64,000 nt of DNA from an uncultured Planktomarina sp. (GTDB lineage Bacteria; Pseudomonadota; Alphaproteobacteria; Rhodobacterales; Rhodobacteraceae): positions 243,407-307,406 of the forward strand of contig CAJIZA010000005.1 of assembly GCA_905181815.1 (NCBI GenBank), read 5' to 3'. The position numbers were made by a program, and so were the translations under genes. The notes beneath the pieces are model-generated. The model was given only the letters and a program-made list of their open reading frames with translations, searched no databases and had not been told where the DNA came from. Positions 1 to 64,000 of this stretch are shown in pieces (position 1 is the stretch's first letter; every line of letters begins with the position of its first letter).

Positions 1-487
1 TGAAGCCAAGCATTTTCATTCTTGCATTAATTGATAATGATGTGTCTCTTTGCTGATCCAGCGCGATCGTTCCATCCACCAAAGACTGTAGTTCATCAAG
101 CTTTTGTTCGAATGCAATAGCAAGATCTGATTTTTTGGGGATGGTATCACCAAGTGCAGACCGATTTGAATCAATAGAAACAATTGGCTCTTGCTCATCT
201 GATTTATCTTCATATTTAGATACTTCAGCATCAATGAGTTCAGAAAATTTTTCAGTAGTATTATTGGATGGCAGCTCAGATAATAGCCTACTTTCCCGGC
301 GCGCTTTCGCCTTTTCTTTTGCTTTTAAGTTCGCAGCATCTATTTGTTCTGGCTCATTTGTAGCCAATATCTCTATCATCCCATCACGACGTGTAGTGGA
401 CAAAATAAGGGCATCAGGCCCGAGCTTCTTTTCCACTTCATCCATTGCTAGTGAAGTATCAACAGCGGTAATTTTCAATTCTGGCAT
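1..487 (-). CDS. flhF: FlhF, N-terminal part (runs off the window edge)
   Basis: This is a reading frame of at least 162 codons, open to the window edge. It begins with ATG 30 bases after the flhA stop. The first 40 residues carry the FlhF N-terminal signature, with an early 'AMDEVEKKLGPDALILST' stretch followed by an RRDG turn. A charged, low-complexity linker follows, as in FlhF, and the SRP-type GTPase domain would lie beyond the edge. FlhF is a signal-recognition-particle-like GTPase that sets flagellar pole and number in polar flagellates. Its place directly after flhA is the common flhA-flhF order, and the two are probably co-transcribed. The family call rests only on the N-terminal domain. 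Confidence 0.85.
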   Translation of the reverse strand, partial: MPELKITAVDTSLAMDEVEKKLGPDALILSTTRRDGMIEILATNEPEQIDAANLKAKEKAKARRESRLLSELPSNNTTEKFSELIDAEVSKYEDKSDEQEPIVSIDSNRSALGDTIPKKSDLAIAFEQKLDELQSLVDGTIALDQQRDTSLSINARMKMLGF

Positions 488-517
488 GAGAAACACTCCA
501 ACATAATTATATTTCCT

Positions 518-2617
518 TTACTCAATTGCATCGAAACCTCCAACCGTGAACGCTATTTCTACACTTCGGTCCTCAGGCAATTCTAAGAAGCTCAACACAT
601 TTATTGACGGCAACTGAGATCTCACAAACCTTGCCACATGCTTACGAATTTGCGGCGCAACAATAAGAAACACGGGCTTGCCTTCACTATTGAACTGTTC
701 CGATGCCTCATTAAGGTTCGAAAGTATTTTTTTAGCAAGAGTTCCCTCAATCAGAAGCATTTTTTCGTCGGGATTTTGCCTTACCGTGGTCAAAATCATT
801 TGTTCAAGTTCGGGGGAAAACGTAATTAAGGGGATGGTATCCTTGAATTTTAAAAGTTTTTGAATGAGTAGAGGCACCAACTTGGGGCGGATGCGCTCAG
901 CTATATCATCACTATCCATCTTTTGGATATTCATTGAGCTTAGACTTTCAAGAATTAATCTCAAATCAGATATTGGTACGCCCTCCTCAAGTATGCACTT
1001 CATAACTGAAGTCACCTGATTTAGGGGCATCACTTTTGGAACTACCGTATCCACTAAATTAGGGTATGATACTTTCAAATTATCCAACAACTCCTGGACT
1101 TCTTCCTGGCCTAATAAATCAGATGCATAGCCATTAATAATCTGGTTCAGGTGAGTTGTTAAAACATCATCAGGCTCAACTATCACATAGCCTTTCGCTT
1201 CGGCATCAGCTTGAAGTTCCTTATCAATCCAATATGCGTCGACACCAAAAGCTGGCTCCTTAACTTTTAGACCAGACACCTCAAGGTTAGTACTGTCACC
1301 GGCTATCGCTAGTTTTTTATCTGCATAAATAAGGTCATCCGCTACAATTTTTTGGCCAATCTTTATCTGATACTGAGACGCCTCTAAGTTTAAATCATCA
1401 CGAATTCGCACCCCCGGAACGATGAACCCCAGTGCCTTAGAAATTTCTTTCCTCAAGCGAGTAACTTTAGGCACCAGATTGTCTGCTTTTCCTTCGTCCA
1501 CGAGCGGCACCAGCCCATAACCTATATTAACAGAAATCTTTGATGCATCTTTTACGTCTACTAATCCAAATTCCACCTCTTCCGCTGTGTCCTCACCTTC
1601 TTCAGTAATCACTTCACCAGATAATGCAGAAACTTCCGCTCTTCGGGAATTCCAAGCAAGAATTCCAGTGATTACTGCAAAGCCGATAAAAAGGATGTTA
1701 GGCATGCCAGGCACCAAACCTAACGCTAGCATCACCAAAGACGTAGGTAGCCAAGCCGCCGAAAGGTTTACTTGGCGGGTTATGTGATCAGACATGTTTT
1801 CGGAAGACGACACACGTGTAACTATAATTGCTGTCGCTATCGAAAGTAACAATGACGGAATTTGTGCTACCAGTCCGTCTCCAATCGAAAGCAGAATGTA
1901 AAATTCGGCTGCTTGAGTAACGTTCAAGTCGTGTTGAGCAATTCCAATTATCAGGCCACCAATCACATTAATTGCTAAAATCAATATGCCGGCAATTGCG
2001 TCTCCTTTAACAAACTTAGAAGCACCGTCCATTGAGCCGTAAAAGTCTGCCTCCTTTGAGACATCAGCCCTACGATCTGTCGCTTCTTCTGGAGTCAGAA
2101 CTCCAGCATTGAGATCAGCATCAATTGCCATTTGTTTTCCGGGCATTGCATCGAGCGTGAACCTTGCGGAAACTTCAGACACTCTCCCAGCACCTTTTGT
2201 AATAACCACTAGGTTAATTATCACCAGAATAGCGAATACAAACAGGCCAACGGCGTAATTGCCCGCGACAATGAATTCTCCAAAAGCCTGGATAACTTTA
2301 CCCGCCGCATCGGCCCCATTATGACCCTCCGATAAAACTATCCTGGTTGAGGCTACATTTAGGCCTAGCCTCAACACAGTTGCTAATAGTAATAAATTTG
2401 GAAAAGAAGAGAAATCAAGTGGACGGTGAGTGTGCAGTGCCACCATTAAAATAAGTAGAGAAATTGTAATGTTAAAAACAAAAAATATGTCTAACAAAAC
2501 CACCGGCAGTGGCAACACAAGCATTCCAACTAAAGCAAGTATGCCAACGGGCAGCAATGAGCCTGACATTTTTTTAATGTCTCCCATTGAAAACCCTATG
2601 GTCTGGCTCTGCTGCAT
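518..2617 (-). CDS. flhA: Flagellar biosynthesis protein FlhA
   Basis: FlhA is the large export-gate subunit of the flagellar type III secretion apparatus in the inner membrane. The N-terminal half holds about eight hydrophobic segments and the FHIPEP-family signatures (LATVLRLGLNVAST and RFTLDAMPGKQMAID). The C-terminal half is the soluble domain that docks chaperones and substrates. A start at ATG 2617 gives 699 residues, the normal family length, with AGGGA seven bases upstream. A TTG at 2641 would add eight residues but has no better ribosome site. A sigma-54 promoter lies about 105 bases upstream, and flhF follows. The frame is intact. Confidence 0.96.
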   Translation of the reverse strand: MQQSQTIGFSMGDIKKMSGSLLPVGILALVGMLVLPLPVVLLDIFFVFNITISLLILMVALHTHRPLDFSSFPNLLLLATVLRLGLNVASTRIVLSEGHNGADAAGKVIQAFGEFIVAGNYAVGLFVFAILVIINLVVITKGAGRVSEVSARFTLDAMPGKQMAIDADLNAGVLTPEEATDRRADVSKEADFYGSMDGASKFVKGDAIAGILILAINVIGGLIIGIAQHDLNVTQAAEFYILLSIGDGLVAQIPSLLLSIATAIIVTRVSSSENMSDHITRQVNLSAAWLPTSLVMLALGLVPGMPNILFIGFAVITGILAWNSRRAEVSALSGEVITEEGEDTAEEVEFGLVDVKDASKISVNIGYGLVPLVDEGKADNLVPKVTRLRKEISKALGFIVPGVRIRDDLNLEASQYQIKIGQKIVADDLIYADKKLAIAGDSTNLEVSGLKVKEPAFGVDAYWIDKELQADAEAKGYVIVEPDDVLTTHLNQIINGYASDLLGQEEVQELLDNLKVSYPNLVDTVVPKVMPLNQVTSVMKCILEEGVPISDLRLILESLSSMNIQKMDSDDIAERIRPKLVPLLIQKLLKFKDTIPLITFSPELEQMILTTVRQNPDEKMLLIEGTLAKKILSNLNEASEQFNSEGKPVFLIVAPQIRKHVARFVRSQLPSINVLSFLELPEDRSVEIAFTVGGFDAIE

Positions 2618-2721
2618 GTGTAGTTCCCTCACTGGCGTCAAATTAATGACAAACTAAAATACTGATGATAAACATTAATTCTTGATGAATGAACGTTAAC
2701 AGTCCTTGATATTTTTAAGAT

Positions 2722-2736
2722 GCACAAAGCGTGCCA
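2722..2736 (-). promoter_or_regulatory. Sigma-54 promoter of flhA-flhF
   Basis: Read on the minus strand, the element is TGGCACG, four bases, then GTGC. The -24 half is a perfect consensus and the conserved GG and GC doublets have the required spacing. It points toward flhA, with an expected transcript start near 2710. Promoter function is inferred from the match and position. Confidence 0.75.
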
Positions 2737-2809
2737 TGCTTGGATTTTTCACATAAAATCATGCGTTTGGTAATCGATAAATAGAAGTTCAATTTTTGAA
2801 GTTTGTTTT

Positions 2810-2825
2810 TGGCATAGTTATTGCT
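2810..2825 (+). promoter_or_regulatory. Sigma-54 promoter of flgP-flgT-flgA
   Basis: TGGCATAGTTATTGCT fits the sigma-54 pattern (TGGCAYR, four bases, TTGCT) at exact spacing. The expected start is near 2837, leaving a short leader before the flgP ATG at 2863. With the flhA element at 2722-2736 it forms a divergent pair of RpoN-dependent promoters. Confidence 0.8.
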
Positions 2826-2862
2826 AGCTTCCTCCAATGATCATTTTTGAAAGGAACGCATC

Positions 2863-3399
2863 ATGCGCTCAGCATCTATTCCACTGACTATTGGCATCTT
2901 GGCTACTAGCGTTTTCGTCTCGGCTTGCGACACTGTCGGGATTCCCTTTTTATCAGACAGCTCGCAACACTCTAGGGCTACTCTTAAGTCAAAACGTGTT
3001 GGACTTCATAATACCCAAATGATCCTTGCAGAGAGCACACTTGCAAGCGCTCCGACTTACGTTGCCCCAACAATTAAAGCGGTTGGCTTCTCATCAATAG
3101 CGGTTCAACAATCAAAAAACCTAAACCAACGCAGGTTAATGGCTATTCGGGCAGCAAGACTAGATGCATATCGCGTACTAACCGAACAGATCCATGGCGT
3201 GCAATTAGATGGCCAGACAACCGTTGCGGAAGCAATTCTAACCTCAGACGTTTTAAGCTCAGCAGTTCGCGGAACTATAATGGGAGCAGAAACCGTTAAG
3301 ATTGAACCGTCAGGTCAAGACACCTACTCCGTCGAATTATCAATTAGTCAAACTCATGTGGATCGCCTGATTAAACTGTACAAACGCGGCCTACTGTAG
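2863..3399 (+). CDS. flgP: Flagellar lipoprotein FlgP
   Basis: This 178-residue protein starts with a lipoprotein signal peptide: a hydrophobic run, then VFVSAC, with the lipidated cysteine at residue 22. The body (about residues 70-175) resembles the LPP20/FlgP fold, with an 'RRLMAIRAARLDAYRVLTE' helix typical of that group. FlgP is an outer-membrane lipoprotein that helps form the basal-body ring outside the LP ring in Vibrio, and it is needed for flagella in Rhodobacter sphaeroides fla1. The ribosome site GAAAGGA precedes the ATG. It is the first gene after a sigma-54 promoter, and flgT follows 19 bases later, supporting the call. Confidence 0.82.
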   Translation: MRSASIPLTIGILATSVFVSACDTVGIPFLSDSSQHSRATLKSKRVGLHNTQMILAESTLASAPTYVAPTIKAVGFSSIAVQQSKNLNQRRLMAIRAARLDAYRVLTEQIHGVQLDGQTTVAEAILTSDVLSSAVRGTIMGAETVKIEPSGQDTYSVELSISQTHVDRLIKLYKRGLL

Positions 3400-3418
3400 T
3401 GAGCGGTATGATAATTTA

Positions 3419-4519
3419 ATGAGCAACCTTCGAATACTTTTTTGTTTTGTACTAATGGCACTTACGACTACGTTGCATGCCGAACGGTTCGTCGTAGAGT
3501 CGGAGGGTACTGCACGTAAGACTGCGGAGCTTCCATATAGCGTTTACGAAGCTCGCGCCATTTCCAACGCATTGCAGTTAGTCTTGCAAACAGGTGCTCA
3601 ATCTTTGGATAGTTTTTCTCTAGTAGAAAATGGTAAAGTGTTATTTGATCAAATTTCTGCGCAATCGAATGTACAAATTGCCGGCTATCGAGTGCTCTCA
3701 ACAAAAGACCACGGAGATAAAGTTTCTGCGCGCCTTGAAATACTACTTCTGCCAACAGATCAAAATGAAACCCAAATTAGCTGTCGTCAGCCAAATAACC
3801 TTGACTTAGCTTTTGAATGGCAGGGGTTTTCCATAAAGAAATCACTGCCATTTTGGGTGCAATTCGATGAACTGTCATTAACGCAGACCATAGAAGCGAT
3901 GATGGCTACTAACAGCAAATTCAACTTCCAAAAAAACAATTCTGACCGTTTCACGACCTCATCGAGCTATTCACTGTATGAAAATGAAAATGCACCCGTA
4001 AGGTCGACACCAAACTATTTGCTTACACTTGCACTGGATCTAGACGTCAAGACAACTAACGTTCTCCAACGGAAAAAGGTTTTGTTAGTGAAAGCTAAAT
4101 CTGAATTATTCCGAAAATCTCAAGCTTTGAATGGAGCGGAATCCAAAACAGAGATTGAGATTGAGAAAAGCGGTATGTTTGTTAGTGGCTCTAATTCTAG
4201 GCGACGAGACTCGGAAAGTATTCAGGCGGCGGTCTTTGAATTGGCATTGGAGTCAATCACTCAAACTTTGCAGCACTTAGAGTGCATAAATTTTAGTGGG
4301 AAAATAAAACTTAAAAATAAAAATTTGGAGATCGATTACGGCCTGCAAGATGGGTTGTCGCCAGATGATATTTTTAGCTCTCTACAGTCTGGCACTCAAC
4401 AATACTACTTCACCGTTAAGCAGATGAATAATACTTCGACAACTCTGCACGCACTTACACCGGGTAAAACTGGGAAGTCTTTTGACGGATTGAACATAAA
4501 ATTGCTGGAACGTTTCTAA
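3419..4519 (+). CDS. flgT: Flagellar H-ring protein FlgT
   Basis: This 366-residue periplasmic protein has a signal peptide (about residues 1-21, cleavage after LHA). Residues 25-115 match the FlgT N-terminal domain, with an alanine-rich helix (YEARAISNALQLVLQTGA) and then a strand-rich segment. The rest fits the middle and C-terminal domains more loosely. In Vibrio, FlgT builds the H-ring that holds the sodium-driven stators; in Rhodobacter sphaeroides it is required for rotation. It lies between flgP and flgA, and its TAA overlaps an ATG in the sequence TAATG, which suggests coupling to the flgA signal-peptide frame. Confidence 0.75.
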   Translation: MSNLRILFCFVLMALTTTLHAERFVVESEGTARKTAELPYSVYEARAISNALQLVLQTGAQSLDSFSLVENGKVLFDQISAQSNVQIAGYRVLSTKDHGDKVSARLEILLLPTDQNETQISCRQPNNLDLAFEWQGFSIKKSLPFWVQFDELSLTQTIEAMMATNSKFNFQKNNSDRFTTSSSYSLYENENAPVRSTPNYLLTLALDLDVKTTNVLQRKKVLLVKAKSELFRKSQALNGAESKTEIEIEKSGMFVSGSNSRRRDSESIQAAVFELALESITQTLQHLECINFSGKIKLKNKNLEIDYGLQDGLSPDDIFSSLQSGTQQYYFTVKQMNNTSTTLHALTPGKTGKSFDGLNIKLLERF

Positions 4520-4562
4520 TGCAAATATTTATTAAAGATATTCTCCTATTTTTTTCATTACT

Positions 4563-5240
4563 ATGAATATTCAAATGCTTTGCGCTGAAGAAAGGTTGAT
4601 TTTTGGTGCTGACATCAAAAAAATTGCCCAAAGCTATTTGGCTGAGAACGGCATATACAATGAAATTTTGGTTTCAGAAAAGCGAGCATATTTTTCGTGT
4701 AATGAACAAATGTTTATAACGCAAAAAAATCCTAGCAGCTGGTACACGCTTCAAGCCTCATGCGGCGAGCCTGCTCGGTGGTCCATATCATTCAGGACGC
4801 AAGACAATGCGCTAGAAACCCAACAAATAGGACATGATAATCTTTCAAACTCTGTGCAGATAGTATTCACAAAACTCAATATTCCGAAAGGAAAAGTAAT
4901 TGAACTAGATGATTTGGTGATGAAATGGGCTGATTTTGGGACTGCGCGGGATGCGTACATAAAGTTGGATAATATTGTCGGTCAAAAAGCAAAAAGGAAT
5001 TTGTCTAGAGATACCGTGATAAAGGCCCGACACATATTGGCTAACAACGCTGTCAATAAAAATGACGCCGTTCTAATAATATCGGGATCGGCTGCAATAA
5101 GAATTGTGGCCTATGGTGAGGCGCTTTCCGACGGGAAAGTAGGTGACATGGTCTTGGTTAGAAACTCGTCGTCGTTAAAACAATTTAAGGCCATAGTGAC
5201 CGCAGAAAAAAAAGTTTCACCTCTGACTAACATAAACTAA
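4563..5240 (+). CDS. flgA: P-ring assembly chaperone FlgA (signal peptide out of frame)
   Basis: FlgA is the periplasmic chaperone for P-ring assembly. The visible frame gives 225 residues. The C-terminal 130 hold the SAF-type domain (IPKGKVIELDDLV, then 'GQKAKRNLSRDTVI') and the typical end with 'GDMVLVRNSSSLKQFKAIV'. As read, the protein lacks a signal peptide. A frame starting at ATG 4519, overlapping the flgT stop, encodes MQIFIKDILLFFSLL, which looks like a signal peptide but stops at 4564. One extra T in the seven-T run at 4549-4555 would join both frames and leave a cleavage site ...MLCA before EE. The true gene is probably 4519-5240 with an indel. Confidence 0.85.
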   Translation: MNIQMLCAEERLIFGADIKKIAQSYLAENGIYNEILVSEKRAYFSCNEQMFITQKNPSSWYTLQASCGEPARWSISFRTQDNALETQQIGHDNLSNSVQIVFTKLNIPKGKVIELDDLVMKWADFGTARDAYIKLDNIVGQKAKRNLSRDTVIKARHILANNAVNKNDAVLIISGSAAIRIVAYGEALSDGKVGDMVLVRNSSSLKQFKAIVTAEKKVSPLTNIN

Positions 5241-5277
5241 AGCTTTGTCGTTATAAGACTCGAGAGGAGTGCTTACC

Positions 5278-5577
5278 ATGATCAATTCAGTTAGCAATAA
5301 CGTTCCAAGCGCGAGCTTACAGCTTAGCGATAGTAACAAAGCAAATGTCCAAATTGACAAAAAAGTCTCAGATTTGGCGCCTAAGGAAATAGTAAATAAG
5401 TTAGACAGCCAAGACCTTAAAATTAAGGATCAGGTTGCTAAACTTGCCGATGGGCCTCCAGTAGACCGCTCACTAGTCAACGAAATAAAGACTAAAGTCG
5501 AACAGGGGCGTTATCCAATCGATCTGGATATCGTGACCGAGAAAATGTTTGAAAGCTTCCGAGAAGCTGAAAGTTGA
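5278..5577 (+). CDS. flgM: Anti-sigma-28 factor FlgM
   Basis: This protein has 99 residues. The C-terminal third (PPVDRSLVNEIKTKVEQGRY, then PIDLDIVTEKMFESF) is the sigma-28-binding region of FlgM. The N-terminal part is polar and probably disordered. FlgM holds FliA inactive in the cytoplasm until it is exported through the completed hook-basal body. The start was set at ATG 5278 because GAGAGGAG lies eight bases upstream; a GTG at 5269 is inside that site. It follows flgA by 37 bases. A sigma-28-type promoter at the flagellin gene gives it a plausible target. Confidence 0.88.
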   Translation: MINSVSNNVPSASLQLSDSNKANVQIDKKVSDLAPKEIVNKLDSQDLKIKDQVAKLADGPPVDRSLVNEIKTKVEQGRYPIDLDIVTEKMFESFREAES

Positions 5578-5581
5578 TAGC

Positions 5582-5881
5582 ATGACTATCGACAGCCATT
5601 TGTTCCTAGATACACTGGAACAGATGAGAGAGTTGCTATCAAGCCCAGACGTAGAGTCTCGGGCTGATGATGCGTTGTTGACTCAAACAATTAAAGATTT
5701 TTACTCGCTGATAGATGAGTATGCTGTGGCTCAAAGCCCCGACATTTTTGCAAATGAAGATTCTGAAAAAATAAAAATTATTTTAGCTCAATTGACATCT
5801 AAAATAGACGCTATTGAACAGCATGTTAAATTAGAAACGGATAAACTCAGCTTTCTATCTAAAGTAACCCCAAAGAATTAG
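5582..5881 (+). CDS. FlgN-like export chaperone (putative)
   Basis: This 99-residue helical, charged protein starts just after the flgM stop, where gamma-proteobacterial loci carry flgN. It has heptad-like leucines, an FYSLIDEY stretch and a C-terminal LSFLSKV motif that could be the end of an FlgN-type helix. No decisive signature is visible, so the call rests mainly on size, helical character and the flgM neighbour. FlgN would be the cytoplasmic chaperone of the hook-associated proteins FlgK and FlgL. The stop abuts the stop of the convergent gene at 5882. Confidence 0.5.
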   Translation: MTIDSHLFLDTLEQMRELLSSPDVESRADDALLTQTIKDFYSLIDEYAVAQSPDIFANEDSEKIKIILAQLTSKIDAIEQHVKLETDKLSFLSKVTPKN

Positions 5882-6496
5882 TTACTTAGGTATTTTAATA
5901 AAAATTTCGCTCGCATCTTCCTGATATGTAATTTTATCTTCAATCGCGATTAAATCTTCTACCTCAGATATCATGTCGCTCACACTTTCATTCCCAAAGG
6001 CCTGCGAGATCAAAAACCATGTGTAAGCCATTTTCAGGTCAGGCTCTACAAACAAATTATAATAGGTCTTGCCTAACCTTTCTGCAGCATTCTTGTCACC
6101 GTCCATAGCCTTAACAGTCAACTCGCTAACTATTTCTTCAGATACAACCCCTATCAAGTCCTCAGTAACTATATCGCGCACATCATCAACTACAGCCATT
6201 GCCGGCTCGCTACCACCCAAGGATGCACGCCACGCCCAATATAGAGCACGCTTGTAACTTACAGGGCTCCCAAGACCCTTAAAGTACAATATAGATAAAT
6301 TATGTTGAGACGTAGGCTCGCCCTCGCCAGCAAGAATGGTAAAAAGTTCCACTGCTGTTTGAAAGTCTTTCTTTTCAAATGCATTGATTGCATTCACAAA
6401 GATATCAGGATTGGCTTCAATTGTTTCTGTTTGCGCACGCGCAGCAGCCGCAACGACCATCGCCAGAAACGCTAACCTACAAACCATACGTATCAT
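5882..6496 (-). CDS. Sel1-repeat-like periplasmic protein
   Basis: This 204-residue protein has a clear signal peptide (LAFLAMVVAAAARAQ). It then has helical repeats typical of Sel1/TPR proteins: 'AFEKKDFQTAVELFTILAGE', 'SQHNLSILYFKGLGSPVSYK' and 'AAERLGKTYYNLFVEPDLKM' with AYTWFLIS. Sel1 proteins are protein-protein scaffolds. Its start overlaps the end of the upstream gene at 6493, so the pair is co-transcribed. It may act on flagellar or cell-envelope assembly, but its partner is unknown to me. Confidence 0.6.
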   Translation of the reverse strand: MIRMVCRLAFLAMVVAAAARAQTETIEANPDIFVNAINAFEKKDFQTAVELFTILAGEGEPTSQHNLSILYFKGLGSPVSYKRALYWAWRASLGGSEPAMAVVDDVRDIVTEDLIGVVSEEIVSELTVKAMDGDKNAAERLGKTYYNLFVEPDLKMAYTWFLISQAFGNESVSDMISEVEDLIAIEDKITYQEDASEIFIKIPK

Positions 6497-6882
6497 GTCG
6501 CTGCCACCATAACTAATTTTAATTCGAGAAGCCGTGTACTTTTTGATCCCTTTTTTTGATAAACTATCACCTTGGGCCTTTCGTTATCTTTTTTGATAAA
6601 CTCCACGGAAATAGATTTGGGAAGAAAAACTCCTGCCCTCTCTAGGATCTCCTTGGGCTGATCATAAAACGCATCTAAAAACCTCTTATCAACCCAAGTG
6701 CGGGCCAGTGCCTGTCCCAGAATATCAGGTAAAAACTCTTGAATCTGCGCTTCGCTCTCTAAAATTATATCCTGCTCATCGAACCTTGTTAAATCATAAT
6801 CAAGCAATGGCATATTTTTCTTTTTCTTCGAAAGTGCTCGCTTAATTTTTGCAGGTGCAATAGAGGCCAATAATCGTTTCAA
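6493..6882 (-). CDS. Small protein with nitrile-hydratase-leader-like fold (putative)
   Basis: This 129-residue protein has a basic N-terminus (RALSKKKKN). Its central-to-C-terminal part runs 'RTWVDKRFLDAFYDQPKEIL', ERAGVFLP, KSISVEFIKKDN, KVIVYQKK. That pattern (W-D-F, then DP-like L, G-P, V-V strands) resembles the NHLP/nitrile hydratase alpha leader fold of some peptide natural-product precursors. I see no cleavage motif or modification enzyme nearby, so a precursor role is not supported. It overlaps the Sel1-like gene by four bases. Function unknown. Confidence 0.45.
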   Translation of the reverse strand: MKRLLASIAPAKIKRALSKKKKNMPLLDYDLTRFDEQDIILESEAQIQEFLPDILGQALARTWVDKRFLDAFYDQPKEILERAGVFLPKSISVEFIKKDNERPKVIVYQKKGSKSTRLLELKLVMVAAT

Positions 6883-7070
6883 TTGACAGTCCTCTACTAA
6901 TTATAAACCATACGCAATTTAACTCACCTATACTGTATCTCATTAGCATTTATGAATAAAGTGTTTTGTAAATACGATAGAACTTGTGTTAAGCCTTATA
7001 GGTATTACAAAGAACGATGTAATCATGTTATGCATAATCATGGGGATTACCCAAATTCGCGGTGTACTGA

Positions 7071-8140
7071 ATGACTGTAATGTATTCGAAATTAGTTGGT
7101 AGCTCAGAGGCGGCTATGCGCCTCAAAAAACTAATTTCGATGGTCGGACCCTCAGACTATGCTGCTATAATTCAAGGCCAAACCGGCGTAGGCAAAGAAT
7201 TAGTAGCAGAAAGCTTGCACGACGCGAGCCGTAGAAAAGGCAAATTTGTAGCCGTAAATTGCGCCGCAATACCTCGAGATTTAATGGAAGCCGAATTATT
7301 CGGTTACGAAAAAGGTGCCTTCACGGGAGCAGTCAAAACAACGCCTGGAAAATTTGAACAAGCAAATAAGGGAACACTGTTTCTTGATGAAATAGGAGAC
7401 ATGAACCTCGACTTACAATCAAAATTGCTCCGAGTGCTAGAAAATTCCATTGTTACACGAGTGGGTGGACGAGCAGACATACAATTAGACGTAAGAGTGG
7501 TATGCGCGACGCATAAAGACTTGGAAGAATTAGTTAAACAAAATAAATTCCGTGAGGATTTGCTATTCCGACTAAATGTCTTTCCAATCCAAGTGCCAAC
7601 CCTGCGAGAACGCTTGGATGACATACCGGAAATAGTGACCCACTTTCTTCAAGACAATTCATATGTCAGTGCAAACGAGGCCCCTTTTGGCTTTGACAAG
7701 AGTGGATTTGAAGCACTCACCACATATGAGTGGCCTGGCAATATTAGAGAACTAAGAAATATTTTGGAGCGGGCAAAAGTCTTTTTCCCTGGTCAAAGCA
7801 TCAATCGAGAGCAAGTTACCCAGACTCTACTTGGCTTTGATCAAAACGCGTTTTTTGACCAAGTTGAAGAAAACGAAAATATTTGGAGCGCACTTGACGA
7901 GTTAGGTGGCGCGGAACGCGGCCATGAAGCTGACGAAAGTGCGCCACCAACAGCAAAGATTTCTCGAGGCTGTTTGATAGCTCCAACAGTGTTGATGTTA
8001 GGAGGCTTCTCAGAGATATGGAGATAGTCCTAATTGAAAAAGCGCTCGAAAGGAATGCGGGTAATACGAGTGAAGCTGCAAAAGATCTTCACCTACAGCG
8101 CACAACTTTAATAGAAAAAATAAAGAAATACGGCCTCTAA
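7071..8140 (+). CDS. fleQ: Flagellar master regulator FleQ (lacks N-terminal domain; frameshifted before the HTH)
   Basis: This is a sigma-54 activator that starts almost directly with its AAA+ domain. It has Walker A GQTGVGKE at about residue 36, the sigma-54 loop GAFTGA at 82-87, Walker B GTLFLDEIG at about 101, and the arginine-finger region FREDLLFRLNVFP. No receiver or FleQ-type N-terminal domain precedes it, as in Rhodobacter sphaeroides FleQ. The first frame ends at 8027 with an unrelated tail. The next frame carries the Fis-type HTH (TSEAAKDLHLQRTTLIEKI, then KKYGL) and ends at 8140. One added A in the run at about 7955-7957 would join them. FleQ is expected to activate fleT and, with FleT, the other flagellar promoters. 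Confidence 0.85.
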
Positions 8141-8145
8141 ATTAC

Positions 8146-9793
8146 TCAAGATTTATTCCAGCCGTCTACCAGTTGGGTGACATAGTCTGATGACGAAGTC
8201 GACGTATTGACCACTTTCTCCATGTCAGAAAATTGTCTTGTATATTGCGCCTGAAGGAGAGCCTCACGTTGGTCAATTTTAGTTAATCTTGCGTCTAAAG
8301 AAGAAACCCGCTCTTTGTACAGATCGACAGTGGCATCAAGATTTCCTGCAGTCGCAAGCGCATCAGAAAAGAAATTAAGCAATTTCGTTTTCGCACTTCG
8401 CCCAACATAGATTACCAGATCCCCAGGGGTCTCACTTGATGTTTGAAACAAAAATCCTGAGTAATCTGATGTACTAAAGTTAAATTTACCAGAACCAGAA
8501 CTAGAACTGGTTAGATCTTTTGCGGAGGTAGTTCCATGACTCAATTTATCGTTAGAATCTGTGAAAGTGTGCTTGCCTTCTGGAACAGTTGAGTCCGCTG
8601 CCGCATATACAAAGACATTCGGGTCACTCGCATAGGCCTTATCTTCTGTCAGTGCATCAAATTTTTCAGGGGAATTAGTATACGTGCGATCAAAACTTGT
8701 TTGATCAAACACATACGATCCATCCTTAGCCGTCTTTATTCCAAAATCTACAAAATAGATATTGTTATCACCGAAACCTGCAATGGGTGCCGTCATAAAA
8801 TTGGTAAGTTTTCTTTTTGCATTCCTAAGAAACGAACTGTGAGCTAACTCACCATTTTCGTCACCAACTTCATCAATGAAGCCAAGCGTGTTTAGATCAG
8901 ATTTATAAGCATTAAGGTCTGCAACCAATGTTTCAACTGTTTTTTTAATATTTTCTGAAGTCTTTGTTACCGTTATCGACTGAGGCTGAGTTCTTTTAGT
9001 TAAGAGCTCCACTTGGACGCCAGGAATTATATCTGTTATTTTGTTACTCGAACGCGAATAGTCTTGACCGTTAAATTCAAAAGTGGCGTCTACAGCCTGT
9101 TGGAAGAAGTCATCCGTCCCAGCCGCTTGCCAGTCTTCCATCCTGTACCTGCCGTTATTCGTCATCTTGAAAACCGTTTTTTGACTCCAGTCTCACTAGT
9201 CAAAACCACTGAATAGTTACTTGAGTTCGCGTCAACCTGTACGAGCTCCGCTTTTAGTCCTGTTATATTATTCAACTTTCACGACTGCTGAGGACAACGT
9301 GTCTCCAGACAAAACAACATCTGCTAAACGTCTGGGGTCCGATTGCGTCCATCCACTGTCATGTTCACGTATTCGATCCAAATTCTATTGTTATGGTTTG
9401 ATCTTGGATGTCCTACTCACGAGTAGTTTCGCCATCTGCTCGCCATATCTGTGGCTTAGCAATTTCAACTTTTTCAAATGTATTAGCCCCCTCTTGAAGG
9501 AGAGCTTGGTCCACAACAGTGGAACGCATATAAGTGGAATTTGGTGACTGTTTAAGATCAAACCGGGAACCCGAGCTCATCGAGTTTACGAGCGTCTGCG
9601 TCGCTGACATGCTTGATTTAAGTGTGCCCATACCTGAGATTGAAGTTTCTACCTTCTCTTTCTGGGCGGTTACAACTTCTTTTACCGGCACAATCGTGGC
9701 ATCAACAATCGCATCAACAATTTCAGGAATATTATACCCTGAGCCACTCTTGTTAATCATGCTCACGTAGTCGTTACTAATCGTTTGGCTCAT
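8146..9793 (-). pseudogene. fliD: Flagellar cap protein FliD, disrupted by several frameshifts
   Basis: Two large pieces of FliD are visible. An N-terminal piece starts at ATG 9793 (IPEIVDAIVDATIVPVKE, the typical entry helix) and stops at 9413. A C-terminal piece covers 9165-8146 and ends in the usual coiled coil (LDARLTKIDQREALLQAQY, then a WN C-terminus). Between 9165 and 9430 fragments in other frames still read as FliD, for example DIQDQTITIEFGS, DPRRLADVVLSGDTLSSAVV and NNITGLKAELVQVDANSSNY. At least three further shifts or stops are therefore needed to rebuild one protein of about 550 residues. FliD caps the filament and polymerises flagellin. It follows motB. Either a badly sequenced stretch or a genuinely dead gene. 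Confidence 0.85.
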
Positions 9794-9840
9794 AAAAACG
9801 CTCCTAATTAATAAACGACCAACTTAGCTAAAAACTTAGA

Positions 9841-11040
9841 TCAATACGAAATTTCAATTTCAATTCTGCGATTTTCTTCACGGCCCTCTGCAGTGACATT
9901 ATCCGCAACAGGATCTGTTTCACCTTTACTGACTGCCGACATCCGGCCACCCGACACTAAACCTGTTTCCTCAATCGTCTGGACTACACTTGCAGCCCGC
10001 GCCGCAGCCAAATCCCAATTGTCCCGAAACTTCCCATTCGAAATTGGTACGTCATCCGTGTGGCCTGTAACGGTGATCGTACTCTCAGGGCTCATTGCCG
10101 TGAGCGCAATGCGGTCTAGAATTGCCTGTGCATCGCCGGTTAAGTCCGCAGTCCCAGATGGGAATGCACCACCAGCACCGACGGATATAAAGACGCTACC
10201 CTCGCGCTGCTCAATGTCGATCAATCCCTGGTCAATTTGCTCTTGTAGAGCCACAGTCAACTCTTCGGTGGCCTTAGAGGCATTCTGCAGCTTTTCACTT
10301 TCTTGCTCAGATGATCCACCCTGATCTGTTCCATTCTCGGGAAAGCTCTCCTCAAGGGATGCGGCTAATTCTTGGAGTTCGGCCTCTAGGCCGCCAAATA
10401 GCACTTCACTTTCGGAGGCCCCAGCAGCCTGGCGAGCCTCAGCAAGTGCGTTCATCGTCTCCTGGATCATACTTTTAATTTCTGCTGGATCCAATTCTTC
10501 CTTCGGAAAATTAATCACAACATTTTCGCCGAGGGTTTCTATTTGCACCTCCCCGCTATCAATAGCTTTTTTTAACTGCTTGGCCAATTCTGTAGCATCA
10601 AGGGATGCATCACTTTCGCCTCCAGCGCCATCAAAGTCAGAGTCCTTTTTCTTATCTGCCTCGCCGCCCTCAGGGGAATCTTCTAATTTGGTTTGCAACT
10701 CCAATTCAGGCTTTTGAAGTTCGGTCGTCTGTTGGCGGAGAGTTTCAGTGACAGCCGGAGTTGGGTTAGGGCTAAAGTTCAACGATATTACCGTCGTCCC
10801 CTTAGGTTGCTCTACGACTGGAACCACTTTCTGAACACCAAATGCCTCACGAAGTGAACCTGAAATTTGTTTAAATTTTGGAACGTTAAATTCGGCGAAT
10901 GACAGGATAAGAACGAAGAAAGCCATCAACAATGTTGCCATATCAGCAAACGTTGCCATCCATGCAGGCGCACCGGGTGGAGGGCACTTAGGGCAATCCG
11001 GTTCGTCCTGTTCTTCGTCGTTGAGAGCTTCTTCAGCCAT
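9841..11040 (-). CDS. motB: Stator protein MotB, PomB-like
   Basis: This is a 399-residue stator subunit. Near the N-terminus is the plug/TM segment PAWMATFADMATLLMAFFV with the ion-binding aspartate at about residue 33, followed by LSFAEFNVPKFKQISGS. The wording is that of PomB-type, sodium-linked stators. The C-terminal 150 residues form the OmpA/MotB peptidoglycan-binding domain (VTGHTDDVPI, NWDLAAARAASV). The linker between them (about residues 90-260) is long and acidic, making the protein longer than most MotB. It follows motA by 20 bases and precedes fliD. Confidence 0.93.
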   Translation of the reverse strand: MAEEALNDEEQDEPDCPKCPPPGAPAWMATFADMATLLMAFFVLILSFAEFNVPKFKQISGSLREAFGVQKVVPVVEQPKGTTVISLNFSPNPTPAVTETLRQQTTELQKPELELQTKLEDSPEGGEADKKKDSDFDGAGGESDASLDATELAKQLKKAIDSGEVQIETLGENVVINFPKEELDPAEIKSMIQETMNALAEARQAAGASESEVLFGGLEAELQELAASLEESFPENGTDQGGSSEQESEKLQNASKATEELTVALQEQIDQGLIDIEQREGSVFISVGAGGAFPSGTADLTGDAQAILDRIALTAMSPESTITVTGHTDDVPISNGKFRDNWDLAAARAASVVQTIEETGLVSGGRMSAVSKGETDPVADNVTAEGREENRRIEIEISY

Positions 11041-11060
11041 AATAAATCAACTCACCTTTA

Positions 11061-11825
11061 CTATGCCGCGACTTCAAATTTGGCTTGAAGCTTAGGTGGT
11101 AATGTGGCTGCCATTTGGTCTTGAATGTTTCTAGGGCTATCGCTTCGAGCAATGCCGCGCAAACCTTCTAATACGAACTGGCGATAGCTAATCTCAAATT
11201 CGGTAAAGCCCTCTAATTTTTTTGCCATTGGCATGAACATCACATTAGCGACAAAGGCGCCGTAAAGTGTTGTCAAAAGGGCAACGGCCATGGCTGGACC
11301 AATTGATTTAGGGTCGCCCATGTTACCCAGCATCAAAACCAGACCAATAAGAGTACCGATCATGCCCATAGCTGGAGCGATATCAACCCAGCTAGTCACG
11401 CACCCAGTTGTAGCCGCATGCCTGCCTTTCATGGACGTGATTTCGGCATTCATTTGTTTAATCAGCTTCTGCTCGTCAGCTCCATCCACCAACATTTGCA
11501 TGCCTTTTTCAAAGAACCTGTCCGGGACCGGCTGGCCTTCCAATGCCATCATTCCGTCTTTCCGAGCCATACCCGCAAGCTCAACCATACGCTCGACAGT
11601 TTCATCAAGTTTTGGCAAGCCAGGCTTGAAACACTTTCCCATAGCCTTGAAACTGGCCAAAAAGGTTGGCATCGGCGCGGTGTACATAACCGCAAAGAAC
11701 GAGCCACCAAACACAATCAAAATGGACTGGTTATCCACAAAGGGCGCAACACCACCCCCCGCAATCATCGCGGCTAAAATCATCCCAACGGCACCGATAA
11801 AACCAAGAATGGCTGCAATATCCAT
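11061..11825 (-). CDS. motA: Stator protein MotA, PomA-like
   Basis: This 254-residue protein has four membrane segments: MDIAAILGFIGAVGMILAAM at the N-terminus, a second near residue 35, and the two C-terminal ones around WVDIAPAMGMIGTLIGLVL and GPAMAVALLTTLYGAFVANV. The sequence and length resemble Vibrio PomA more than enteric MotA, so sodium coupling is likely. Together with MotB it forms the torque-generating stator in the inner membrane. A strong ribosome site AAGGAG precedes ATG 11825. It is first in motA-motB-fliD and is preceded by a probable sigma-54 element. Confidence 0.95.
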   Translation of the reverse strand: MDIAAILGFIGAVGMILAAMIAGGGVAPFVDNQSILIVFGGSFFAVMYTAPMPTFLASFKAMGKCFKPGLPKLDETVERMVELAGMARKDGMMALEGQPVPDRFFEKGMQMLVDGADEQKLIKQMNAEITSMKGRHAATTGCVTSWVDIAPAMGMIGTLIGLVLMLGNMGDPKSIGPAMAVALLTTLYGAFVANVMFMPMAKKLEGFTEFEISYRQFVLEGLRGIARSDSPRNIQDQMAATLPPKLQAKFEVAA

Positions 11826-11855
11826 GTTAGAGTCTCCTTATCCACTTCCGAGTAT

Positions 11856-11870
11856 ACAAGATTTGTACCA
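11856..11870 (-). promoter_or_regulatory. Possible sigma-54 promoter of motA-motB-fliD
   Basis: The minus strand reads TGGTACA, four bases, TTGT. The GG doublet and spacing are right, but the -12 half has GT instead of GC. It is placed well, about 31 bases before the motA ATG. It is a weaker match than the other sigma-54 sites here. Confidence 0.45.
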
Positions 11871-11944
11871 TTCTATATAAGTCTTATGAAAATAAATAAC
11901 CAGACAGCTGTAAGGTTCTCCAGTTCACGTTAGAAAGTATAGCA

Positions 11945-12469
11945 ATGTACAAATATTTTATTAGCTTCGTTGTTTTATCAATCTACCTTACCAGCCAAGC
12001 TTCTGCTCAATTCATGGCAAGGCAACATACTGTAAAAGATCTACAATCAGGCACAACTTGGCTTCGCTGTTCGGTTGGGCAAGCATGGGATCCAACACTC
12101 AACACATGTACTGGCGACATTGTTAAACTTGACCATATTCAAATTAAGTACGCCATAAGCGAAGCAAAACGACAGCTAGGAGGCAACTGGAGACTGCCGA
12201 CCCTTCAAGAGCTAGAGAGCCTGGTTTGCGAGGAGTGCTCGCCACCTAAAGTAAACTCGAAATATTTCCCTAATATATCTCCTGAAGCTTACTGGAGCGG
12301 TGATAAAAATGCGCTCAACTCCAAAATGTTCTGGTCAGTGAATTTCATGACGGGCCACTCATACTCAAGATTTTTTCCATACCAATCTTCTACCAGTTTT
12401 GCTGGTATCCGCAGATTAATAACCGTTCTTCATTTATTTGTTATGCAAGGCTCACTAAAGTCAAAATAA
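11945..12469 (+). CDS. Secreted DUF1566-like protein
   Basis: This 174-residue protein has a signal peptide (FISFVVLSIYLTSQASA). It then has a pattern typical of DUF1566 (Lcl C-terminal-like): TWLRCSVGQAWD, CTGD, WRLPTLQELESLV, YWSGD, FWSVNFMTGHS. Four cysteines could pair. Proteins of this type are secreted or surface domains, sometimes near motility genes; the role is unknown. The last 16 residues do not look like the family ending, and the +2 frame stops earlier with LLVSAD. A small indel near 12400 is possible. It converges on the gene at 12441 and overlaps its 3' end. Confidence 0.55.
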   Translation: MYKYFISFVVLSIYLTSQASAQFMARQHTVKDLQSGTTWLRCSVGQAWDPTLNTCTGDIVKLDHIQIKYAISEAKRQLGGNWRLPTLQELESLVCEECSPPKVNSKYFPNISPEAYWSGDKNALNSKMFWSVNFMTGHSYSRFFPYQSSTSFAGIRRLITVLHLFVMQGSLKSK

Positions 12470-13018
12470 TTACAAAACCACAGACAACTGCCGCTGAGAT
12501 TTCCATCACCTGTGCCTTAGCATTTTTAACATTTGCCAAATACGAAGTTCGAATTTTTTCTACACGATCATTATATATTTGAGTTGCAATTTGATACGCA
12601 TTTATCATGTCTGAGCCTAAGTCTGACAACTGCTGACCTAGCGCCTCTTCCGATATGGACGACTTTATAATTTGTTCAATTTCTTCCAAACTTGCAGACG
12701 TAAGATTTACAGACTTAGGCACTGGAACTCCCCTAAATAAGAGAAACCCATTTTCAGGATAAACTGCTGGGAGAGGGTTGACTGGCACTGAGTTCGAAAA
12801 GTAGCCAAAACAATTTAACTCGTCAGTTGTAAAAAATCTATTTGGTAATTCATAACTAGAAATCTGTTGTTCGTTTATAGCTACTAAAGTGTCTACCATC
12901 TTTATTGCAAAATCAGATTCAAATTTTTGTTGCTCTTGCTCGGAGCGGGTTTCAACTTCACCTTCAGCGACCGCGTCCTCTGAAGCGCATCTAAAGGTTG
13001 TTCCACTTCTTCAGCCAT
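12441..13018 (-). CDS. Tail-anchored membrane protein of unknown function (frameshifted N-terminus)
   Basis: The main frame from ATG 12899 gives 152 residues ending in a membrane segment (VMEISAAVVCGFVIILTLVS) right at the C-terminus. The same frame stays open upstream as EDAVAEGEVETRSEQEQQKF and FESDFAIK, but without a start. A second frame begins at ATG 13018 with MAEEVEQPLDALQ, an N-terminus like those of MotB, FliL and FliG here. A one-base shift near 12975-12990 would fuse them to about 190 residues. I do not recognise the family. It lies just downstream of the flagellin terminator, so it probably has its own promoter. Confidence 0.55.
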
Positions 13019-13070
13019 AGATTATGCCTCCCGCCAGAATACTATTCTATATTGAGTTTAAGGCAAGAAA

Positions 13071-13099
13071 AAGCGGCCAGAATTGTGTTTTGGCCGCTT
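13071..13099 (-). terminator. Rho-independent terminator after the flagellin gene
   Basis: AAGCGGCCA and TGGCCGCTT form a perfect nine-base stem around an 11-base loop, followed on the minus strand by a T run. It lies about 40 bases past the flagellin stop codon at 13139. Confidence 0.85.
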
Positions 13100-13138
13100 A
13101 AACTTTTTCAATTTTGGTATCTCAGACACGTGTCTAAT

Positions 13139-13989
13139 CTAGGATTGGATCAATGCCAGCATTCCCTGGCCCTGTGCGTTAGCCTGCGCAAGCATCGCCG
13201 TACCAGCTTGAGCAAGAATTTGCCCCTTGGCCAACTCAGTTGTCTCACCAGCAAAATCTACATCCATCTTTGAAGAAATATCTAACTGATAGCCAGCTGA
13301 CAAACTGCTCATGTGAGTCATGGTGTTTGTTACAGTGTTGAATAATGCACCAGCTTCAACTGCCATTGCATCTACAGTTGTCTTAAGCGATTTAAGAGCA
13401 GTTACGACATTAGCGCTAGTAGGAAGATCAGCACCAGCTCGAGCGATATCAGCACCTGTTAATGCGTTGGTAACCGGGGTGGATGCGGTGTCGGTGATAG
13501 TAGGTATCGCAAAGGCGGTTAATTCCACGGCGATGGTACCCGCATTTCGGCCAAACCCTACAGTCACGCCTGTACCATCGGTCAGGGTATTGCCCTTCCA
13601 CTTGGCATCGGTCGCAATTCTTGTCATCTCAGTAAATAGAGTATCAGCTTCTGCATCTATTGCGGCTCTGTCTTCTGTGGTTGCAAAACCATTAGTACCA
13701 GCAGCGTACAATTCTTCTAACCGCACTACAATATCATTCAATTGCGACACATCGTTATTTAACATCTCAACGGCCTGTAAAGCTTCAGTGCCATTTTTCA
13801 AACCAACCTTGAGGCTAGCCGCCTCAGCCATCGTACCATATGCAACGGCCTTTGTACCGTAGCATCACCTGGCGATATATTTTGCTTGCCACTAGCCAAC
13901 CTCTGCATACTCATGGAAACTTTCTCAGAATTTTGGTTCAATGAGTTTTGCACTCGGTAGAATGCACCACCTGCGTTAATCGATGTCAT
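13139..13989 (-). pseudogene. Flagellin (frameshifted near residue 43)
   Basis: The N-terminal frame starts at ATG 13989 (ribosome site AAAGGAG) with MTSINAGGAFYRVQNSLNQN, then MQRLASGKQNISPGDA, a typical flagellin N-terminus. It then leaves frame. The remaining frame continues as TKAVAYGTMAEAASLKVG, NGTEALQAVEMLNND and ends at 13139 with the flagellin C-terminal helix (AKGQILAQAGTAMLAQANAQ). One added base near 13866-13870 (GATGCT to GATGCTT) restores a protein of about 283 residues. The gene has a sigma-28-type promoter and its own terminator. The single shift in a key gene is more likely a sequence error than decay, but decay is not excluded. Confidence 0.88.
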
Positions 13990-14032
13990 GATATACTCCT
14001 TTTTCATTCGAGCTATTAAGCCCTCAGGTAGT

Positions 14033-14059
14033 TTAACGTCTGACGTCAATAAAAGTTTA
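14033..14059 (-). promoter_or_regulatory. Sigma-28 (FliA) promoter of the flagellin gene
   Basis: On the minus strand TAAACTTT, 11 bases, GACGTTAA matches the sigma-28 consensus TAAAGTTT-N11-GCCGATAA at 13 of 16 positions with exact spacing. It ends about 44 bases before the flagellin ATG. Confidence 0.7.
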
Positions 14060-14179
14060 GAAATGGATTCTTTGGATACCTAAATACATGTCAAAATTCT
14101 GACATTGAACAGGTGTCAAATTGATTTTTTGGCATCTCTACAAGACGCTGCTAATCTTAGTTTCCAAAGGAGATGAGCA

Positions 14180-15643
14180 ATGAAACTTGATTTCAGCATT
14201 AACATGGGACAGCGTCAGGGGCTGACGCTCACGGCTCAAGTACAGCAAGCGATTAAGTTGCTACAAATGACGAACCTAGAGGTCAACGAATACATAGAAG
14301 AGAACTTCGCTGTTAATCCCTTTGTCGAATTGAATGATAAAATTGCTCGCGAAAAAAATTCAAGCGCAAGTGATGCAAGAGCTGAAACTCTCTCAACTGC
14401 AAAAGCATTAGAAGATAAGCCTTTTGGCACGGAAAAACAAAAAACAAAAACCGAAATAGAGAACCAATTTGAAACTGGAGACAGCTTTAAAACTAAGAGT
14501 ACTGTGTCAAAAGAACAAAGCGATTTTGATCCTGTGCAGTTATTAAAATCACATGATAAATCACTATATGTACACTGCGGGGACTACATAGAGAGCCTGG
14601 GTTTCACTCAGCAAGAGCAAATTGTAGCCTACAAATTTTTAGAGGAATTGGAGCCCACTGGCTGGGTGGATGTGACTGCGAAAAATGTGGCCAGCCAGAC
14701 TTTGGTAGACCTGAACGTCGTTGAGGATGTGCTAGACACCTTACAGACGATCGAGCCTGCTGGTTTGTTTGCAAGAACTTTGGCGGAGTGCCTGACGCTA
14801 CAGGCCAAAGATAAGGCACTGCTGGACGAGACACTCGAAAATATTTTAGACAATTTGCATCTACTGGGCAGTGGTAAATTTGATTTACTTAAACGTCGCT
14901 GCGGCTGCAGTGACGCAGAACTTGCCGAAAAATTAAGAGTGATTAAAAGCTTCGACCCCAAGCCCGGCCTTCAATTTTCTTCAGAGGCAATCAACATACG
15001 AGAGCCAGACTTGAAGATTACAAAAAAGGATGACGGCTGGCTAGTTACACTCAACAAGTCCACACTTCCAAGCGTTGTCATTGACAAGACATATGCAAAA
15101 ACTGTTCGAAAATCCAAAATGGACGCTGAACAAAAAGAATTCATTAAAGAAAAAATAGCTGAGGCAAATTGGTTAAAAAATGCTTTGCAAAAACGAAACG
15201 ACACGATGCTTCGCGTAGGCGCTGAGATTGCGAAAAGACAAACAGCGTTTCTAGAGAAAGGGCCGAGCTATATTCAGCCCATGATCCTACGTGATGTTGC
15301 TGAAGCGGTTGACATGCATGAGAGCACAATCAGTCGGGTAACCACGGGGTCTCTCATGGAAACCCCGCAGGGCACTCTAGAACTGAAAGCTTTTTTCAGC
15401 GTTAGTTTGCAGCTGAATGACGACCAGAGCTCACAATCTTCGGCCGCAGTAAAGTTCAAAATTAGAAAATTAATTGACAACGAACAACCACAAAGCCCGA
15501 TAAGCGACGATGAAATCGTAGAAACCCTAAAGTCCAGCGGCATAAACGTGGCCCGCCGCACAGTTGCAAAATATAGAAAAGTACAAAACATTCCAGCTTC
15601 ATTCATGCGTAAACGTCAGAATACATTATCCGGAATGCTGTAA
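14180..15643 (+). CDS. rpoN: RNA polymerase sigma-54 factor RpoN
   Basis: This 487-residue sigma factor has three parts. The N-terminal glutamine-rich activator-interacting region I runs QGLTLTAQVQQAIKLLQMTN. A core-binding domain follows. The C-terminal DNA-binding part ends in the RpoN box ARRTVAKYR at about residue 465. The ribosome site AAAGGAG precedes the ATG. Its position inside a flagellar locus parallels the dedicated RpoN of the Rhodobacter sphaeroides fla1 system, which serves flagellar rather than nitrogen promoters. It probably directs the ten sigma-54-type sites found in this window. Confidence 0.95.
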   Translation: MKLDFSINMGQRQGLTLTAQVQQAIKLLQMTNLEVNEYIEENFAVNPFVELNDKIAREKNSSASDARAETLSTAKALEDKPFGTEKQKTKTEIENQFETGDSFKTKSTVSKEQSDFDPVQLLKSHDKSLYVHCGDYIESLGFTQQEQIVAYKFLEELEPTGWVDVTAKNVASQTLVDLNVVEDVLDTLQTIEPAGLFARTLAECLTLQAKDKALLDETLENILDNLHLLGSGKFDLLKRRCGCSDAELAEKLRVIKSFDPKPGLQFSSEAINIREPDLKITKKDDGWLVTLNKSTLPSVVIDKTYAKTVRKSKMDAEQKEFIKEKIAEANWLKNALQKRNDTMLRVGAEIAKRQTAFLEKGPSYIQPMILRDVAEAVDMHESTISRVTTGSLMETPQGTLELKAFFSVSLQLNDDQSSQSSAAVKFKIRKLIDNEQPQSPISDDEIVETLKSSGINVARRTVAKYRKVQNIPASFMRKRQNTLSGML

Positions 15644-15725
15644 TAAATTTATTGAAAAATCGCTTAGCAAAAACTCGACGTATATTGACTGACCTCAATG
15701 AACCGGCGTTCATAAGTGTTCATGT

Positions 15726-15768
15726 TTTTAGGGATCGCGCCTATATTAGTTGCACTGGCTCCCTAAAA
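15726..15768. terminator. Bidirectional hairpin between convergent genes
   Basis: TTTTAGGGA (15726-15734) and TCCCTAAAA (15760-15768) form a perfect nine-base inverted repeat around a 25-base loop, with a T run on one side and A run on the other. It sits between the convergent ends of rpoN and the gene at 15855. The long loop lowers confidence. Confidence 0.5.
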
Positions 15769-15854
15769 TTTACCAAGCATACAGCTGCAAAAACTTGAAA
15801 CAAAATGATGAAAAAGAGACGCACTGCGCGCCTTAATCTTTCACGTCCAATATT

Positions 15855-16667
15855 TTAAGAACTTGAGTCTTCTATTTCTTTTGCAATAGTTTTCTTAACA
15901 TCAACACGTTTTTTTATGACGTTCTTTTCATACCTGATCTTATTTTTTGGGTCTATTCTTTTAACCAACAAACTAACATCTTGCTCACTGGTGCCTGCAA
16001 TAGTCATGTAATGGTATTTATCGTCAAACATAGTAAATGAACGCATCAAATTATTTTGGGCACGGTTGATATAAATTGCTAGAACTATCGCAGTAGCAAT
16101 AAACAAGTAGATATGAATAACAAAGGTGATCAGATATACCACTGACACAGCAGCGAGTGGTGGAAAAAGTCTATACTTCAGCAACCATAGTGGTGGGATC
16201 ATCCAAGCCAGCGGATCTGGAGAGAAACTTAAAATATCACATTTCCCTTTTCGGTCCCTATAAATTTCATAGTTTTCATAGCTCTGAAAATCGCCGAACG
16301 TATGTTTTTTGAACGCTTCCAGCACAAATTCCGTTTCGTTTTCAGTGGCGTATCCAAATGCACTTTTAATAGGGTGATCAATAAGAATATCGAACACTAC
16401 GCCGTCACGATAGAACGTCAAAAGCCACTTAGATTCTTCATTATGCTCTTGAAGGAAAGTACTTCTCAATCGCTGCGGACCATCCAAGTATGGCTTACCG
16501 TCAATCGCAATTAGAATGTCATTTTCTTCTAGCCGTTTGACATAATCTTGGACAGTTATTCCACCGGTTGCAATCTTGAGCAGGAAGCCCTGCATGTCCG
16601 CCTCGTTTTCTACAACCTCATCGGTGTCATCAATCTGCTCACCGCCTCTATTTACCTCCTCACTCAT
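15855..16667 (-). CDS. Membrane protein with PDZ-like N-terminus and DUF2628-like segment
   Basis: This 270-residue protein starts with an acidic stretch. Residues 28-95 look like a PDZ domain ('GGITVQDYVKRLEENDILIA', then IDGKPYLDGPQRLRSTFLQE). Residues 165-215 form two or three membrane segments beginning WMIPPLWLLKYRLFPPLA, which resembles DUF2628. A basic C-terminus (KKRVDVKKTIAKEI) faces the cytoplasm if the topology is simple. The start overlaps the end of the coiled-coil protein gene by eight bases, so it is the last gene of the fliO operon. I do not know a characterised homologue. A motor-associated or localisation role is inference from context. Confidence 0.55.
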   Translation of the reverse strand: MSEEVNRGGEQIDDTDEVVENEADMQGFLLKIATGGITVQDYVKRLEENDILIAIDGKPYLDGPQRLRSTFLQEHNEESKWLLTFYRDGVVFDILIDHPIKSAFGYATENETEFVLEAFKKHTFGDFQSYENYEIYRDRKGKCDILSFSPDPLAWMIPPLWLLKYRLFPPLAAVSVVYLITFVIHIYLFIATAIVLAIYINRAQNNLMRSFTMFDDKYHYMTIAGTSEQDVSLLVKRIDPKNKIRYEKNVIKKRVDVKKTIAKEIEDSSS

Positions 16668-17475
16668 GGGAATTTAAGAGGATTGGGGCAGCGGGCTTCC
16701 GCGTCACTTTTTTAGCAATTGCTTTTTTCTTAGCTGCGACTTTTGCTGTTTGGTTCATCTCAAAAATTTTGGCTACCAGGTCTTTTTGTAACATGATCAA
16801 TTGATCAACTTTGTTTTCAAGAGCCTGAAACTGCTTGTACGTTACAATACTATCACCCACGTTTTCATCACCCTCTTTTGAAGTGTCTGCCTGAACAAAA
16901 AATTTCTCCATGTTTGACATCTGTTGGGCCAGCTGGCTTTGGGTTTGCTGAGTTCTTGATTCAATACTCTCCAGTGTGGTCGTCGCGAATTGCTGTATCA
17001 GTCCCTGTACTTCCTGAATGGTGAGCTTCACCGCCTTGGAATATTTCACTTCAGCACCTGTAATGTCATCTATGGATTGCTTCGCAGCAGCCTCGAGATC
17101 AACAAGAGTTGATTTGATCTGTTCTTGATTTTTAGTATTGGATTCAATTAGCTGAATGGATTTGTCTAATTTAGCGACATTCTCAGTAAAAATAGCTAAT
17201 GCTTCGATCGAAACATTTGAATTAGTTTTCAATGTTCCGAGGGCCTTGTAGTACATCAATGAGGCAGCGCCCAGAGACACAAGACCAGCTACAATTGAAC
17301 TTATAAAAACAATCATTACTGAATTGTAGATTCTTTTAGCTTGGATATTTACAACCTCAAATTGCTCTCTGAGGTTATGAAACTCTTCAGTTACTCCAGC
17401 CGCAGTATCCGCAGCGTCCAATGCAACTTGAATACTATCCTGAATATTATCTTTTTCTGTTGTTTTAGCTGCCAT
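16660..17475 (-). CDS. Single-TM coiled-coil protein, possibly MotF-like
   Basis: This 271-residue protein has one membrane segment at about residues 53-74 (VMIVFISSIVAGLVSLGAAS). A long coiled coil follows (heptads through about residues 85-240, rich in Gln, Glu and Ala), then a Lys-rich tail (AKVAAKKKAIAKKVTRKP). Rhodobacter sphaeroides MotF is a single-TM, coiled-coil protein at the flagellated pole that is needed for rotation. Architecture and the location downstream of flhB suggest the same role here, but I cannot confirm homology by eye. It overlaps the next gene at 16667. Confidence 0.5.
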   Translation of the reverse strand: MAAKTTEKDNIQDSIQVALDAADTAAGVTEEFHNLREQFEVVNIQAKRIYNSVMIVFISSIVAGLVSLGAASLMYYKALGTLKTNSNVSIEALAIFTENVAKLDKSIQLIESNTKNQEQIKSTLVDLEAAAKQSIDDITGAEVKYSKAVKLTIQEVQGLIQQFATTTLESIESRTQQTQSQLAQQMSNMEKFFVQADTSKEGDENVGDSIVTYKQFQALENKVDQLIMLQKDLVAKIFEMNQTAKVAAKKKAIAKKVTRKPAAPILLNSHE

Positions 17476-17478
17476 CTA

Positions 17479-17667
17479 TCAAAACCTTTTGGTCAGTGCT
17501 GCACTGGATTTCAGACTATGGTAAGCACAATCTGTGCCAGTAGTTATGAGAACTGACTGGCTGGGTAGGGATTTCGACTTAAAATTGAACTTTTTACAAC
17601 CCCACGGCCGTTTTTTGTCGTGGGTCACAAAAAAGTAAAGGCAGTTGGAACATGTTATTTTGGCCAT
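17479..17667 (-). CDS. Small four-cysteine protein of the family often mislabelled uracil-DNA glycosylase
   Basis: This 62-residue protein has cysteines at 6, 9, 24 and 47. The pattern is CSNCLYFFVTHDKKRPWGC, then FNFKSKSLPS, a glycine/threonine stretch and CAYH. It matches a family of short CxxC proteins, many annotated by error as uracil-DNA glycosylase, which likely bind a metal. It lies between the FlhB-linked small membrane protein and the MotF-like protein, overlapping the former by 13 bases, so it is part of the same transcript. Function unknown. Confidence 0.6.
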   Translation of the reverse strand: MAKITCSNCLYFFVTHDKKRPWGCKKFNFKSKSLPSQSVLITTGTDCAYHSLKSSAALTKRF

Positions 17668-17876
17668 ATTACATCTCGCAGTCGAAGTATTAGTCTTTGT
17701 ATTTTAAACCTAAAAGATGCCAATAACGATAAAAAGGCTCCAACGTATACAATTACGCCTTTGAGGGTCTCGCCCCCCTCTAAGAACAGCTTCGCCTCAA
17801 AAACTAACCAAATAGCTGCTCCAAAAAAAGTTACTGAGGATATTAATTCACCGGTAGATCTTTTACGCTGCGCCAT
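17655..17876 (-). CDS. Small two-TM protein downstream of flhB
   Basis: This 73-residue protein starts with MAQRKRSTGELISSVTFFG and has two hydrophobic segments (about residues 10-30 and 37-52) and a basic C-terminus. ATG 17876 was chosen because GAGGAAAA lies eight bases upstream; longer readings run into flhB in another frame. It starts 17 bases after the flhB stop and overlaps the next gene. I do not recognise it. Confidence 0.6.
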   Translation of the reverse strand: MAQRKRSTGELISSVTFFGAAIWLVFEAKLFLEGGETLKGVIVYVGAFLSLLASFRFKIQRLILRLRDVIWPK

Positions 17877-17892
17877 AATTTTTTCCTCGACT

Positions 17893-19038
17893 TCAAATTT
17901 TCGAACCAAATTCATCAAACAGAAGATCGGCAGGTATATTTGGATCTTCGAAGGATGGGTTTGTGCCACGTTCCAACTGAAGCACATAAGCTAAAACGGA
18001 GGCAACAGCTGAGAACAGATCTTCCGCTACATCTACTCCAATATCACCAGTAAAAAAGAGAGCTCTGGCCAACAATGGGCTGCGCACACGGCTGATATTC
18101 GCTTTGTCAGCTTCATCTATAATGCGTAGCGCCATCGGCCCTTTACCCATCGCAATTATATAGGGAGTGTCCCGGTTTTCTGGCTGATATTTTAATGCAA
18201 CTGCGAAGTGGGTAGGGTTCGTAATAATTACCGTAGCATCACTTACATTTTCGATTGCCTGAGCTCTCTCAGACGCTTTTTGACTAGCCTCCATCTGAAG
18301 TCGCCTTATTCGAGATTTAACTTCCGGTGACCCTTCACTATCTTTTGATTCATCCTTCATATCTTGTCGGTTCATACGCAACTTCTGCATCCACTCATGA
18401 CGACTCCAGAGGAAATCACCGAAGGCAATAAAAGCTAGCACTACGACCAAACCACCAACTAAAGACATCAAAGTTTGATGAAATACAGTAAGACCATCGC
18501 TTAAGGATGAACTACTCAAGTATAATAATTTTGGCAAAGACACCCAAATTATAGCCCCCGTCACTGATATCAGAAATATAATCTTCATTATTGACTTAGT
18601 GAGCTCGACTAGGCCTTTGACTGAAAAGATCCGTTTCAATCCACTAAGGGGATTAATTCGACTTGGCTTAAACGACATTGCCTTACTAGAAAAATTGATG
18701 GATCCAGCAACAAAAAATTGAGTGAGGATTACGGCAGTAAAGATGGGAAAGGCAAAAATAGCTGCACCACCCAATGCTAGACCAAATGCAGCTTCAGAGT
18801 TAAATATGCGCAGAACGCTCAAGTGTTCAGAATGGTTCCAGCGAAATAAAGACGCCCAATTCGAAAGAACGTTCCTAGCCACCATTCCCAAACAAAATAA
18901 AATAATTAAACCCATAAAACTTGAACCAAAGACAAACATTTCTTTCGATGAGAGGATGTCACCATCCTCCCTAGCTTTTTCCAAACGCTTTTGAGTTGGA
19001 TCTAACGTCTTTTCTTGGCTATTATCTTGTTCAGCCAT
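17893..19038 (-). CDS. flhB: Flagellar biosynthesis protein FlhB
   Basis: FlhB is the export-gate component that switches substrate specificity from rod/hook to filament proteins. The 381-residue sequence begins with the typical DPTQKRLEKAREDGDILSS motif. It has four membrane segments (about residues 35-205) and a cytoplasmic domain with the autocleavage site NPTH at residues 274-277. The end continues past the usual core with a short FEDPNIPADLLFDEF tail. It overlaps fliR by eight bases. The frame is intact and the length normal. Confidence 0.96.
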   Translation of the reverse strand: MAEQDNSQEKTLDPTQKRLEKAREDGDILSSKEMFVFGSSFMGLIILFCLGMVARNVLSNWASLFRWNHSEHLSVLRIFNSEAAFGLALGGAAIFAFPIFTAVILTQFFVAGSINFSSKAMSFKPSRINPLSGLKRIFSVKGLVELTKSIMKIIFLISVTGAIIWVSLPKLLYLSSSSLSDGLTVFHQTLMSLVGGLVVVLAFIAFGDFLWSRHEWMQKLRMNRQDMKDESKDSEGSPEVKSRIRRLQMEASQKASERAQAIENVSDATVIITNPTHFAVALKYQPENRDTPYIIAMGKGPMALRIIDEADKANISRVRSPLLARALFFTGDIGVDVAEDLFSAVASVLAYVLQLERGTNPSFEDPNIPADLLFDEFGSKI

Positions 19039-19850
19039 CAGTTTTCTCGAGAAGAAACGACATCAAAAGATCAATTATTAGCTGAATTAAATCCTTAAAC
19101 GCGAAAGAAATCGCATCAACTGAATAGAATAATATCAAAAAAGCGCCAATGAGGGTCATTGGAAACCCAAAGGAAAATAGGTTAAGCTGAGGTGCAGATT
19201 TTGTAATAAAACCAATTGCTATATTCACAAACAGCAAGACGATGACAATGGGCAAGACAATGATTGCAGCCGACCGAAACAATATATCGCTTGCCGACAG
19301 ACCAGCAGCGATCAAGTCACCATAATTTACTAATTGGCCCAATGGATAAAGCGTGAAGCTTTTATATATTAAACCTAAAACTATCAAATGCCCATTAACT
19401 GAGAAAAACACTACTATGAGAAATAACATAAAAATTTGGCTTATTACCGGAGACTGACCACCGCCAGTTGGATCAACTTGAGACGCAAAGGCCAAACCAG
19501 AAGTTGCAGCAATTTTTTCACCAGCCAAGCTCACAGCAGCAAAGCAGATATTGAGAACTAAGCCGACTGTGAGGCCAATGAATATCTCCTGCATTACAAT
19601 CAAAATTAATTTGGGACCCACTAACACACTCTGCTGCGGAAATTGAAGAGTGCCTAGTATCCAAAAGCCAAGGCAAAATGAAAACACAATTCTGATTTGC
19701 AGTGGCACCATCCTACCGCCAAAAAACGGCGCCGAAACTCAAGAACGCACCAACTCGTAACGACGCTACCAGTATTAAAACCAAAAAAGTAAAAAGCTCT
19801 TGTAACTCCAGTCCCGGAAGAGCCCCTAATTCATTAACTATTGGTAACAA
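19031..19850 (-). CDS. fliR: Flagellar biosynthesis protein FliR (frameshifted in an A/T run)
   Basis: The uninterrupted frame 19711-19031 encodes 226 residues that match FliR from its second segment on (MVPLQIRIVFSF ... AATSGLAFASQVDPTGGGQS). The missing N-terminus is present upstream in another frame, ending LVLILVASLRVGAFLSFGAVF, and would begin at a TTG at 19850 just after the fliQ stop. Deleting one base from the six-base run at 19721-19726 joins the two through VFGGRMVPLQIRI, the normal FliR junction. FliR forms the export gate with FliP and FliQ. The break is probably an indel error. Confidence 0.9.
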
Positions 19851-19851
19851 A

Positions 19852-20121
19852 CTAGAGACCTTTCCTGGATATTTCGTCAAAAATATAACTAAAATAATCG
19901 GTCATTTGAGTAATTGTGAAAGTAGCCATTAAAGACATAGCCATTAACACGATGAAAAGTTTAGGCACAAAGCTAAGTGTCATTTCATTAATGGACGTAG
20001 CTGCTTGAATTAAGCCTATGAATAGACCAACCGATAGCGCCACGAGCAAGATAGGACCAGCAACCACAACAATTTGCCAAAAAGCCATACTAAGATACTG
20101 AACATTCTGATCAAAAACCAT
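19852..20121 (-). CDS. fliQ: Flagellar biosynthesis protein FliQ
   Basis: FliQ is an export-gate subunit with two membrane helices: FWQIVVVAGPILLVALSVGL, then the conserved GLIQAATSINEMTLSFVPK and a second helix. Starting at ATG 20121 gives exactly 89 residues, the family length. An upstream TTG at 20160 would add 13 atypical residues and run into the true 3' end of fliP. The true fliP stop at 20126-20128 leaves only four bases to this ATG, which supports the start. Confidence 0.92.
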   Translation of the reverse strand: MVFDQNVQYLSMAFWQIVVVAGPILLVALSVGLFIGLIQAATSINEMTLSFVPKLFIVLMAMSLMATFTITQMTDYFSYIFDEISRKGL

Positions 20122-20125
20122 ATCG

Positions 20126-20891
20126 CTAGCCCACAACAAATGTTGATGAAAGTGATCCAATCGTCATGGCCCACCCGTCAACCAATACAAACAGCAACAA
20201 CTTGAATGGCAAGAGAAATCAACATGGGCGACAACATCATCATACCTAGGGACATAAGAATGGATGCAATAACGATATCGATTACCAGAAATGGTAAGAA
20301 AATTAAAAACCCAATCTCAAAAGCTGTTTTCAACTCAGATGTAATGAATGAAGGTAAAACAATTGAAAGGGGAATGGCTTGAGTGTTTTCAAAAGGCCCC
20401 TCACCCGCCATCTCAGCAAACATATTCATGGTATCTGAGCGGGTGTTAGCAACCATGAATTCTTTTAATAGGTCAGTGGCCGAAGCCAAAGCTAACTGGG
20501 CAGATTTTGTACCCTCTAGATAGGGGTTCAACGCAGTCTCATAAATCACCTCAAAAATTGGGCTCATGACGTAAAAAGTAATGAAAAGTGCGATTGCAAT
20601 TAAGACTTGGTTCGGTGGCGTTTGTTGAGTGCCCAACGCCTGCCGTAAAATAGATAATACTATTATTACCCTGGTAAACGCAGTCATTCCCAAAACAATT
20701 GACGGAACAACAGTTAGTACAGTCATTAAAACAAGAATTTGCAAAGATAGAGAATAAGTCGATTCACCATTTTCGCCAATACTCGAAGTCAAAGCCGGCA
20801 TACCTAACACGCTACCATCCTGCCCAAATGCAGATGATGCCATTAAGCTAAAAACGAGATGAAAAATGATCTTGGGGAAAAACGATTTCAT
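20126..20891 (-). CDS. fliP: Flagellar biosynthesis protein FliP (frameshifted near the C-terminus)
   Basis: FliP is the core of the export gate. The main frame (20891-20178, 237 residues) has a signal peptide, the conserved VLMTVLTVVPSIVLGMTAFTR region and PFLVIDIVIASILMSLGMMM, but ends in an unrelated LAIQVVAVCIG. The neighbouring frame carries the expected FliP ending, LPFKLLLFVLVDGWAMTIGS, and stops at 20126. Removing one base near 20210 (TCTCTTGCC to TCTCTTCC) joins them. The corrected stop sits four bases before fliQ. Confidence 0.92.
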
Positions 20892-21196
20892 TTACCCACG
20901 AGCTCCGGTTGAAGCTTAGAAGTAAGCGTATTTTGTTGTATCTTGGGTAATTCGGCTATTGCCGGGGATCCATTTCTATTCGAAACGACAAGGAACAATG
21001 AATCTGCGCACTCTATAACCGTAGCTGAAGAAAATTTGGATACCGCTACAGTGTTGACTATTTTAATTGCGCTGTTGTTAGACTTGTCCAACTTTACTCG
21101 GAAGAATTTTGAGCGCTTCACCACAACTTGTATAGTTACAAGTATGGACAAAAATATCAGCACCACAGCAATTTTACTTAAGTCAAAATCTGGCAT
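20888..21196 (-). CDS. fliO: Flagellar biosynthesis protein FliO
   Basis: This 102-residue protein has one N-terminal membrane segment (IAVVLIFLSILVTIQVVV) and a small strand-rich cytoplasmic domain (VNTVAVSKFSSATVIECAD, then LFLVVS). FliO is a short, poorly conserved scaffold for FliP oligomerisation, so the position directly before fliP (four-base overlap) is the strongest evidence. GGGAG before the ATG is a good ribosome site. It is first in fliO-P-Q-R-flhB, with a sigma-54-type site upstream. Confidence 0.85.
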   Translation of the reverse strand: MPDFDLSKIAVVLIFLSILVTIQVVVKRSKFFRVKLDKSNNSAIKIVNTVAVSKFSSATVIECADSLFLVVSNRNGSPAIAELPKIQQNTLTSKLQPELVGK

Positions 21197-21220
21197 TTAT
21201 CTACTCCCTACTCGAACGTA

Positions 21221-21235
21221 GCAAAATAGATACCA
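21221..21235 (-). promoter_or_regulatory. Sigma-54 promoter of fliO-P-Q-R-flhB
   Basis: The minus strand reads TGGTATC, four bases, TTGC. Spacing and both invariant doublets fit; the -24 half has T for C at one position. The expected start near 21209 gives a short leader that still holds the fliO ribosome site. Confidence 0.6.
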
Positions 21236-21311
21236 TTCTAAAATTATATAATTATATCAATTAGTTAAAATATAAAACTTTGGGTGTCATTTCCTTGACC
21301 CCAGAAGAGTG

Positions 21312-21617
21312 TTAAATACTTTCCATTCTTTTTTCCGGATCCACAATTTCACCAAAACGGATACCAAACCGTTCTCCGATCATAACAACTTCACCCTTCG
21401 CAATTTTGGTATTATTTACCAATATATCGAGAGGATCTCCAGCTAATCTGTCCAATTCAACAACAGAACCTTCATTTAATCTCAGCAAGTCACGGATCGT
21501 AATTTCAGTACGTCCGACCTCTACAGTCAATTCCACATCGATATTTTCTAATACCTTTAAGTTTTCGATACCAACGTGTTTTTTATCAGCATCACCTGCC
21601 TTAATATCTTCAGCCAT
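21312..21617 (-). CDS. fliN: Flagellar motor switch protein FliN
   Basis: This 101-residue C-ring protein has the FliN/SpoA domain: LENIDVELTVEVGRTEITIR, LLRLNEGSVVELDRLAGDPL, then DILVNNTKIAKGEVVMIGER and FGIRFGEIV. FliN sits at the base of the C-ring with FliM and FliG. Its start overlaps fliM by eight bases. It is the last gene of fliK-L-M-N; a 115-base gap with a sigma-54 site separates it from fliO. Confidence 0.96.
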   Translation of the reverse strand: MAEDIKAGDADKKHVGIENLKVLENIDVELTVEVGRTEITIRDLLRLNEGSVVELDRLAGDPLDILVNNTKIAKGEVVMIGERFGIRFGEIVDPEKRMESI

Positions 21618-22608
21618 TTTCTTTGTCCTTTTTCAGTGAAATTCTTTTAGTCATTGAAACAGCAGCATTGGCGCCCAGTTTCCCAATTTCTGCTTTATAG
21701 ACGGGCTCACCAGATACCTTTATCGTAATGTTTTCGGGCATAGAAATAGGAAACTCGTCACCCACAGTACTTTTCAGGAGACGTCCTAAATTCGCTTTAC
21801 TGCTAGTCAATTCAGCTGACAAAGGCAGGTTTATGGATAAAACTGCCTGCTCTAATTTTTCTTTCCAAGTGCGATCGTCTTGTGCAAATTCGTTTTGAAC
21901 TCGTGATCTTAATTGCGAAGATATTGGTTTTAAAGTTTGTAGAGGATATAAAACGTCAAAACTAGCCGGTTCTGCGTCTGGCATTTGTACCATAAATGAA
22001 CACACAATAACAGTATCTGCACCATCAACAAACGAGACAAATTGGATATTTTCTTCTCGAGACAATGGCTCAAAACTCGTGACAAACAGGTCCTTCCATG
22101 CGTTCTCCATGGCCCGGTTCATTCCATCAGTAATTATCTGGATAATGCGCTGCTCAGTCGCCGTAAATTCTCCTTTAGCTTGGTGCAAAGCTTTTATTTT
22201 TGAACCACCATAATATGAATTAGTCAAAATGGAGATAAATGAAGACTGCACTACCAAAAGCGAGTTACCTCTTAACTCGTCTAGTCTATTAGTTGTCACA
22301 CTTACAAAGTTATCACAGCTTTCAACATACTCATCAAACGATTTCACTTCCGGAGGAAACGAAGAGATCCGAGGCATAATTCGCAACATTGGCAAAAATA
22401 CCGAGCGTGTAAATCTACAGATTTTTTCGTTGACCATTCTAAGTGCGTAATAGTCACCAAGAAGCGAAAGATCTTCTGAACCAAAATCAAATTCTCTAAC
22501 CGCAGTTGTGTCAAAAACCGCAGGCGTATCTTCCTGTTTAGCAGCAGCATCAAGCCCACCAAGGAGAGCTTCAACTTCATCATTTGAAAGTTTTCTAGAA
22601 CCAACCAT
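21610..22608 (-). CDS. fliM: Flagellar motor switch protein FliM
   Basis: This 332-residue C-ring protein begins with the CheY-P-binding peptide LSNDEVEALLGG. The middle domain follows (about residues 50-230, with FLPMLRIMPRISSFPPEV and TNSYYGGSKIKA), and the SpoA-like C-terminal domain comes last (about 260-320). Retention of the N-terminal peptide implies chemotactic control of motor direction or speed, although no che gene lies in the window. The frame is intact and it overlaps fliN. Confidence 0.96.
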   Translation of the reverse strand: MVGSRKLSNDEVEALLGGLDAAAKQEDTPAVFDTTAVREFDFGSEDLSLLGDYYALRMVNEKICRFTRSVFLPMLRIMPRISSFPPEVKSFDEYVESCDNFVSVTTNRLDELRGNSLLVVQSSFISILTNSYYGGSKIKALHQAKGEFTATEQRIIQIITDGMNRAMENAWKDLFVTSFEPLSREENIQFVSFVDGADTVIVCSFMVQMPDAEPASFDVLYPLQTLKPISSQLRSRVQNEFAQDDRTWKEKLEQAVLSINLPLSAELTSSKANLGRLLKSTVGDEFPISMPENITIKVSGEPVYKAEIGKLGANAAVSMTKRISLKKDKENG

Positions 22609-22622
22609 TTAAATTTGGCCTC

Positions 22623-23198
22623 TTATTGGAGCACAAAGGACGTGAAGTGAACTCCTTCGACGCCGCCAAAGCCCTCAAGATCCAGCAACTTAACATTGAT
22701 TGCGTCCTTAATGCTATTGGCAAGATTATCCCTACCAATTTTACCATCAATATCATCGACGGAATAAGTACCTATAACGCCCAGAACTTCAGACCGAAGA
22801 GCCATTTGGTGTTTTTCAACATTTTCAATTACAGTTTCATCATATTGTGTAGACACGCCCACGCTAACTTGCAAAAACTGCTTTGATTTATTTAAATTAG
22901 TCGTAAAGTTATCAGCAAAAGTATAGTAACTTGTTACAAATGTCTCATTTACAGGCGTCTCTTTTGAAACTTTTTGAGGCTCTAGATTTTCTTCATCAAG
23001 ACCATCCAAACTAGGTAGTTGCCCTGCTTGTTTAAGTTTCTTCTCAATCAGCTCTTCCACCTGTTCGATTGGCGTTTGAGTGGGCATGAATAAAAAAGCG
23101 CCCGCACCAACACCTATTCCCAGTAATAAAACTGGACCTAATCCAAACAGGGCAATTTTTGTGAAGTTAATTTTTCGTTTTGGAGCTTCTTCAGCCAT
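22623..23198 (-). CDS. fliL: Flagellar basal-body-associated protein FliL
   Basis: This 191-residue protein has a short cytoplasmic N-terminus, one membrane helix (IALFGLGPVLLLGIGVGAGA) and a periplasmic domain ending in VEGVHFTSFVLQ, the typical FliL ending. FliL surrounds stators and supports torque, especially under load. It lies between fliK and fliM. A second FliL-like protein is encoded at 34629-35162. Confidence 0.93.
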   Translation of the reverse strand: MAEEAPKRKINFTKIALFGLGPVLLLGIGVGAGAFLFMPTQTPIEQVEELIEKKLKQAGQLPSLDGLDEENLEPQKVSKETPVNETFVTSYYTFADNFTTNLNKSKQFLQVSVGVSTQYDETVIENVEKHQMALRSEVLGVIGTYSVDDIDGKIGRDNLANSIKDAINVKLLDLEGFGGVEGVHFTSFVLQ

Positions 23199-23207
23199 TA
23201 TCTCATC

Positions 23208-25577
23208 CTAAGCAATCAGGTTCAAACCGGTTGGTGTTCTATAAGAACTAGCAGTCTGGGTGTTTAGTGTTGTGGTACGCTCTAAAGCGCTGTTTGCCTT
23301 GCCTGCAACCTTGTTTCGGCTTTGATTTGCATTCTGCCTTTGCTGGTCAGCGCCGCTTTGCATTCCAACTGAGAACCCCGCAAGTTTCATACCATTTTGA
23401 CTTGTAATTTGTAACAAAGAGTCTTCGTTCGCGCGTAAAATACTTGCCGCAGCCTGGGTTTCAGCAAACATTCGAATGTCAATTGACTGCTTATCCATTG
23501 AAATATTGACCCTAATTTTTCCGAAGCTCTCCGGCTCAAGGTTAATTTCAAAATTCTCATTTCCACTCAAAACCTTGTCAACGACCAGCATACTTATTTT
23601 GGACGCATATTGGGCATCATACAATGAAATACTATTAGTTAAGTTTGGCGCTGATCCGCTTGAACGGGCTAACGATCCAGTTTGAGACACAATCTGGTAG
23701 CTAAGTTTTTCATTTAAGGGAGTGGATAGATTGATACTTTCTCCGGCAACCAAACCCACTCTGGACGATGCACCAGTAGGCGCTTCGAACTGTACCCTTG
23801 CAACAGATGTCATTCTCAGAGCCTCTGCAGCTTCAAGAAAAGATCTCGGATTAAAAGGCTTAGACGTACTTTTAAATTCAATTAAATTTTCATCCACTCC
23901 CTCATTTAAAACGAATATTTTGTCATTTTTAGAATCTAAAAACGATTTTACTTCACGTTCTATCGCGAAAATACTAGCGGCCATATTGTCATATTTTCTA
24001 TCAGCCATCCCCGAAATATGTTGGATTTCTTGATCTAAAATTAACTTATTTTGAATTAAATTATTTGGTTTTTGTTGTATAATAGCCGATTGAAATTCCG
24101 AAAAGTTATCTTGCTGAGCTGCGGCAACAACAGATACAAAACTTGCAGATTCCCTTCCAACAGTATTAGTGGGCAAAACTATTTGAGTGGTATGGGAGGA
24201 GGTTGTCGACATTTCACTCAGCGTTCGAACGAGCTCCTTAATAGACTGGACAGTGTCATCTACTTCATTGACAGGGGCATCCCGCATTAACGCTTGTTGC
24301 TGAAGGGCCATATGGTGATCTTGCACAACGCCACTGTAGCTATCTTTGGTTAAACTAATTTGAAATCTTACAAAATCTGGCAAATTTTCTAAAGTAGTGT
24401 TTTCAGGTATGGCCAAAACTACAAGTAATTTGGATCGTGAATCAACGCTAGGATCAATCTCAACAGCACGTGTAACACCAATCACACTCTGTAAAGAAGA
24501 TTCGTCTTTTTGTGAAGGAAAATCATATACTTCAACTGCCCCTAAACCACCTTGAGCATCCAACAAATCAACCTTTACAGAAATAAACTTATCAAAAGTC
24601 TCTGGCCGTACCTGCGTATTTTCAATCTCAATAGGCACCACTTGTGGCACTAGAATTTCGCCAAAAGATACTGCTTCAGGATTTTCTAAGGTGCCGTTTA
24701 AATCATCACCCTGCAACTTTGCCTTCAAGTCTCTGATATCAAAAAATATCGAAGATGCTTGAGAGATATCTAGCTCAAGTGGAACAGCTGCACCCGGCAG
24801 TAGATCCGTCAACGCCCTCAAGCTTTTGTCCTGGGAATTATCCAACTCAAGTGAAACAGATGTATCCTGCAGTAAATCGTTCAACGCCCTCAAACCCTTG
24901 CCCTGTGAATTATCCAGCTCAGGTGGAACAGCCGCACCCAGCGGTAGATCAGTCAAAGCTTTCAAGCGCTCTTCTGTTGATATGGCAACTCCGGGTATCA
25001 TCTCGTTCAGAGCTGGGTCGATTTTATAGTCTTTAAATGGAACACCATTCAACTCCACACCAGTTGTCTCGCCTTTGGCCAGGTCAATCGCAACTAAGAG
25101 TTTTTCCAAAGCTGATAAATTGAACCCAGTATAGCTTTGGGGGAGCTTAGTATCATTAGTAATAATATCATTAGTAACCAAATTGAGCCTAGAATCTACA
25201 AACGAGGCTGTTGCGTTTAAATCAAGGTTAGCCGAAATATTCCCACCGTTTTCTAAATAGCCGATAAGTCCGTCTAATCCGTGTTCCTCAACAAGGCTTT
25301 CCACAGTGTTATCAAATTTTATGAACTCATTATCAATTACTTGAGAAAGAAGATCTTGTGGTGACAGTTCGCTGTCAAGCTTCCCGCCTAGATCACCAAG
25401 GCTGATATTAATCTGTTTATTAGCAAACAACCCTTCGGACTGCTCATCATTTAGAGAAGCTAGCATCATAGAGAAATTTCCAAAGAGACCCTCGTCCTGC
25501 CCACCTGCAGCATTTTTCGACCCTAATTGTAAATCGCCATGGGCTGACCCAACACCACCACTGAAAGCAATACTCAT
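23208..25577 (-). CDS. fliK: Flagellar hook-length control protein FliK
   Basis: This 789-residue protein is longer than enteric FliK (about 400). The C-terminal Flg_hook domain is clear, with FEINLEPESFGKIRVNISMD, then MFAETQAAASILRANED and LLQITSQNGMKLAGFSVGM. The N-terminal two thirds are low-similarity and include three tandem 24-residue repeats (24750-24965). FliK is exported and acts as a ruler that triggers FlhB switching. ATG 25577 was chosen because GGAG lies eight bases upstream and a sigma-54 site precedes it; the upstream TTG at 25601 lies at the expected transcript start. Confidence 0.92.
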   Translation of the reverse strand: MSIAFSGGVGSAHGDLQLGSKNAAGGQDEGLFGNFSMMLASLNDEQSEGLFANKQINISLGDLGGKLDSELSPQDLLSQVIDNEFIKFDNTVESLVEEHGLDGLIGYLENGGNISANLDLNATASFVDSRLNLVTNDIITNDTKLPQSYTGFNLSALEKLLVAIDLAKGETTGVELNGVPFKDYKIDPALNEMIPGVAISTEERLKALTDLPLGAAVPPELDNSQGKGLRALNDLLQDTSVSLELDNSQDKSLRALTDLLPGAAVPLELDISQASSIFFDIRDLKAKLQGDDLNGTLENPEAVSFGEILVPQVVPIEIENTQVRPETFDKFISVKVDLLDAQGGLGAVEVYDFPSQKDESSLQSVIGVTRAVEIDPSVDSRSKLLVVLAIPENTTLENLPDFVRFQISLTKDSYSGVVQDHHMALQQQALMRDAPVNEVDDTVQSIKELVRTLSEMSTTSSHTTQIVLPTNTVGRESASFVSVVAAAQQDNFSEFQSAIIQQKPNNLIQNKLILDQEIQHISGMADRKYDNMAASIFAIEREVKSFLDSKNDKIFVLNEGVDENLIEFKSTSKPFNPRSFLEAAEALRMTSVARVQFEAPTGASSRVGLVAGESINLSTPLNEKLSYQIVSQTGSLARSSGSAPNLTNSISLYDAQYASKISMLVVDKVLSGNENFEINLEPESFGKIRVNISMDKQSIDIRMFAETQAAASILRANEDSLLQITSQNGMKLAGFSVGMQSGADQQRQNANQSRNKVAGKANSALERTTTLNTQTASSYRTPTGLNLIA
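24750..24965 (-). repeat. Three tandem 72-base repeats inside fliK
   Basis: Three consecutive 24-codon units encode L(K/R)AL(T/N)DL followed by a variable PLGAAVPPELDNSQ-like half. The units are similar but not identical, so the expansion is not recent. They lie in the region between the export signal and the C-terminal domain of FliK. Confidence 0.8.
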
Positions 25578-25611
25578 GCGAAAAACTCCAAACCTCTTCA
25601 AAGAGTGAAAT

Positions 25612-25626
25612 GCAAATTTTGTACCA
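25612..25626 (-). promoter_or_regulatory. Sigma-54 promoter of fliK-L-M-N
   Basis: The minus strand reads TGGTACA, four bases, TTGC at exact spacing. It lies between fliJ and fliK, 35 bases before the fliK ATG, so fliKLMN can be transcribed apart from the fleT-fliJ operon. Confidence 0.6.
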
Positions 25627-25627
25627 A

Positions 25628-26035
25628 TTATTTTTTTTGAAAGAGTATATCTCGATCAAACTCTTTTAATTCCTTTTCTCTAAGCTCTTCTGCGTTCAAT
25701 TCATTCAATTTTTCTAAAATTTTTCTATTTTTACGTTCATGTGAAGATACTAATTTTTGCAAATGTATTTTTTCAGTCATAAGAAATTCAATTTTGTTTC
25801 CCACGATTTCTTTCTGGCTAATCATTTTTTCACGAAGTTTACTATTAATCAAAGCTCGGTGACTAGTTTGCACGACACCAGGCTCTACTGTCTCCTCGAT
25901 ATTAAAGGTTAAATCAGTTTCTAGTTTACGAATTTTCTCGATATTTTCGTTCATATTACTCAATTCAAACTGAGTTTTTAATTTTTTAGTTTTACCATGC
26001 CGGTAAATTAGGTCAAAAATCTTATGCTTAGCCAT
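25628..26035 (-). CDS. fliJ: Flagellar FliJ-like protein
   Basis: This 135-residue protein is almost wholly charged coiled coil. It has heptads from about residue 20 to 125 and no membrane or signal segment. FliJ is a coiled-coil stalk in the FliI ATPase ring that links it to FlhA. Sequence conservation is low in this family, so the call rests on length, coiled coil and the position eight bases after fliI. It is the last gene of the fleT-fliE-F-G-H-I-J operon. Confidence 0.82.
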   Translation of the reverse strand: MAKHKIFDLIYRHGKTKKLKTQFELSNMNENIEKIRKLETDLTFNIEETVEPGVVQTSHRALINSKLREKMISQKEIVGNKIEFLMTEKIHLQKLVSSHERKNRKILEKLNELNAEELREKELKEFDRDILFQKK

Positions 26036-26043
26036 GCTACAAA

Positions 26044-27408
26044 TTACTCGAATAACGTTGAGAGCAAGCGCTCAGTTTGTACGAATGAAAAATTTTCAGC
26101 TTGGTTTTGTTGCAAAAAGCCAACGATTTTCGGCCATAATTGGACTGCCAAATCAAGGTCTGCATCCTGACCTTGGACGTATCCCCCCATTAAGAGAAGA
26201 TCTTGATTTTCTTGATATATAGATACCAATTTCCTTAATTTACGAGCATTTTGTAAATGTTTCTCGCTACACAACTCATCCATCAATCTACTCACAGAAT
26301 TACCAACATCAATCGCTGGATAAACTCCCTGCTGTGCCAGTTTTCTTGACAAAACTATATGGCCATCCAAAATCGCCCGAGCATTATCAACGATTGGGTC
26401 TGCAACAGTATCATCGCCGTCAGCAAGAATGGTGTAGATAGACGTGATTGAACCCACTGAATATATACCAGCTCCAGTTCGCTCAATCAGTTCAGGTATT
26501 AATGAAATTACAGATGGAGGATACCCTCTAGCCGTCGGTTGCTCTCCCAAAGACAATCCAATTTCTCTTTGTGCATGAGCTACGCGGGTTAGAGAGTCTA
26601 AAATCAGCAAAACATTTTTACCTTGGTCGCGAAAGTACTCTGCAATGCTTGTAGCCCTTTTAGCACCCTGTAGCCGGAGAAGCGCGGATCGGTCTGCAGG
26701 CACTGCAACAATGATAACCTTGTGCTTTGAATGCGAACTTGTAATTTCTTTTGAAAACGAAGCTAATTCTCTTCCTCTCTCTCCAATTAGACCAACTACA
26801 ATAACATCCGCTTCTGCACATCTAGTAATCATACTCAAAAGGACCGACTTACCAACGCCAGAGCCAGCGATAATGCCCATTCTTTGTCCACGGCCAATGG
26901 ATGTTACAGCATTAATACTTTTAATCCCAACATCAAAGACTTCTGTGATTTCCCCTCGATCAAATGGATTTACAGTTTTTCCTTCTACTGGGTAGCGCTC
27001 CTCCGCATCAATTGACCCTTGTCCATCAAGTGGGTGACCCAGCCCATCAATTACACGACCCAAAAGGTTCGGCCCAACTTCAATTTCTTTAAGTCCAAAA
27101 GAAGCAGTGACTTTATCACCACTTAAAATTTCTGAAGATTTTTCGTATTGAAAAATTATGTTTTTATTATCCCTAAAGCCGACAATAGCTCCCTTTGATG
27201 AAGCTCCAAGCTTTGATTCAATAGTGCATTCCGAGCCAATTGAAGCTGGAAATTGACTACTTTCGATTACCTGTCCGTCAAAGGAAACCACCGTGCCACT
27301 GAATTCAATGTTCTCAGTCACAGAAACGCGTTTCTTCACGCCAAGAAACGTCCTTTCAAGCATAGATTTCTGGCCATGAAGTTGATATTTTTCGTGATTA
27401 CTAGGCAT
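26044..27408 (-). CDS. fliI: Flagellum-specific ATP synthase FliI
   Basis: This 454-residue ATPase powers and unfolds flagellar export substrates. The Walker A motif is GSGVGKSVLL at about residue 182, with GLIGERGRE and the Walker B-type LLILDSLTRVAHAQREIGL further on. The GEQPTARGYPPS segment is diagnostic of the FliI/YscN family. The frame is intact. It follows fliH by six bases and precedes fliJ. Confidence 0.96.
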   Translation of the reverse strand: MPSNHEKYQLHGQKSMLERTFLGVKKRVSVTENIEFSGTVVSFDGQVIESSQFPASIGSECTIESKLGASSKGAIVGFRDNKNIIFQYEKSSEILSGDKVTASFGLKEIEVGPNLLGRVIDGLGHPLDGQGSIDAEERYPVEGKTVNPFDRGEITEVFDVGIKSINAVTSIGRGQRMGIIAGSGVGKSVLLSMITRCAEADVIVVGLIGERGRELASFSKEITSSHSKHKVIIVAVPADRSALLRLQGAKRATSIAEYFRDQGKNVLLILDSLTRVAHAQREIGLSLGEQPTARGYPPSVISLIPELIERTGAGIYSVGSITSIYTILADGDDTVADPIVDNARAILDGHIVLSRKLAQQGVYPAIDVGNSVSRLMDELCSEKHLQNARKLRKLVSIYQENQDLLLMGGYVQGQDADLDLAVQLWPKIVGFLQQNQAENFSFVQTERLLSTLFE

Positions 27409-27414
27409 TTTAGA

Positions 27415-28392
27415 TTAATCCCCAACCGCGAGATCGAACAATGAAACACGTGCCGATGATTTGGCACTTAAAACTTCGAACTCTCCCCGCTTCAAATTTT
27501 CTTTTGCATGAAATGCATATTGCAAGCCATCATCAAAGTTTAATCCAGTCAAAATCTCAAAATCTTTAGAATTCAAATACACTTTCACCTCATCATCATT
27601 TCCAGCTATTTGTTTTGCTGCTTCTGAAATTTTTTTGCTAAATGGAGCCGGGATTTCGTCAATCCTCATACCTGCAAGACCCGACGCCAACGACAAAACA
27701 AATTCAGATATTTGTGTTTCTAATTCATCAGCGATGAAATTGGACGCACCAATTATTGCCTGAAGGGCGTTCGAGAACTCTTCTTCTCTCTCGGCGAATT
27801 GACTCGTGAAACCTGCTTTAAATTCCTCAATTTTTTCTTCAAAATGGGCGTTATCATCTTGAGGATGCACCTGAGTAGAGGTGTCCTCCGCCTCACCTGC
27901 TGTTTCTAAGTGCGAAAAAGTCTCTTGAGAATCTCCCAGATCGGTTTCGTTAGCAAAACCTTTAGTCTTTATTTTATTAGAATTTTCGGGCACAATATTG
28001 CCCGCTGCATGCTGGTCATGTATTTTTTGATCAATAGCATCATCAATCGCATCCAAAGCACCTTCCGAAACCGTTGCAAGGTTCTCTTCCCCAACCGAGA
28101 CCTGTGCGTCGGAAATCTCGTTAAGATTTTGTTTTTCAATATCATCCAACAAGTCATTTTGACTGTTGGTGTGCTTTTCCTGTTTATCAATCTCATTATT
28201 GGAATCGCTGTCTACAAGATTTGAACGAACCAAGTCAAAAAGACTGCTGGACTTAAATAACCTTCCCTCATCTTCCTCTGCAATATTATCAGGTCGAAAC
28301 TCAGTAAGGCTAGCTGCTTTAAGCAAACCCACTAAATCAGAATTTTTCAAAACTCCCTCGTCATCGTCAGGTGTATTAGATGCTATTTCCAT
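27415..28392 (-). CDS. fliH: Flagellar assembly protein FliH
   Basis: This 325-residue acidic protein has a long variable N-terminus (about 190 residues, rich in Glu, Asp, Asn) and a C-terminal FliH domain (AGFTSQFAEREEEFSNALQA, then a helix 'ELETQISEFVLSLASGLAGM' and a strand-rich end). FliH is the stator-like regulator that binds FliI. Typical FliH is about 230 residues, so the N-terminal extension is unusual. Its start shares one base with the fliG stop. Confidence 0.85.
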   Translation of the reverse strand: MEIASNTPDDDEGVLKNSDLVGLLKAASLTEFRPDNIAEEDEGRLFKSSSLFDLVRSNLVDSDSNNEIDKQEKHTNSQNDLLDDIEKQNLNEISDAQVSVGEENLATVSEGALDAIDDAIDQKIHDQHAAGNIVPENSNKIKTKGFANETDLGDSQETFSHLETAGEAEDTSTQVHPQDDNAHFEEKIEEFKAGFTSQFAEREEEFSNALQAIIGASNFIADELETQISEFVLSLASGLAGMRIDEIPAPFSKKISEAAKQIAGNDDEVKVYLNSKDFEILTGLNFDDGLQYAFHAKENLKRGEFEVLSAKSSARVSLFDLAVGD

Positions 28393-29420
28393 TAAACCAT
28401 CTCCTCACCGCCACGACCAGCAAGAACAATTGTGCCATCATCTGAAAGTTTTCTAGCCACGTTGATAATTTGTTTCTGTGCCTCTTGTACCTCAGTTAGT
28501 CGGACAGGGCCCAACGCCTCCATTTCATCACGAATATTAGCGGCAGCACGCGTAGACATACAGCCCAACAATTTATCTTGAAGCGCAGTTTCTGCTCCCT
28601 TCATCGCAATAATCAAAACATCTTGATCAACAGATCTAAGAAGCGTTTGTAGAGACCTGTCATCAGAACTTGAGAGGTTCTCAAACACAAACATATTATC
28701 CTGGATCTCAGCCATGAGGTCTTTGTCCTCTTTCTTGATAGAGGTAAGAATACGTGTTTCCATTTCTGTTTTTGTAAAGTTCATAATCTTGGCAGCAGCT
28801 TTTACGCCACCAATTTTGGATGCTCGAAGAGAGGTGTTTGCAGCAAATTTTTCTTTCATAACTCGCTCTAATTCTTTTACAGCGCCAGGCTCAACAGTCT
28901 CAATTGTTGCAATGCGCCTAACGATATCCGCTTGAATTTCGTCCGGCAACAGAGTTAGGACATCTGCTCCTAAACCAAAATCTAAGTAAGAAATAATCAG
29001 AGCCTTAATTTGGGGATGCTCATCTATTATCAACTCAGAAATTGCACGAGCATCCATCCAATCTAAAATATCAATCGCTGACTCTGAACTTGCTGGAGTA
29101 ATGCGTCCTAATACAGACTGAGCTTTATCTTCACCCAACGCACGAACCATAACATTTTCAATGTAACGTCCGGCACCTAACCCCAAGCCTGTTTGCTTTT
29201 TAATAGTTTCGAGAAATTCATCCAGGACCATATTAACAGTATTTTGATCGACCCCAGCCACAGAATACATCGCAGTACCCAAGTGCTGAACCTCTTTAGG
29301 AGTCAAGTTTTGCAAAACTTGCGCCGCTTCCTCTTCGCCAAGAAGCATCATGAGGATGGCAGATTTCTCAGTACCAGAGAGATCTGCTAATTTTTCGATG
29401 TCTGATACTTCTTCAGCCAT
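28392..29420 (-). CDS. fliG: Flagellar motor switch protein FliG
   Basis: This 342-residue C-ring protein contacts FliF and the stators. N-terminal region: LSGTEKSAILMMLLGEEEAA. Middle: EHPQIKALIISYLDFGLGAD. C-terminal charged torque helix: 'SSDDRSLQTLLRSVDQDVLI', MKGAETALQDKLLGCMSTRA, then DEMEALGPVRLTEVQEAQ. All expected domains are present in one frame. It starts 12 bases after the fliF stop and overlaps fliH. Confidence 0.97.
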   Translation of the reverse strand: MAEEVSDIEKLADLSGTEKSAILMMLLGEEEAAQVLQNLTPKEVQHLGTAMYSVAGVDQNTVNMVLDEFLETIKKQTGLGLGAGRYIENVMVRALGEDKAQSVLGRITPASSESAIDILDWMDARAISELIIDEHPQIKALIISYLDFGLGADVLTLLPDEIQADIVRRIATIETVEPGAVKELERVMKEKFAANTSLRASKIGGVKAAAKIMNFTKTEMETRILTSIKKEDKDLMAEIQDNMFVFENLSSSDDRSLQTLLRSVDQDVLIIAMKGAETALQDKLLGCMSTRAAANIRDEMEALGPVRLTEVQEAQKQIINVARKLSDDGTIVLAGRGGEEMV

Positions 29421-29432
29421 TTTCTACTCCTA

Positions 29433-31211
29433 TTAAAGCAAATTAAGATCATTCCGCATCAATTGCTTAAAGACGTTAGCTACGCGCCCAGCTTCATCAG
29501 CTACAATCATTCGAACTAGAGCAACTTTATCATCATATGTATTAGCTGTATCTAGAAGGTCTGCTGAAATCCCACTCTTCTTTTTAGGCTTCAGTTTTGC
29601 CTTTATACCCTCCAGGGTTTCTCCCTCATCCACCTCAACGGCTTTAGTGCTTTCAACGCGTTGCGTAGCTAGATCCGCCATTGTCTCCGCCTCAGCATAT
29701 AACTCCATAACCGAGTTAGTACTTGAAGTAGGAACTAAAATTCTCGAAAGCATTGGCCGTACGACACCAAGGGATACAAATCCTAGCAGAAATACAATTA
29801 AAGTTTTTTCAATTATTGACTTAAACCAAGTGGTTTCATACCAATCAATTTGCTCACCAAAAATTTCTTCGTTAAACAGCTGCGATGTAATTGTTAGGCT
29901 ATCGCCGCGCTCGCTTTTTATTCCAATAGCACTGGCTATTAATTGCTCCATTTCATTTTTAATTTTTTCAGAAATGGGTTCATATGTAATTTCTCCAGTA
30001 TCCGGATCGATCACTTTTCGGTCCCTGACTAACACTGCAGCATCAATTCGGGAAATCGTATTTGAAGGTGTTGTTACAGTTTCAAACTTACGACTTACCT
30101 CATAATTTTTTAACTCTGTTGACGATTTAGTTTCAAATTCATTTTTCTCTACCTCGCCATCCGCACCCAGACTAGCACGCCCAGCTGCAGTCTCAATATC
30201 AGCCTCTGGCGGCGGCTGATTAGAAATTGCGCCTGGGATACCTACCGCATCTTTTTTTGCTGTCACATTTAAAGAGCTCTGTTCACTCAAGATGGCAGAA
30301 TCTTTTGGATCAACTAATTCTTGAGAAGTTTCACGGCGCGTAAAATCAATTTCTAAGTTTACTTGCGCGGTTACATTTGAAGCGCCAACGATCGGCGCCA
30401 CCAAGCTTTGTATCCTGGAGCGATAAATACCCTCGAGCCTCATCCTGTATGCAAGCTGGCTGTCAGCCATGATCTCGTCCGGATTATCTGGAGAGTAAGA
30501 TAATAAGCGACCAGATTGATCAATTATCGATACACCACTTTGTCCCATTCCTGGGATGGACGACGCAACCAAGTTGGTAATCGCCCTCACCTGAGTTTGA
30601 TCAAGCTGCCGGCCGTTTTTTAAAGTTACAAATACCGAAGCGGTAGGCGGTGTTTGATTGCGAATAAATACAGATTTTTCCGGCAAGGCCAAATGGACAC
30701 GCGCAGCCTGTACGCTACTAATCTCGGCGATAGATCTTGAAAGCTCGTTTTCTTGAACTTTTTTTAGCTTCATCGTTTCTACAGACCGGGAGACACCTAA
30801 TGGTAGATTGTCAATGTCTTCAAAGCCATTGGCTGAATATTCTGGAAGACCTTGAGCGGCTAATGATATTCGGGCTTGGTGATAATCATTAGTTGGAATT
30901 AAAACTTCACCTGTAGCTGGATCAAGCTCTACATCCATACCCATATTTTTTAATGATTCATAAATCTTTGATTTGTCCGCGTCAGATACAGAAGCATACA
31001 ATGTAGTCATATTCGGCTCACGCATCGATACAAATACTACCGCCGCAGCCACGGCCGTCAGAGCCGCCAAAATTGTTGGAAATGCGCGTCGAAAACTAGG
31101 TTGATCTATAGCCTCACGAATATTGACCATAGCATTTTTCGGCGACGTAAGCATGTTTCTTGAACCTACTTCAGTAGTTTCAATGCTAACCATTTGATCT
31201 GTATTTGCCAT
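29433..31211 (-). CDS. fliF: Flagellar MS-ring protein FliF
   Basis: This 592-residue MS-ring subunit has two membrane segments (about residues 45-65 and 450-470). Between them is the large periplasmic domain, with NDYHQARISLAAQGLPE and the secretin-like RARVHLALPEKSVFIRNQ region. The C-terminal FliG-binding tail includes VALVRMIVADEAGRVANVFK. The length is usual. It follows fliE by 19 bases. Confidence 0.96.
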   Translation of the reverse strand: MANTDQMVSIETTEVGSRNMLTSPKNAMVNIREAIDQPSFRRAFPTILAALTAVAAAVVFVSMREPNMTTLYASVSDADKSKIYESLKNMGMDVELDPATGEVLIPTNDYHQARISLAAQGLPEYSANGFEDIDNLPLGVSRSVETMKLKKVQENELSRSIAEISSVQAARVHLALPEKSVFIRNQTPPTASVFVTLKNGRQLDQTQVRAITNLVASSIPGMGQSGVSIIDQSGRLLSYSPDNPDEIMADSQLAYRMRLEGIYRSRIQSLVAPIVGASNVTAQVNLEIDFTRRETSQELVDPKDSAILSEQSSLNVTAKKDAVGIPGAISNQPPPEADIETAAGRASLGADGEVEKNEFETKSSTELKNYEVSRKFETVTTPSNTISRIDAAVLVRDRKVIDPDTGEITYEPISEKIKNEMEQLIASAIGIKSERGDSLTITSQLFNEEIFGEQIDWYETTWFKSIIEKTLIVFLLGFVSLGVVRPMLSRILVPTSSTNSVMELYAEAETMADLATQRVESTKAVEVDEGETLEGIKAKLKPKKKSGISADLLDTANTYDDKVALVRMIVADEAGRVANVFKQLMRNDLNLL

Positions 31212-31230
31212 AATTCTTGCCCTGTCCGCC

Positions 31231-31560
31231 TTATACCGGCATATTCATGATATCTTTATAAGCGCTTAATGCTTTGTTACGGATATTAAGCGTTAGCTGA
31301 AAACCAACTGAAGAAATTTGCTGATTAATCATAACCTTAGATAAGTCATTTTCGGCGCCAAATTCATAGTCTCGCGCTAGCTGTGAAGCGGTATTTTGAG
31401 CCTGTGAGACTCCATTTAAACCATCAGAAATTCGTTGTGAAAAAGACGGACCAGCGTCAGCAGATTTGGCCTGTAAAGCATCAGCTGAAAGCTGAGCCTT
31501 CTGCTGGACCGATGACATGTTTGTGTTAACGGCGGTGATATTTGAAGCTTGAATTTTCAT
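31231..31560 (-). CDS. fliE: Flagellar hook-basal body protein FliE
   Basis: This 109-residue rod-MS-ring adaptor starts at ATG 31560 with MKIQASNITAVNTN; GAGGAA lies seven bases upstream. The C-terminal half has the family signature (FSQRISDGLNGVSQAQNTAS, DLSKVMINQQISSVGFQLTL, then RNKALSAYKDIMNMPV). The longer reading to 31611 overlaps fleT and lacks a better ribosome site. fliE lies 10 bases after fleT, as in Rhodobacter sphaeroides. Confidence 0.95.
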   Translation of the reverse strand: MKIQASNITAVNTNMSSVQQKAQLSADALQAKSADAGPSFSQRISDGLNGVSQAQNTASQLARDYEFGAENDLSKVMINQQISSVGFQLTLNIRNKALSAYKDIMNMPV

Positions 31561-31570
31561 GATACGTTCC

Positions 31571-32755
31571 TCATCCAACCTTTGCGTGAATCTTTGAATT
31601 GAGCGCATCAATGGTGTTTCTTGGCCTTAACGTTAGTTCATTATCAAAAATGATGTCGGCATGCCCAATTTCATCGGCATAACTCAGTATTTCTGCGCGC
31701 TGAATAACATTGTCTAATTCCCTTACATTGCCGGGCCACTCGTGTTGTATGAGCTTTTTTAGAGCCTCGGATGATAAAACTTTGGGGATGCCGTTTTCAG
31801 AAACATTACGCGTCAATAAGTGGGCGGCGATAGCAGGAATATCAAGCGGTCGCGATTTCAGCGCACATGTGGAAACTGGGAAAACGTTTAGACGGTAAAA
31901 TAGGTCTTCTCTAAATTTGTTTGCTTGAATTTCTTCTAGCATATTTCTATTTGTGGTTGCCAAAACTCGGATATCTATTTCAATCTCTTTTGTACTTCCA
32001 ACTGGATTCACTACTTTTTCTTGCAAAACTCTTAGAAGCTTAGATTGAAGTGTCAAAGGCATTTCTGAAATTTCATCAAGTAAAATAGTTCCAGAATGTG
32101 CTGCCCTAAAGAGTCCCACATTGGATTGCAGTGCTCCAGTAAACGCTCCCTTCTCATGCCCAAAGAGAATGGATTCCAACATGTTTTCAGGTATTGCAGC
32201 ACAATTCACTGCTATGAAGGCTTCGTCTTTTCGTACTGACTTGGCGTGCAAAAGTTTTGCAACAACCTCTTTACCTGTACCAGTGGGACCATTTATAAGT
32301 ACGCTCGCATTCGATCCGGCGACCCTACACAGCAGATTTACCAAATCAGCGGTTTCAGGGTCATCACACGGTAAATTGACATGCTTTACAAGAAATTGTT
32401 CTAAAAAGAGGTTTAAGTAAAAGGATTTCACATGCGATAGTTCTGAGAAATCTAAGGGCATGTAAAAGTAATTAATAGCTCCGTTGCGCTTGTGTCTAAT
32501 CGCAAAATTTTCCGAACTGGCCACAAGCACAAATACTTTTGTTATCTTGTGAGACCGAAGATATGTCTCAAATGTATCAGAATGTACGTCGCAATCTTTG
32601 GATGTCTCTGAAATAATTAAATGCCTCTCTTTTGAGATCGTCTGGACAGAACCCTCATCACCCAAAATAGACCACTCGACGCCCCTTTTATCTAAAGCGC
32701 TACAGATGATTTGGGTGAAGTCAGTGTCACCAGCATCTATTAAATAATTTGTCAT
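31571..32755 (-). CDS. fleT: Sigma-54-type activator FleT (no DNA-binding domain)
   Basis: This 394-residue FleQ-family protein has an N-terminal FleQ-like domain (about residues 1-125) and an AAA+ domain with Walker A GPTGTGKE at 156-163 and GAFTGA at 203-208. It ends about 25 residues after the AAA+ domain (TIDALNSKIHAKVG) and has no Fis-type HTH. In Rhodobacter sphaeroides, FleT is encoded at the head of fleT-fliEFGHIJ, also lacks an HTH, and works with FleQ. The match in architecture and gene order is strong. ATG 32755 was chosen for its GGAGG site. The upstream ATG at 32758 is too close to that site. Confidence 0.88.
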   Translation of the reverse strand: MTNYLIDAGDTDFTQIICSALDKRGVEWSILGDEGSVQTISKERHLIISETSKDCDVHSDTFETYLRSHKITKVFVLVASSENFAIRHKRNGAINYFYMPLDFSELSHVKSFYLNLFLEQFLVKHVNLPCDDPETADLVNLLCRVAGSNASVLINGPTGTGKEVVAKLLHAKSVRKDEAFIAVNCAAIPENMLESILFGHEKGAFTGALQSNVGLFRAAHSGTILLDEISEMPLTLQSKLLRVLQEKVVNPVGSTKEIEIDIRVLATTNRNMLEEIQANKFREDLFYRLNVFPVSTCALKSRPLDIPAIAAHLLTRNVSENGIPKVLSSEALKKLIQHEWPGNVRELDNVIQRAEILSYADEIGHADIIFDNELTLRPRNTIDALNSKIHAKVG

Positions 32756-32778
32756 CATCAGCCTCCACCGAAGGTATT

Positions 32779-32793
32779 GCACACCTCGTGCCA
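32779..32793 (-). promoter_or_regulatory. Sigma-54 promoter of fleT-fliE-F-G-H-I-J
   Basis: The minus strand reads TGGCACG, four bases, GTGC: a perfect -24 half and correct spacing. The expected start near 32767 leaves a 12-base leader holding the fleT ribosome site. Confidence 0.75.
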
Positions 32794-32936
32794 AACAAAA
32801 TATATAAATAAATAACAACTATTTATGAGTATTTTTATTCTTGAATTACACTCAAAACGATAGGCGGTCATATTTTTGACAGCCAGCTAACATAATCCAA
32901 GGATGCGACGTTAATAGATATGAAGAGGAGATTATA

Positions 32937-33317
32937 ATGAACACACAAGCGGCCATCAGTAGTTATACAGAAATCAAAAGCCAAACACTCTCTCACGAAA
33001 GTGTTGGATACAACGTTGTTAGCGCCGCTTTAAATAAACTTGAAGTAAATTTAAAATCATTAGTCTCCTCCACACACAAGCAGGAGCGTAAAAAAGCGTT
33101 TGAAACAGCCTTACTTACTTTATATTTCTTGCAAAAGAGTTTAGATTTTAAATCCCAGGGTAACTTAGCAATTAATTTATATCGCCTATATGAGTTCTGC
33201 CGGATTAAGCTTCTCGAAATTGGTATAGACGGCAGCTCAAATAATGATGAAATAAAGAAATGCCATTCGTTTATAAATGAAATTCGAGTAAGTTGGGACA
33301 GCGTGAGAGACAAATAA
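32937..33317 (+). CDS. fliS: Flagellin chaperone FliS
   Basis: This 126-residue, all-helical cytoplasmic protein follows the FliS pattern: an N-terminal ISSYTEIKSQTLS, a long helix ending in LQKSLDFKSQGNLAINLYRL, then YEFCRIKLLEIGID and a final helix INEIRVSWDSV. FliS binds the flagellin C-terminus and prevents premature polymerisation. GAGGAG seven bases before the ATG is a strong ribosome site. It is divergent from fleT. I see no sigma-54 match in front of it. Confidence 0.85.
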   Translation: MNTQAAISSYTEIKSQTLSHESVGYNVVSAALNKLEVNLKSLVSSTHKQERKKAFETALLTLYFLQKSLDFKSQGNLAINLYRLYEFCRIKLLEIGIDGSSNNDEIKKCHSFINEIRVSWDSVRDK

Positions 33318-33338
33318 CCAACCAGGCTATGTAATATA

Positions 33339-33591
33339 TGCACCTGAATTTGTATTCGCGATAACTACAGCAGTAGTTGCCGAGCGATATATCGGATCAA
33401 ATTTAGGAATTGAGACAACAGCATACAAATTCTCCACGTTCCTACAAACCCGTTATAGCGATGAGAATGCACAAAACATTAGAGTCGCAGCGGAAGCATT
33501 TATAGTTAGTATGCTAGAAGCTGATGTTGGTAACGCAGATGTAATTCTACAAAGTTATCAGTATGAGGAATTTTTACTAAAAGTAATGTAA
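33339..33591 (+). pseudogene. Small gene after fliS, start codon out of frame
   Basis: An open frame from 33307 to the TAA at 33589-33591 has coding character (PEFVFAITTAVVAERYIGSN, GIETTAYKFSTFLQTRYS, FIVSMLEADVG) but no usable start. An ATG at 33339 lies one frame away. A single missing base right after it would give M-x-PEFVFAITTAVV..., a natural N-terminus, for a protein of about 84 residues. This fits the other one-base shifts in the block. I do not recognise the family. A role with fliS is only suggested by adjacency. Confidence 0.4.
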
Positions 33592-33815
33592 GCTTAGGAA
33601 GTGGTCACCCATTTTGGGCGACCCTTTACAAGGCATTAAAAATAGGCCTTGCACACCAACAGTGATAAACCGAGCTTGCAAAGCTTTTGTTTACAGATCA
33701 AAACAAAGTGGGGCTTGTAATTGCCTAACTGGTTGGTCACTTGATAACCAAAAATCAAGCACTTTTCTCAGAAATATGGGTAACTTAGAAGTAAGCGCAT
33801 TTGATTTTATCAACA
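33592..33815. other. Gap with an imperfect hairpin, no convincing gene
   Basis: Just after the preceding frame, GGTCACCC and GGGCGACC form an eight-base stem with one mismatch around ATTTT, but no T run follows. The remaining bases include a 72-codon plus-strand frame at 33614 with no ribosome site and poor coding character. Nothing else could be supported. Confidence 0.35.
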
Positions 33816-34151
33816 TCAAGCAATCAAACTAGTATGTAAATGAGGTCTTAGTTTAGGCGTAGTGGATATGTTGAAATATTTCGTTGCTGCTATATTTTGT
33901 TGGTAGTTAGGCGAAACACTACCCTGGGCTAACTGCCGGTTTTCGGCATGAATAGCAGAAGGCGTAAGATAAGGACTGAATATTCTAGAAGTATAGTCAG
34001 CTTTACCTTGACCTTTAACTGTAGGATGCACTGGCGTTATAGCCTGCCCTGCCGAACTAAATGGATTTTGGTTAAAAATCCCCGAGACTGTTGGTTGATC
34101 CGACAACTTAATGTTAGAAGCATGTGGCAAGTATAGATCTAGATTCAGCAT
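33816..34151 (-). CDS. Hypothetical protein in flagellar accessory block
   Basis: This 111-residue polar protein is rich in Pro, Gln and Asn, with no signal peptide or membrane segment and no family I recognise. No ribosome site precedes the ATG. On the minus strand TTGAAA, 16 bases, TATAAA forms a good sigma-70-type promoter, with the -10 element only about eight bases before the ATG. If real, the transcript would be nearly leaderless. The low-complexity composition could mark an exported or disordered protein. Confidence is limited. Confidence 0.4.
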   Translation of the reverse strand: MLNLDLYLPHASNIKLSDQPTVSGIFNQNPFSSAGQAITPVHPTVKGQGKADYTSRIFSPYLTPSAIHAENRQLAQGSVSPNYQQNIAATKYFNISTTPKLRPHLHTSLIA

Positions 34152-34210
34152 AGCTGAATTTTATACACTTTTAATTTACTATTTCAAGTTTTGCGAAAAA
34201 GGTTAGAATT

Positions 34211-34405
34211 ATGAAGCGAAAATGCGCTTTTTGCGAAAAATCACGGCTAACGTTTGTTTGGCTTATTGCTTTGGCAATTTTAATTAATGCGGTTTCAAAT
34301 TTAGTATACTATCGCGACACTCTAACTGTATTCGAAATACTAAAATTACCGCTTGGGTTTTGTCTACTCGCATTTTTAGTCAAATTTTTGAAACGAAACG
34401 AATAA
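34211..34405 (+). CDS. Small membrane protein with N-terminal CxxC
   Basis: This 64-residue protein begins MKRKCAFCEKS and has two hydrophobic segments (about residues 14-33 and 43-58), ending in basic residues. AAAGGT lies eight bases before the ATG. Family unknown. Confidence 0.45.
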   Translation: MKRKCAFCEKSRLTFVWLIALAILINAVSNLVYYRDTLTVFEILKLPLGFCLLAFLVKFLKRNE

Positions 34406-34419
34406 TTATGAGTTAAAGC

Positions 34420-34584
34420 CTACGCTGCAGTAGTTACTAATGTCTGTTTAACAGGGCTCTGTTCGTCTAATTTTACTACTAAATTAGCTTTGTGCGTAAA
34501 TTCGTCCGTACTGTTATAATAGCTGCACGAAATAACAAATTTCATCTCTGAGTGTGAATTGGTGTTTTTTTCATTGAACTGCAT
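34420..34584 (-). CDS. 54-residue protein under a sigma-54 promoter
   Basis: This small gene has a strong ribosome site (GGAGGATCGATT before ATG) and a perfect-looking sigma-54 promoter 26 bases upstream. The product starts MQFNEKNTNSHSEMKFVISC and ends in VKQTLVTTAA. It has one cysteine, alternating strand-like hydrophobics (MKFVISCSYYN, KANLVVKL) and no signal peptide or membrane segment. Promoter and ribosome site make it a likely real member of the RpoN regulon. I do not recognise the family; a regulator, chaperone or structural subunit is possible. Confidence 0.6.
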   Translation of the reverse strand: MQFNEKNTNSHSEMKFVISCSYYNSTDEFTHKANLVVKLDEQSPVKQTLVTTAA

Positions 34585-34609
34585 AATCGATCCTCCATCC
34601 GAGAGATGA

Positions 34610-34624
34610 GCATATTTCGTGCCA
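34610..34624 (-). promoter_or_regulatory. Sigma-54 promoter of the 54-residue protein gene
   Basis: The minus strand reads TGGCACG, four bases, ATGC: perfect -24 half, GC doublet and correct spacing. The expected start near 34598 leaves about 14 bases before the small gene's ATG. It overlaps the upstream gene's stop region only marginally. Confidence 0.7.
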
Positions 34625-34628
34625 TAAG

Positions 34629-35162
34629 CTAAACGATATTATAGTTTATTATGTAAACGTAGTGGATATCTGGATTGAAATCCTTTTCAATCAGATATTC
34701 ATTCAATCCATCCATTATTTTGTTAGTCATTATTTTTCGCCCTTCAGTCGTTAAAAGCTCATTGCTAATAGTATCTACGACTATAGTGGAAATCTCAGAA
34801 ACTAGTTCAGATTCAATCTCATAAATAGCTTTTATAAAAAAATCAGCAGTTACGTTAGTCTGATATGTAGCGATTGCCACCTCAAAACTAAATAGTTCTT
34901 TGGTGTCATTTAACCGTCCTTGAAACACGTTCTCGATTTTCAAATAATTATACTTATCGGCTAGTATAGGATTACCATCACCCGGCACATCTTCAGAATT
35001 CAATTCTGCCGCGCTTGACGCTTGAACGTTCTCGGCTTCCGCGAGCTCTTCGAGCTGCTCTTCAAAATAGACGCCAGAGTAATCAGCCTCCACTAACGTA
35101 TGCCCGAAACTAAACAACAATAAGACCAGTCCAGCTGGTAAAAATATTTGCAAATAGAACAT
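34629..35162 (-). CDS. Second FliL-like protein
   Basis: This 177-residue protein has an N-terminal membrane or signal segment (MFYLQIFLPAGLVLLLFSF), an acidic linker, and a domain like FliL: FSFEVAIATYQTNVTADFF, a helix with SEISTIVVDTISNELLTTEG, and a C-terminal YVYIINYNIV. FliL proteins flank stators. ATG 35162 is the start: GGAGG lies six bases upstream, and a sigma-54 promoter ends 24 bases before. The 13-residue-longer reading starts inside that promoter. A separate FliL next to fliK-M-N suggests specialised copies. Confidence 0.6.
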   Translation of the reverse strand: MFYLQIFLPAGLVLLLFSFGHTLVEADYSGVYFEEQLEELAEAENVQASSAAELNSEDVPGDGNPILADKYNYLKIENVFQGRLNDTKELFSFEVAIATYQTNVTADFFIKAIYEIESELVSEISTIVVDTISNELLTTEGRKIMTNKIMDGLNEYLIEKDFNPDIHYVYIINYNIV

Positions 35163-35185
35163 AGCGCCCCTCCAATTAAAGTGGA

Positions 35186-35200
35186 GCAAAAAACATGCCA
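35186..35200 (-). promoter_or_regulatory. Sigma-54 promoter of the second FliL-like gene
   Basis: The minus strand reads TGGCATG, four T bases, TTGC and then T. This is one of the best matches in the window, at exact spacing. Confidence 0.75.
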
Positions 35201-35226
35201 CATTGTTTTTTGGTTATACCAGCTCT

Positions 35227-35481
35227 TTATTCAGTTTTTTCTTTAATTTCGACGCTGATGCCTAAACGGTCTTCACCATCACGAAGTAATTGAGAACTGG
35301 AAAGATCAGTCAAACCGTCAAAATCAACTATCGTAAACGACACTTCCGCCTTAGAACTCGATATTTGAGTTATAATTTCGTTTTCAACAAATTTATGACG
35401 TAATATTTCATAACTCTTGAAAAATTCCAACCAATCGCCAAAATTACCATTCGAAATATTTACTGTTGCAATTACATCCAT
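35227..35481 (-). CDS. Small protein of unknown function
   Basis: This 84-residue protein starts at ATG 35481 (MDVIATVNISNGNFGDWLEF). It has a ferredoxin-like alternation of strands and helices, with FFKSYEILRHKFVENEIITQ, VSFTIVDFDGLTDL and SQLLRDGEDRLGISVEI. GGAAGA precedes the ATG. A longer reading to 35502 adds MYRKIYT without a site. No family recognised. Confidence 0.5.
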   Translation of the reverse strand: MDVIATVNISNGNFGDWLEFFKSYEILRHKFVENEIITQISSSKAEVSFTIVDFDGLTDLSSSQLLRDGEDRLGISVEIKEKTE

Positions 35482-35587
35482 TGTGTAAATCTTCCTATAC
35501 AATGCCCTGGGTACTCACCAAAGTTTTTATCAGATTATGACAAAATAGAAATTTTGCAAAACATTTATCAAAAATATTAAATAACTT

Positions 35588-35602
35588 TGGCACATAATTT
35601 GC
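35588..35602 (+). promoter_or_regulatory. Sigma-54 promoter of the peptidoglycan-binding-like gene
   Basis: TGGCACA, four bases, TTGC lies on the plus strand at exact spacing, about 38 bases before ATG 35641. The match is near consensus at both halves. Confidence 0.75.
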
Positions 35603-35640
35603 GGTCGAGTAGGATATATAATTTTTAGGAATCTAATCTT

Positions 35641-36249
35641 ATGTTGTTCGAAAAACACACTCGCCTTTGTGCCGCTATGTTCTTTGCATTCGTTCCAGCA
35701 TTGTCAGAAGCTAATTCTGCCTGCACGGAAGCAGCAAAAGATTTCAACCTTTGCTTAGACGACAAAATAGATCAGCAATTACTCTATTTAAACGAATACC
35801 CGAATGTGGATCAAACACTAATATATTATTCTGGAGCCATTTTATACAATGGTCCAACACTTAACAAAACTAACACACTCACTGAGCAACAAGACCCCTC
35901 AATTCAAGAAAATACCAAAAATTCAAATTTAATTCTAAGAGCTCAACCCAACACTGCAGAGAACCTAAAACCCGTATATGATGAAATTAAACATAAATTT
36001 GGCGCTTTAACTGACTTTGAAAGAAAAAATGTTCAAAAATGCCTGCGTTACGGCTCCTACACAGGAAAAGTCGACGGCATCTGGGGAAATGAAACCTTCC
36101 ATGCGATAAAAAACTTTCAGTTAAATTCAAGTAACGATACGGATAACAATAATGAAAACGGGGACACTAGTGTAATCACCAAAATTAAGAATTTATTTTC
36201 AAGAAAAAAATCTTGCTATGAATTAGTTAGTAAAGACTTCAAAATATAA
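35641..36249 (+). CDS. Secreted peptidoglycan-binding-like protein
   Basis: This 202-residue protein has a signal peptide (CAAMFFAFVPALSEA). A central-to-C-terminal segment resembles a PG_binding_1 domain: LTDFERKNVQKCLRYGSYTG, KVDGIWGNETFHAIKNFQ. Four cysteines flank it and the tail is basic. Such domains bind peptidoglycan. Its sigma-54 promoter ties it to flagellar expression. It may help the rod or stator cross or grip the wall, which is inference. Confidence 0.6.
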   Translation: MLFEKHTRLCAAMFFAFVPALSEANSACTEAAKDFNLCLDDKIDQQLLYLNEYPNVDQTLIYYSGAILYNGPTLNKTNTLTEQQDPSIQENTKNSNLILRAQPNTAENLKPVYDEIKHKFGALTDFERKNVQKCLRYGSYTGKVDGIWGNETFHAIKNFQLNSSNDTDNNNENGDTSVITKIKNLFSRKKSCYELVSKDFKI

Positions 36250-36335
36250 TTTTTTGCTTTTAAATATACGCCTAAAAATATACGCTTTTAAGGTAGTTGC
36301 GGCTTGTGACGTTTAATCGATACCGGGAGTTCATA

Positions 36336-37043
36336 ATGTCTGAAACAAATCAAGAAGAAGAGGCTAAGATCAGTGTCAATGTTTTGAGGGTCAAAGAAGA
36401 CGAAAACACCTACATCAACAGTTCAAAAGAGCGCATGTTCGATGTGGTGAGCTTATTTGTTAACAATGCCGAAAACTCCGTTGCGTTGAATGATTTCTCT
36501 CAAATTTTTAAAACTGTGACAGTTTGGATTAAATTCAGACCTCGCAAGCTCGGCACTTATGTTGAGGTTATGAAGGAGCGCACTACTGATACGACAATTA
36601 GCGTCCGCTACAGCGCAGATGAATATATTCCACACGTGAAAGAAGTGCTGAGAGATCATAAAATTCGAGTTAAGTCGATTGCTAATAACGTGATGGTATG
36701 TCACACCCCAAAGCCCAGCGATCAGGATATTGAAATAGCAGTTCAAAAAATCAAGGTGCTCGCTAACACAGCGAGGTCGTCACTCTCCCAGGTGAAAGCT
36801 GATACGATTCAGAGGTTACAAGCTGCTCTAAAAAACGAATATTTAGAAGCAAAAGATGTCAAGTTTGCAATCACCAACATAGAAAAAGTCGAACAACAAA
36901 TGGCGGCTATGTTGACTTACTTTAGGCTAGAGAACGAAAAAAAACTCAGTGGCCGAAAGTTTGAATTCGACACTGTTGAAGCTAAGGAAATTTGGTCAAC
37001 AGTTAACAAAAAAATTAAGAAAAATGGTAGCGTCGAAGTGTAA
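36336..37043 (+). CDS. Conserved-looking cytoplasmic protein, function unknown
   Basis: This 235-residue protein starts at ATG 36336 with a good GGGAG site. It is soluble: strands in the first half (about 55-130), then two long helices (AVQKIKVLANTARSSLSQVK, NIEKVEQQMAAMLTYFRLEN). The helical hairpin faintly resembles the core of ribosome recycling factor, but the key RRF segments are not visible, so I do not assign it. It ends three bases before the next gene, suggesting an operon. Confidence 0.5.
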   Translation: MSETNQEEEAKISVNVLRVKEDENTYINSSKERMFDVVSLFVNNAENSVALNDFSQIFKTVTVWIKFRPRKLGTYVEVMKERTTDTTISVRYSADEYIPHVKEVLRDHKIRVKSIANNVMVCHTPKPSDQDIEIAVQKIKVLANTARSSLSQVKADTIQRLQAALKNEYLEAKDVKFAITNIEKVEQQMAAMLTYFRLENEKKLSGRKFEFDTVEAKEIWSTVNKKIKKNGSVEV

Positions 37044-37046
37044 ATT

Positions 37047-37559
37047 ATGTCTATTTTTGAGCGCACACGACATTCAAGAATTATCTTGATAATTTTCTTA
37101 TGGTTTTTTGTTTTTCCCGCTGCGGCTAGCCCCAGTCTGCAAAACCACAAGCAAATCTCATTCAATTGCATACAAGATGAGCTGGAAAAATATTTTTGCA
37201 CTAATGTATCGGTAGCCAATCCAGACATAATTTTAACGCTCCCCAGACTAAAGCGGAAAAAAATTTCGCGATACGTTAATGCTTTCCGTATCATGCCATC
37301 GGTAACTAATCTTACAAAAGAAACTATTACTTTCGCCAAGATACGTTTAAAATTTTGGAAAAAGTCAGACCCGTTCCATGACTTCGTAATCCAACAAAAA
37401 ATAATACCAAACGACTCATCTCACACAAAAATTTCATACTTGATTAGAAGTGATGTCCCAGTACAAACCATACTGTATGGCGAGCTGCTGGCCACTATGG
37501 AAAATGGTTCATACGATCACTTAATACTGGAATTGTTAGACGTGAAATATGTAGAGTAG
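37047..37559 (+). CDS. Exported protein of unknown function
   Basis: This 170-residue protein has a signal peptide (IILIIFLWFFVFPAAAS). The mature part begins with two cysteines in NCIQDELEKYFCTN and continues with a strand-rich body (ITFAKIRLKFWKKSDPFHDF). It follows the preceding gene by three bases. No family recognised. Confidence 0.5.
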   Translation: MSIFERTRHSRIILIIFLWFFVFPAAASPSLQNHKQISFNCIQDELEKYFCTNVSVANPDIILTLPRLKRKKISRYVNAFRIMPSVTNLTKETITFAKIRLKFWKKSDPFHDFVIQQKIIPNDSSHTKISYLIRSDVPVQTILYGELLATMENGSYDHLILELLDVKYVE

Positions 37560-37612
37560 GTTAAGTCTTCTACACAATCCGCAGCTCAGAAGAGATTCAG
37601 TGGAAATATCGC

Positions 37613-39292
37613 ATGTGGCATAATACATTAAATCTTTTGTTTATTTCCATTTTAGTTGGGATACTCCTGGGCGTTTTCGGAGCAACTGCAGCTCACTATT
37701 TTAGAACTGGAATTTATTTCATCGAGCAACTTGTCAGTACTCGTTTTGATAATGCCAATCGTTTTATTTTAATTTTTTGTAGTCTCAGTATCGCTGCAGT
37801 TATGATAAGTTTAATCAAGGCGAAATTTAGTTTGATCAGATGGCACGGGCCAGCAGATACTATCTTTGCTGCACACCGAGTAGACAATGAACTTGATATA
37901 AAATCCGGTATTGCTAGTACTTTGGCGGCATTCTTCTCGGCTGCTGGTGGAGCGTCAGTTGGTCAATACGGGCCGTTAGTGCATTTTGGGGCAACACTAG
38001 GCTCATGGATTAAAACCATCCTCAAACTACGCATTAGTACAGATATTGTTCTTGGTGGAGGCGTTGCTGCCGCAATATCCGCTGGCTTCAGTGCTCCATT
38101 AACAGGAATAATCTTTGCCCATGAAGCCATATTGCGCCATTTTTCATTTAAGGCATTGGCGCCAATCGCAATAGCATCCGGTACCGCAATTGTAATTCAC
38201 AATTATTTATGGAGTTCATCGAACTTTATGATGGGGCTTTATCCAGGGACAGACATTGGCCCTATGATATTAATTTCCATTGCGGCCGGTCCATTCTTCG
38301 GCTTTGTTGCAATATTGTTCATGTTCACAATTCTAACATTTGCAAAAATTCCAACGCAAATGGGCTTGAACCAATTCCAATCATTTTTAGTAGCCATTAC
38401 CGGATTAAGCATAATTGGAACATTTTATCCTGAGGTCATGGGATTAGGTACTTCTGCAATAATAAGCCTTACAACTGGAAGTACGTTATTATTGATGGCA
38501 GTCGCAATCCTATTCGGAAAAATTATTGCAACAGCATTATCCTTGGGGTTTGGCTTTTTTGGTGGTGTTTTTTCGCCCGCTTTACTGGTAGGCGCCGCAG
38601 CAGGGTCCATTGCGACATCAGTCCTAAGTTGGATGGGGATACAATCATTTCAGGGGCCAGAGCTTATAATATGTGGGATGGCAGCTGTTGCTGGATCCGT
38701 TATTGGCGCTCCAATATCCATGATCATGATCGTACTAGAGCTCACAGGCTCATATAGTCTGGCATTAGTATCAACAATCGGAATCGTTACGGCAAGTATG
38801 ATCAGCGGTCAATTATTTGATCATTCCATTTTTGACAGGCAACTTTTAAGTCGTGGTATTGATCTTTCACGGGGCCGTATGGGTATAAGACTAATGGAAG
38901 AAAGTATTACAAAGATCACATCTTCGGATGTTTTAAAATTCAAGCCAGAGGTAATTGTCGACGTAGCAAAAGCCGAAATGGTAAAAATGCGGTTGAACGA
39001 AGCCTATGTTAACACGCATGAAGGTAAATATATTGGAAAACTTCACCTGAAGACATTGATATTTGCAAAGCCAAGTGATGCCATTATAAAATATACTGAT
39101 ACAGAGGCGTTAAACATAAAATCAGATGCCTCGTTGCAACAAGCCATTGAGGCTGCAGCAAACTTTATAGGTGAAACAATACCAATAGTTGATAGAAAAA
39201 CTGAAACATTAGTAGGTACAATTAACGAGGGTGATTTACTCAAGATGTACCTTGACCTTCAGGGGCAGACCATTGATTTAGAAAAACGGTAA
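37613..39292 (+). CDS. CLC-type chloride channel or transporter with CBS-like tail, gating glutamate replaced
   Basis: This 559-residue protein has the CLC fold: about 10-12 hydrophobic helices, the pore motif GQYGP at residues 117-121, and FGFFGGVFSPALLVGA near 315. The C-terminal 140 residues resemble a CBS pair. In ClC-ec1 the pore motif is GREGP and its glutamate (E148) is the external gate; here the aligned residue is tyrosine. The second proton-path glutamate (aligned with E203) may be E171 in FAHEAILRHF. The serine motif GSGIP is also absent (WHGPAD). The protein could be an uncoupled channel. It lies inside the flagellar accessory block, between an exported protein and the M15-type peptidase. 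Confidence 0.85.
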   Translation: MWHNTLNLLFISILVGILLGVFGATAAHYFRTGIYFIEQLVSTRFDNANRFILIFCSLSIAAVMISLIKAKFSLIRWHGPADTIFAAHRVDNELDIKSGIASTLAAFFSAAGGASVGQYGPLVHFGATLGSWIKTILKLRISTDIVLGGGVAAAISAGFSAPLTGIIFAHEAILRHFSFKALAPIAIASGTAIVIHNYLWSSSNFMMGLYPGTDIGPMILISIAAGPFFGFVAILFMFTILTFAKIPTQMGLNQFQSFLVAITGLSIIGTFYPEVMGLGTSAIISLTTGSTLLLMAVAILFGKIIATALSLGFGFFGGVFSPALLVGAAAGSIATSVLSWMGIQSFQGPELIICGMAAVAGSVIGAPISMIMIVLELTGSYSLALVSTIGIVTASMISGQLFDHSIFDRQLLSRGIDLSRGRMGIRLMEESITKITSSDVLKFKPEVIVDVAKAEMVKMRLNEAYVNTHEGKYIGKLHLKTLIFAKPSDAIIKYTDTEALNIKSDASLQQAIEAAANFIGETIPIVDRKTETLVGTINEGDLLKMYLDLQGQTIDLEKR

Positions 39293-39331
39293 TCAAAAGT
39301 TTCGCTCAACGTAAATTCGTCAATTTAAAAT

Positions 39332-39346
39332 TGGTACGATATTTGC
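39332..39346 (+). promoter_or_regulatory. Sigma-54 promoter of the M15-type peptidase gene
   Basis: TGGTACG, four bases, TTGC and then T matches the sigma-54 pattern at exact spacing. Its -12 element ends only 12 bases before the ATG at 39358, so the transcript would start at or very near the ATG. Confidence 0.6.
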
Positions 39347-39357
39347 TGACTTCTAAG

Positions 39358-40044
39358 ATGACGGTCCAGAAAAAAATATCGCGGCGTACGTTCTTCGCAG
39401 CAGCACTCTTGCCAGCCTTGTCGGAGGCCAAGCCACTGATAGATTTTGGACAAGGTCTTGGCTTATTTTCAAATCAAAAAAAATCTATCAGCAGAAATAA
39501 TTTCAATGGCCTAGCCTTGCACAATGATCCCGAACCCGAACTGCATGATTTTAATAAACTTAAATCAAACGATTTCTCACATGTCCTAGTCGAAAAAAAA
39601 TTTAATTTGAAACTCATAAGCGCTAACACAAAAGAAGAGGTTTCCTTTCAATTTCACAAAAATCATCGTCTTGGCAGCCAGGACATTTCTAAGTTAAATC
39701 ATTTTTTAAAGGATTGGCGAACCAATGAAATTAAGAAATTTGATGCAACAGTATTAAATGATTTTTTAAAGGTTTGCTCTTTATGTTCTGAAAAAATTGA
39801 TGCCTTAGAAGTAAACGTACATTCTGGGTTTAGGTCTAAAGAAACTAATGAATACTTGCGACGAAACAGTCTCAAGGTCGCTCGAAATTCGATGCATATT
39901 TTAGGAAAAGCCATAGATTTTTCTGTCCCGGGAATGAGCGCTCCGCAACTAGCAAAAATAGTTAAAGCCAACACTGAAGGCGGTGTTGGAAGCTACCCAA
40001 CTTTTGTCCACTTAGACAGTGGCCCCCAGCGGTCATGGTCATAA
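39358..40044 (+). CDS. Tat-exported M15/DUF882-type peptidase
   Basis: This 228-residue protein begins with a twin-arginine signal peptide (SRRTFFAAALLPALSEA). The C-terminal part has the M15/YcbK-like pattern: LEVNVHSGFRSKETNEYLRR, NSMHILGKAIDFSVPG, then VGSYPTFVHLDSG, with the zinc-site residues H, D and H visible. Such enzymes trim peptidoglycan. The longer reading from TTG 39331 lies inside the sigma-54 promoter, so ATG 39358 is used. Control by RpoN suggests it clears wall for the flagellar rod, which is inference. Confidence 0.75.
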   Translation: MTVQKKISRRTFFAAALLPALSEAKPLIDFGQGLGLFSNQKKSISRNNFNGLALHNDPEPELHDFNKLKSNDFSHVLVEKKFNLKLISANTKEEVSFQFHKNHRLGSQDISKLNHFLKDWRTNEIKKFDATVLNDFLKVCSLCSEKIDALEVNVHSGFRSKETNEYLRRNSLKVARNSMHILGKAIDFSVPGMSAPQLAKIVKANTEGGVGSYPTFVHLDSGPQRSWS

Positions 40045-40190
40045 TTAATGTTTATTAATGACAATTTAGTTCAACCATTTTAATAATATCAAAAAAATCT
40101 AACCAATTCAACCTCAAGACATTCACAATGCGTATGAATTGCCGTGCGTAGGTTAAACATTCAAACAACAAAAAAGCTTAAAATCTCAGA

Positions 40191-40565
40191 TTAGTCACAA
40201 TCTAAGTATCCACTGATCATACATTTTTTTGCCAGAATAAGCGCTTTAGAAATTTGTGACATTGTCATATTTTCCTCTAAATCTTGTTTATTCTTTCTTG
40301 CGACTACATCCCCATTTGATGCTGCCAAATTATACCACTGATGTGCTAGGACTTTATCTTGCTCAACACCGGCTCCAACCTCATACATATTGCCTAAGTT
40401 CGACATTGCAGTCGCGCTTCCGGAACTAGCTTTATGGCGCCACTCAATTATAGCCTGGGAATAATTGCCTAACATATACGCTGCAAAACCTTTGTCGAAA
40501 TTTTGTGAAACCGCGTTTTGAGCAGTCAAAAAAAAGATATGCGCTGCAATTAGAAAAAATTTCAT
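40191..40565 (-). CDS. Sel1-repeat-like exported protein
   Basis: This 124-residue protein has a signal peptide (MKFFLIAAHIFFLTAQNAVS) and Sel1-type helices: YMLGNYSQAIIEWRHKASSG, SAMSNLGNMYEVGAGVEQ-like and KVLAHQWYNLAASNGD. GGAG lies eight bases before ATG 40565, which is preferred over the reading from 40589. A related Sel1 protein lies at 5882-6496. Confidence 0.65.
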   Translation of the reverse strand: MKFFLIAAHIFFLTAQNAVSQNFDKGFAAYMLGNYSQAIIEWRHKASSGSATAMSNLGNMYEVGAGVEQDKVLAHQWYNLAASNGDVVARKNKQDLEENMTMSQISKALILAKKCMISGYLDCD

Positions 40566-40732
40566 TCGCGAAGCTCCAATTGACAACAACTTAAGAAAAT
40601 CAATTTACGAACCCTAATCAGTCGCTAACGTTTACAGAATGTTGTCATGATGCAATAGTTAATCAAGTTTCTCGTTAAGATGCTATTTATGCTTAATTGT
40701 TCCACTAAAATTTGACCTTTCAGTTTAAATAT

Positions 40733-40748
40733 ATTGTCTAGAGACAAT
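40733..40748. promoter_or_regulatory. Inverted repeat ATTGTC-TAGA-GACAAT
   Basis: A perfect six-base inverted repeat with a four-base spacer lies in the gap between the Sel1-like gene and the small membrane peptide gene. It could be an operator. No second copy was found in the window. Confidence 0.25.
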
Positions 40749-40877
40749 CATAACCTGAGAGGATATCGCCCTGATAGACACAAAACGCCTACCAAACCAA
40801 CTTACCAAACCCATAAGTAAAATTTCCGTCTTTCAGTGACCTAATTGCCGATTCAATTTACTTTTCTCCAGCTAATT

Positions 40878-41000
40878 TCACGTTAAAGCAGATACCGCAT
40901 AAACGGCACCAAGTATCGGTAGACCTATTATGGCCACGGATAATAAGAAACGTGCTGCGTGCCACAGAAAGTAACTATTTGTGTATGAATTATCGCTCAT
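40878..41000 (-). CDS. 40-residue membrane peptide
   Basis: This small gene at ATG 41000 has GAGGG eight bases upstream. The product (MSDNSYTNSYFLWHAARFLL, then VAIIGLPILGAVYAVSALT) has one membrane helix. Longer readings upstream of the ATG are hydrophobic but lack a site. Family unknown. Confidence 0.4.
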   Translation of the reverse strand: MSDNSYTNSYFLWHAARFLLSVAIIGLPILGAVYAVSALT

Positions 41001-41252
41001 TCTACTGCCCTCTTTTTTAACAATTAATTTAGGAAAATAAATCAATAAATCTATAGTAAAATGTTGCCTAAAAACCAATTTATGTGACCAAACAACCAAT
41101 TGAACAATTGCAGAAAAGACATACCAAATGTAGCAAAGTAAGTTGCAAATAAGCAACACAATAGGGCTAGCAAAAGCCTCCAACCTGATAAATAACAACG
41201 ACACAACCGGCTTATTTCTGAAAAAATGGCCGGCTCACCACAGTCACTCTCA

Positions 41253-41630
41253 CTAAACAAGAGGCCTAAAACGTATAGGCCAAGAAACCTCGATAGAAAA
41301 TCTTCCATTCAGAAGCTGGATGAAATTTAAAAGCCGGGCCCCGATATTACGCTGTTGTTCTGAGCACAACGAAAATCCGGTCTCAACACAGAAAGTAGCG
41401 AATGCCTGATCGGGATTTAACCCAAGATAATGCGCATAAGAACGGACATAACCAGGAACAAATTTTAAGCATCGAAACGCGGATACATCTCCACTTTCTA
41501 TTGCTAAAATATACTTTTTTGATAGCCGTAATTCCAACCGCACGTCAGTAATGGACTTACCCAGCGTCGCACGTTCACCTCGCATAATGTCACCTAAGGT
41601 TACTTCAAAATCATCAAACTGTTGCAACAT
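41253..41630 (-). CDS. RodZ-like HTH protein (possibly cut short by a frameshift)
   Basis: This 125-residue protein carries a RodZ/HTH_25-type domain: TLGDIMRGERATLGKSITDV, LSKKYILAIESGDVSAF, VPGYVRSYAHYLGLNPDQAF. In RodZ-type proteins this domain is followed by a membrane helix. Here the frame ends without one. Another frame overlapping the end (41308-41051) carries a strongly hydrophobic stretch (GWRLLLALLCCLFATYF), so a one-base shift may have split an HTH-TM protein. It may organise cell shape or act in motility. Confidence is good for the domain, poor for the whole gene. Confidence 0.6.
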   Translation of the reverse strand: MLQQFDDFEVTLGDIMRGERATLGKSITDVRLELRLSKKYILAIESGDVSAFRCLKFVPGYVRSYAHYLGLNPDQAFATFCVETGFSLCSEQQRNIGARLLNFIQLLNGRFSIEVSWPIRFRPLV

Positions 41631-41949
41631 TTCGAATTTAACTCACTTTTTTGCTTCTAGGATCGCTGAAACCAATTTCAAAATCTTTGTGCTAGCTGCT
41701 AGGCTATCACATTGTCGCAGCAATCAACAAGAAAACGCATCCGCATCCGCAAGAAATCATCACCAATCCTCTGTTAGTAAAATTCAAAAGGGTAAGTAAT
41801 ACAAATGCCTCTGACTTTTGGTCTTAAAATCAATTGAGTTTCATCGGTCAAAATGTATTAATAAAAAAGGTGGGTAGTCGGAAGTACACATAGGAATTTC
41901 CAATAATTCACTGATCTTGTAAAAAATTAACAACCCAAGAAGTGAAATT
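41631..41949. other. Gap of about 320 bases, no gene seen
   Basis: I see no coding frame with a ribosome site and no sigma-54 match. A GCATCC direct repeat occurs near 41738. The stretch likely holds only promoters for the flanking divergent genes. Confidence 0.3.
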
Positions 41950-42387
41950 ATGCGAAAATTGAAACATAAATTAATCGCTTTAACTCTAATTCTATTCAAC
42001 TTGGCTATTATGTCGACATCCGCGCTGAGCGCCAACGTTCCATGCAATGTGCAGTTAGAGTTCGACAGTAATTCAAAGGGTTCAGTCGCAAACTACGTAC
42101 TCTCATTACAATTGAAAAACACTACTGGTCGGCAAGTGATTGGTGCGTCGGTATTGTATGGTGATGCGAATAATCACCAGCTCGGTAATGCCTTGCTCAT
42201 TTGTTCAAATGGACTAAAAAACGAAGTCAGTCCAGGAAGTTATGGTAGCTGTACAGGTGTGCTACAAAAGGTAGATGGTGCATTTATGAACGCTTTTGGC
42301 AGTGAAAAGTGGACTGAAATAGTCAACACACAATTAGAGAAGTTGAACGCTGTAAAAAAATGTGAGATCCTTGGTTTTTCATATTAA
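41950..42387 (+). CDS. Exported protein of unknown function
   Basis: This 145-residue protein has a signal peptide (LIALTLILFNLAIMSTSALS, mature from ANVPC). Four cysteines lie in the mature part, with strand-like segments (SVANYVLSLQLKNTTG). The ATG follows AAGAAG. No family recognised. Possible secreted structural protein. Confidence 0.5.
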   Translation: MRKLKHKLIALTLILFNLAIMSTSALSANVPCNVQLEFDSNSKGSVANYVLSLQLKNTTGRQVIGASVLYGDANNHQLGNALLICSNGLKNEVSPGSYGSCTGVLQKVDGAFMNAFGSEKWTEIVNTQLEKLNAVKKCEILGFSY

Positions 42388-42507
42388 CAAAATATCTTGA
42401 AATATTTCCATTTTGCAGCACGACATTAATACATGTTTAGAAACTAGCATCATGCAAATTAGTTCCGACATTTAATGGGCACGCACAATTAGCCAACATA
42501 ATCGAGC

Positions 42508-42900
42508 TCAGTTTTTGAATGTATTTCTTAAAGAATCGAATGTGTTTTTTAATCGATCGGAAATATTGCAATCTACTTCGATTGTCATTTTCTTTTGGGC
42601 CGGATGCGATTCAAAATCCGCGGTTACATCCCTGAATTTTGGATCCACCTGGATTTGCAATCGGTTACCTTCAACTGTTCGCAGGTAAGCTTTGCTAAAA
42701 TTAAAACCCACATTTTTTTTTGTCTCTAAATCGACCACAACAAATGATTCGTGGGACAACTCGCAATTAGTTACAAGTTGTATTTCGGAAATTATTTCAT
42801 CTTGCGATTTGTTTAACTTTAGATTTTTTTCGACAGTAACTCGAAAAGTAACAAAATTGGTTATCAAAATTAGAATGGCAATCAAAAATATATTTTTCAT
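42508..42900 (-). CDS. Single-TM protein of unknown function
   Basis: This 130-residue protein has an N-terminal membrane helix (MKNIFLIAILILITNFVTFR) that may be an anchor, and a soluble domain with two cysteines (VTNCELSH, VDCNISD). AGGA lies 12 bases before the ATG, a weak site. Family unknown. Confidence 0.45.
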   Translation of the reverse strand: MKNIFLIAILILITNFVTFRVTVEKNLKLNKSQDEIISEIQLVTNCELSHESFVVVDLETKKNVGFNFSKAYLRTVEGNRLQIQVDPKFRDVTADFESHPAQKKMTIEVDCNISDRLKNTFDSLRNTFKN

Positions 42901-43055
42901 TCGTAATCACATTCCTATGTATCGTTTAGTGGAACCTGGCTGATGACGCGTTTGGTTATCCCTATCGAAGTCATTATATTATAATTGATATAATTCCTAT
43001 CGAGTATAGTTAAAGTAGCTCTAGGACATCCATTAGTATGTAGCAGGAGAAAATT

Positions 43056-43697
43056 TTGTTAAGTACTCAAAAAATATTTAACGCTAACCTACAAGTTAAA
43101 TATAATAAACGCTTCAAGAAGTATGGCGCCAACCCCGAGGGTAGTTATTGGCTTAGCGCTCAACGGCAGAACTTGCGCTTCGACATTATCTTCGAACAAG
43201 TAATAAAATACAGAAATAAGGAAGGCTTTTCTGTTGGCGATATCGGCTGTGGATATGGCGCATTACTGCCATATATCGAAAATAAGTATCGTGGCGAAAG
43301 AATAGACTACTCAGGATACGATATTTCAAAAGAATTAATTGAATACTGTAAGAGAAATTATCACCAAAATTGGGTAAAATTCTTTAGAGGATCAAGACCA
43401 CTCAAAGACTTAGATTTTTGTGTTATTTCCGGTGCGTTTAACCTCAGCGCTACAAAAATATATTCTGAGTGGGAAGACCATATCTTTAGAACACTTTCTG
43501 ATTGTTGGCAAAAAACGAATGTAGCGCTTGTGTTTAATCTACAAACAAACGACACACCTCACGTTTCCAAGGGATCAATTTTTTATGGAGATAAGCAAGT
43601 TATTGCAAGCCGATGTAACTCTTTGTTTGGCAATACTAGTCACCTGCACAGTAACCAACTACCTCATGACACGACCTTTATTATCAAGAGAGAATAA
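43056..43697 (+). CDS. SAM-dependent methyltransferase (class I)
   Basis: This 213-residue protein has a Rossmann-type SAM motif VGDIGCGYGALLPYI at about residue 60, with the acidic motif II 'YSGYDISKELIEYCKRNY'. The start is TTG 43056, supported by AGGAGA six bases upstream; no ATG lies in a better place. The substrate is not predictable by eye. It lies at the right edge of the AT-rich flagellar block; modification of flagellin or of another surface molecule is possible. Confidence 0.7.
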   Translation: MLSTQKIFNANLQVKYNKRFKKYGANPEGSYWLSAQRQNLRFDIIFEQVIKYRNKEGFSVGDIGCGYGALLPYIENKYRGERIDYSGYDISKELIEYCKRNYHQNWVKFFRGSRPLKDLDFCVISGAFNLSATKIYSEWEDHIFRTLSDCWQKTNVALVFNLQTNDTPHVSKGSIFYGDKQVIASRCNSLFGNTSHLHSNQLPHDTTFIIKRE

Positions 43698-44050
43698 TCA
43701 AAAATTTAGGGATATTATTAAGATTATAGAATACAATTTACATGAGTGTTTACAGTGATAATACCATTTTAATTTAGGAAATTAGATACGCATCTCAAAA
43801 TGACAAGCAACATCTATTAACGCAGGACTGCTCAAATGATAATCGTCATCTAGATCAATCCGATCCAAGAATAGCTGCTAAATCATCCTGAGGCTCCTGC
43901 CGCGATGTCATATCGAGGCCACTCTGAATATGGTTCAGGTGAGATATGAGAAGCTGTTCGGCCATTTGCAGATTTCATATAATTTTGGTGACGTATCAGA
44001 TTTTCTGGGTGTTGTGTTGCAACCGCGGGCAACCCAGCTACCTCTGAAAG
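43698..44050. other. Gap of about 350 bases between the flagellar and kinase regions
   Basis: Base composition changes here. The only structure is a broken minus-strand frame (see 43782-43965). No promoter or repeat was recognised. Confidence 0.3.
43782..43965 (-). pseudogene. Possible remnant of a small gene
   Basis: A minus-strand frame from ATG 43965 reads MAEQLLISHLNHIQSGLDMT and stops at 43855. The neighbouring frame continues with IDLDDDYHLSSPALIDVACHF and ends at 43782. The two may be parts of one 60-residue protein with a one-base shift. I do not recognise it, and there is no ribosome site. Confidence 0.25.
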
Positions 44051-45457
44051 ATGAAAAACAGCTATAATAAAGATAATGTGCGTTCTATCTCAGTGCCTGC
44101 CAGACGTATTGAGCGATTGGGTAAGCTTGGTTCGTTGACTGCAGGTGTAGCCGGCAGCGTGGCGATAAATGGTGTTAAACAATTGGGACAAGGGAAACGC
44201 CCCTCTTTACGCAACCTCTTATTGACCCCATCAAACACCAAACGTGTGTCAGATCAATTGGCACAAATGCGCGGTGCAGTAATGAAAATTGGTCAACTGA
44301 TGTCTTTGGACGCTGGAGAGGTACTTCCACCAGAACTGTCCCAAATTCTAGTGCGCTTGCGTGATAATGCTCATCCCATGCCTCCTGCCCAATTAAAGAA
44401 GGTTTTAAACGCTGAATGGCCAGCGCAATGGTTACGGTCTTTTGATAAATTTGATGTACGGCCAATTGCTGCAGCTTCCATAGGGCAAGTGCATCGAGGC
44501 CAACTCAAGGATGGACGTGATCTCGCTATCAAAGTGCAATATCCTGGCATTGCCAAAAGTATCGATAGTGATGTTGCCAATGTTGGTGTTTTGATGCGGA
44601 TGTCTGGCCTATTGCCTAAGGGTTTCGAACTGGACCCATATCTTGAGGAAGGCCGCAAACAACTACACGATGAAACCAATTATAGCCGAGAAGCTAATCA
44701 ACTTATGCGGTTTGGTGATTTACTGGCAGATATGACGCAGTTTGTTGTTCCAAAAACTCACGGTGACTGGAGTACACCAAATATTCTGGCAATGACGTAT
44801 GTAGCAGGCGTCCCAATTGAGAGTGTTGCGGAAGAAACCCAAGAAATTCGGGATCAAATTGCCAAAGATTTAATTGACCTCACTATACACGAGTTATTCT
44901 CTTTTGGGGTGATGCAAACCGATCCAAACTTTGCCAATTATCTCTATCAGCCGGACAATCAGCGGATCGCCTTACTGGACTTCGGTGCGACCCACAAAAT
45001 TTCCCCGCCCATAGTGCAATTTTACCATCAACTCATGCTCGCTGGTTTTTCTGGCGATGATCTAGTCCTAGAAGAGACTATCAAGGGCATTGGATTCGTC
45101 GATGAAAACACTAAAGACAGTCAGCGTAAACAAATAGTTCATATGGTCAAACTTGTATTCGCAACACTACAAAAAAACCGCTATCTGGATTTTGCAGACA
45201 CAAAACTCGCAACGCATCTTCAGGATTCAGCACTTGCCCTGGCCAAGGATGGCTTTCTCCCCCCACTATTACCAATAGACGTTCTTCTATTACAGCGGAA
45301 ATTTGCTGGGATGTTTCTCCTGGCAGTTAAACTAGGTGCTCGAGTCGATGTCGTGTCATTATTAGCCGATCACTTAAAAACAACTGCACTGCATAACGAA
45401 ACAAATCAAAGCTGTCAGACAACGGAAAATTCACATCAGATTTCTGGCACAGCCTGA
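44051..45457 (+). CDS. AarF/UbiB-like (ABC1) atypical kinase
   Basis: This 468-residue protein has the ABC1/ADCK family landmarks: the KxGQ motif in KIGQLMSLDAGEVLPPELSQ, AAASIGQVHRGQLKDG, the lysine in AIKVQYPG and the late QTDPNFANYL, LLDFGATHK metal motifs. Members support ubiquinone biosynthesis or lipid homeostasis. The C-terminal about 15 residues (SCQTTENSHQISGTA) lie inside an IS-end-like repeat (45414-45662), so the original C-terminus was probably replaced. The ATG has only a weak site. It stands outside the flagellar and catabolic operons. Confidence 0.85.
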   Translation: MKNSYNKDNVRSISVPARRIERLGKLGSLTAGVAGSVAINGVKQLGQGKRPSLRNLLLTPSNTKRVSDQLAQMRGAVMKIGQLMSLDAGEVLPPELSQILVRLRDNAHPMPPAQLKKVLNAEWPAQWLRSFDKFDVRPIAAASIGQVHRGQLKDGRDLAIKVQYPGIAKSIDSDVANVGVLMRMSGLLPKGFELDPYLEEGRKQLHDETNYSREANQLMRFGDLLADMTQFVVPKTHGDWSTPNILAMTYVAGVPIESVAEETQEIRDQIAKDLIDLTIHELFSFGVMQTDPNFANYLYQPDNQRIALLDFGATHKISPPIVQFYHQLMLAGFSGDDLVLEETIKGIGFVDENTKDSQRKQIVHMVKLVFATLQKNRYLDFADTKLATHLQDSALALAKDGFLPPLLPIDVLLLQRKFAGMFLLAVKLGARVDVVSLLADHLKTTALHNETNQSCQTTENSHQISGTA

Positions 45458-45662
45458 ACCTATGCATTTAATAATTGACGCTACTCTGCGAGAGCAATGC
45501 CACGGTTTAATTTGAAATTGGTGGGTGAATATCGAACATACAACATCGCCGCCAAACGAATGGATTCAGGGCTGGTTTCGAAGTAGCTCAATTGAGAGTA
45601 TTCTGTCATTTAAGGAATGCTACAAATTAGCACTACCCGCTTCAATAAAGTTTAATCTGACA
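45414..45662 (+). repeat. IS-end-like repeat copy A (left border of the catabolic island)
   Basis: The element begins TGTCAGAC and ends TCTGACA, a perfect seven-base inverted end pair, about 249 bases in all. It shares the stretches CATCAGATTTCTGG, a CCTGAACCTATGC-like stretch and AAGTTTAATCTGAC with copies at 61.9 and 62.3 kb. It has no transposase gene. It looks like a decayed IS or MITE. Confidence 0.6.
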
Positions 45663-45716
45663 GCCCCCGCTGGTTCATTAAACACCGCCTGGAGAGTTCC
45701 CCAGCGAGGCCCGATG

Positions 45717-46195
45717 TTATTTGACCAGCGTGGCCCCTTCGGCCGAAGCGCTCAACTTGGCATAGGCGATATTAGGGTCGACCGTGCCAAAGCCTGCGAA
45801 GGTGCCAAAGCCGCAGTCACTGCCAGCTATCACTCGTTCATGACCGACAATATCGACGAATCTTTCAATCCGCTGCGCCACCAGTTCCGGATGTTCGACA
45901 AAATTCGTTGTCGTGTCGACCACGCCTGGCACCAAAACCTTTGTATCGGGAATATCGGCCTTTCGGTCGCGAAAGACGGTCCATTCATGCCCATGGCGCG
46001 GGTTTGAGGTTTCAAACAACACATAGCGTGCCTTGGCGGACATCAGCGTATCGAACATTTTCGACATGGGAATGTCACAGACATGCGGCCCTTCATAATT
46101 GCCCCAGCAAATATGAATTCTCACACGCTCCTCGGGCACATTCGACGGCGCGTGGTTGAGCGCCTCTACATGAGTAGCGGCAATTTTCACGATAG
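45717..46195 (-). pseudogene. Truncated MetE-like gene, C-terminal half only
   Basis: A C-terminal fragment of about 155 residues matches the C-terminal part of the full MetE-like protein at 47583-48707 almost line for line: RIHICWGNYEGPH, SNPRHGHEW, VVDTTTNFVEHPEL and SDCGFGTFAGFGTV. The N-terminal 220 residues are missing; upstream is the end of the RraA gene. The fragment keeps the zinc cysteines but cannot fold as a whole enzyme. It is the product of a local duplication, and it directly abuts repeat copy A. Confidence 0.75.
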
Positions 46196-46197
46196 TG

Positions 46198-46893
46198 TTA
46201 AGTGCGAGCGTTTTCAAAGGCCGTCCATGCGGTCTCGAACGCGTCGAAATCAAATCCGTCTTTGCGAGCAGGGTCGAGGACCAGCTTTTCGGTTTCCAAG
46301 AGTTTGTGGATTGCTGCTTCTAATGTGTCCAATACCTCGGATGGGATTACTACCCCACCGTGGCGGTCTGCATGGATCAGATCACCGTCAGCAACCTGCA
46401 TCCCAAAAACAGTAACTGTCGTACCTACCTCTTTTACATGTACAAAACCATGACTAGGTCCTATTGATCCAGCCACCACAGGAAAGCCGTCCGGGAGATC
46501 GCCAAGATCGCGCATAACGCCATTGGTCAGGACACCCGACATGCCAAATCCTTTGTGAACGGTTGTGTTGATCTCTCCCCAATATGCACCAATGCAATGG
46601 GGGAAATCCAAATCCTCAACCACCACGACGGCGGGGCGCGTTCCCTTGGCCATATGGGAGTAATACGCCATCCGACGGGCTTTGATTATCTCAGGCGCTT
46701 CAGTTGGCGGTGCCACTGCTGCAATTCGGGCGGTACGTGCATAGCCAACCATTGCTGGGGCGTCAGGTTGAGACGCAAGCATCGTGCCGCGGGTAAATGC
46801 GTTAAAGCCACGTTCACCTTGCGCGACCTCGATCGCATTACAAACAGTCGGTGTGTCTACTTGTTGGAGTATTTTCAGAAGCGCATCGTTCAT
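46198..46893 (-). CDS. RraA-like aldolase (HMG aldolase family)
   Basis: This 231-residue protein has family motifs: DTPTVCNAIEV near the start, the GVLTNGVMRDL segment, then IHADRHGGVVIP. RraA-fold proteins include 4-hydroxy-4-methyl-2-oxoglutarate aldolase, which splits 2-keto-4-hydroxy acids into pyruvate and another keto product. A lyase step at the end of a catabolic pathway fits. It starts one base from the upstream alpha/beta hydrolase stop. Confidence 0.8.
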   Translation of the reverse strand: MNDALLKILQQVDTPTVCNAIEVAQGERGFNAFTRGTMLASQPDAPAMVGYARTARIAAVAPPTEAPEIIKARRMAYYSHMAKGTRPAVVVVEDLDFPHCIGAYWGEINTTVHKGFGMSGVLTNGVMRDLGDLPDGFPVVAGSIGPSHGFVHVKEVGTTVTVFGMQVADGDLIHADRHGGVVIPSEVLDTLEAAIHKLLETEKLVLDPARKDGFDFDAFETAWTAFENART

Positions 46894-47586
46894 TTAAACC
46901 TCCAGCCAGCGGGCCAGTGCCGCATTAGTCAAATTAGGTTTTTCTAAAGTGGGCAAATGCCCTGCACCTTCGATAATCTCGAGATGAGCGTTGGGGATCA
47001 GCGCCGCCATCAACTCATGGCGGGACACAGGGCAAAGTGCATCGTCGCGCCCACACAAGATCAATGACGGAACATCTAAAACACGCAAAATATCAGTCTG
47101 ATCAGGCCGATCCATCAAGGCGCGTGACTGATCAAGAAAGACATGTGGCCCAAGGCTCAGTGCCATCTCCATACAAAGATCAAGAATGCTTTGACGTTGT
47201 GGCGTCTCGCTCAGGTAATGTGGCTTCATTTCATCGCGCATCACAGTTCCTAGGGCACCGGCACGCACTTTCACCATCTGTGGCAGACGAAGGGCTTTGA
47301 TCTGGTCGTCCTCAGCCAGTGGGTTGGTATCCATCAGGGCAATCCGATCAACGCGTTTTGGCTCTTGGCGTAAGACTTCCATCGCGACGATGCCACCCAT
47401 CGATAAACCTGCGAGGGCAAAACGCTTGGGGGCATTAGCCAACACATCAGCGGCCAGATCTTTGACGGATGCGCGGCCAACTATTGGCATACATACTAAC
47501 GTACGCCAACCAGAGAACGCCGCAATCTGCGGGCCAAACAGCCGCGCATCGCACATCATTCCAGGGATCAGGACAAGCGGTGTCAT
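46894..47586 (-). CDS. Alpha/beta hydrolase
   Basis: This 230-residue hydrolase has the nucleophile elbow GLSMGG (Ser62), an acid in CGRDDALCP and the catalytic histidine in GAGHLPTLEKP. The size and motifs match hydrolases that open lactones or esters. It overlaps the MetE-like gene by four bases and sits next to the RraA gene, so it is part of the same transcript. Substrate unknown. Confidence 0.85.
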   Translation of the reverse strand: MTPLVLIPGMMCDARLFGPQIAAFSGWRTLVCMPIVGRASVKDLAADVLANAPKRFALAGLSMGGIVAMEVLRQEPKRVDRIALMDTNPLAEDDQIKALRLPQMVKVRAGALGTVMRDEMKPHYLSETPQRQSILDLCMEMALSLGPHVFLDQSRALMDRPDQTDILRVLDVPSLILCGRDDALCPVSRHELMAALIPNAHLEIIEGAGHLPTLEKPNLTNAALARWLEV

Positions 47587-48707
47587 TTGACCAGTGCTGC
47601 GCCTTCCGACAAGCTTCGCAATTTGGCATATGCAATATCAGGGTCAACCGCGCCAAAGCCAGCAAAAGTACCAAAGCCGCAATCAGACCCAGCTATCACG
47701 CGATCTGTACCGACAATATCCACAAAGCGCTGAGTGCGCTCGGCGACCAATTCAGGATGTTCTATAAAGTTGGTGGTTGTATCTACCACACCGGGTACAA
47801 GGATTTTGTTATCTGGAATATCGGCCTTACGATCGCGGAACACGGCCCATTCGTGACCGTGGCGGGGATTTGATGTCTCAAACAGAACCGAAGCGGCTTT
47901 GGTCGACATCAGCGTATCGAACATCTTGGCCATCGGGATGTCGCAACAATGCGGTCCCTCATAATTACCCCAACAGATATGAACGCGAACCTTTTCTGCG
48001 GGCACCTCGGATAGCGCATGGTTTAACGCTTCGACATGCATGTTTGCTACCTTGATAAATTCGTCATCCGACAAATCTTCAAAAAGCATGTGGCGGGACA
48101 AGGCAAGATCGGGACAGTCCAGTTGCAGATCTAGACCAGAGGCAACGATAGTTTCATATTCCATCTTCATTGCGTCAGCCAGTGCGGCCAAATACGCCTC
48201 ACGGTTTTTGTAGTAATTATTTTGCAAAAACAGCGAAATCACACCAGGGCTGGCGGCATTCATAAAGCCGCGCTCAACCCCGTGTTCGGCCATGGCTGCT
48301 TTCAGATTTGCGATGTCCTTTTCCAACTCACCTTGGCCTTTGGACTTTACCTCAGCCACGCACATTGGCCGCGCATATTGGGGAGAGCCGCCTTCGTTTG
48401 CTAAACGTTCCAAGAAGCCTGGGAACAGTTTCAAATCACCTGGAGCATTGCGAGGGCTATCGCCTGCGAAACCTGTGTAGCGGTCTTTGACGTAAGTCGC
48501 ATAGCTGATCTTGGATGTCTCGCCATCAGACACGATGTCCACGCCCGCCTCGACCTGTTTATGCACCGTTTCGGACACGGCTGCGGTCATGCAGGCGTCA
48601 AAATCAGCCTGCTCGAACGGGGTTTCATTTTCACGTGCGAAGATAAACTCCACAACCTCTTGGGTGCGCGGCAAAGAGCCCACGTGGGTTGTCTTGATCT
48701 TGGTCAT
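47583..48707 (-). CDS. MetE-like, cobalamin-independent methyltransferase-family protein
   Basis: This 374-residue single-domain protein is half the length of MetE. It starts TTHVGSLPR and retains the zinc site: His243 and Cys245 in HICWG, Glu277 in FETSNPRHGHEW and Cys343 in GSDCGFG. Members with this length include epoxyalkane:CoM transferases and other thiol-alkylating or dealkylating enzymes, so methionine synthesis is not the obvious role. In this cluster it may demethylate the imported compound or transfer a side group. It is followed by the alpha/beta hydrolase with an overlap. Confidence 0.8.
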   Translation of the reverse strand: MTKIKTTHVGSLPRTQEVVEFIFARENETPFEQADFDACMTAAVSETVHKQVEAGVDIVSDGETSKISYATYVKDRYTGFAGDSPRNAPGDLKLFPGFLERLANEGGSPQYARPMCVAEVKSKGQGELEKDIANLKAAMAEHGVERGFMNAASPGVISLFLQNNYYKNREAYLAALADAMKMEYETIVASGLDLQLDCPDLALSRHMLFEDLSDDEFIKVANMHVEALNHALSEVPAEKVRVHICWGNYEGPHCCDIPMAKMFDTLMSTKAASVLFETSNPRHGHEWAVFRDRKADIPDNKILVPGVVDTTTNFIEHPELVAERTQRFVDIVGTDRVIAGSDCGFGTFAGFGAVDPDIAYAKLRSLSEGAALVK

Positions 48708-48730
48708 TACTCATGCTCCTGGATATAGTC

Positions 48731-49687
48731 TTACAGACCGGTCAGACCGGCAGCATCGTCAGTACTACGGATACGATACAAACTGGCCTCGCCTGTCATC
48801 GACGGTTCGATTGAATGCGGTTCACCTACTTTGATCAAGCATGTATCGCCTGGGTTCAGTATTTCCTCATCACCATCGAAGCGCAAACGCCAATGGCCGC
48901 GCATAGGCATCAAGACGGTGTTTTGATCAACGGTCTCCATGTCGCAGGAAATAGAATTTTGAGATAGAAAATCGACCTCGAAACCGGGACGATCCTTTAG
49001 CAGCGCATGTGCACCTATCACCTTGGCAGGCTGTTTGTCGGAAAGAGACATCATGTCCCAATAGCGCGCCACATGGTTAGGCAACACGTCAGCCGTTGTA
49101 GGCTCAGCGCGTTGGGCCAATTCCTCATCGGTCATCACCTGCTTTGGGCTGACATTACGGGGCAAGGTATCACCCGTCTTGCTATCATAGAGCACACCGT
49201 TTTCACCCAAGATCAAACCATGATCCGCAGCATCTTCGATTACTTGAGGGGCCCAGTGAACACCGCCACCAGCATCGTTGCCACCAAGGACTGCCATTAT
49301 CATACCGTAGTCAGTTCCAATATTTTCAAAACCACGGAAAATACCGGTAGGAATATTGAAAATGTCACCTTCTTCGAGCGTCACTTCACCCGCATTACCC
49401 CAACGCCCCCAGAAGAAACGCCATTTACCTTTAAGAACAAAAAATACCTCGGCCGTGTTATGATCATGCAGCGAATTGCGAACTCGTGGCGGCTGTCCAG
49501 CCGCACCAATGTTAAACCCGATCTGATCCGCAATATGTACATGTTGATCCGGACTTTCAGATACACCACCACCAATGATGGTAAAGTTTTCTTTTTGATC
49601 GGATCCCGGCGTGTGAGCGTCGATAAAAGCGGTCTTGCAGGGTCTCAGCTCGCCATAGCGAACAATGCGGTCTTGGATGTTTATCAT
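48731..49687 (-). CDS. Bicupin protein
   Basis: This 318-residue protein has two cupin domains. The first (about residues 55-150) has HDHNTAEVFFVLKGKWRFFW and GDIFNIPTG; the second (about 235-310) has LMPMRGHWRLRFDGDEEILN and PGDTCLIKVGEPHS. The histidines of domain 1 could hold a metal. Bicupins include gentisate and homogentisate-type dioxygenases, isomerases and transcription cofactors. GGAG precedes the ATG. It heads the smaller transcript that ends with the truncated MetE-like gene. Confidence 0.75.
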   Translation of the reverse strand: MINIQDRIVRYGELRPCKTAFIDAHTPGSDQKENFTIIGGGVSESPDQHVHIADQIGFNIGAAGQPPRVRNSLHDHNTAEVFFVLKGKWRFFWGRWGNAGEVTLEEGDIFNIPTGIFRGFENIGTDYGMIMAVLGGNDAGGGVHWAPQVIEDAADHGLILGENGVLYDSKTGDTLPRNVSPKQVMTDEELAQRAEPTTADVLPNHVARYWDMMSLSDKQPAKVIGAHALLKDRPGFEVDFLSQNSISCDMETVDQNTVLMPMRGHWRLRFDGDEEILNPGDTCLIKVGEPHSIEPSMTGEASLYRIRSTDDAAGLTGL

Positions 49688-49843
49688 CTTACTTCTCCAT
49701 TAATTTTAGTTGGGTACTAATCAAACCCAATCACTCGGAGGCCAATTAGTTAGACGCTTCGCCCGCATGGATACACGGTAAGTGCTACACCTATGCGTCA
49801 TATGGGGAAACCTAAGTAGGAGCGTGTAGGCTATCACTTTGTT

Positions 49844-50812
49844 TTATCCTGTCTGCATCAAGATTTGCTTCCAAATCGCAACATGGTCAAACAACGTCCA
49901 TTCGCGACGCAAACCCTTTAAGCCAAATTCCGCATGGGTAAATCCCATTACATACACGTCAGCACCAGTGGGTTGGCCAAACATGCCCCAGCCGTCATGT
50001 TTGCCGTGCAGGCTCCAGCGAATAGCAGCGCGTGGGGATACCATCGGGTCTTCGCGTCCAATTTGATGTTCGATCTTGAACTCAGCGTTTGGGAACGATG
50101 CCCGCAGCCCCATCCACAGCTTTTCGGTATCTGCCCAAGAATGCACGGTGGTTGAGGCAGGATGCTCAGTCTGCACAGCACGGTCATATTCTGCTCGTAT
50201 AACAGCAAAATCCTTATCCATTATTCGAGTCAGGATGTTAGACATTTGCACACCCCATTCGTTGTTATTTCCGCGCCCTTTGTAAGGGCCATCAACATCA
50301 ATCGCAGGACAAAATGGTTTGACACAATGCTCCGGACCACCTTCACGGGCAATCAACTGACGAGCAAACTTTTTGGGTTTCATACCCAGTTGTTTAACCA
50401 ACCCTCCAACATCACGGATTAGCCATTCGTCGTTGATCTGGTCGTTGATGGCAGCACAATCAGCAATCGCACGAATTACGAACCTTTTGCCTGTGGCTGG
50501 GCCAAAAAATCCTCCGCCAGTGTGCGTGCCCATAGTAAGTATCCGATGAGACGACAAAAACCCCTCATCTTCGTTACCCGACCAGATCACATCTTCACCC
50601 ATCAGCTCACGATCCGGAAATTCTGCCAGCGTCGCCATCGTACCATTTATTGTATTTTGATTCCCGATCGATACACCTTCAGGAAAACGCATGGGAATGT
50701 CTTTCGAATACCGATGGTTTAGCGTAGCTATACCACGATCTTCCCAAATTTCCTGCGTGATACCGAGAATATAGTCAGGAAAATCTTTCCACCTGTTTGA
50801 GAAGCCCTTCAT
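49844..50812 (-). CDS. SnoaL/NTF2-like protein, two-domain type
   Basis: This 322-residue protein shows two NTF2/SnoaL-like halves, each with an aspartate-rich helix and a five-strand cone (FKIEHQIGREDPMVSPRAAI, then WSLHGKHDGWGMFGQPTGAD). SnoaL-type proteins include polyketide cyclases, dehydratases and isomerases. Starting at ATG 50812 gives a four-base overlap with the LacI gene and a ribosome site AAGGA; the ATG at 50821 is a less likely start. It is the last gene of the long transcript. Confidence 0.65.
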   Translation of the reverse strand: MKGFSNRWKDFPDYILGITQEIWEDRGIATLNHRYSKDIPMRFPEGVSIGNQNTINGTMATLAEFPDRELMGEDVIWSGNEDEGFLSSHRILTMGTHTGGGFFGPATGKRFVIRAIADCAAINDQINDEWLIRDVGGLVKQLGMKPKKFARQLIAREGGPEHCVKPFCPAIDVDGPYKGRGNNNEWGVQMSNILTRIMDKDFAVIRAEYDRAVQTEHPASTTVHSWADTEKLWMGLRASFPNAEFKIEHQIGREDPMVSPRAAIRWSLHGKHDGWGMFGQPTGADVYVMGFTHAEFGLKGLRREWTLFDHVAIWKQILMQTG

Positions 50813-51828
50813 GTAGTCCATCCTTCTGGAATTTTTGCGGAACCGCGCAAAATGAGCGGGCCATCAATTGCTATTCGGCGAGTTTCACCTGTGTTGTTCT
50901 CAATCTGATCAAGCAAGATTTCAACCGTATTGGCGACCATGCGATTGGCGGGCTGACGTACTGTGGTCAGGTCATAGGCGGGCCATCTAGCTGCTGGCAC
51001 ATCATCATACCCAACCACAGAAACATCGTCAGGAACCCTGAGCCCAAGCTCAAAGCGCAAGGTATCTAGAACGGCAACGGCCATATGGTCATTCGCAACA
51101 AAAACGGCTTCTGGCACATCATGCGCAAACATTTTTCGCGTGGCGTCGGCAGCTTTCTCCATTGTGAAATCGCCTTCTGTACGGCAATGGAGTTCGACAC
51201 CCGCCTCATCCAACGCTGATATGAAACCCGCTTCGCGGTCGCGTTGCGTTGATGCACCAGGCCAGCCAGCAATATGCCCAATTTTGCGATGCCCCGCAGC
51301 CAACAAGAATTCAGCAACCTTACGCCCTCCAGCATAGTTGTCGGACGTCACTGCAGACATATTGGGGTCATCTTGACTGCGGTTAAATAAAACCATCGGC
51401 ACGCCAGCCACACGGCATCGTTCAGACAGATCAGATGACATGGCAACAGAAGCTGCAATAATGCCATCAACTTGGTAATCAAGAATTTCCTCAACAACCG
51501 TGTCGATGGACCCAGCAGTCTGTTTGGCCATAAAAATCAGTACGTGATAGCCACGTTTTTGTAATTCATTCGACATTTTTTCGAGAGCTTCTGGGTAGAA
51601 CTGGTTTTCGAGATACGCCACCACCAACCCAATTATTCGACTTTTCCCTGATACCATCGCCCGCGCAAGAACATTGGGACGATAACCAAGATCTGCTGCT
51701 GCTTTACGTACTTTTTCAATGGTTTTTTTTGAGGCAGACGCTCCAGGTGTAAAGGTTCGCGACACAGCGGATTGGCTAACGCCAGCGCGTTCGGCAACCT
51801 CTTGTGATGTGACGCGGTTCTTGCTCAT
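50809..51828 (-). CDS. LacI-family transcriptional regulator
   Basis: This 339-residue repressor starts MSKNRVTSQEVAERAGVSQ, a LacI HTH, with the hinge helix near LARAMVSGKS. The sugar-binding-type effector domain follows (DGIIAASVAMSSDL, VANDHMAVAVLDTL, VSVVGYDDVP). ATG 51828 overlaps the SDR stop in ATGA. It probably binds the two TTGCA-type operators at 59873-59943, inside the divergent promoter of the same cluster. The effector is likely the pathway substrate or an intermediate. Confidence 0.93.
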   Translation of the reverse strand: MSKNRVTSQEVAERAGVSQSAVSRTFTPGASASKKTIEKVRKAAADLGYRPNVLARAMVSGKSRIIGLVVAYLENQFYPEALEKMSNELQKRGYHVLIFMAKQTAGSIDTVVEEILDYQVDGIIAASVAMSSDLSERCRVAGVPMVLFNRSQDDPNMSAVTSDNYAGGRKVAEFLLAAGHRKIGHIAGWPGASTQRDREAGFISALDEAGVELHCRTEGDFTMEKAADATRKMFAHDVPEAVFVANDHMAVAVLDTLRFELGLRVPDDVSVVGYDDVPAARWPAYDLTTVRQPANRMVANTVEILLDQIENNTGETRRIAIDGPLILRGSAKIPEGWTT

Positions 51829-52592
51829 TCGGCAGTCCAACCTCCGTCAACCAATAGGGATGTACCGGTTATCATTGCGGATGCTTGGGATGACAGAAAA
51901 ACTACGGCACCCATTATATCTTCAACCTCGCCAGCACGGCCAAGTTTGATTTTGTCTTGGATCCAAGCACGTTTCTCGGGGTCTTCGAAGGTTGGTCGCG
52001 TCATATCGGTCAGAATGAAGGTTGGGCAGATCGTGTTGATCCGGATACCCGCCTTCCCCCATTCAATTGCCATAGATTTGGTAAAGCCTTCTACCGCGTG
52101 TTTAGTTGCACAATAAACGGCGCGATCTATTCCGCCTACATGGGCCATTTGCGATGAAATGTTGATCAGGCTTCCTAGTTTGCCTGCTGCCACCAATCCT
52201 TTAGCGACGGCTTGGGTCAGAAAATAGGCCCCTTTAATATTAAGTGCAGCCACAGCGTCATAGTCAACTTCTGTTGTATCTGCTGCAGGACTGTGACGGG
52301 CTAAGCCCGCCGAATTCACAAGAATGTCAAAAGGGCCATGTGAAGCCACGGAGGCCTGCGTGCTTGCGATATCGGAAACGTCCAGAGGTAAGGCATCGGC
52401 AGACATTCCCGCCGCGTTCATTTCATCGACGAGCGCTTTTAGTATACCAATTCGTCGTGCGGCTAGCGTGACTTTTGCACCTGCTTCACCCAGCGCAACG
52501 GCACAGGCCAATCCAATGCCCGAACTTGCACCCGCGACTAAAGCGCGTTTTCCATCCAAACGGAACGAGGGTGTTTTAGGTAAAGTCATCAT
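51825..52592 (-). CDS. Short-chain dehydrogenase/reductase
   Basis: This 255-residue oxidoreductase has the NAD(P) motif GASSGIG (residues 21-27), the NSAG motif, and the catalytic S-Y-K (ISSQMAHVGG, then VYCATKHAVEG). The LLVDGGW ending is also typical. The basic residue after the Rossmann motif (AARR) favours NADPH or NADP. It lies between a SnoaL gene and the regulator, overlapping both. An alcohol or keto-acid step is likely. Confidence 0.92.
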   Translation of the reverse strand: MMTLPKTPSFRLDGKRALVAGASSGIGLACAVALGEAGAKVTLAARRIGILKALVDEMNAAGMSADALPLDVSDIASTQASVASHGPFDILVNSAGLARHSPAADTTEVDYDAVAALNIKGAYFLTQAVAKGLVAAGKLGSLINISSQMAHVGGIDRAVYCATKHAVEGFTKSMAIEWGKAGIRINTICPTFILTDMTRPTFEDPEKRAWIQDKIKLGRAGEVEDIMGAVVFLSSQASAMITGTSLLVDGGWTAE

Positions 52593-53641
52593 TTGGCTCC
52601 AATTGGTAAAGAAATAAAGCCCATCACGCGTGCTTTGTTGAATTCACGCAATCGAGCAAACACATCTACGCCAATTTGAGCGTAAACATCCAACAGATCG
52701 ACCAAGACCCAATTCTCGCGAATGAACTCACCTTCAACGCGCCAAAAGTCGAGACTGCGCATCGTGATTTCTTGACCGGACGGGGCAATGCCCAGCCATC
52801 CATCCCCAGTGACCGTCATCTGCATATTTGGCCATCCCGTTGCAACGACATAAGCGCCGTCTCCATAGAAGTGACAGTTGAGTGTTCCCGTTGTACCGCC
52901 TCGTCGATCAGGCAGAGCACTCAGGAATGGGATTTGATGCCAATGGCGAAAACCAGCTAGACCGCGCGCCGTACCGATACCCGCAGGGCCATACCAATTG
53001 ACGCGCGGATCCCAGTATTTCTCTGCCTGCATGATCTCGGGGCCACCCTCGGCAGGATGGCGAGAAAGATCGGTTAACATCCTGATCACGGTTTTTAGGC
53101 TGTGTGCGCTTTGGTTTGCAGTGCGTGTCTCAAAAGACAGTCCATCTTGGCTTGCAGGTCCGGGGATATATATCTCACGTCCAAGGCTAGGCACCATGGG
53201 CCATGCACCTGCTTGCATCATGAGTTCGGGAATATCCCAGATCGCTTGCATCTCGACAATACGACTGTCTGCGACGCGATAGAATTCGTGAAACCGCATA
53301 TGAGCAAAATGACCCGTCGGCGGAATATCAAGGAAACGGCGTGTGAAGGTGCCAACATAATGTCCAGCACATCCGATCCAATCGTTACCGTCACGATCTG
53401 TTCCGGCGCTGACGATCCAGTCACGGCGCTCCAAATCTGACAAGGCGTCAAACAATGGCACGTAGGCAGCATCATATAGCGCTTGTGGTCCTGACAGATC
53501 ACCAAACGGATGGCACAGATGCACAATTGCGTCTTCTGTCATAACCTCGCCAAGCGCGGATTGCACTGACACGCAGTCAAAGTTTGCCATGGCCGTTCGC
53601 AGGGGCGTTATCAGCGCCCTTATTCGGTCAAGGCTGCTCAT
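52589..53641 (-). CDS. SnoaL/NTF2-like protein, two-domain type
   Basis: This 350-residue protein is homologous by eye to the products at 54966 and 59974, with shared motifs WDIPELMMQAG, WYGPAGIG, FLDIPPTG and ENWVLVDLLDVYAQIGVDVF. The two halves each resemble a SnoaL domain; conserved His and Asp residues line a probable pocket. The start overlaps the dehydrogenase-gene stop as TAATG. It is likely an enzyme (isomerase, dehydratase or cyclase) rather than a bystander. Confidence 0.7.
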   Translation of the reverse strand: MSSLDRIRALITPLRTAMANFDCVSVQSALGEVMTEDAIVHLCHPFGDLSGPQALYDAAYVPLFDALSDLERRDWIVSAGTDRDGNDWIGCAGHYVGTFTRRFLDIPPTGHFAHMRFHEFYRVADSRIVEMQAIWDIPELMMQAGAWPMVPSLGREIYIPGPASQDGLSFETRTANQSAHSLKTVIRMLTDLSRHPAEGGPEIMQAEKYWDPRVNWYGPAGIGTARGLAGFRHWHQIPFLSALPDRRGGTTGTLNCHFYGDGAYVVATGWPNMQMTVTGDGWLGIAPSGQEITMRSLDFWRVEGEFIRENWVLVDLLDVYAQIGVDVFARLREFNKARVMGFISLPIGAK

Positions 53642-54951
53642 TACTCAGCGGCCTCACCGTAGGGTACATTTTGACCACCATAGCGACGGACACGCAGGTT
53701 ACATTGTTCAGCGTGACCGACAAAACCTTCCAGCAGGCATAAACGTGATCCATATGCCCCAATCTTGGCCGCCGCTTCATCCGTGGTGATTTTTTGGTAG
53801 CTGTGTGTTTTTAAATATTTACCAACCCAAAGACCACCCGTGTAACGCCCTGCCTTCTTTGTGGGTAGGGTATGGTTGGTTCCAATCACCTTATCCCCGT
53901 TGGAAACGTTCGTACGTTGCCCAAGGAACAGCGCGCCGTAGCATGTCATATTTTCTAAGAACCAGTCATCGCGTTCCGTCATCACCTGAACATGTTCGGA
54001 TGCAATGTCGTCTGCGACTGGCTAGCATCTCATCATACGTGTCACAAAGAATAACTTCGCCGTATTCTGCCCAGCTGACCCCAGCAGTGCCAGCCGTGGG
54101 GAGGATTTTCAGGATGCGGTCGATCTCGACAGCGTATCTTCAGCCAATTTGCGTGAATTTGTCACTAGAACAGCGGGTGAGTTGTAGCCATGCTCGGCTT
54201 GACCTAACAAATCTGTGGCACACATCTCGGCGTCAACAGTTTTATCTGCGATAACCATTGTTTCGGTTGGGCCTGCAAAAAGGTCAATTCCGACGCGACC
54301 AAAGAGCTGGCGCTTAGCTTCAGCAACAAAGGCGTTGCCCGGCCCAACGAGAAGGTGAACCGGATCGATGGTCTCAGTGCCGATCGCCATCGCACCAACC
54401 GCCTGAATGCCGCCCAAAACGTAAATTTCATGCGCGCCGCCCAAGTGCATTGCGGCAATCACTGCGGGGTTTGGTTCGCCGTTGAAGGGCGGAGTGCAGG
54501 CGATGATACGCGGCACACCTGCTACCTTGGCTGTGGCGACGGACATATGCGCAGAGGCAACCATCGGGAATTTTCCACCAGGCACATAGCAACCAACGGA
54601 TTGTACGGGGATATTTTTATGACCGAGGATCACACCGGGCATGGTTTCAACTTCGATATCAAGCATGCTGTCGCGCTGTGCTTGGGCAAAGTTGACAACT
54701 TGGGCTTGGGCGAATTTGATGTCCTCAAGGTCGCGTGGGCTGACCTTTGCGATCAACGCATCGATCTCACCTTGGCTAAGCCGATAGCTGTCTCGATCAT
54801 AGCTATCAAATTTGTTGGCTAATTCGCGCACTGCAATATCGCCGCGCATTTCAATAGCCTTGAGCGTAGCGGCGACGACATCTGCTGTCTTGGCGTCATC
54901 TTCGGCCCGATCGGCCTGGGGTTTGCCGTGTTTGAGGTGTGTTATTGTCAT
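53641..54951 (-). pseudogene. Histidinol-dehydrogenase-family enzyme, two frameshifts
   Basis: The first part (54951-54109) and last part (53985-53641) both read as a roseobacter HisD-family dehydrogenase, very like HpsN: '[20 protein letters not shown]', [16 protein letters not shown], then [20 protein letters not shown]. Between them, [16 protein letters not shown] and [16 protein letters not shown] lie in the other two frames, so two one-base shifts (near 54120 and near 54020) restore a protein of about 437 residues. Such enzymes oxidise an alcohol through an aldehyde to a carboxylate with NAD. The substrate here need not be DHPS. GAGGAT before the ATG is a good site. Confidence 0.85.
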
Positions 54952-54965
54952 TGCTTTATCCTCGC

Positions 54966-55493
54966 TTAGTCAGGTCTTGGGGCAGAGCGGTCGCCCCGGT
55001 CAAAGGCTTCCCAACCCTCACCGTTGAACAAGTCCACACCCAGTTGTGCCGCTACATAGGCAAAGTCGACATTCACCCAATTGTCGACAATCTTGCCGTC
55101 AACAACTTTCCAGAAATCCATATAGCGAATTTCGATCCGTTTGCCGGTTGCTTTCATGCCAAGGAAGTCGCCGGAGTGCGTTGCTTCTTGGCGGCCAAAA
55201 GCTGCAGCCCATTCACCCATGTAAAGACGTGCCTCGTCGATGCATATCTTGTCAGAGAAAGCGGCCTGAAACGGGCGTTGCCAGTTATCTTGGAATTCCC
55301 GCAGGCCAGTTTTTATCCCACAGCCCTGATTGCCCATCCAGCGAAAGCTGTCTGAGAAGAACTCGCCTATATCGGCAATGCGGTGATCGTTCAGACCATC
55401 AACCATGCCTTCAATAACCGCTCTGGTATCATCCGTTTTAGACATATCTGTGTCGCGCGACAAAACCGCTTGCTCTGGGCGTGCTCCGCTCAT
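54966..55493 (-). CDS. SnoaL/NTF2-like protein, single-domain
   Basis: This 175-residue single-domain relative of the longer SnoaL proteins has [37 protein letters not shown] and '[20 protein letters not shown]', then [20 protein letters not shown]. The ATG at 55493 overlaps the permease stop (ATGA); an internal ATG at 55445 is an alternative. It sits between the transport genes and the dehydrogenase, which fits a first or second catabolic step. Confidence 0.75.
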
Positions 55494-56374
55494 CCTTTGA
55501 CTGCTCCTGCTGTAAGACCACTGACAATTTGGCGTTGGAAAAATAGAATTAAGACGAACAGGGGTGCCGTAGCCGAAACAACAGCGGCAACTGCAAACAT
55601 GACGTTACCCTCAGTCTGGGTTGTTCCCAAGAAACTGGCTATCTTTGGTACCATCGTCTGGTTCGCTTGGCTTAGCAAAGTCGCAGTCACGGTAAAGTCA
55701 TTGTAGGCTAACAGGAATGAAAATAACCCGGTGGTCACAACGCCCGGCCACATGACTGGCACGATAACATGGCGAAAAGCTTGAAAGCGTGTGCAGCCAT
55801 CAACCATCGCACTTTCATCAAGATCTTTAGGGATATTGAGGAAGAAGCTGTGCAACATCCACAGGGTGAAGGGCTGATTGATTGCAACCATAACAATAAT
55901 CGCAGTTGGTAGGTGCCCCCAGAGGTTCCATTCAAAGAATGGCAAGAGGTATCCGGAGACTAACGTGATATGGGGCATCGCACGAAAAACTAGGGCCAGA
56001 ATCAGCAGATAGAAAGCGTATTTCTTTCCAGAACGCGCCAGTGCGTAGCCGCCAAGCGTACCAAGGGTCAATGAAATCACAACAACCGAAACCACCACGA
56101 TGCTTGTGTTTAGAGCAGCGAGCCAGAATTCTTGGGTGACCCAAGCGCCGTGATACCCTTTGCCAGTTAATACGCCACCCGTTTCGATTTGCGTGCGCAC
56201 ACCATAAAGGGCATTGGTCCAATCAGCTTTTGAGAAGAAATCACCCTGCACTTTGAAAGACCCCCAAAGCGTCCAAAGGAATGGAAAGCCAGCGGCAACT
56301 ATCCAGGCCAAAACAAGGCCCCAAATGATTATATTCAATAGTGGCGAGCGGCGATGAACTATATCTGACATCAT
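55490..56374 (-). CDS. ABC sugar-type transporter permease (MalG-like)
   Basis: This 294-residue protein has six membrane helices and the permease EAA-type loop ESAMVDGCTRFQAFRHVIVP, as in MalG-like CUT1 permeases. It overlaps the partner permease by four bases (TGATG) and the SnoaL gene by four. Together with 56371 and the ATPase at 58791 it forms the importer. Confidence 0.93.
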   Translation of the reverse strand: MMSDIVHRRSPLLNIIIWGLVLAWIVAAGFPFLWTLWGSFKVQGDFFSKADWTNALYGVRTQIETGGVLTGKGYHGAWVTQEFWLAALNTSIVVVSVVVISLTLGTLGGYALARSGKKYAFYLLILALVFRAMPHITLVSGYLLPFFEWNLWGHLPTAIIVMVAINQPFTLWMLHSFFLNIPKDLDESAMVDGCTRFQAFRHVIVPVMWPGVVTTGLFSFLLAYNDFTVTATLLSQANQTMVPKIASFLGTTQTEGNVMFAVAAVVSATAPLFVLILFFQRQIVSGLTAGAVKG

Positions 56375-57405
56375 ACCACCTTCTGATTAAAGTCGCGCCA
56401 CGTCCTAACTAGCACCGGTATAAGCAGAATGCTTACCCCTATAATGGTTAGAACCGAGGTTGCGCCGGCTGAGCCAAAGAACTGGCTCTCAGTCCCTACT
56501 AAGTCATTGTAAATAATCCATGACAAGGAGGTGGCGCTGGCTTGGGCGGAGAAGCTAACTATTGGTTCGAAGACGCGAAAGTTATCCATTAGCTGGATAA
56601 GCAAAATGAAAACGGTGAGCGGCATCAGGTGAGGTAAGACCACATAGCGCGTCCGCTCCCAACGTGAGGCACCATCAATCATTGCTGCTTCCATTGTCTC
56701 GGCAGGGACTGTTTGTAGACCTGCATAAAACACGATGAACGCAAAAGGGGCAGAATGCCAAACTCCGTAGACCATCAGCATTATCCAGGTGAGGGGCGGC
56801 GATGCTTTCAGAGATAGGTCTGGGTCCTCAAATATCCACTGCAAGGTCGAGCCCAAAATACCGTTGGCATCAATCATCCAGAACAAGATCAGCGATCCAA
56901 TCAAAGGCGTTACTATCATTGGCAAGAGCGAGATAAAGATCGTTGGCCCTTTTATCTTTTTTGGCAATGTGTTGACGCCAAGCGCGATCATGAAGCCAAA
57001 GGTAACCACCAATGGTGTCACAACGAAAGTGTAGGTAAGAGTAAAGGCAAGGGCCCGATAAAATGGTAAGTTCAGTACTTTTGACATGAAGTCGACTACA
57101 CCAGTGCTCGATTGCCAAGCCAAACCAATTTCGGTGAAGGCAAGGTGATTGCGGTTGGTGTAGGTGCCCAAGCCGTTGAACTGACCCAATGGGCGTTCTT
57201 GTTTGAGTTTAGCGGTTTCTTCGACATCAACTTGTAATTCTTGTTTGCAACCAAAGGGGCCACAGTTTTTCACCTCAACCATGACAGCTTCATGCTCGAT
57301 ATGTAGCGACTGCACAGCCACAGAAATAATCGGCAAAGCGATAAATAGCAGCATCGTAATCAGCGATGGTAATATAAACCAAAAGAAGGTGCGATTTTTC
57401 ATCAA
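56371..57405 (-). CDS. ABC sugar-type transporter permease (MalF-like)
   Basis: This 344-residue protein has a longer N-terminus with two cysteines in a periplasmic loop (VKNCGPFGCKQELQVD) between the first two helices, as in MalF-like proteins. The EAA loop reads EAAMIDGASRWERTRYVVLP. It is translated next to the binding protein. An intact gene. Confidence 0.92.
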   Translation of the reverse strand: MMKNRTFFWFILPSLITMLLFIALPIISVAVQSLHIEHEAVMVEVKNCGPFGCKQELQVDVEETAKLKQERPLGQFNGLGTYTNRNHLAFTEIGLAWQSSTGVVDFMSKVLNLPFYRALAFTLTYTFVVTPLVVTFGFMIALGVNTLPKKIKGPTIFISLLPMIVTPLIGSLILFWMIDANGILGSTLQWIFEDPDLSLKASPPLTWIMLMVYGVWHSAPFAFIVFYAGLQTVPAETMEAAMIDGASRWERTRYVVLPHLMPLTVFILLIQLMDNFRVFEPIVSFSAQASATSLSWIIYNDLVGTESQFFGSAGATSVLTIIGVSILLIPVLVRTWRDFNQKVV

Positions 57406-57472
57406 GCTCGCCTAAAGGTAAGGTGACATTAAAGAGTTGAGGAAGAGGGCGATTGCCCCCTTCCAAATTGAT

Positions 57473-58708
57473 TTATTTCAAGAAACCTTGCTCTTTCGCT
57501 GCAGCGGTGTAAGCTGCTTCAACGTCAGCCAGTGCTTGTTCTGCGCTTTCAGAGCCTTGCAAGAAATCGGTGATTTCTGCTCCAAGAGCTGTGTGAAGTG
57601 CACCCATGAATGGCAACATCGGGTACGGCGCTGCACCGCCAGATGCTGTGCCAGAAACACCTGCTGAAGCTGGACTTGGCATGTAAGCACCGTCCAACCA
57701 TACAGCCGCAGCATTGTTGGCCTTTACAACATCGGAGGAAATGCCATTCATCATTGCGACGAATGTAGCTTCTGCATCTTCGTCAGATACGTTTGTTGAG
57801 ATCGCAATGCCATCCCACCACAGTGTGGAAGCTGGGCGAGCCCCATTGCCCCATGTTGGCGCTGCAGAAAGAACAGTGCCCGATACAACTTCTGCAGTTG
57901 ACCCTTCGTCGTCCAGGACGGCGCTACCGCGTGACCCCCACATTGTTGCCAATGCAAGATTGCCAGCTTCCCACTCAGCTTGTGTCGCATTAGAGTCATA
58001 CGTCAGATAATCAGGGTTGGAATATGCAACCAATGATTTCAGCATATCAAGCGTAGCAACGCCGTTTTCGTTGTTTACAGCAGCTTCTGCAGTACCAGCT
58101 TTAAAGAAGTCAGCGCCTGTGCCCATGTACATGTTCACAAACTCTTCAGCCAAGTTCCAGCCAGCCTTGGTGTTCAAGGCGACTGGATATTCCATCAAAC
58201 CAGCAGCGCGAATTTTTTCTGCGGCGGCAAGAACATCTTCATAAGTCGCCGGGATCCCATCGACTCCAGCTGCCTCCAAAACGTCGGTACGTGAGAACAA
58301 GTGTTGAGCATTTGCCATGAAAGCAACTGCCATAACTTTGCCGTTTACTGTGATCAATTGACTTTTGCTCAATGCAGCTCCGTGCTTAGCAACCATTTCG
58401 TCGAGCGGGCGAACTAAACCGTCGTTCATCAATGTAACGAGAGTTGAGTTGGAGACAATCACAGATGAATACTGTGCAGGGTTGGCAGTAAGTGCAGCAA
58501 CCATGATGTCTTTATGGTCTTTGGTCAGGTTGGTTTTGACCGTAACACCATCACCAGCGCAAGATGCCGCTGCAGATGTAACGGCTTGGATTGCGGGGAA
58601 ATCGTTGGATAGAACGCTGACACTGCCACTAGAAATGCCGCATCCAGCAATTGCAGTGCTTCCCAAAAGGGCAAAGGCACCAACGAATGAAATTGTTTTT
58701 AGAAACAT
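57473..58708 (-). CDS. ABC transporter substrate-binding protein
   Basis: This 411-residue protein starts at ATG 58708 (site AAGGAG) with a signal peptide (MFLKTISFVGAFALLGSTAIA). The body has the extracellular solute-binding family 1 pattern (AGLMEYPVALNTKAGWNLAE, LATMWGSRGSAV, ASTLWWDGIAISTNVS). Such proteins bind sugars, polyols or glycerol-phosphate compounds. An early cysteine after the signal (GCGISSG) might be lipidated, but no clean lipobox is visible. Confidence 0.93.
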   Translation of the reverse strand: MFLKTISFVGAFALLGSTAIAGCGISSGSVSVLSNDFPAIQAVTSAAASCAGDGVTVKTNLTKDHKDIMVAALTANPAQYSSVIVSNSTLVTLMNDGLVRPLDEMVAKHGAALSKSQLITVNGKVMAVAFMANAQHLFSRTDVLEAAGVDGIPATYEDVLAAAEKIRAAGLMEYPVALNTKAGWNLAEEFVNMYMGTGADFFKAGTAEAAVNNENGVATLDMLKSLVAYSNPDYLTYDSNATQAEWEAGNLALATMWGSRGSAVLDDEGSTAEVVSGTVLSAAPTWGNGARPASTLWWDGIAISTNVSDEDAEATFVAMMNGISSDVVKANNAAAVWLDGAYMPSPASAGVSGTASGGAAPYPMLPFMGALHTALGAEITDFLQGSESAEQALADVEAAYTAAAKEQGFLK

Positions 58709-58763
58709 TTGTTTCTCCTTATTTTTCATTAAGATGCACCTTGCAAGATCGCACCTTGGTTAC

Positions 58764-58778
58764 TCCCCATTTTGGGGA
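58764..58778 (-). terminator. Hairpin between the ABC ATPase and binding-protein genes
   Basis: TCCCC, ATTTT, GGGGA forms a five-base stem. A second palindrome, GGGGTTAACCCC, lies just beside it over the ATPase stop. No T run follows. Such hairpins between transporter genes often protect or attenuate mRNA to raise the binding-protein level. Confidence 0.4.
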
Positions 58779-58790
58779 TTTTGTTTGGGG

Positions 58791-59840
58791 TTAACCCCCA
58801 ATTCGCGCACCAGTTTGAGGATTGAAAAGGTGGCAAATCTCATTTGGCACAGAAATGTGGACCATGTCGTCGATATTAGCTCGGTAATTTTTGTCAGCTT
58901 TTACAGAGACAAGCGCACCGCCTATGCGTACGCTGACCATAGTCGCGTCACCGAGCAGTTCCATCGTGTAGATAGGCGCGTTAATCTGCCCACCTCTTTC
59001 CACTACTTTAGCATCCTCAGCCCTGAAACCAAGCGTGACCGGACCGTCGGCTGCGTCGATACCATTAATTTCGACGTCTTTCGCAGAAAAATTTCCTTGC
59101 GCAATCTCACCACTTATTAGGTTCATCGCCGGATTTCCAATAAAGCTGGCGACGAACGCATTTGCAGGATTGTCATAAATTTCTACCGGAGTGCCGACCT
59201 GCTGAACTACACCTTCGTTCATGATGACAACCCGGTCTGCGAGGGTCATCGCTTCGATCTGGTCATGGGTCACATAGATCGTTGTAACCGCGAGTTCATG
59301 AGACAAGTTTTTGATTTGTGCGCGGGTCGATACCCGTAATTTAGCATCGAGATTAGAAAGCGGTTCATCCATCAAAAACAGGTTCGGTTCCCGCACAACC
59401 GCGCGCGCTAATGCCACACGCTGGCGTTGGCCACCCGACAGTTCGGCGGGCTTGCGATGCAGAAAATCATCCAGCTCAACCATCGCACTGGCACGTTTAA
59501 CTTTTTCATCCTGACTTTTGGGATCGACGCCCCGAACTTTCAACGGAAAACGGATGTTTTCGTAAACATTCATGTTCGGGTAGAGCGCGTAGCTTTGGAA
59601 CACCATCGCAACGTCGCGATCTTTGGGTTCGAGATCATTGACGCGTTGTCCGTCCACCAAAATATCGCCTTCGGTAGCGTCCTCTAACCCAGCAATCATA
59701 CGCATGGTTGTGGTTTTGCCACAGCCTGATGGACCAAGCAGGACCAGAAATTCCTTGTCCACGATAGTAAGATCGAACTTATGAACACCCACAAAGGACC
59801 CCCAACGCTTGGACAGATTGCGAAGCTGAATTTCGGCCAT
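58791..59840 (-). CDS. ABC transporter ATPase (UgpC/MalK-type)
   Basis: This 349-residue ATPase has Walker A GPSGCGKT (residues 36-43), the signature LSGGQRQRVALARAVVREP, Walker B LFLMDEPLSNLDAK and an H-loop. The C-terminal 110 residues form the TOBE-type regulatory domain. GGGAGG precedes ATG 59840; the longer reading to 59888 lies in the operator region. It is first in the large minus-strand transcript of the island. Confidence 0.95.
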   Translation of the reverse strand: MAEIQLRNLSKRWGSFVGVHKFDLTIVDKEFLVLLGPSGCGKTTTMRMIAGLEDATEGDILVDGQRVNDLEPKDRDVAMVFQSYALYPNMNVYENIRFPLKVRGVDPKSQDEKVKRASAMVELDDFLHRKPAELSGGQRQRVALARAVVREPNLFLMDEPLSNLDAKLRVSTRAQIKNLSHELAVTTIYVTHDQIEAMTLADRVVIMNEGVVQQVGTPVEIYDNPANAFVASFIGNPAMNLISGEIAQGNFSAKDVEINGIDAADGPVTLGFRAEDAKVVERGGQINAPIYTMELLGDATMVSVRIGGALVSVKADKNYRANIDDMVHISVPNEICHLFNPQTGARIGG

Positions 59841-59872
59841 TTTGCCTCCCAGAAAAAGATGCAGATGTTTTT

Positions 59873-59888
59873 TTGCATTCGTGTGCAA
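59873..59888. promoter_or_regulatory. LacI-type operator 1
   Basis: TTGCATTCGTGTGCAA has TTGCA/TGCAA half-sites around a central CG, as LacI-family operators do. It lies 33 bases upstream of the ATPase ATG. It matches operator 2 (59928-59943) at 13 of 16 bases. Confidence 0.75.
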
Positions 59889-59927
59889 GAAGCATAGACA
59901 TTCGTCCGTTTGTTTGGCAACCTATTT

Positions 59928-59943
59928 TTGCAAACGAGTGCAA
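59928..59943. promoter_or_regulatory. LacI-type operator 2
   Basis: TTGCAAACGAGTGCAA lies about 30 bases before the SnoaL gene at 59974, so the two operators flank the divergent promoter. Their centres are 55 bases apart. A dimer or looped tetramer of the LacI protein encoded at 50809 is the likely ligand. Confidence 0.75.
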
Positions 59944-59973
59944 GAATTGCTTCCATCCCATGAAGGTGACTCA

Positions 59974-61002
59974 ATGAATTCAGATTTTACACATGAAAAA
60001 CAAATTATAAGGAACTTTTACGCGCGACTTGACAGCGCAAATTTATCTGAATTAGCTGTGGTGTTGGGCGAGTACACATCCAAAGATTATCTTTGGCGAG
60101 GATACCATCCGTTCAATGAAATCACATCTGTACGAACGCTCGCCGATTCGTTCTGGCAACCGCTAAGATGCGCCATGACATCTATGCAGCGCCGCATGGA
60201 TGTTTTTATGGCAGGTCATAATACCGTCGCGGAACAAGGTGGCGTATGGGTCGTTTCAATGGGCCATCTGATGGGCCTATTCGACAAGCCCTGGCTAGGG
60301 ATCTCGCCGACTGGCAAAATGGCCATGCTGCGCTATTGCGAATTTAATCGAGTTGAAAATGGCAAAATTGCCGAAACGGCGATGTTCTTCGATATCCCAC
60401 ACTTGATGATGCAGGCGGGATTACAACCGTTTCCTCATCAAACAGCGGCGCACATAGTCCAACCCGGCCCCATGACACATGACGGTTTGATGTTTACCCC
60501 CCAAGACCCAGACGATGGACGAAAGACGATGGCCGCGATCAATGCGATGATCAGTGACCTCGGAACTTGGGCCTCAGGCATGCCGCTGGAAGAAGAATTG
60601 GCACGCACATGGAACGACGACATGATCTGGTGGGGTCCAGCAGGGATAGGTGCAACCTATACAATTAAGCGATATGCAAAACAACATTCTGGACCATTTC
60701 GCGCGGCATTCTCTGAAAGGTCATCGACAGGACACCTATGTCGCTTGGCAGAAGGTAACTTTGGTGGTTTTTTTGGCTGGCCAAATTTTTCTGCGCTCCA
60801 CACCGGAGGGTTCATGGGGATGCCTGCTAGTAATGAACGTGGTGAAATGCGAGTGATCGATATATACCGACGCGAGGATGATAAACTAGCCGAAAACTGG
60901 GTGTTTATCGACCTACTGCATTTCTGGAAGATGCTTGGTGTGGATATTCTGGCTCGAACCACATCAATTTCCATGGGACAGGCAACTAGTGCACAGGGCT
61001 AA
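59974..61002 (+). CDS. SnoaL/NTF2-like protein, two-domain type
   Basis: This 342-residue protein is the closest match of the product at 52589 (shared FFDIPHLMMQAG, WWGPAGIG, ENWVFIDLLHFWKMLGVDIL). ATG 59974 has a good AAGGTGA site; readings from 59842 run through the operators. It is the first gene of the plus-strand pair, under operator 2, and is followed three bases later by an amidohydrolase. Confidence 0.75.
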   Translation: MNSDFTHEKQIIRNFYARLDSANLSELAVVLGEYTSKDYLWRGYHPFNEITSVRTLADSFWQPLRCAMTSMQRRMDVFMAGHNTVAEQGGVWVVSMGHLMGLFDKPWLGISPTGKMAMLRYCEFNRVENGKIAETAMFFDIPHLMMQAGLQPFPHQTAAHIVQPGPMTHDGLMFTPQDPDDGRKTMAAINAMISDLGTWASGMPLEEELARTWNDDMIWWGPAGIGATYTIKRYAKQHSGPFRAAFSERSSTGHLCRLAEGNFGGFFGWPNFSALHTGGFMGMPASNERGEMRVIDIYRREDDKLAENWVFIDLLHFWKMLGVDILARTTSISMGQATSAQG

Positions 61003-61004
61003 AA

Positions 61005-61904
61005 ATGATTGATGCTCACCATCATCTTTGGGAACTTTCCAAAGTGCACTACCCGTGGCTTATGGCCCGCGGTGTAGAACGATTTTTTGGGAACCCCACC
61101 TCTATTCAACGCGATTACTTAATCAACGAGTTCAGAGCCGAAGCTTCGGCGCTGGGAGTTACCGCATCTGTCCACATACAGGTAGGCGCCGAGGACCCAA
61201 TGGCCGAAGCCCGCTGGGTACAGGATGTCGCCGACGCCAATCCCGACTGGCCATTGAAACAAGTAGTTTTTGTCGACCTCACTGCAGGTGATCTGGACGC
61301 CAAACTGGATGCTTTTCAGACCCTACCCAGCGTCGTTGGAGTGCGTCAAATTATTGGTCGCGCACCAGGCGAAGACGCAGTAACCGGAACAAAAACTCTG
61401 CTCGATAACCCCAATTTTATTGTTGGGCTACAAAACGCTGGGCGACGTAAGCTAAGCTTTGATCTTCAGTTAATACCAGAGCTGATGGGAAAAACCGCTG
61501 ACTTACTAGCGCGGGCGCCAAATACCGCTGTCGCGCTTTGCCATGCGGGATCGCCGCATGATAGGTCTAACAACGGGCTGGCGTCTTGGGCAGACGAATT
61601 ACGTGCTCTTTCTGTTCTGCCACAGGTACGTTGCAAGCTATCTGGCTTAGGTATGTTTGATCATAACTGGGTATCCGAGAGTTTCCGCCCTATCGTTGAA
61701 ACCTGCCTAGATCAATTCAGCCCAAACCGCGTAATGTTTGGATCAAATTTCCCAGTGGACAAGTTATATTCCAACTATGCCACACTTAGTAATACCTATC
61801 GCGAACTTATCCCGCATGATATGCATCAAATGGTTTTTACAGAAACGGCAGCAGATTTTTATTCTGTATCCCAAGACAATATGGCCGGCTGTTTAGAGAA
61901 GTAA
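61005..61904 (+). CDS. Amidohydrolase-2 family hydrolase (lactonase-like)
   Basis: This 299-residue TIM-barrel hydrolase starts MIDAHHHLW, the metal-binding HxH at the first strand. It has further motifs CHAGSPHD and FGSNFPVDK, all typical of amidohydrolase-2 proteins such as sugar-acid lactonases and 2-pyrone-4,6-dicarboxylate lactonase. Opening of a lactone intermediate fits a cluster that already has alcohol-oxidising enzymes. It has a three-base gap to the SnoaL gene, and repeat copy B follows. Confidence 0.85.
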   Translation: MIDAHHHLWELSKVHYPWLMARGVERFFGNPTSIQRDYLINEFRAEASALGVTASVHIQVGAEDPMAEARWVQDVADANPDWPLKQVVFVDLTAGDLDAKLDAFQTLPSVVGVRQIIGRAPGEDAVTGTKTLLDNPNFIVGLQNAGRRKLSFDLQLIPELMGKTADLLARAPNTAVALCHAGSPHDRSNNGLASWADELRALSVLPQVRCKLSGLGMFDHNWVSESFRPIVETCLDQFSPNRVMFGSNFPVDKLYSNYATLSNTYRELIPHDMHQMVFTETAADFYSVSQDNMAGCLEK

Positions 61905-61933
61905 ATTAACCTTATTAACGTCTGCGGTCGTTA

Positions 61934-62224
61934 CATCAGACGAATAAGAACCCGCATCAGATTTCTGGAGCAGCCTGAATCTATGCGTTCAATAATTGGC
62001 GCCACTCGCCAAGAGCAGCGGCTCGGTTCAGCTTGAGTATTGGTGCGTGAATAGAAATGTACAGCCGAATAAAATTACCCTCGAATGAATTTACGACCCC
62101 AACACTAAAGGGCCGTGGTCCGAGACGCGGGCCCTATCATGGGGGGGGCTCGGTCTTGCGGCCTGCGGCTCAACTGTAGCGATTGGGCACCGTAACCCCT
62201 AATTCACTCTGTTTTGATCTGATG
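61934..62224 (+). repeat. IS-end-like repeat copy B (right border of the catabolic island)
   Basis: A stretch of about 291 bases begins CATCAGACGAA and ends TCTGATG. It shares the internal stretches CATCAGATTTCTGG, CCTGAATCTATGCG and GCTCGGTTCAGCTT with copies A and C. No transposase is encoded. An eight-G run at 62141-62148 is unusual for the region. It follows the amidohydrolase directly. Confidence 0.5.
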
Positions 62225-62313
62225 TTCCATTGTGGGTAGTGTTGTGGATAGAGGTTTTACTTAATATGAAATTGTAATAAAATTAGCCACTTATTAGGTA
62301 TGTGTGGTGGTGG

Positions 62314-62486
62314 TGTCAGACAAATGAGAACTCGTATCAGATCACTGACGCAGCGTGAACCTATGCGCACAAAAATTAGCGCCACTCATCGAGAGCCTCG
62401 GCTCGGTTCAGCTAAATGGCGAGTGTTTTGTCATGCACGGACGCTACAAACATACAATGCCCGCATCAACCAAGTTTAATCTGACG
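62314..62486 (+). repeat. IS-end-like repeat copy C
   Basis: A 173-base element starts TGTCAGACAAATGAG and ends AAGTTTAATCTGACG. It shares both ends and most internal motifs with copy A. Together with B it fills the gap from 61905 to 62512, where I see no gene. Confidence 0.55.
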
Positions 62487-62512
62487 GCGCCCCTTCAAGG
62501 TTGCAAAACCCA

Positions 62513-63544
62513 TCATTCATATCCTGTCATCTCCAAATATCCAAACCCCGTGTGAGAACCGGTGACGCGCACTGGCCCTTCCCAATATGGTACCGACGTA
62601 TCCATCCAACTTTGTGTGTTCAATGCCGTTACAACGATATCGACGCCCGCATCAGGCAACAGTACCCTCCATGTGGTTGGCACATCACGTCCTGCAACTT
62701 GTGACTGCTTGATTGGTTCTGCGGTAAACGCTCCATCTGAATAAGCTACCGTTGCCCCTTCCTCATCGATCAGCGTGGCTTGTGTAAAAACGCTGTCACC
62801 ACGAAGCAAGAAGCCCATTAGCTTGGAGCCATCATCAAACGACAATGAAAACCAATCCCACCCAGTCTGATCCGATCCAAGAGGTTTCGAGGACCATTCA
62901 CGGTCCAGCCACGCATCTCCAGCAACGTAAACATCGCCCAACGGCAATTGCAAAGTCCCCTCAATTTTATAGAACGGTTGAGAGAAATAGTACGATGCCT
63001 GCCCCTCAGCCGATTTCAGCGAATACCCAGCGGTGCCGTGGAACACCCGCGGTCCAATTGCGTACATGGACATATCATAAGCAAAATTGGGCCCGGCAGC
63101 TCGCAAGACAGCGCCGCTATCTGGTCCAGAAAATATCCATTCATCAATCCATGCTTCAAACGGATCTGCAGTCACACCCGCTTGCCCAATCCCACCCCGC
63201 GCCAACCGTTCAGCCACAAAATGCGCATCAGGCGTTGTCACAGCCGCATGTCCCATCCAAAGCTGCGGCGATGACCAACCTTCATAATCTTTCGGGGCCA
63301 GTGCGGTGCGAAACAAAGTCCATTGCAGGCCATAATCTTGTCCATCAGAGCCTTGCAAATTAGCTGTCAAATACCACCATTCTATCCTGAAATCTGGATG
63401 TGATCCGTCATCGGATGGAAATTGGAACGTTGGATTAGTTTCAGGCAACTTAAAACCTTCTGCACCAGACCCAAGCCCCGCGAAGCCCTGCGCAAGACTG
63501 GTCACTGGCAGCCATAACAAAATAAAAATCAACTTAGCGTTCAT
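62513..63544 (-). CDS. CrtC/AttH-like lipocalin-fold exported protein
   Basis: This 343-residue protein has a signal peptide (LIFILLWLPVTSLAQ) and then the carotenoid 1,2-hydratase/AttH pattern: SHPDFRIEWWYLTANLQGSD, YGLQWTLFRTAL and VYVAGDAWLDREWSSKPLG. In such operons the protein is next to a FtsX-family ABC permease, exactly as here. It overlaps the permease by 11 bases. It probably handles a hydrophobic ligand in the envelope. No carotenoid genes are nearby. Confidence 0.8.
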   Translation of the reverse strand: MNAKLIFILLWLPVTSLAQGFAGLGSGAEGFKLPETNPTFQFPSDDGSHPDFRIEWWYLTANLQGSDGQDYGLQWTLFRTALAPKDYEGWSSPQLWMGHAAVTTPDAHFVAERLARGGIGQAGVTADPFEAWIDEWIFSGPDSGAVLRAAGPNFAYDMSMYAIGPRVFHGTAGYSLKSAEGQASYYFSQPFYKIEGTLQLPLGDVYVAGDAWLDREWSSKPLGSDQTGWDWFSLSFDDGSKLMGFLLRGDSVFTQATLIDEEGATVAYSDGAFTAEPIKQSQVAGRDVPTTWRVLLPDAGVDIVVTALNTQSWMDTSVPYWEGPVRVTGSHTGFGYLEMTGYE

Positions 63545-64000
63545 TTGAAAATACCTTCAGCAAATCAGCAGGTGGCATACGCACCAATTGCACGGCTGGC
63601 CATAGCGCCGCCAGCCCTGCGGCCAGTATCGCAAGCGCACCTAGCTGCGCATAATCCCATGGGAACAGAAACATCGGCAGCCGCCACCCAAATGCTGCCA
63701 CGTTGACCACCGCCAATAAAACCCATGCAAGCGCCAGCCCTAAAGGCAACGCAATTACACCCGTCAACAAGGCTAACATAACAGTCCGAAAAAGCTCAAG
63801 CAGCCCCAATTTCCAACGTGTCAAACCCATCGCCCAAGCAGGTGCGAGCTGTGGGACGCGCATCACTGTTAAGGTCAATAAGCTCATTAAAATTGCAAAT
63901 CCAGCAACCGATAATGTCAATATATTTAAGGCAGCGGTTACCGTAAATGTTCGGTCAAAGATTGCCAGAGAGTAGGCTTTTATGCTAGCCTGATTGACCA
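63534..64000 (-). CDS. FtsX-like ABC permease, C-terminal part (runs off the window edge)
   Basis: An open frame runs to the window edge. Its last 155 residues read as the C-terminal end of a FtsX-family permease: SLAIFDRTFTVTAALNILTL, then two more membrane segments, and MPPADLLKVFSNER at the end. FtsX-type permeases move lipids or lipoproteins or act as mechanical transducers. The paired lipocalin-like protein downstream supports an envelope role. Only the C-terminus is visible. Confidence 0.75.
   Translation of the reverse strand, partial: VNQASIKAYSLAIFDRTFTVTAALNILTLSVAGFAILMSLLTLTVMRVPQLAPAWAMGLTRWKLGLLELFRTVMLALLTGVIALPLGLALAWVLLAVVNVAAFGWRLPMFLFPWDYAQLGALAILAAGLAALWPAVQLVRMPPADLLKVFSNER

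Follow-up and report, generated by a model that had tools for sequence, protein, structure and literature searches.

The island at 45717..61904 of the window (the whole 64,000-nt stretch analysed, from an uncultured Planktomarina sp., assembly GCA_905181815.1, contig CAJIZA010000005.1, positions 243,407-307,406 of the forward strand) appears to be a mobile set of about 16 genes that occurs in many marine bacteria and, in parts, in distant land bacteria. Its role appears to be the import and dismantling of a compound, itself probably ring-shaped or sugar-like. We give about an even chance to the proposal that it is a catabolic operon that moves horizontally and is controlled by a LacI repressor of its own, with a pathway that runs from import to aldol cleavage. 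The proposal is built on features evident in the sequence: which genes are present and in what order, two operator-like sites, catalytic residues that are conserved, IS6 remnants at the borders and a predicted regulon.

A Pfam scan of the 18 ORFs of the island gave matches for the genes named in the original prediction, confirming its gene list and the reality of the island. A search of other genomes found the same set, in the same gene order, in dozens of loci, which puts chance out of the question. The island is thus not an isolated, one-off assemblage but a widespread conserved cluster, most genes of which recur together in named genomes. Each transporter gene was present in 62 and HisD in 60 of the 66 loci with sufficient left flank; where the right flank sufficed (also 66 loci), the cupin was found in 56, RraA in 47 and MetE in 45. 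The best 80 loci belong mainly to Rhodobacterales, and in partial loci (e.g. L096, L103, L125) the part that was read holds only transporter genes and one or two SnoaL genes. A smaller module of HisD, SDR, cupin, hydrolase and aldolase with 0-4 SnoaL genes, newly recognised here, reaches Roseibium, Klebsiella, Pantoea, Priestia and Deinococcus and is partial in R. wittichii, Roseomonas and Thioclava; in Klebsiella, Pantoea, Deinococcus and Priestia it has an HpcH/HpaI aldolase instead of RraA. In the tree the Vibrio and Halobellus rows have long branches, and their placements were not used. Scattered near the island are sulfatase-like (6 loci) and GlxA-like (6 loci) clusters, named partly by reading.

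The neighbourhood also bears on a quite different and very improbable reading, catabolism of an N-methylated compound of the betaine or sarcosine type with the SnoaL set as an accessory. An annotated sarcosine oxidase and purU lie near the Vibrio pelagius SnoaL set, and a protein cluster that includes the V. pelagius sarcosine oxidase alpha (other members named by reading) is found in the flanks of 10/127 loci, a total that includes three duplicate pairs (L030/L071, L032/L074, L033/L073). However, the loci are not independent, and GcvT-domain genes number 11-20 per genome in the genus, with 2-5 estimated in 784 kb of flank. We rejected the GcvT/sarcosine association as a substrate clue, since the high frequency of such genes largely accounts for it.

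Degenerate IS6 copies lie on both sides of the window island. In the left IS6-family transposase remnant (45463..45609, minus strand) an N-terminal piece adjoins a C-terminal one (E 5.7e-6 and 0.61 by tblastn, the query being an IS6-type protein of L096), and the right remnant (61987..62040, minus) is a C-terminal piece (tblastn, 67% over 18 aa, E 0.011). Repeats D2 and D3 are common to both borders, the right copy of D2 being at 61923-62033. No clean empty site was shown; G001 has the flank genes in another arrangement. The leftmost ORF (45717..46253, minus) turned out to be only the C-terminal fragment of a second MetE-like gene (Pfam Meth_synt_2, part 216-305), with 77% identity to residues 209-374 of the intact copy in a comparison run with a word size shorter than the blastn default.

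The predicted importer consists of two ABC permeases (55490..56374 and 56371..57405, both minus; PF00528), an extracellular solute-binding protein (57473..58729, minus) and a MalK-like ABC ATPase (58791..59888, minus; PF00005, probable ATG 59840). The binding protein gave no Pfam match at 0.001 and was assigned by its phmmer matches to sugar-binding proteins of known structure (5iai the best, E 2.9e-10); the OB_MalK match of the ATPase reached 24 bits only, under the cutoff of 27. Probable ATG starts, here and for LacI and SnoaL-1 below, were counted on the ORF translation. A GPH symporter was considered as a substitute for the importer in four genomes and rejected, as these keep the importer at another locus.

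A LacI-type regulator (50809..51840, minus; PF00356, PF13377; probable ATG 51828) is encoded inside the island, and we describe a new candidate LacI-type operator in the divergent promoter. By sequence match, it comprises two operator-like sites, TTGCATTCGTGTGCAA (59873..59888) and TTGCAAACGAGTGCAA (59928..59943), the only two matches in the window at up to three mismatches; whole-window shuffles yielded at least two such matches somewhere in 7/100 cases. A CG-centred palindrome was present in 30 of 43 divergent gaps, compared with a mean of 1.96 and a maximum of 5 in letter-shuffled gaps. The sites of the window are imperfect, and its own gap lies outside those 30 under the strict palindrome rule. 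Deinococcus QL22 has the inner 14-mer twice, without mismatch, in a divergent promoter adjoining its cupin gene. In G010, G012, G013 and G019, where HisD, the ABC ATPase gene and an orphan cupin gene stand at three separate loci per genome, a CACACGTG-type site precedes every one of them (12/12). One of these 12 sites reads AAACGTG. Operator-type sites were also seen at the stand-alone cupin of G020 and at a cupin of G074. One predicted site seems to mark the transporter, the SnoaL/HisD module and the cupin even when the genes are scattered, and a CG-centred palindrome stands at the putative target promoters, as in a LacI regulon. An operator-like site at G014:C147:3090 was discarded as chance, being inside a listed ORF. 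We also found TTGCAACCGGTTGCAA in many genomes at other places and judged it to be the site of another regulator.

The island also encodes two dehydrogenases. The HisD-family, HpsN-type gene (53641..54951, minus) is broken in the window, a correction to the original prediction: its ORFs are 54109-54951 and 53641-53985, the middle part lies in a different frame and there are 2 stops in the main one, compared with in-frame stops in 0/68 full-length relatives. The pathway may therefore be blocked here, barring an assembly error or a substitute enzyme. A further new point is that, by similarity, the putative HisD is nearer to DHPS dehydrogenase than to histidinol dehydrogenase. Its N-terminal piece has (R)-DHPS dehydrogenase 8wwe as closest solved protein (253 bits) and scores 229 bits to sulfopropanediol 3-dehydrogenase and 169 to the best histidinol dehydrogenase; TIGR00069 gives 284 bits, above the cutoff of 243.8, though biosynthetic HisD is not its closest relative. 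The SDR dehydrogenase (51825..52592, minus; Pfam) has 2-deoxy-D-gluconate 3-dehydrogenase (178 bits) and HpsO (142 bits) as solved relatives. At the other end of the island, a sugar-lactonase-like amidohydrolase (61005..61904, plus; PF04909) matches the L-fucono-1,5-lactonase model at 112 bits (cutoff 400); fuconolactonase is its only NCBIfam name, the comparison with LigI/LigJ being confined to NCBIfam.

These genes could also serve a linear sugar-acid pathway that cleaves no ring, which we consider possible but doubtful. In it, an O-methyl sugar, polyol or aldonate would be oxidised by SDR and HisD, the amidohydrolase would open a lactone, the cupin would isomerise and the aldolase would cut a 2-oxo-3-deoxy acid. 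The sugar-type importer and the LacI regulator agree with such a route, as do the nearest relatives of the SDR (2-deoxy-D-gluconate 3-dehydrogenase) and of the amidohydrolase, an MFS_2 sugar-type symporter adjoining HisD in four genomes, and cupin-HpcH-hydrolase genes near otnK in Vibrio, Salinivibrio, Thioclava and Ensifer NER9, with otnI in two. However, the Pfam scan of the island contains no sugar-acid dehydratase family, four SnoaL proteins with a PcaD-like hydrolase would be unusual in such a route, and a dioxygenase heads the fold matches of the cupin.

The SnoaL proteins comprise one of 325 aa (49844..50821, minus; PF07366 in two matched stretches), a single-domain protein (54966..55493, minus; SnoaL_meth_ester 41.8 bits, under the cutoff of 200) and, by Pfam, two tandem proteins, SnoaL-3 (52589..53641, minus) and SnoaL-1 (59842..61002, plus; probable ATG 59974). 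The AF2 model of SnoaL-3 (pLDDT 80.9; low confidence at residues 154-159 and 219-238) has SnoaL-type cyclases as top fold matches of its single domains. The MetE-like gene (47583..48707, minus; PF01717) encodes a putative zinc methyl/alkyl transferase, catalytic domain only. H243, C245, E277 and C343, which we take to correspond to the His, Cys, Glu and Cys zinc ligands of MetE methionine synthase, are kept in 73/73 homologs together with the presumed homocysteine-contact residues; the best equivalog score is 95.7 bits against a cutoff of 406.

The two-domain cupin (48731..49687, minus; Pfam) is a putative metal dioxygenase. Dioxygenase cupins typically have a 3-His-1-Glu metal site; here H74, H76 and E80 are present and the last His position is R118, all four residues being kept in 82/82 homologs. 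The top fold match is quercetin dioxygenase (TM about 0.47), in a list where oxalate decarboxylases and seed-storage cupins score much the same (TM about 0.5), and the NCBIfam search gave a weak likeness to 3-hydroxyanthranilate dioxygenase. The alpha/beta hydrolase (46894..47586, minus; Pfam) has PcaD types as best NCBIfam models (PcaD alone 85.7 bits, under the cutoff of 255.85) and keeps S62/D182/H210 in 61/61 homologs. The RraA-family aldolase (46198..46893, minus; PF03737) matches the uncharacterised 3k4i (E 1.6e-4) and CHA aldolase 3noj (E 2.3e-4) among solved proteins, and its R128-D129, presumably the catalytic Arg-Asp motif of CHA aldolase (LigK/ProA), is kept in 57/57 homologs; the score to that equivalog is 28.3 bits (cutoff 304.5).

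The resemblance of RraA to CHA aldolase, of the hydrolase to PcaD and, weakly, of the cupin to 3-hydroxyanthranilate dioxygenase, together with homologs near aromatic genes in R. wittichii and Cupriavidus, could point to a methoxylated aromatic of the syringyl or lignin-like type, degraded by cupin ring cleavage and a lower pathway of the 4-carboxy-4-hydroxy-2-oxoadipate type. We hold this to be quite improbable: the importer is of the sugar type, the HisD/SDR pair of the polyol type, and extradiol LigB, Rieske and flavin monooxygenase families are absent from the Pfam matches of the island.

For the proposed import-to-aldol-cleavage pathway, we infer the substrate, the reaction order and every enzyme activity as follows. 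The ABC importer would take up a hydrophilic polyol-like compound, and binding of the inducer would release LacI. The SDR and HisD would act on two alcohols, one secondary and one primary, with the primary one oxidised as far as the carboxylate, and the SnoaL proteins may use acid-base chemistry for hydrolysis, isomerisation or elimination of a carbonyl intermediate that can enolise and is probably cyclic. The MetE-like enzyme would pass a methyl to a thiol, probably homocysteine, and unmask an enol; the cupin would use oxygen to cleave the enol ketone, its product would be opened by the alpha/beta hydrolase, and retro-aldol cleavage by RraA would give a pyruvate-type acid and a second fragment. 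The MetE-like and amidohydrolase steps are not universal, since their genes were not found in 21/66 and 35/66 loci, respectively. The earlier model, in which LacI controls a catabolic unit that has a sugar-type importer, an oxidation stage and a final aldol cleavage, is supported by new evidence from the operator, from the shared regulon and from the exchange of RraA for HpcH. Its methoxylated substrate, deduced solely from the MetE-like gene, and its lactone opening, deduced from the amidohydrolase, are weakened by these absences. Inositol, DHPS and plain sugar-acid pathways were rejected, because their key families are missing from the Pfam scans of the island. No description of the island pathway was found among the matches listed in the open-licence PMC literature, where the claim that it is undescribed thus stands uncontradicted.

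A more specific version, in which the full marine set degrades mycosporine-like sunscreens through the gadusol core, is unlikely, though it can be written out on paper. 4-Deoxygadusol has a ring of the 2-methoxy-1,3-dione type and a tertiary alcohol that bears CH2OH. The SnoaL proteins would release the amino acids, HisD would convert CH2OH to COOH, the MetE-like enzyme would remove the methyl and leave a reductone, and the cupin would cut the reductone to exactly 4-carboxy-4-hydroxy-2-oxoadipate, which RraA would split into pyruvate and oxaloacetate. In the excerpts available of a review (PMC3083659), Vibrio harveyi is suggested to strip mycosporine-like compounds to mycosporine-glycine, and bacteria are reported to form 4-deoxygadusol. 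No genes for mycosporine or gadusol breakdown are named among the matches listed in the open-licence PMC literature. If the substrate were a mycosporine, the island would offer candidate genes for what becomes of a major algal sunscreen. Whatever its identity, the substrate is probably a widespread metabolite, because marine Rhodobacterales commonly carry the set and the smaller module occurs in Deinococcus and Bacillota; no described breakdown genes for it were found among the same matches. The operator, the binding protein and the aldolase are direct handles for identifying it.

Several known systems resemble parts of the island. DHPS degradation (HpsN/HpsO) shares the HisD, nearest 8wwe, and an SDR related to HpsO 8wwf, but that pathway has no place for the cupin, MetE, SnoaL, hydrolase and RraA genes, and no sulfolactate lyase or other sulfonate-releasing lyase family is among the Pfam matches of the 18 ORFs. 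The CHA lower pathway of gallate/protocatechuate 4,5-cleavage (LigK/ProA) shares with the island a closing RraA-family aldolase gene with a PcaD-like hydrolase ahead of it, but the RraA of the island scores far under the cutoff and a LigB-type dioxygenase is absent from its Pfam matches. The non-phosphorylative L-fucose/L-rhamnose pathway has in common an SDR, a fuconolactonase-like amidohydrolase and a pyruvate-type aldolase, and differs by its sugar-acid dehydratase and by the lactonase score (112 bits against 400). Acireductone, quercetin 2,4- and 3-hydroxyanthranilate dioxygenases share the cupin fold and the H-x-H-x3-E motif, whereas the motif-2 His is Arg in all 82 homologs of the island cupin and its sequence matches are weak (best E 0.0025, PDB search). 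Finally, the HpcH/HpaI aldolase of the R. wittichii sister cluster is the hydroxyketoacid aldolase SwHKA (6r62; identical over 250 aligned residues), which acts on pyruvate and hydroxypyruvate according to excerpts of PMC10099721, whereas the window has RraA in that place.

The genes that the original prediction had named for the island (45717..61904) were all borne out by Pfam matches. The HisD-type dehydrogenase is among them, but its frame carries two stops, inside a stretch that is read in another frame, unlike the full-length HisD relatives, which have in-frame stops in 0/68 cases. The left end had been placed at 45717; MetE sequence does lie there, but the ORF 45717-46253 is a fragment of a second MetE gene. 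The window forms the terminal part of contig C5 (assembly of 2.54 Mb, 91.7% complete), and its GC content, 0.36-0.48 in the left part and about 0.37 immediately before 44 kb, climbs to about 0.50. A low-GC flagellar set (FlhA, FlhB, FliK, a FliI-type ATPase, FliF and MotB), which also holds a sigma-54 factor and a sigma-54 activator, occupies 518-32818. Among the papers listed from the open-licence PMC literature, which misses most subscription papers, we found neither a description of the island gene set nor any paper combining SnoaL with histidinol dehydrogenase.

SnoaL-3, a tandem SnoaL protein (52589..53641, minus strand), has matches in 30 of 101 genomes, the source genome counted, and in 18/20 within the genus. 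A scan of named genomes gave at least 581 confirmed stretches, the best 80 of which were kept for gene counts. Among the 66 of these 80 loci with at least 9.5 kb of right flank, SnoaL-5 was present in 62, LacI in 57, the cupin in 56, SDR in 54, RraA in 47, the hydrolase in 46 and MetE in 45. On the left side, counted in the 66 loci with at least 9.9 kb of flank, we detected the transporter genes in 62 each, the small SnoaL in 56, SnoaL-1 in 55 and the amidohydrolase in 31. HisD, counted in these same left-flank loci, was in 60/66. Most genes of the set, which was to be sought in other genomes, recur together in the best 80 loci. Four genomes have an MFS_2-type symporter directly ahead of HisD (Pfam-checked in one). 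Within the operon, a GMC oxidoreductase occurs at 10/127 loci, two of them one same place, and a SAM-dependent methyltransferase at 15/127 (including L039, L040, L087 and L101), placed between the cupin and MetE genes in 14/15; one of each was checked by Pfam. On a plasmid of the haloarchaeon Halobellus limi (L026), five genes annotated as ester cyclases (SnoaL) stand in a row with a MetE-like gene. Of the two loci in Ruegeria conchae TW15 (L096 and L099), one is a full island; the other, with only the transporter and two SnoaL genes, adjoins a gene reading like a LysR regulator.

SnoaL-1 (59842..61002, plus strand) is divergent from the ABC ATPase gene (58791..59888, minus strand). A CG-centred palindrome was found in 30 of 43 such gaps, against a mean of 1.96 and a maximum of 5 in letter-shuffled gaps; the gap of the window fails the strict rule behind this count. 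Searching the 64 kb with up to 3 mismatches gave two sites, 55 bp apart and both in this gap, while 7/100 shuffled windows had two or more such sites anywhere. The candidate LacI-operator site is TTGCAWACGTATGCAA. The pattern TTGCANNCGNNTGCAA occurs in 30/61 genomes, many matches being another palindrome, and its reversed control in 0. In Deinococcus QL22, the inner 14-mer is present twice, without mismatch, in the promoter region beside the cupin gene. Four genomes (G010, G012, G013 and G019) each have the motif at three separate loci, and all 12 sites lie where a gene for HisD, the ABC ATPase or an orphan cupin begins, 23-78 bp from the matched protein part, which one of them touches. The site is also present at a stand-alone cupin of G020 and at a cupin of G074. 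Because the motif marks all three at separate loci, the cupin, the SnoaL/HisD module and the transporter are a candidate single regulon, whatever the gene order. A different palindrome, TTGCAACCGGTTGCAA, probably of another LacI-type regulon, recurs in many genomes of the genus, up to three times in each (in the source genome at G000:C1:430368, 437932 and 723506).

Both borders of the island carry IS6-family remnants on the same strand, at 45463-45609 (E 5.7e-6 and 0.61) and 61987-62040 (E 0.011). Taken alone, the right one is weak because of its E value; the direct repeats D2 and D3, which match between both borders, carry that side. The cluster is present on plasmid records of Ruegeria, Paracoccus and Octadecabacter, with genes missing in the latter two. 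Two Halomonas rows of the SnoaL-3 tree are nested with starred support among Leisingera, Ruegeria and Tropicibacter, and the window clusters with HTCC2150, IMCC1909 and one MAG. The right flank (62314-64000), which holds a CrtC-like lipocalin gene, shares 97.5% identity with G000:C4:11149-12835 in the same genome, beginning near the IS6 remnant; this second copy is either a duplication or a contig-end assembly artefact.

The cupin search matched 52 plasmid records, 14 of which were examined. HisD, SDR, cupin, alpha/beta hydrolase and aldolase are annotated together in Roseibium, Klebsiella, Pantoea, Priestia (SDR annotated as glucose 1-dehydrogenase) and Deinococcus, and a partial module is found in R. 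wittichii, Roseomonas, Thioclava, Vibrio, Salinivibrio and Ensifer NER9. In Novosphingobium, the cupin and hydrolase genes are accompanied by HisD and SnoaL, and a second set, of HisD, SDR and aldolase, is close by. Among the 14 records, those of Cupriavidus and Rhodococcus did not yield the module. The aldolase is RraA in Roseibium and annotated as aldolase/citrate lyase or HpcH/HpaI in the remaining aldolase-bearing clusters (Pfam-checked in three); that of R. wittichii is identical over 250 aligned residues to the hydroxyketoacid aldolase SwHKA, whose reactions of pyruvate and hydroxypyruvate are described in PMC10099721. This exchange of pyruvate-type aldolase families supports retro-aldol cleavage as the final step. 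Cupin-HpcH-hydrolase genes lie near the tetronate gene otnK in Vibrio, Salinivibrio, Thioclava and Ensifer (L165, L171, L162, L172), and additionally near otnI in two.

Cupin residues H74, H76 and E80 are kept in 82/82 homologs, with the motif-2 His replaced by Arg, and the putative zinc ligands of the MetE-like protein in 73/73. The cupin model (pLDDT 82.5) has a quercetin dioxygenase as its top match, followed at nearly equal scores by oxalate decarboxylase and salicylate dioxygenase, all at TM ~0.5. Taken singly, domains of the SnoaL-3 model (pLDDT 80.9) match polyketide cyclases (target TM ~0.8); its two-domain matches, tandem epoxide hydrolases, are loose. The genes present, their conservation, the operator sites and the residues were observed directly; we infer the reactions themselves: import by the transporter would be followed by paired alcohol oxidation, acid-base chemistry by the SnoaL proteins, demethylation, cleavage by cupin and hydrolase, and the retro-aldol step. 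Demethylation as a fixed step is counted against, because MetE is missing in one third of loci. The main rival, a linear sugar-acid pathway, draws support from the transporter type, the SDR and lactonase resemblances and the tetronate genes close to some relatives, and we consider it possible but doubtful; a mycosporine/gadusol substrate, the boldest candidate, fits on paper and is distinctly improbable. Compared with DHPS degradation, the N-terminal piece of the island HisD has (R)-DHPS dehydrogenase as its closest relative, and the SDR is related to HpsO, the SDR of that pathway, and is closer still to 2-deoxy-D-gluconate 3-dehydrogenase.
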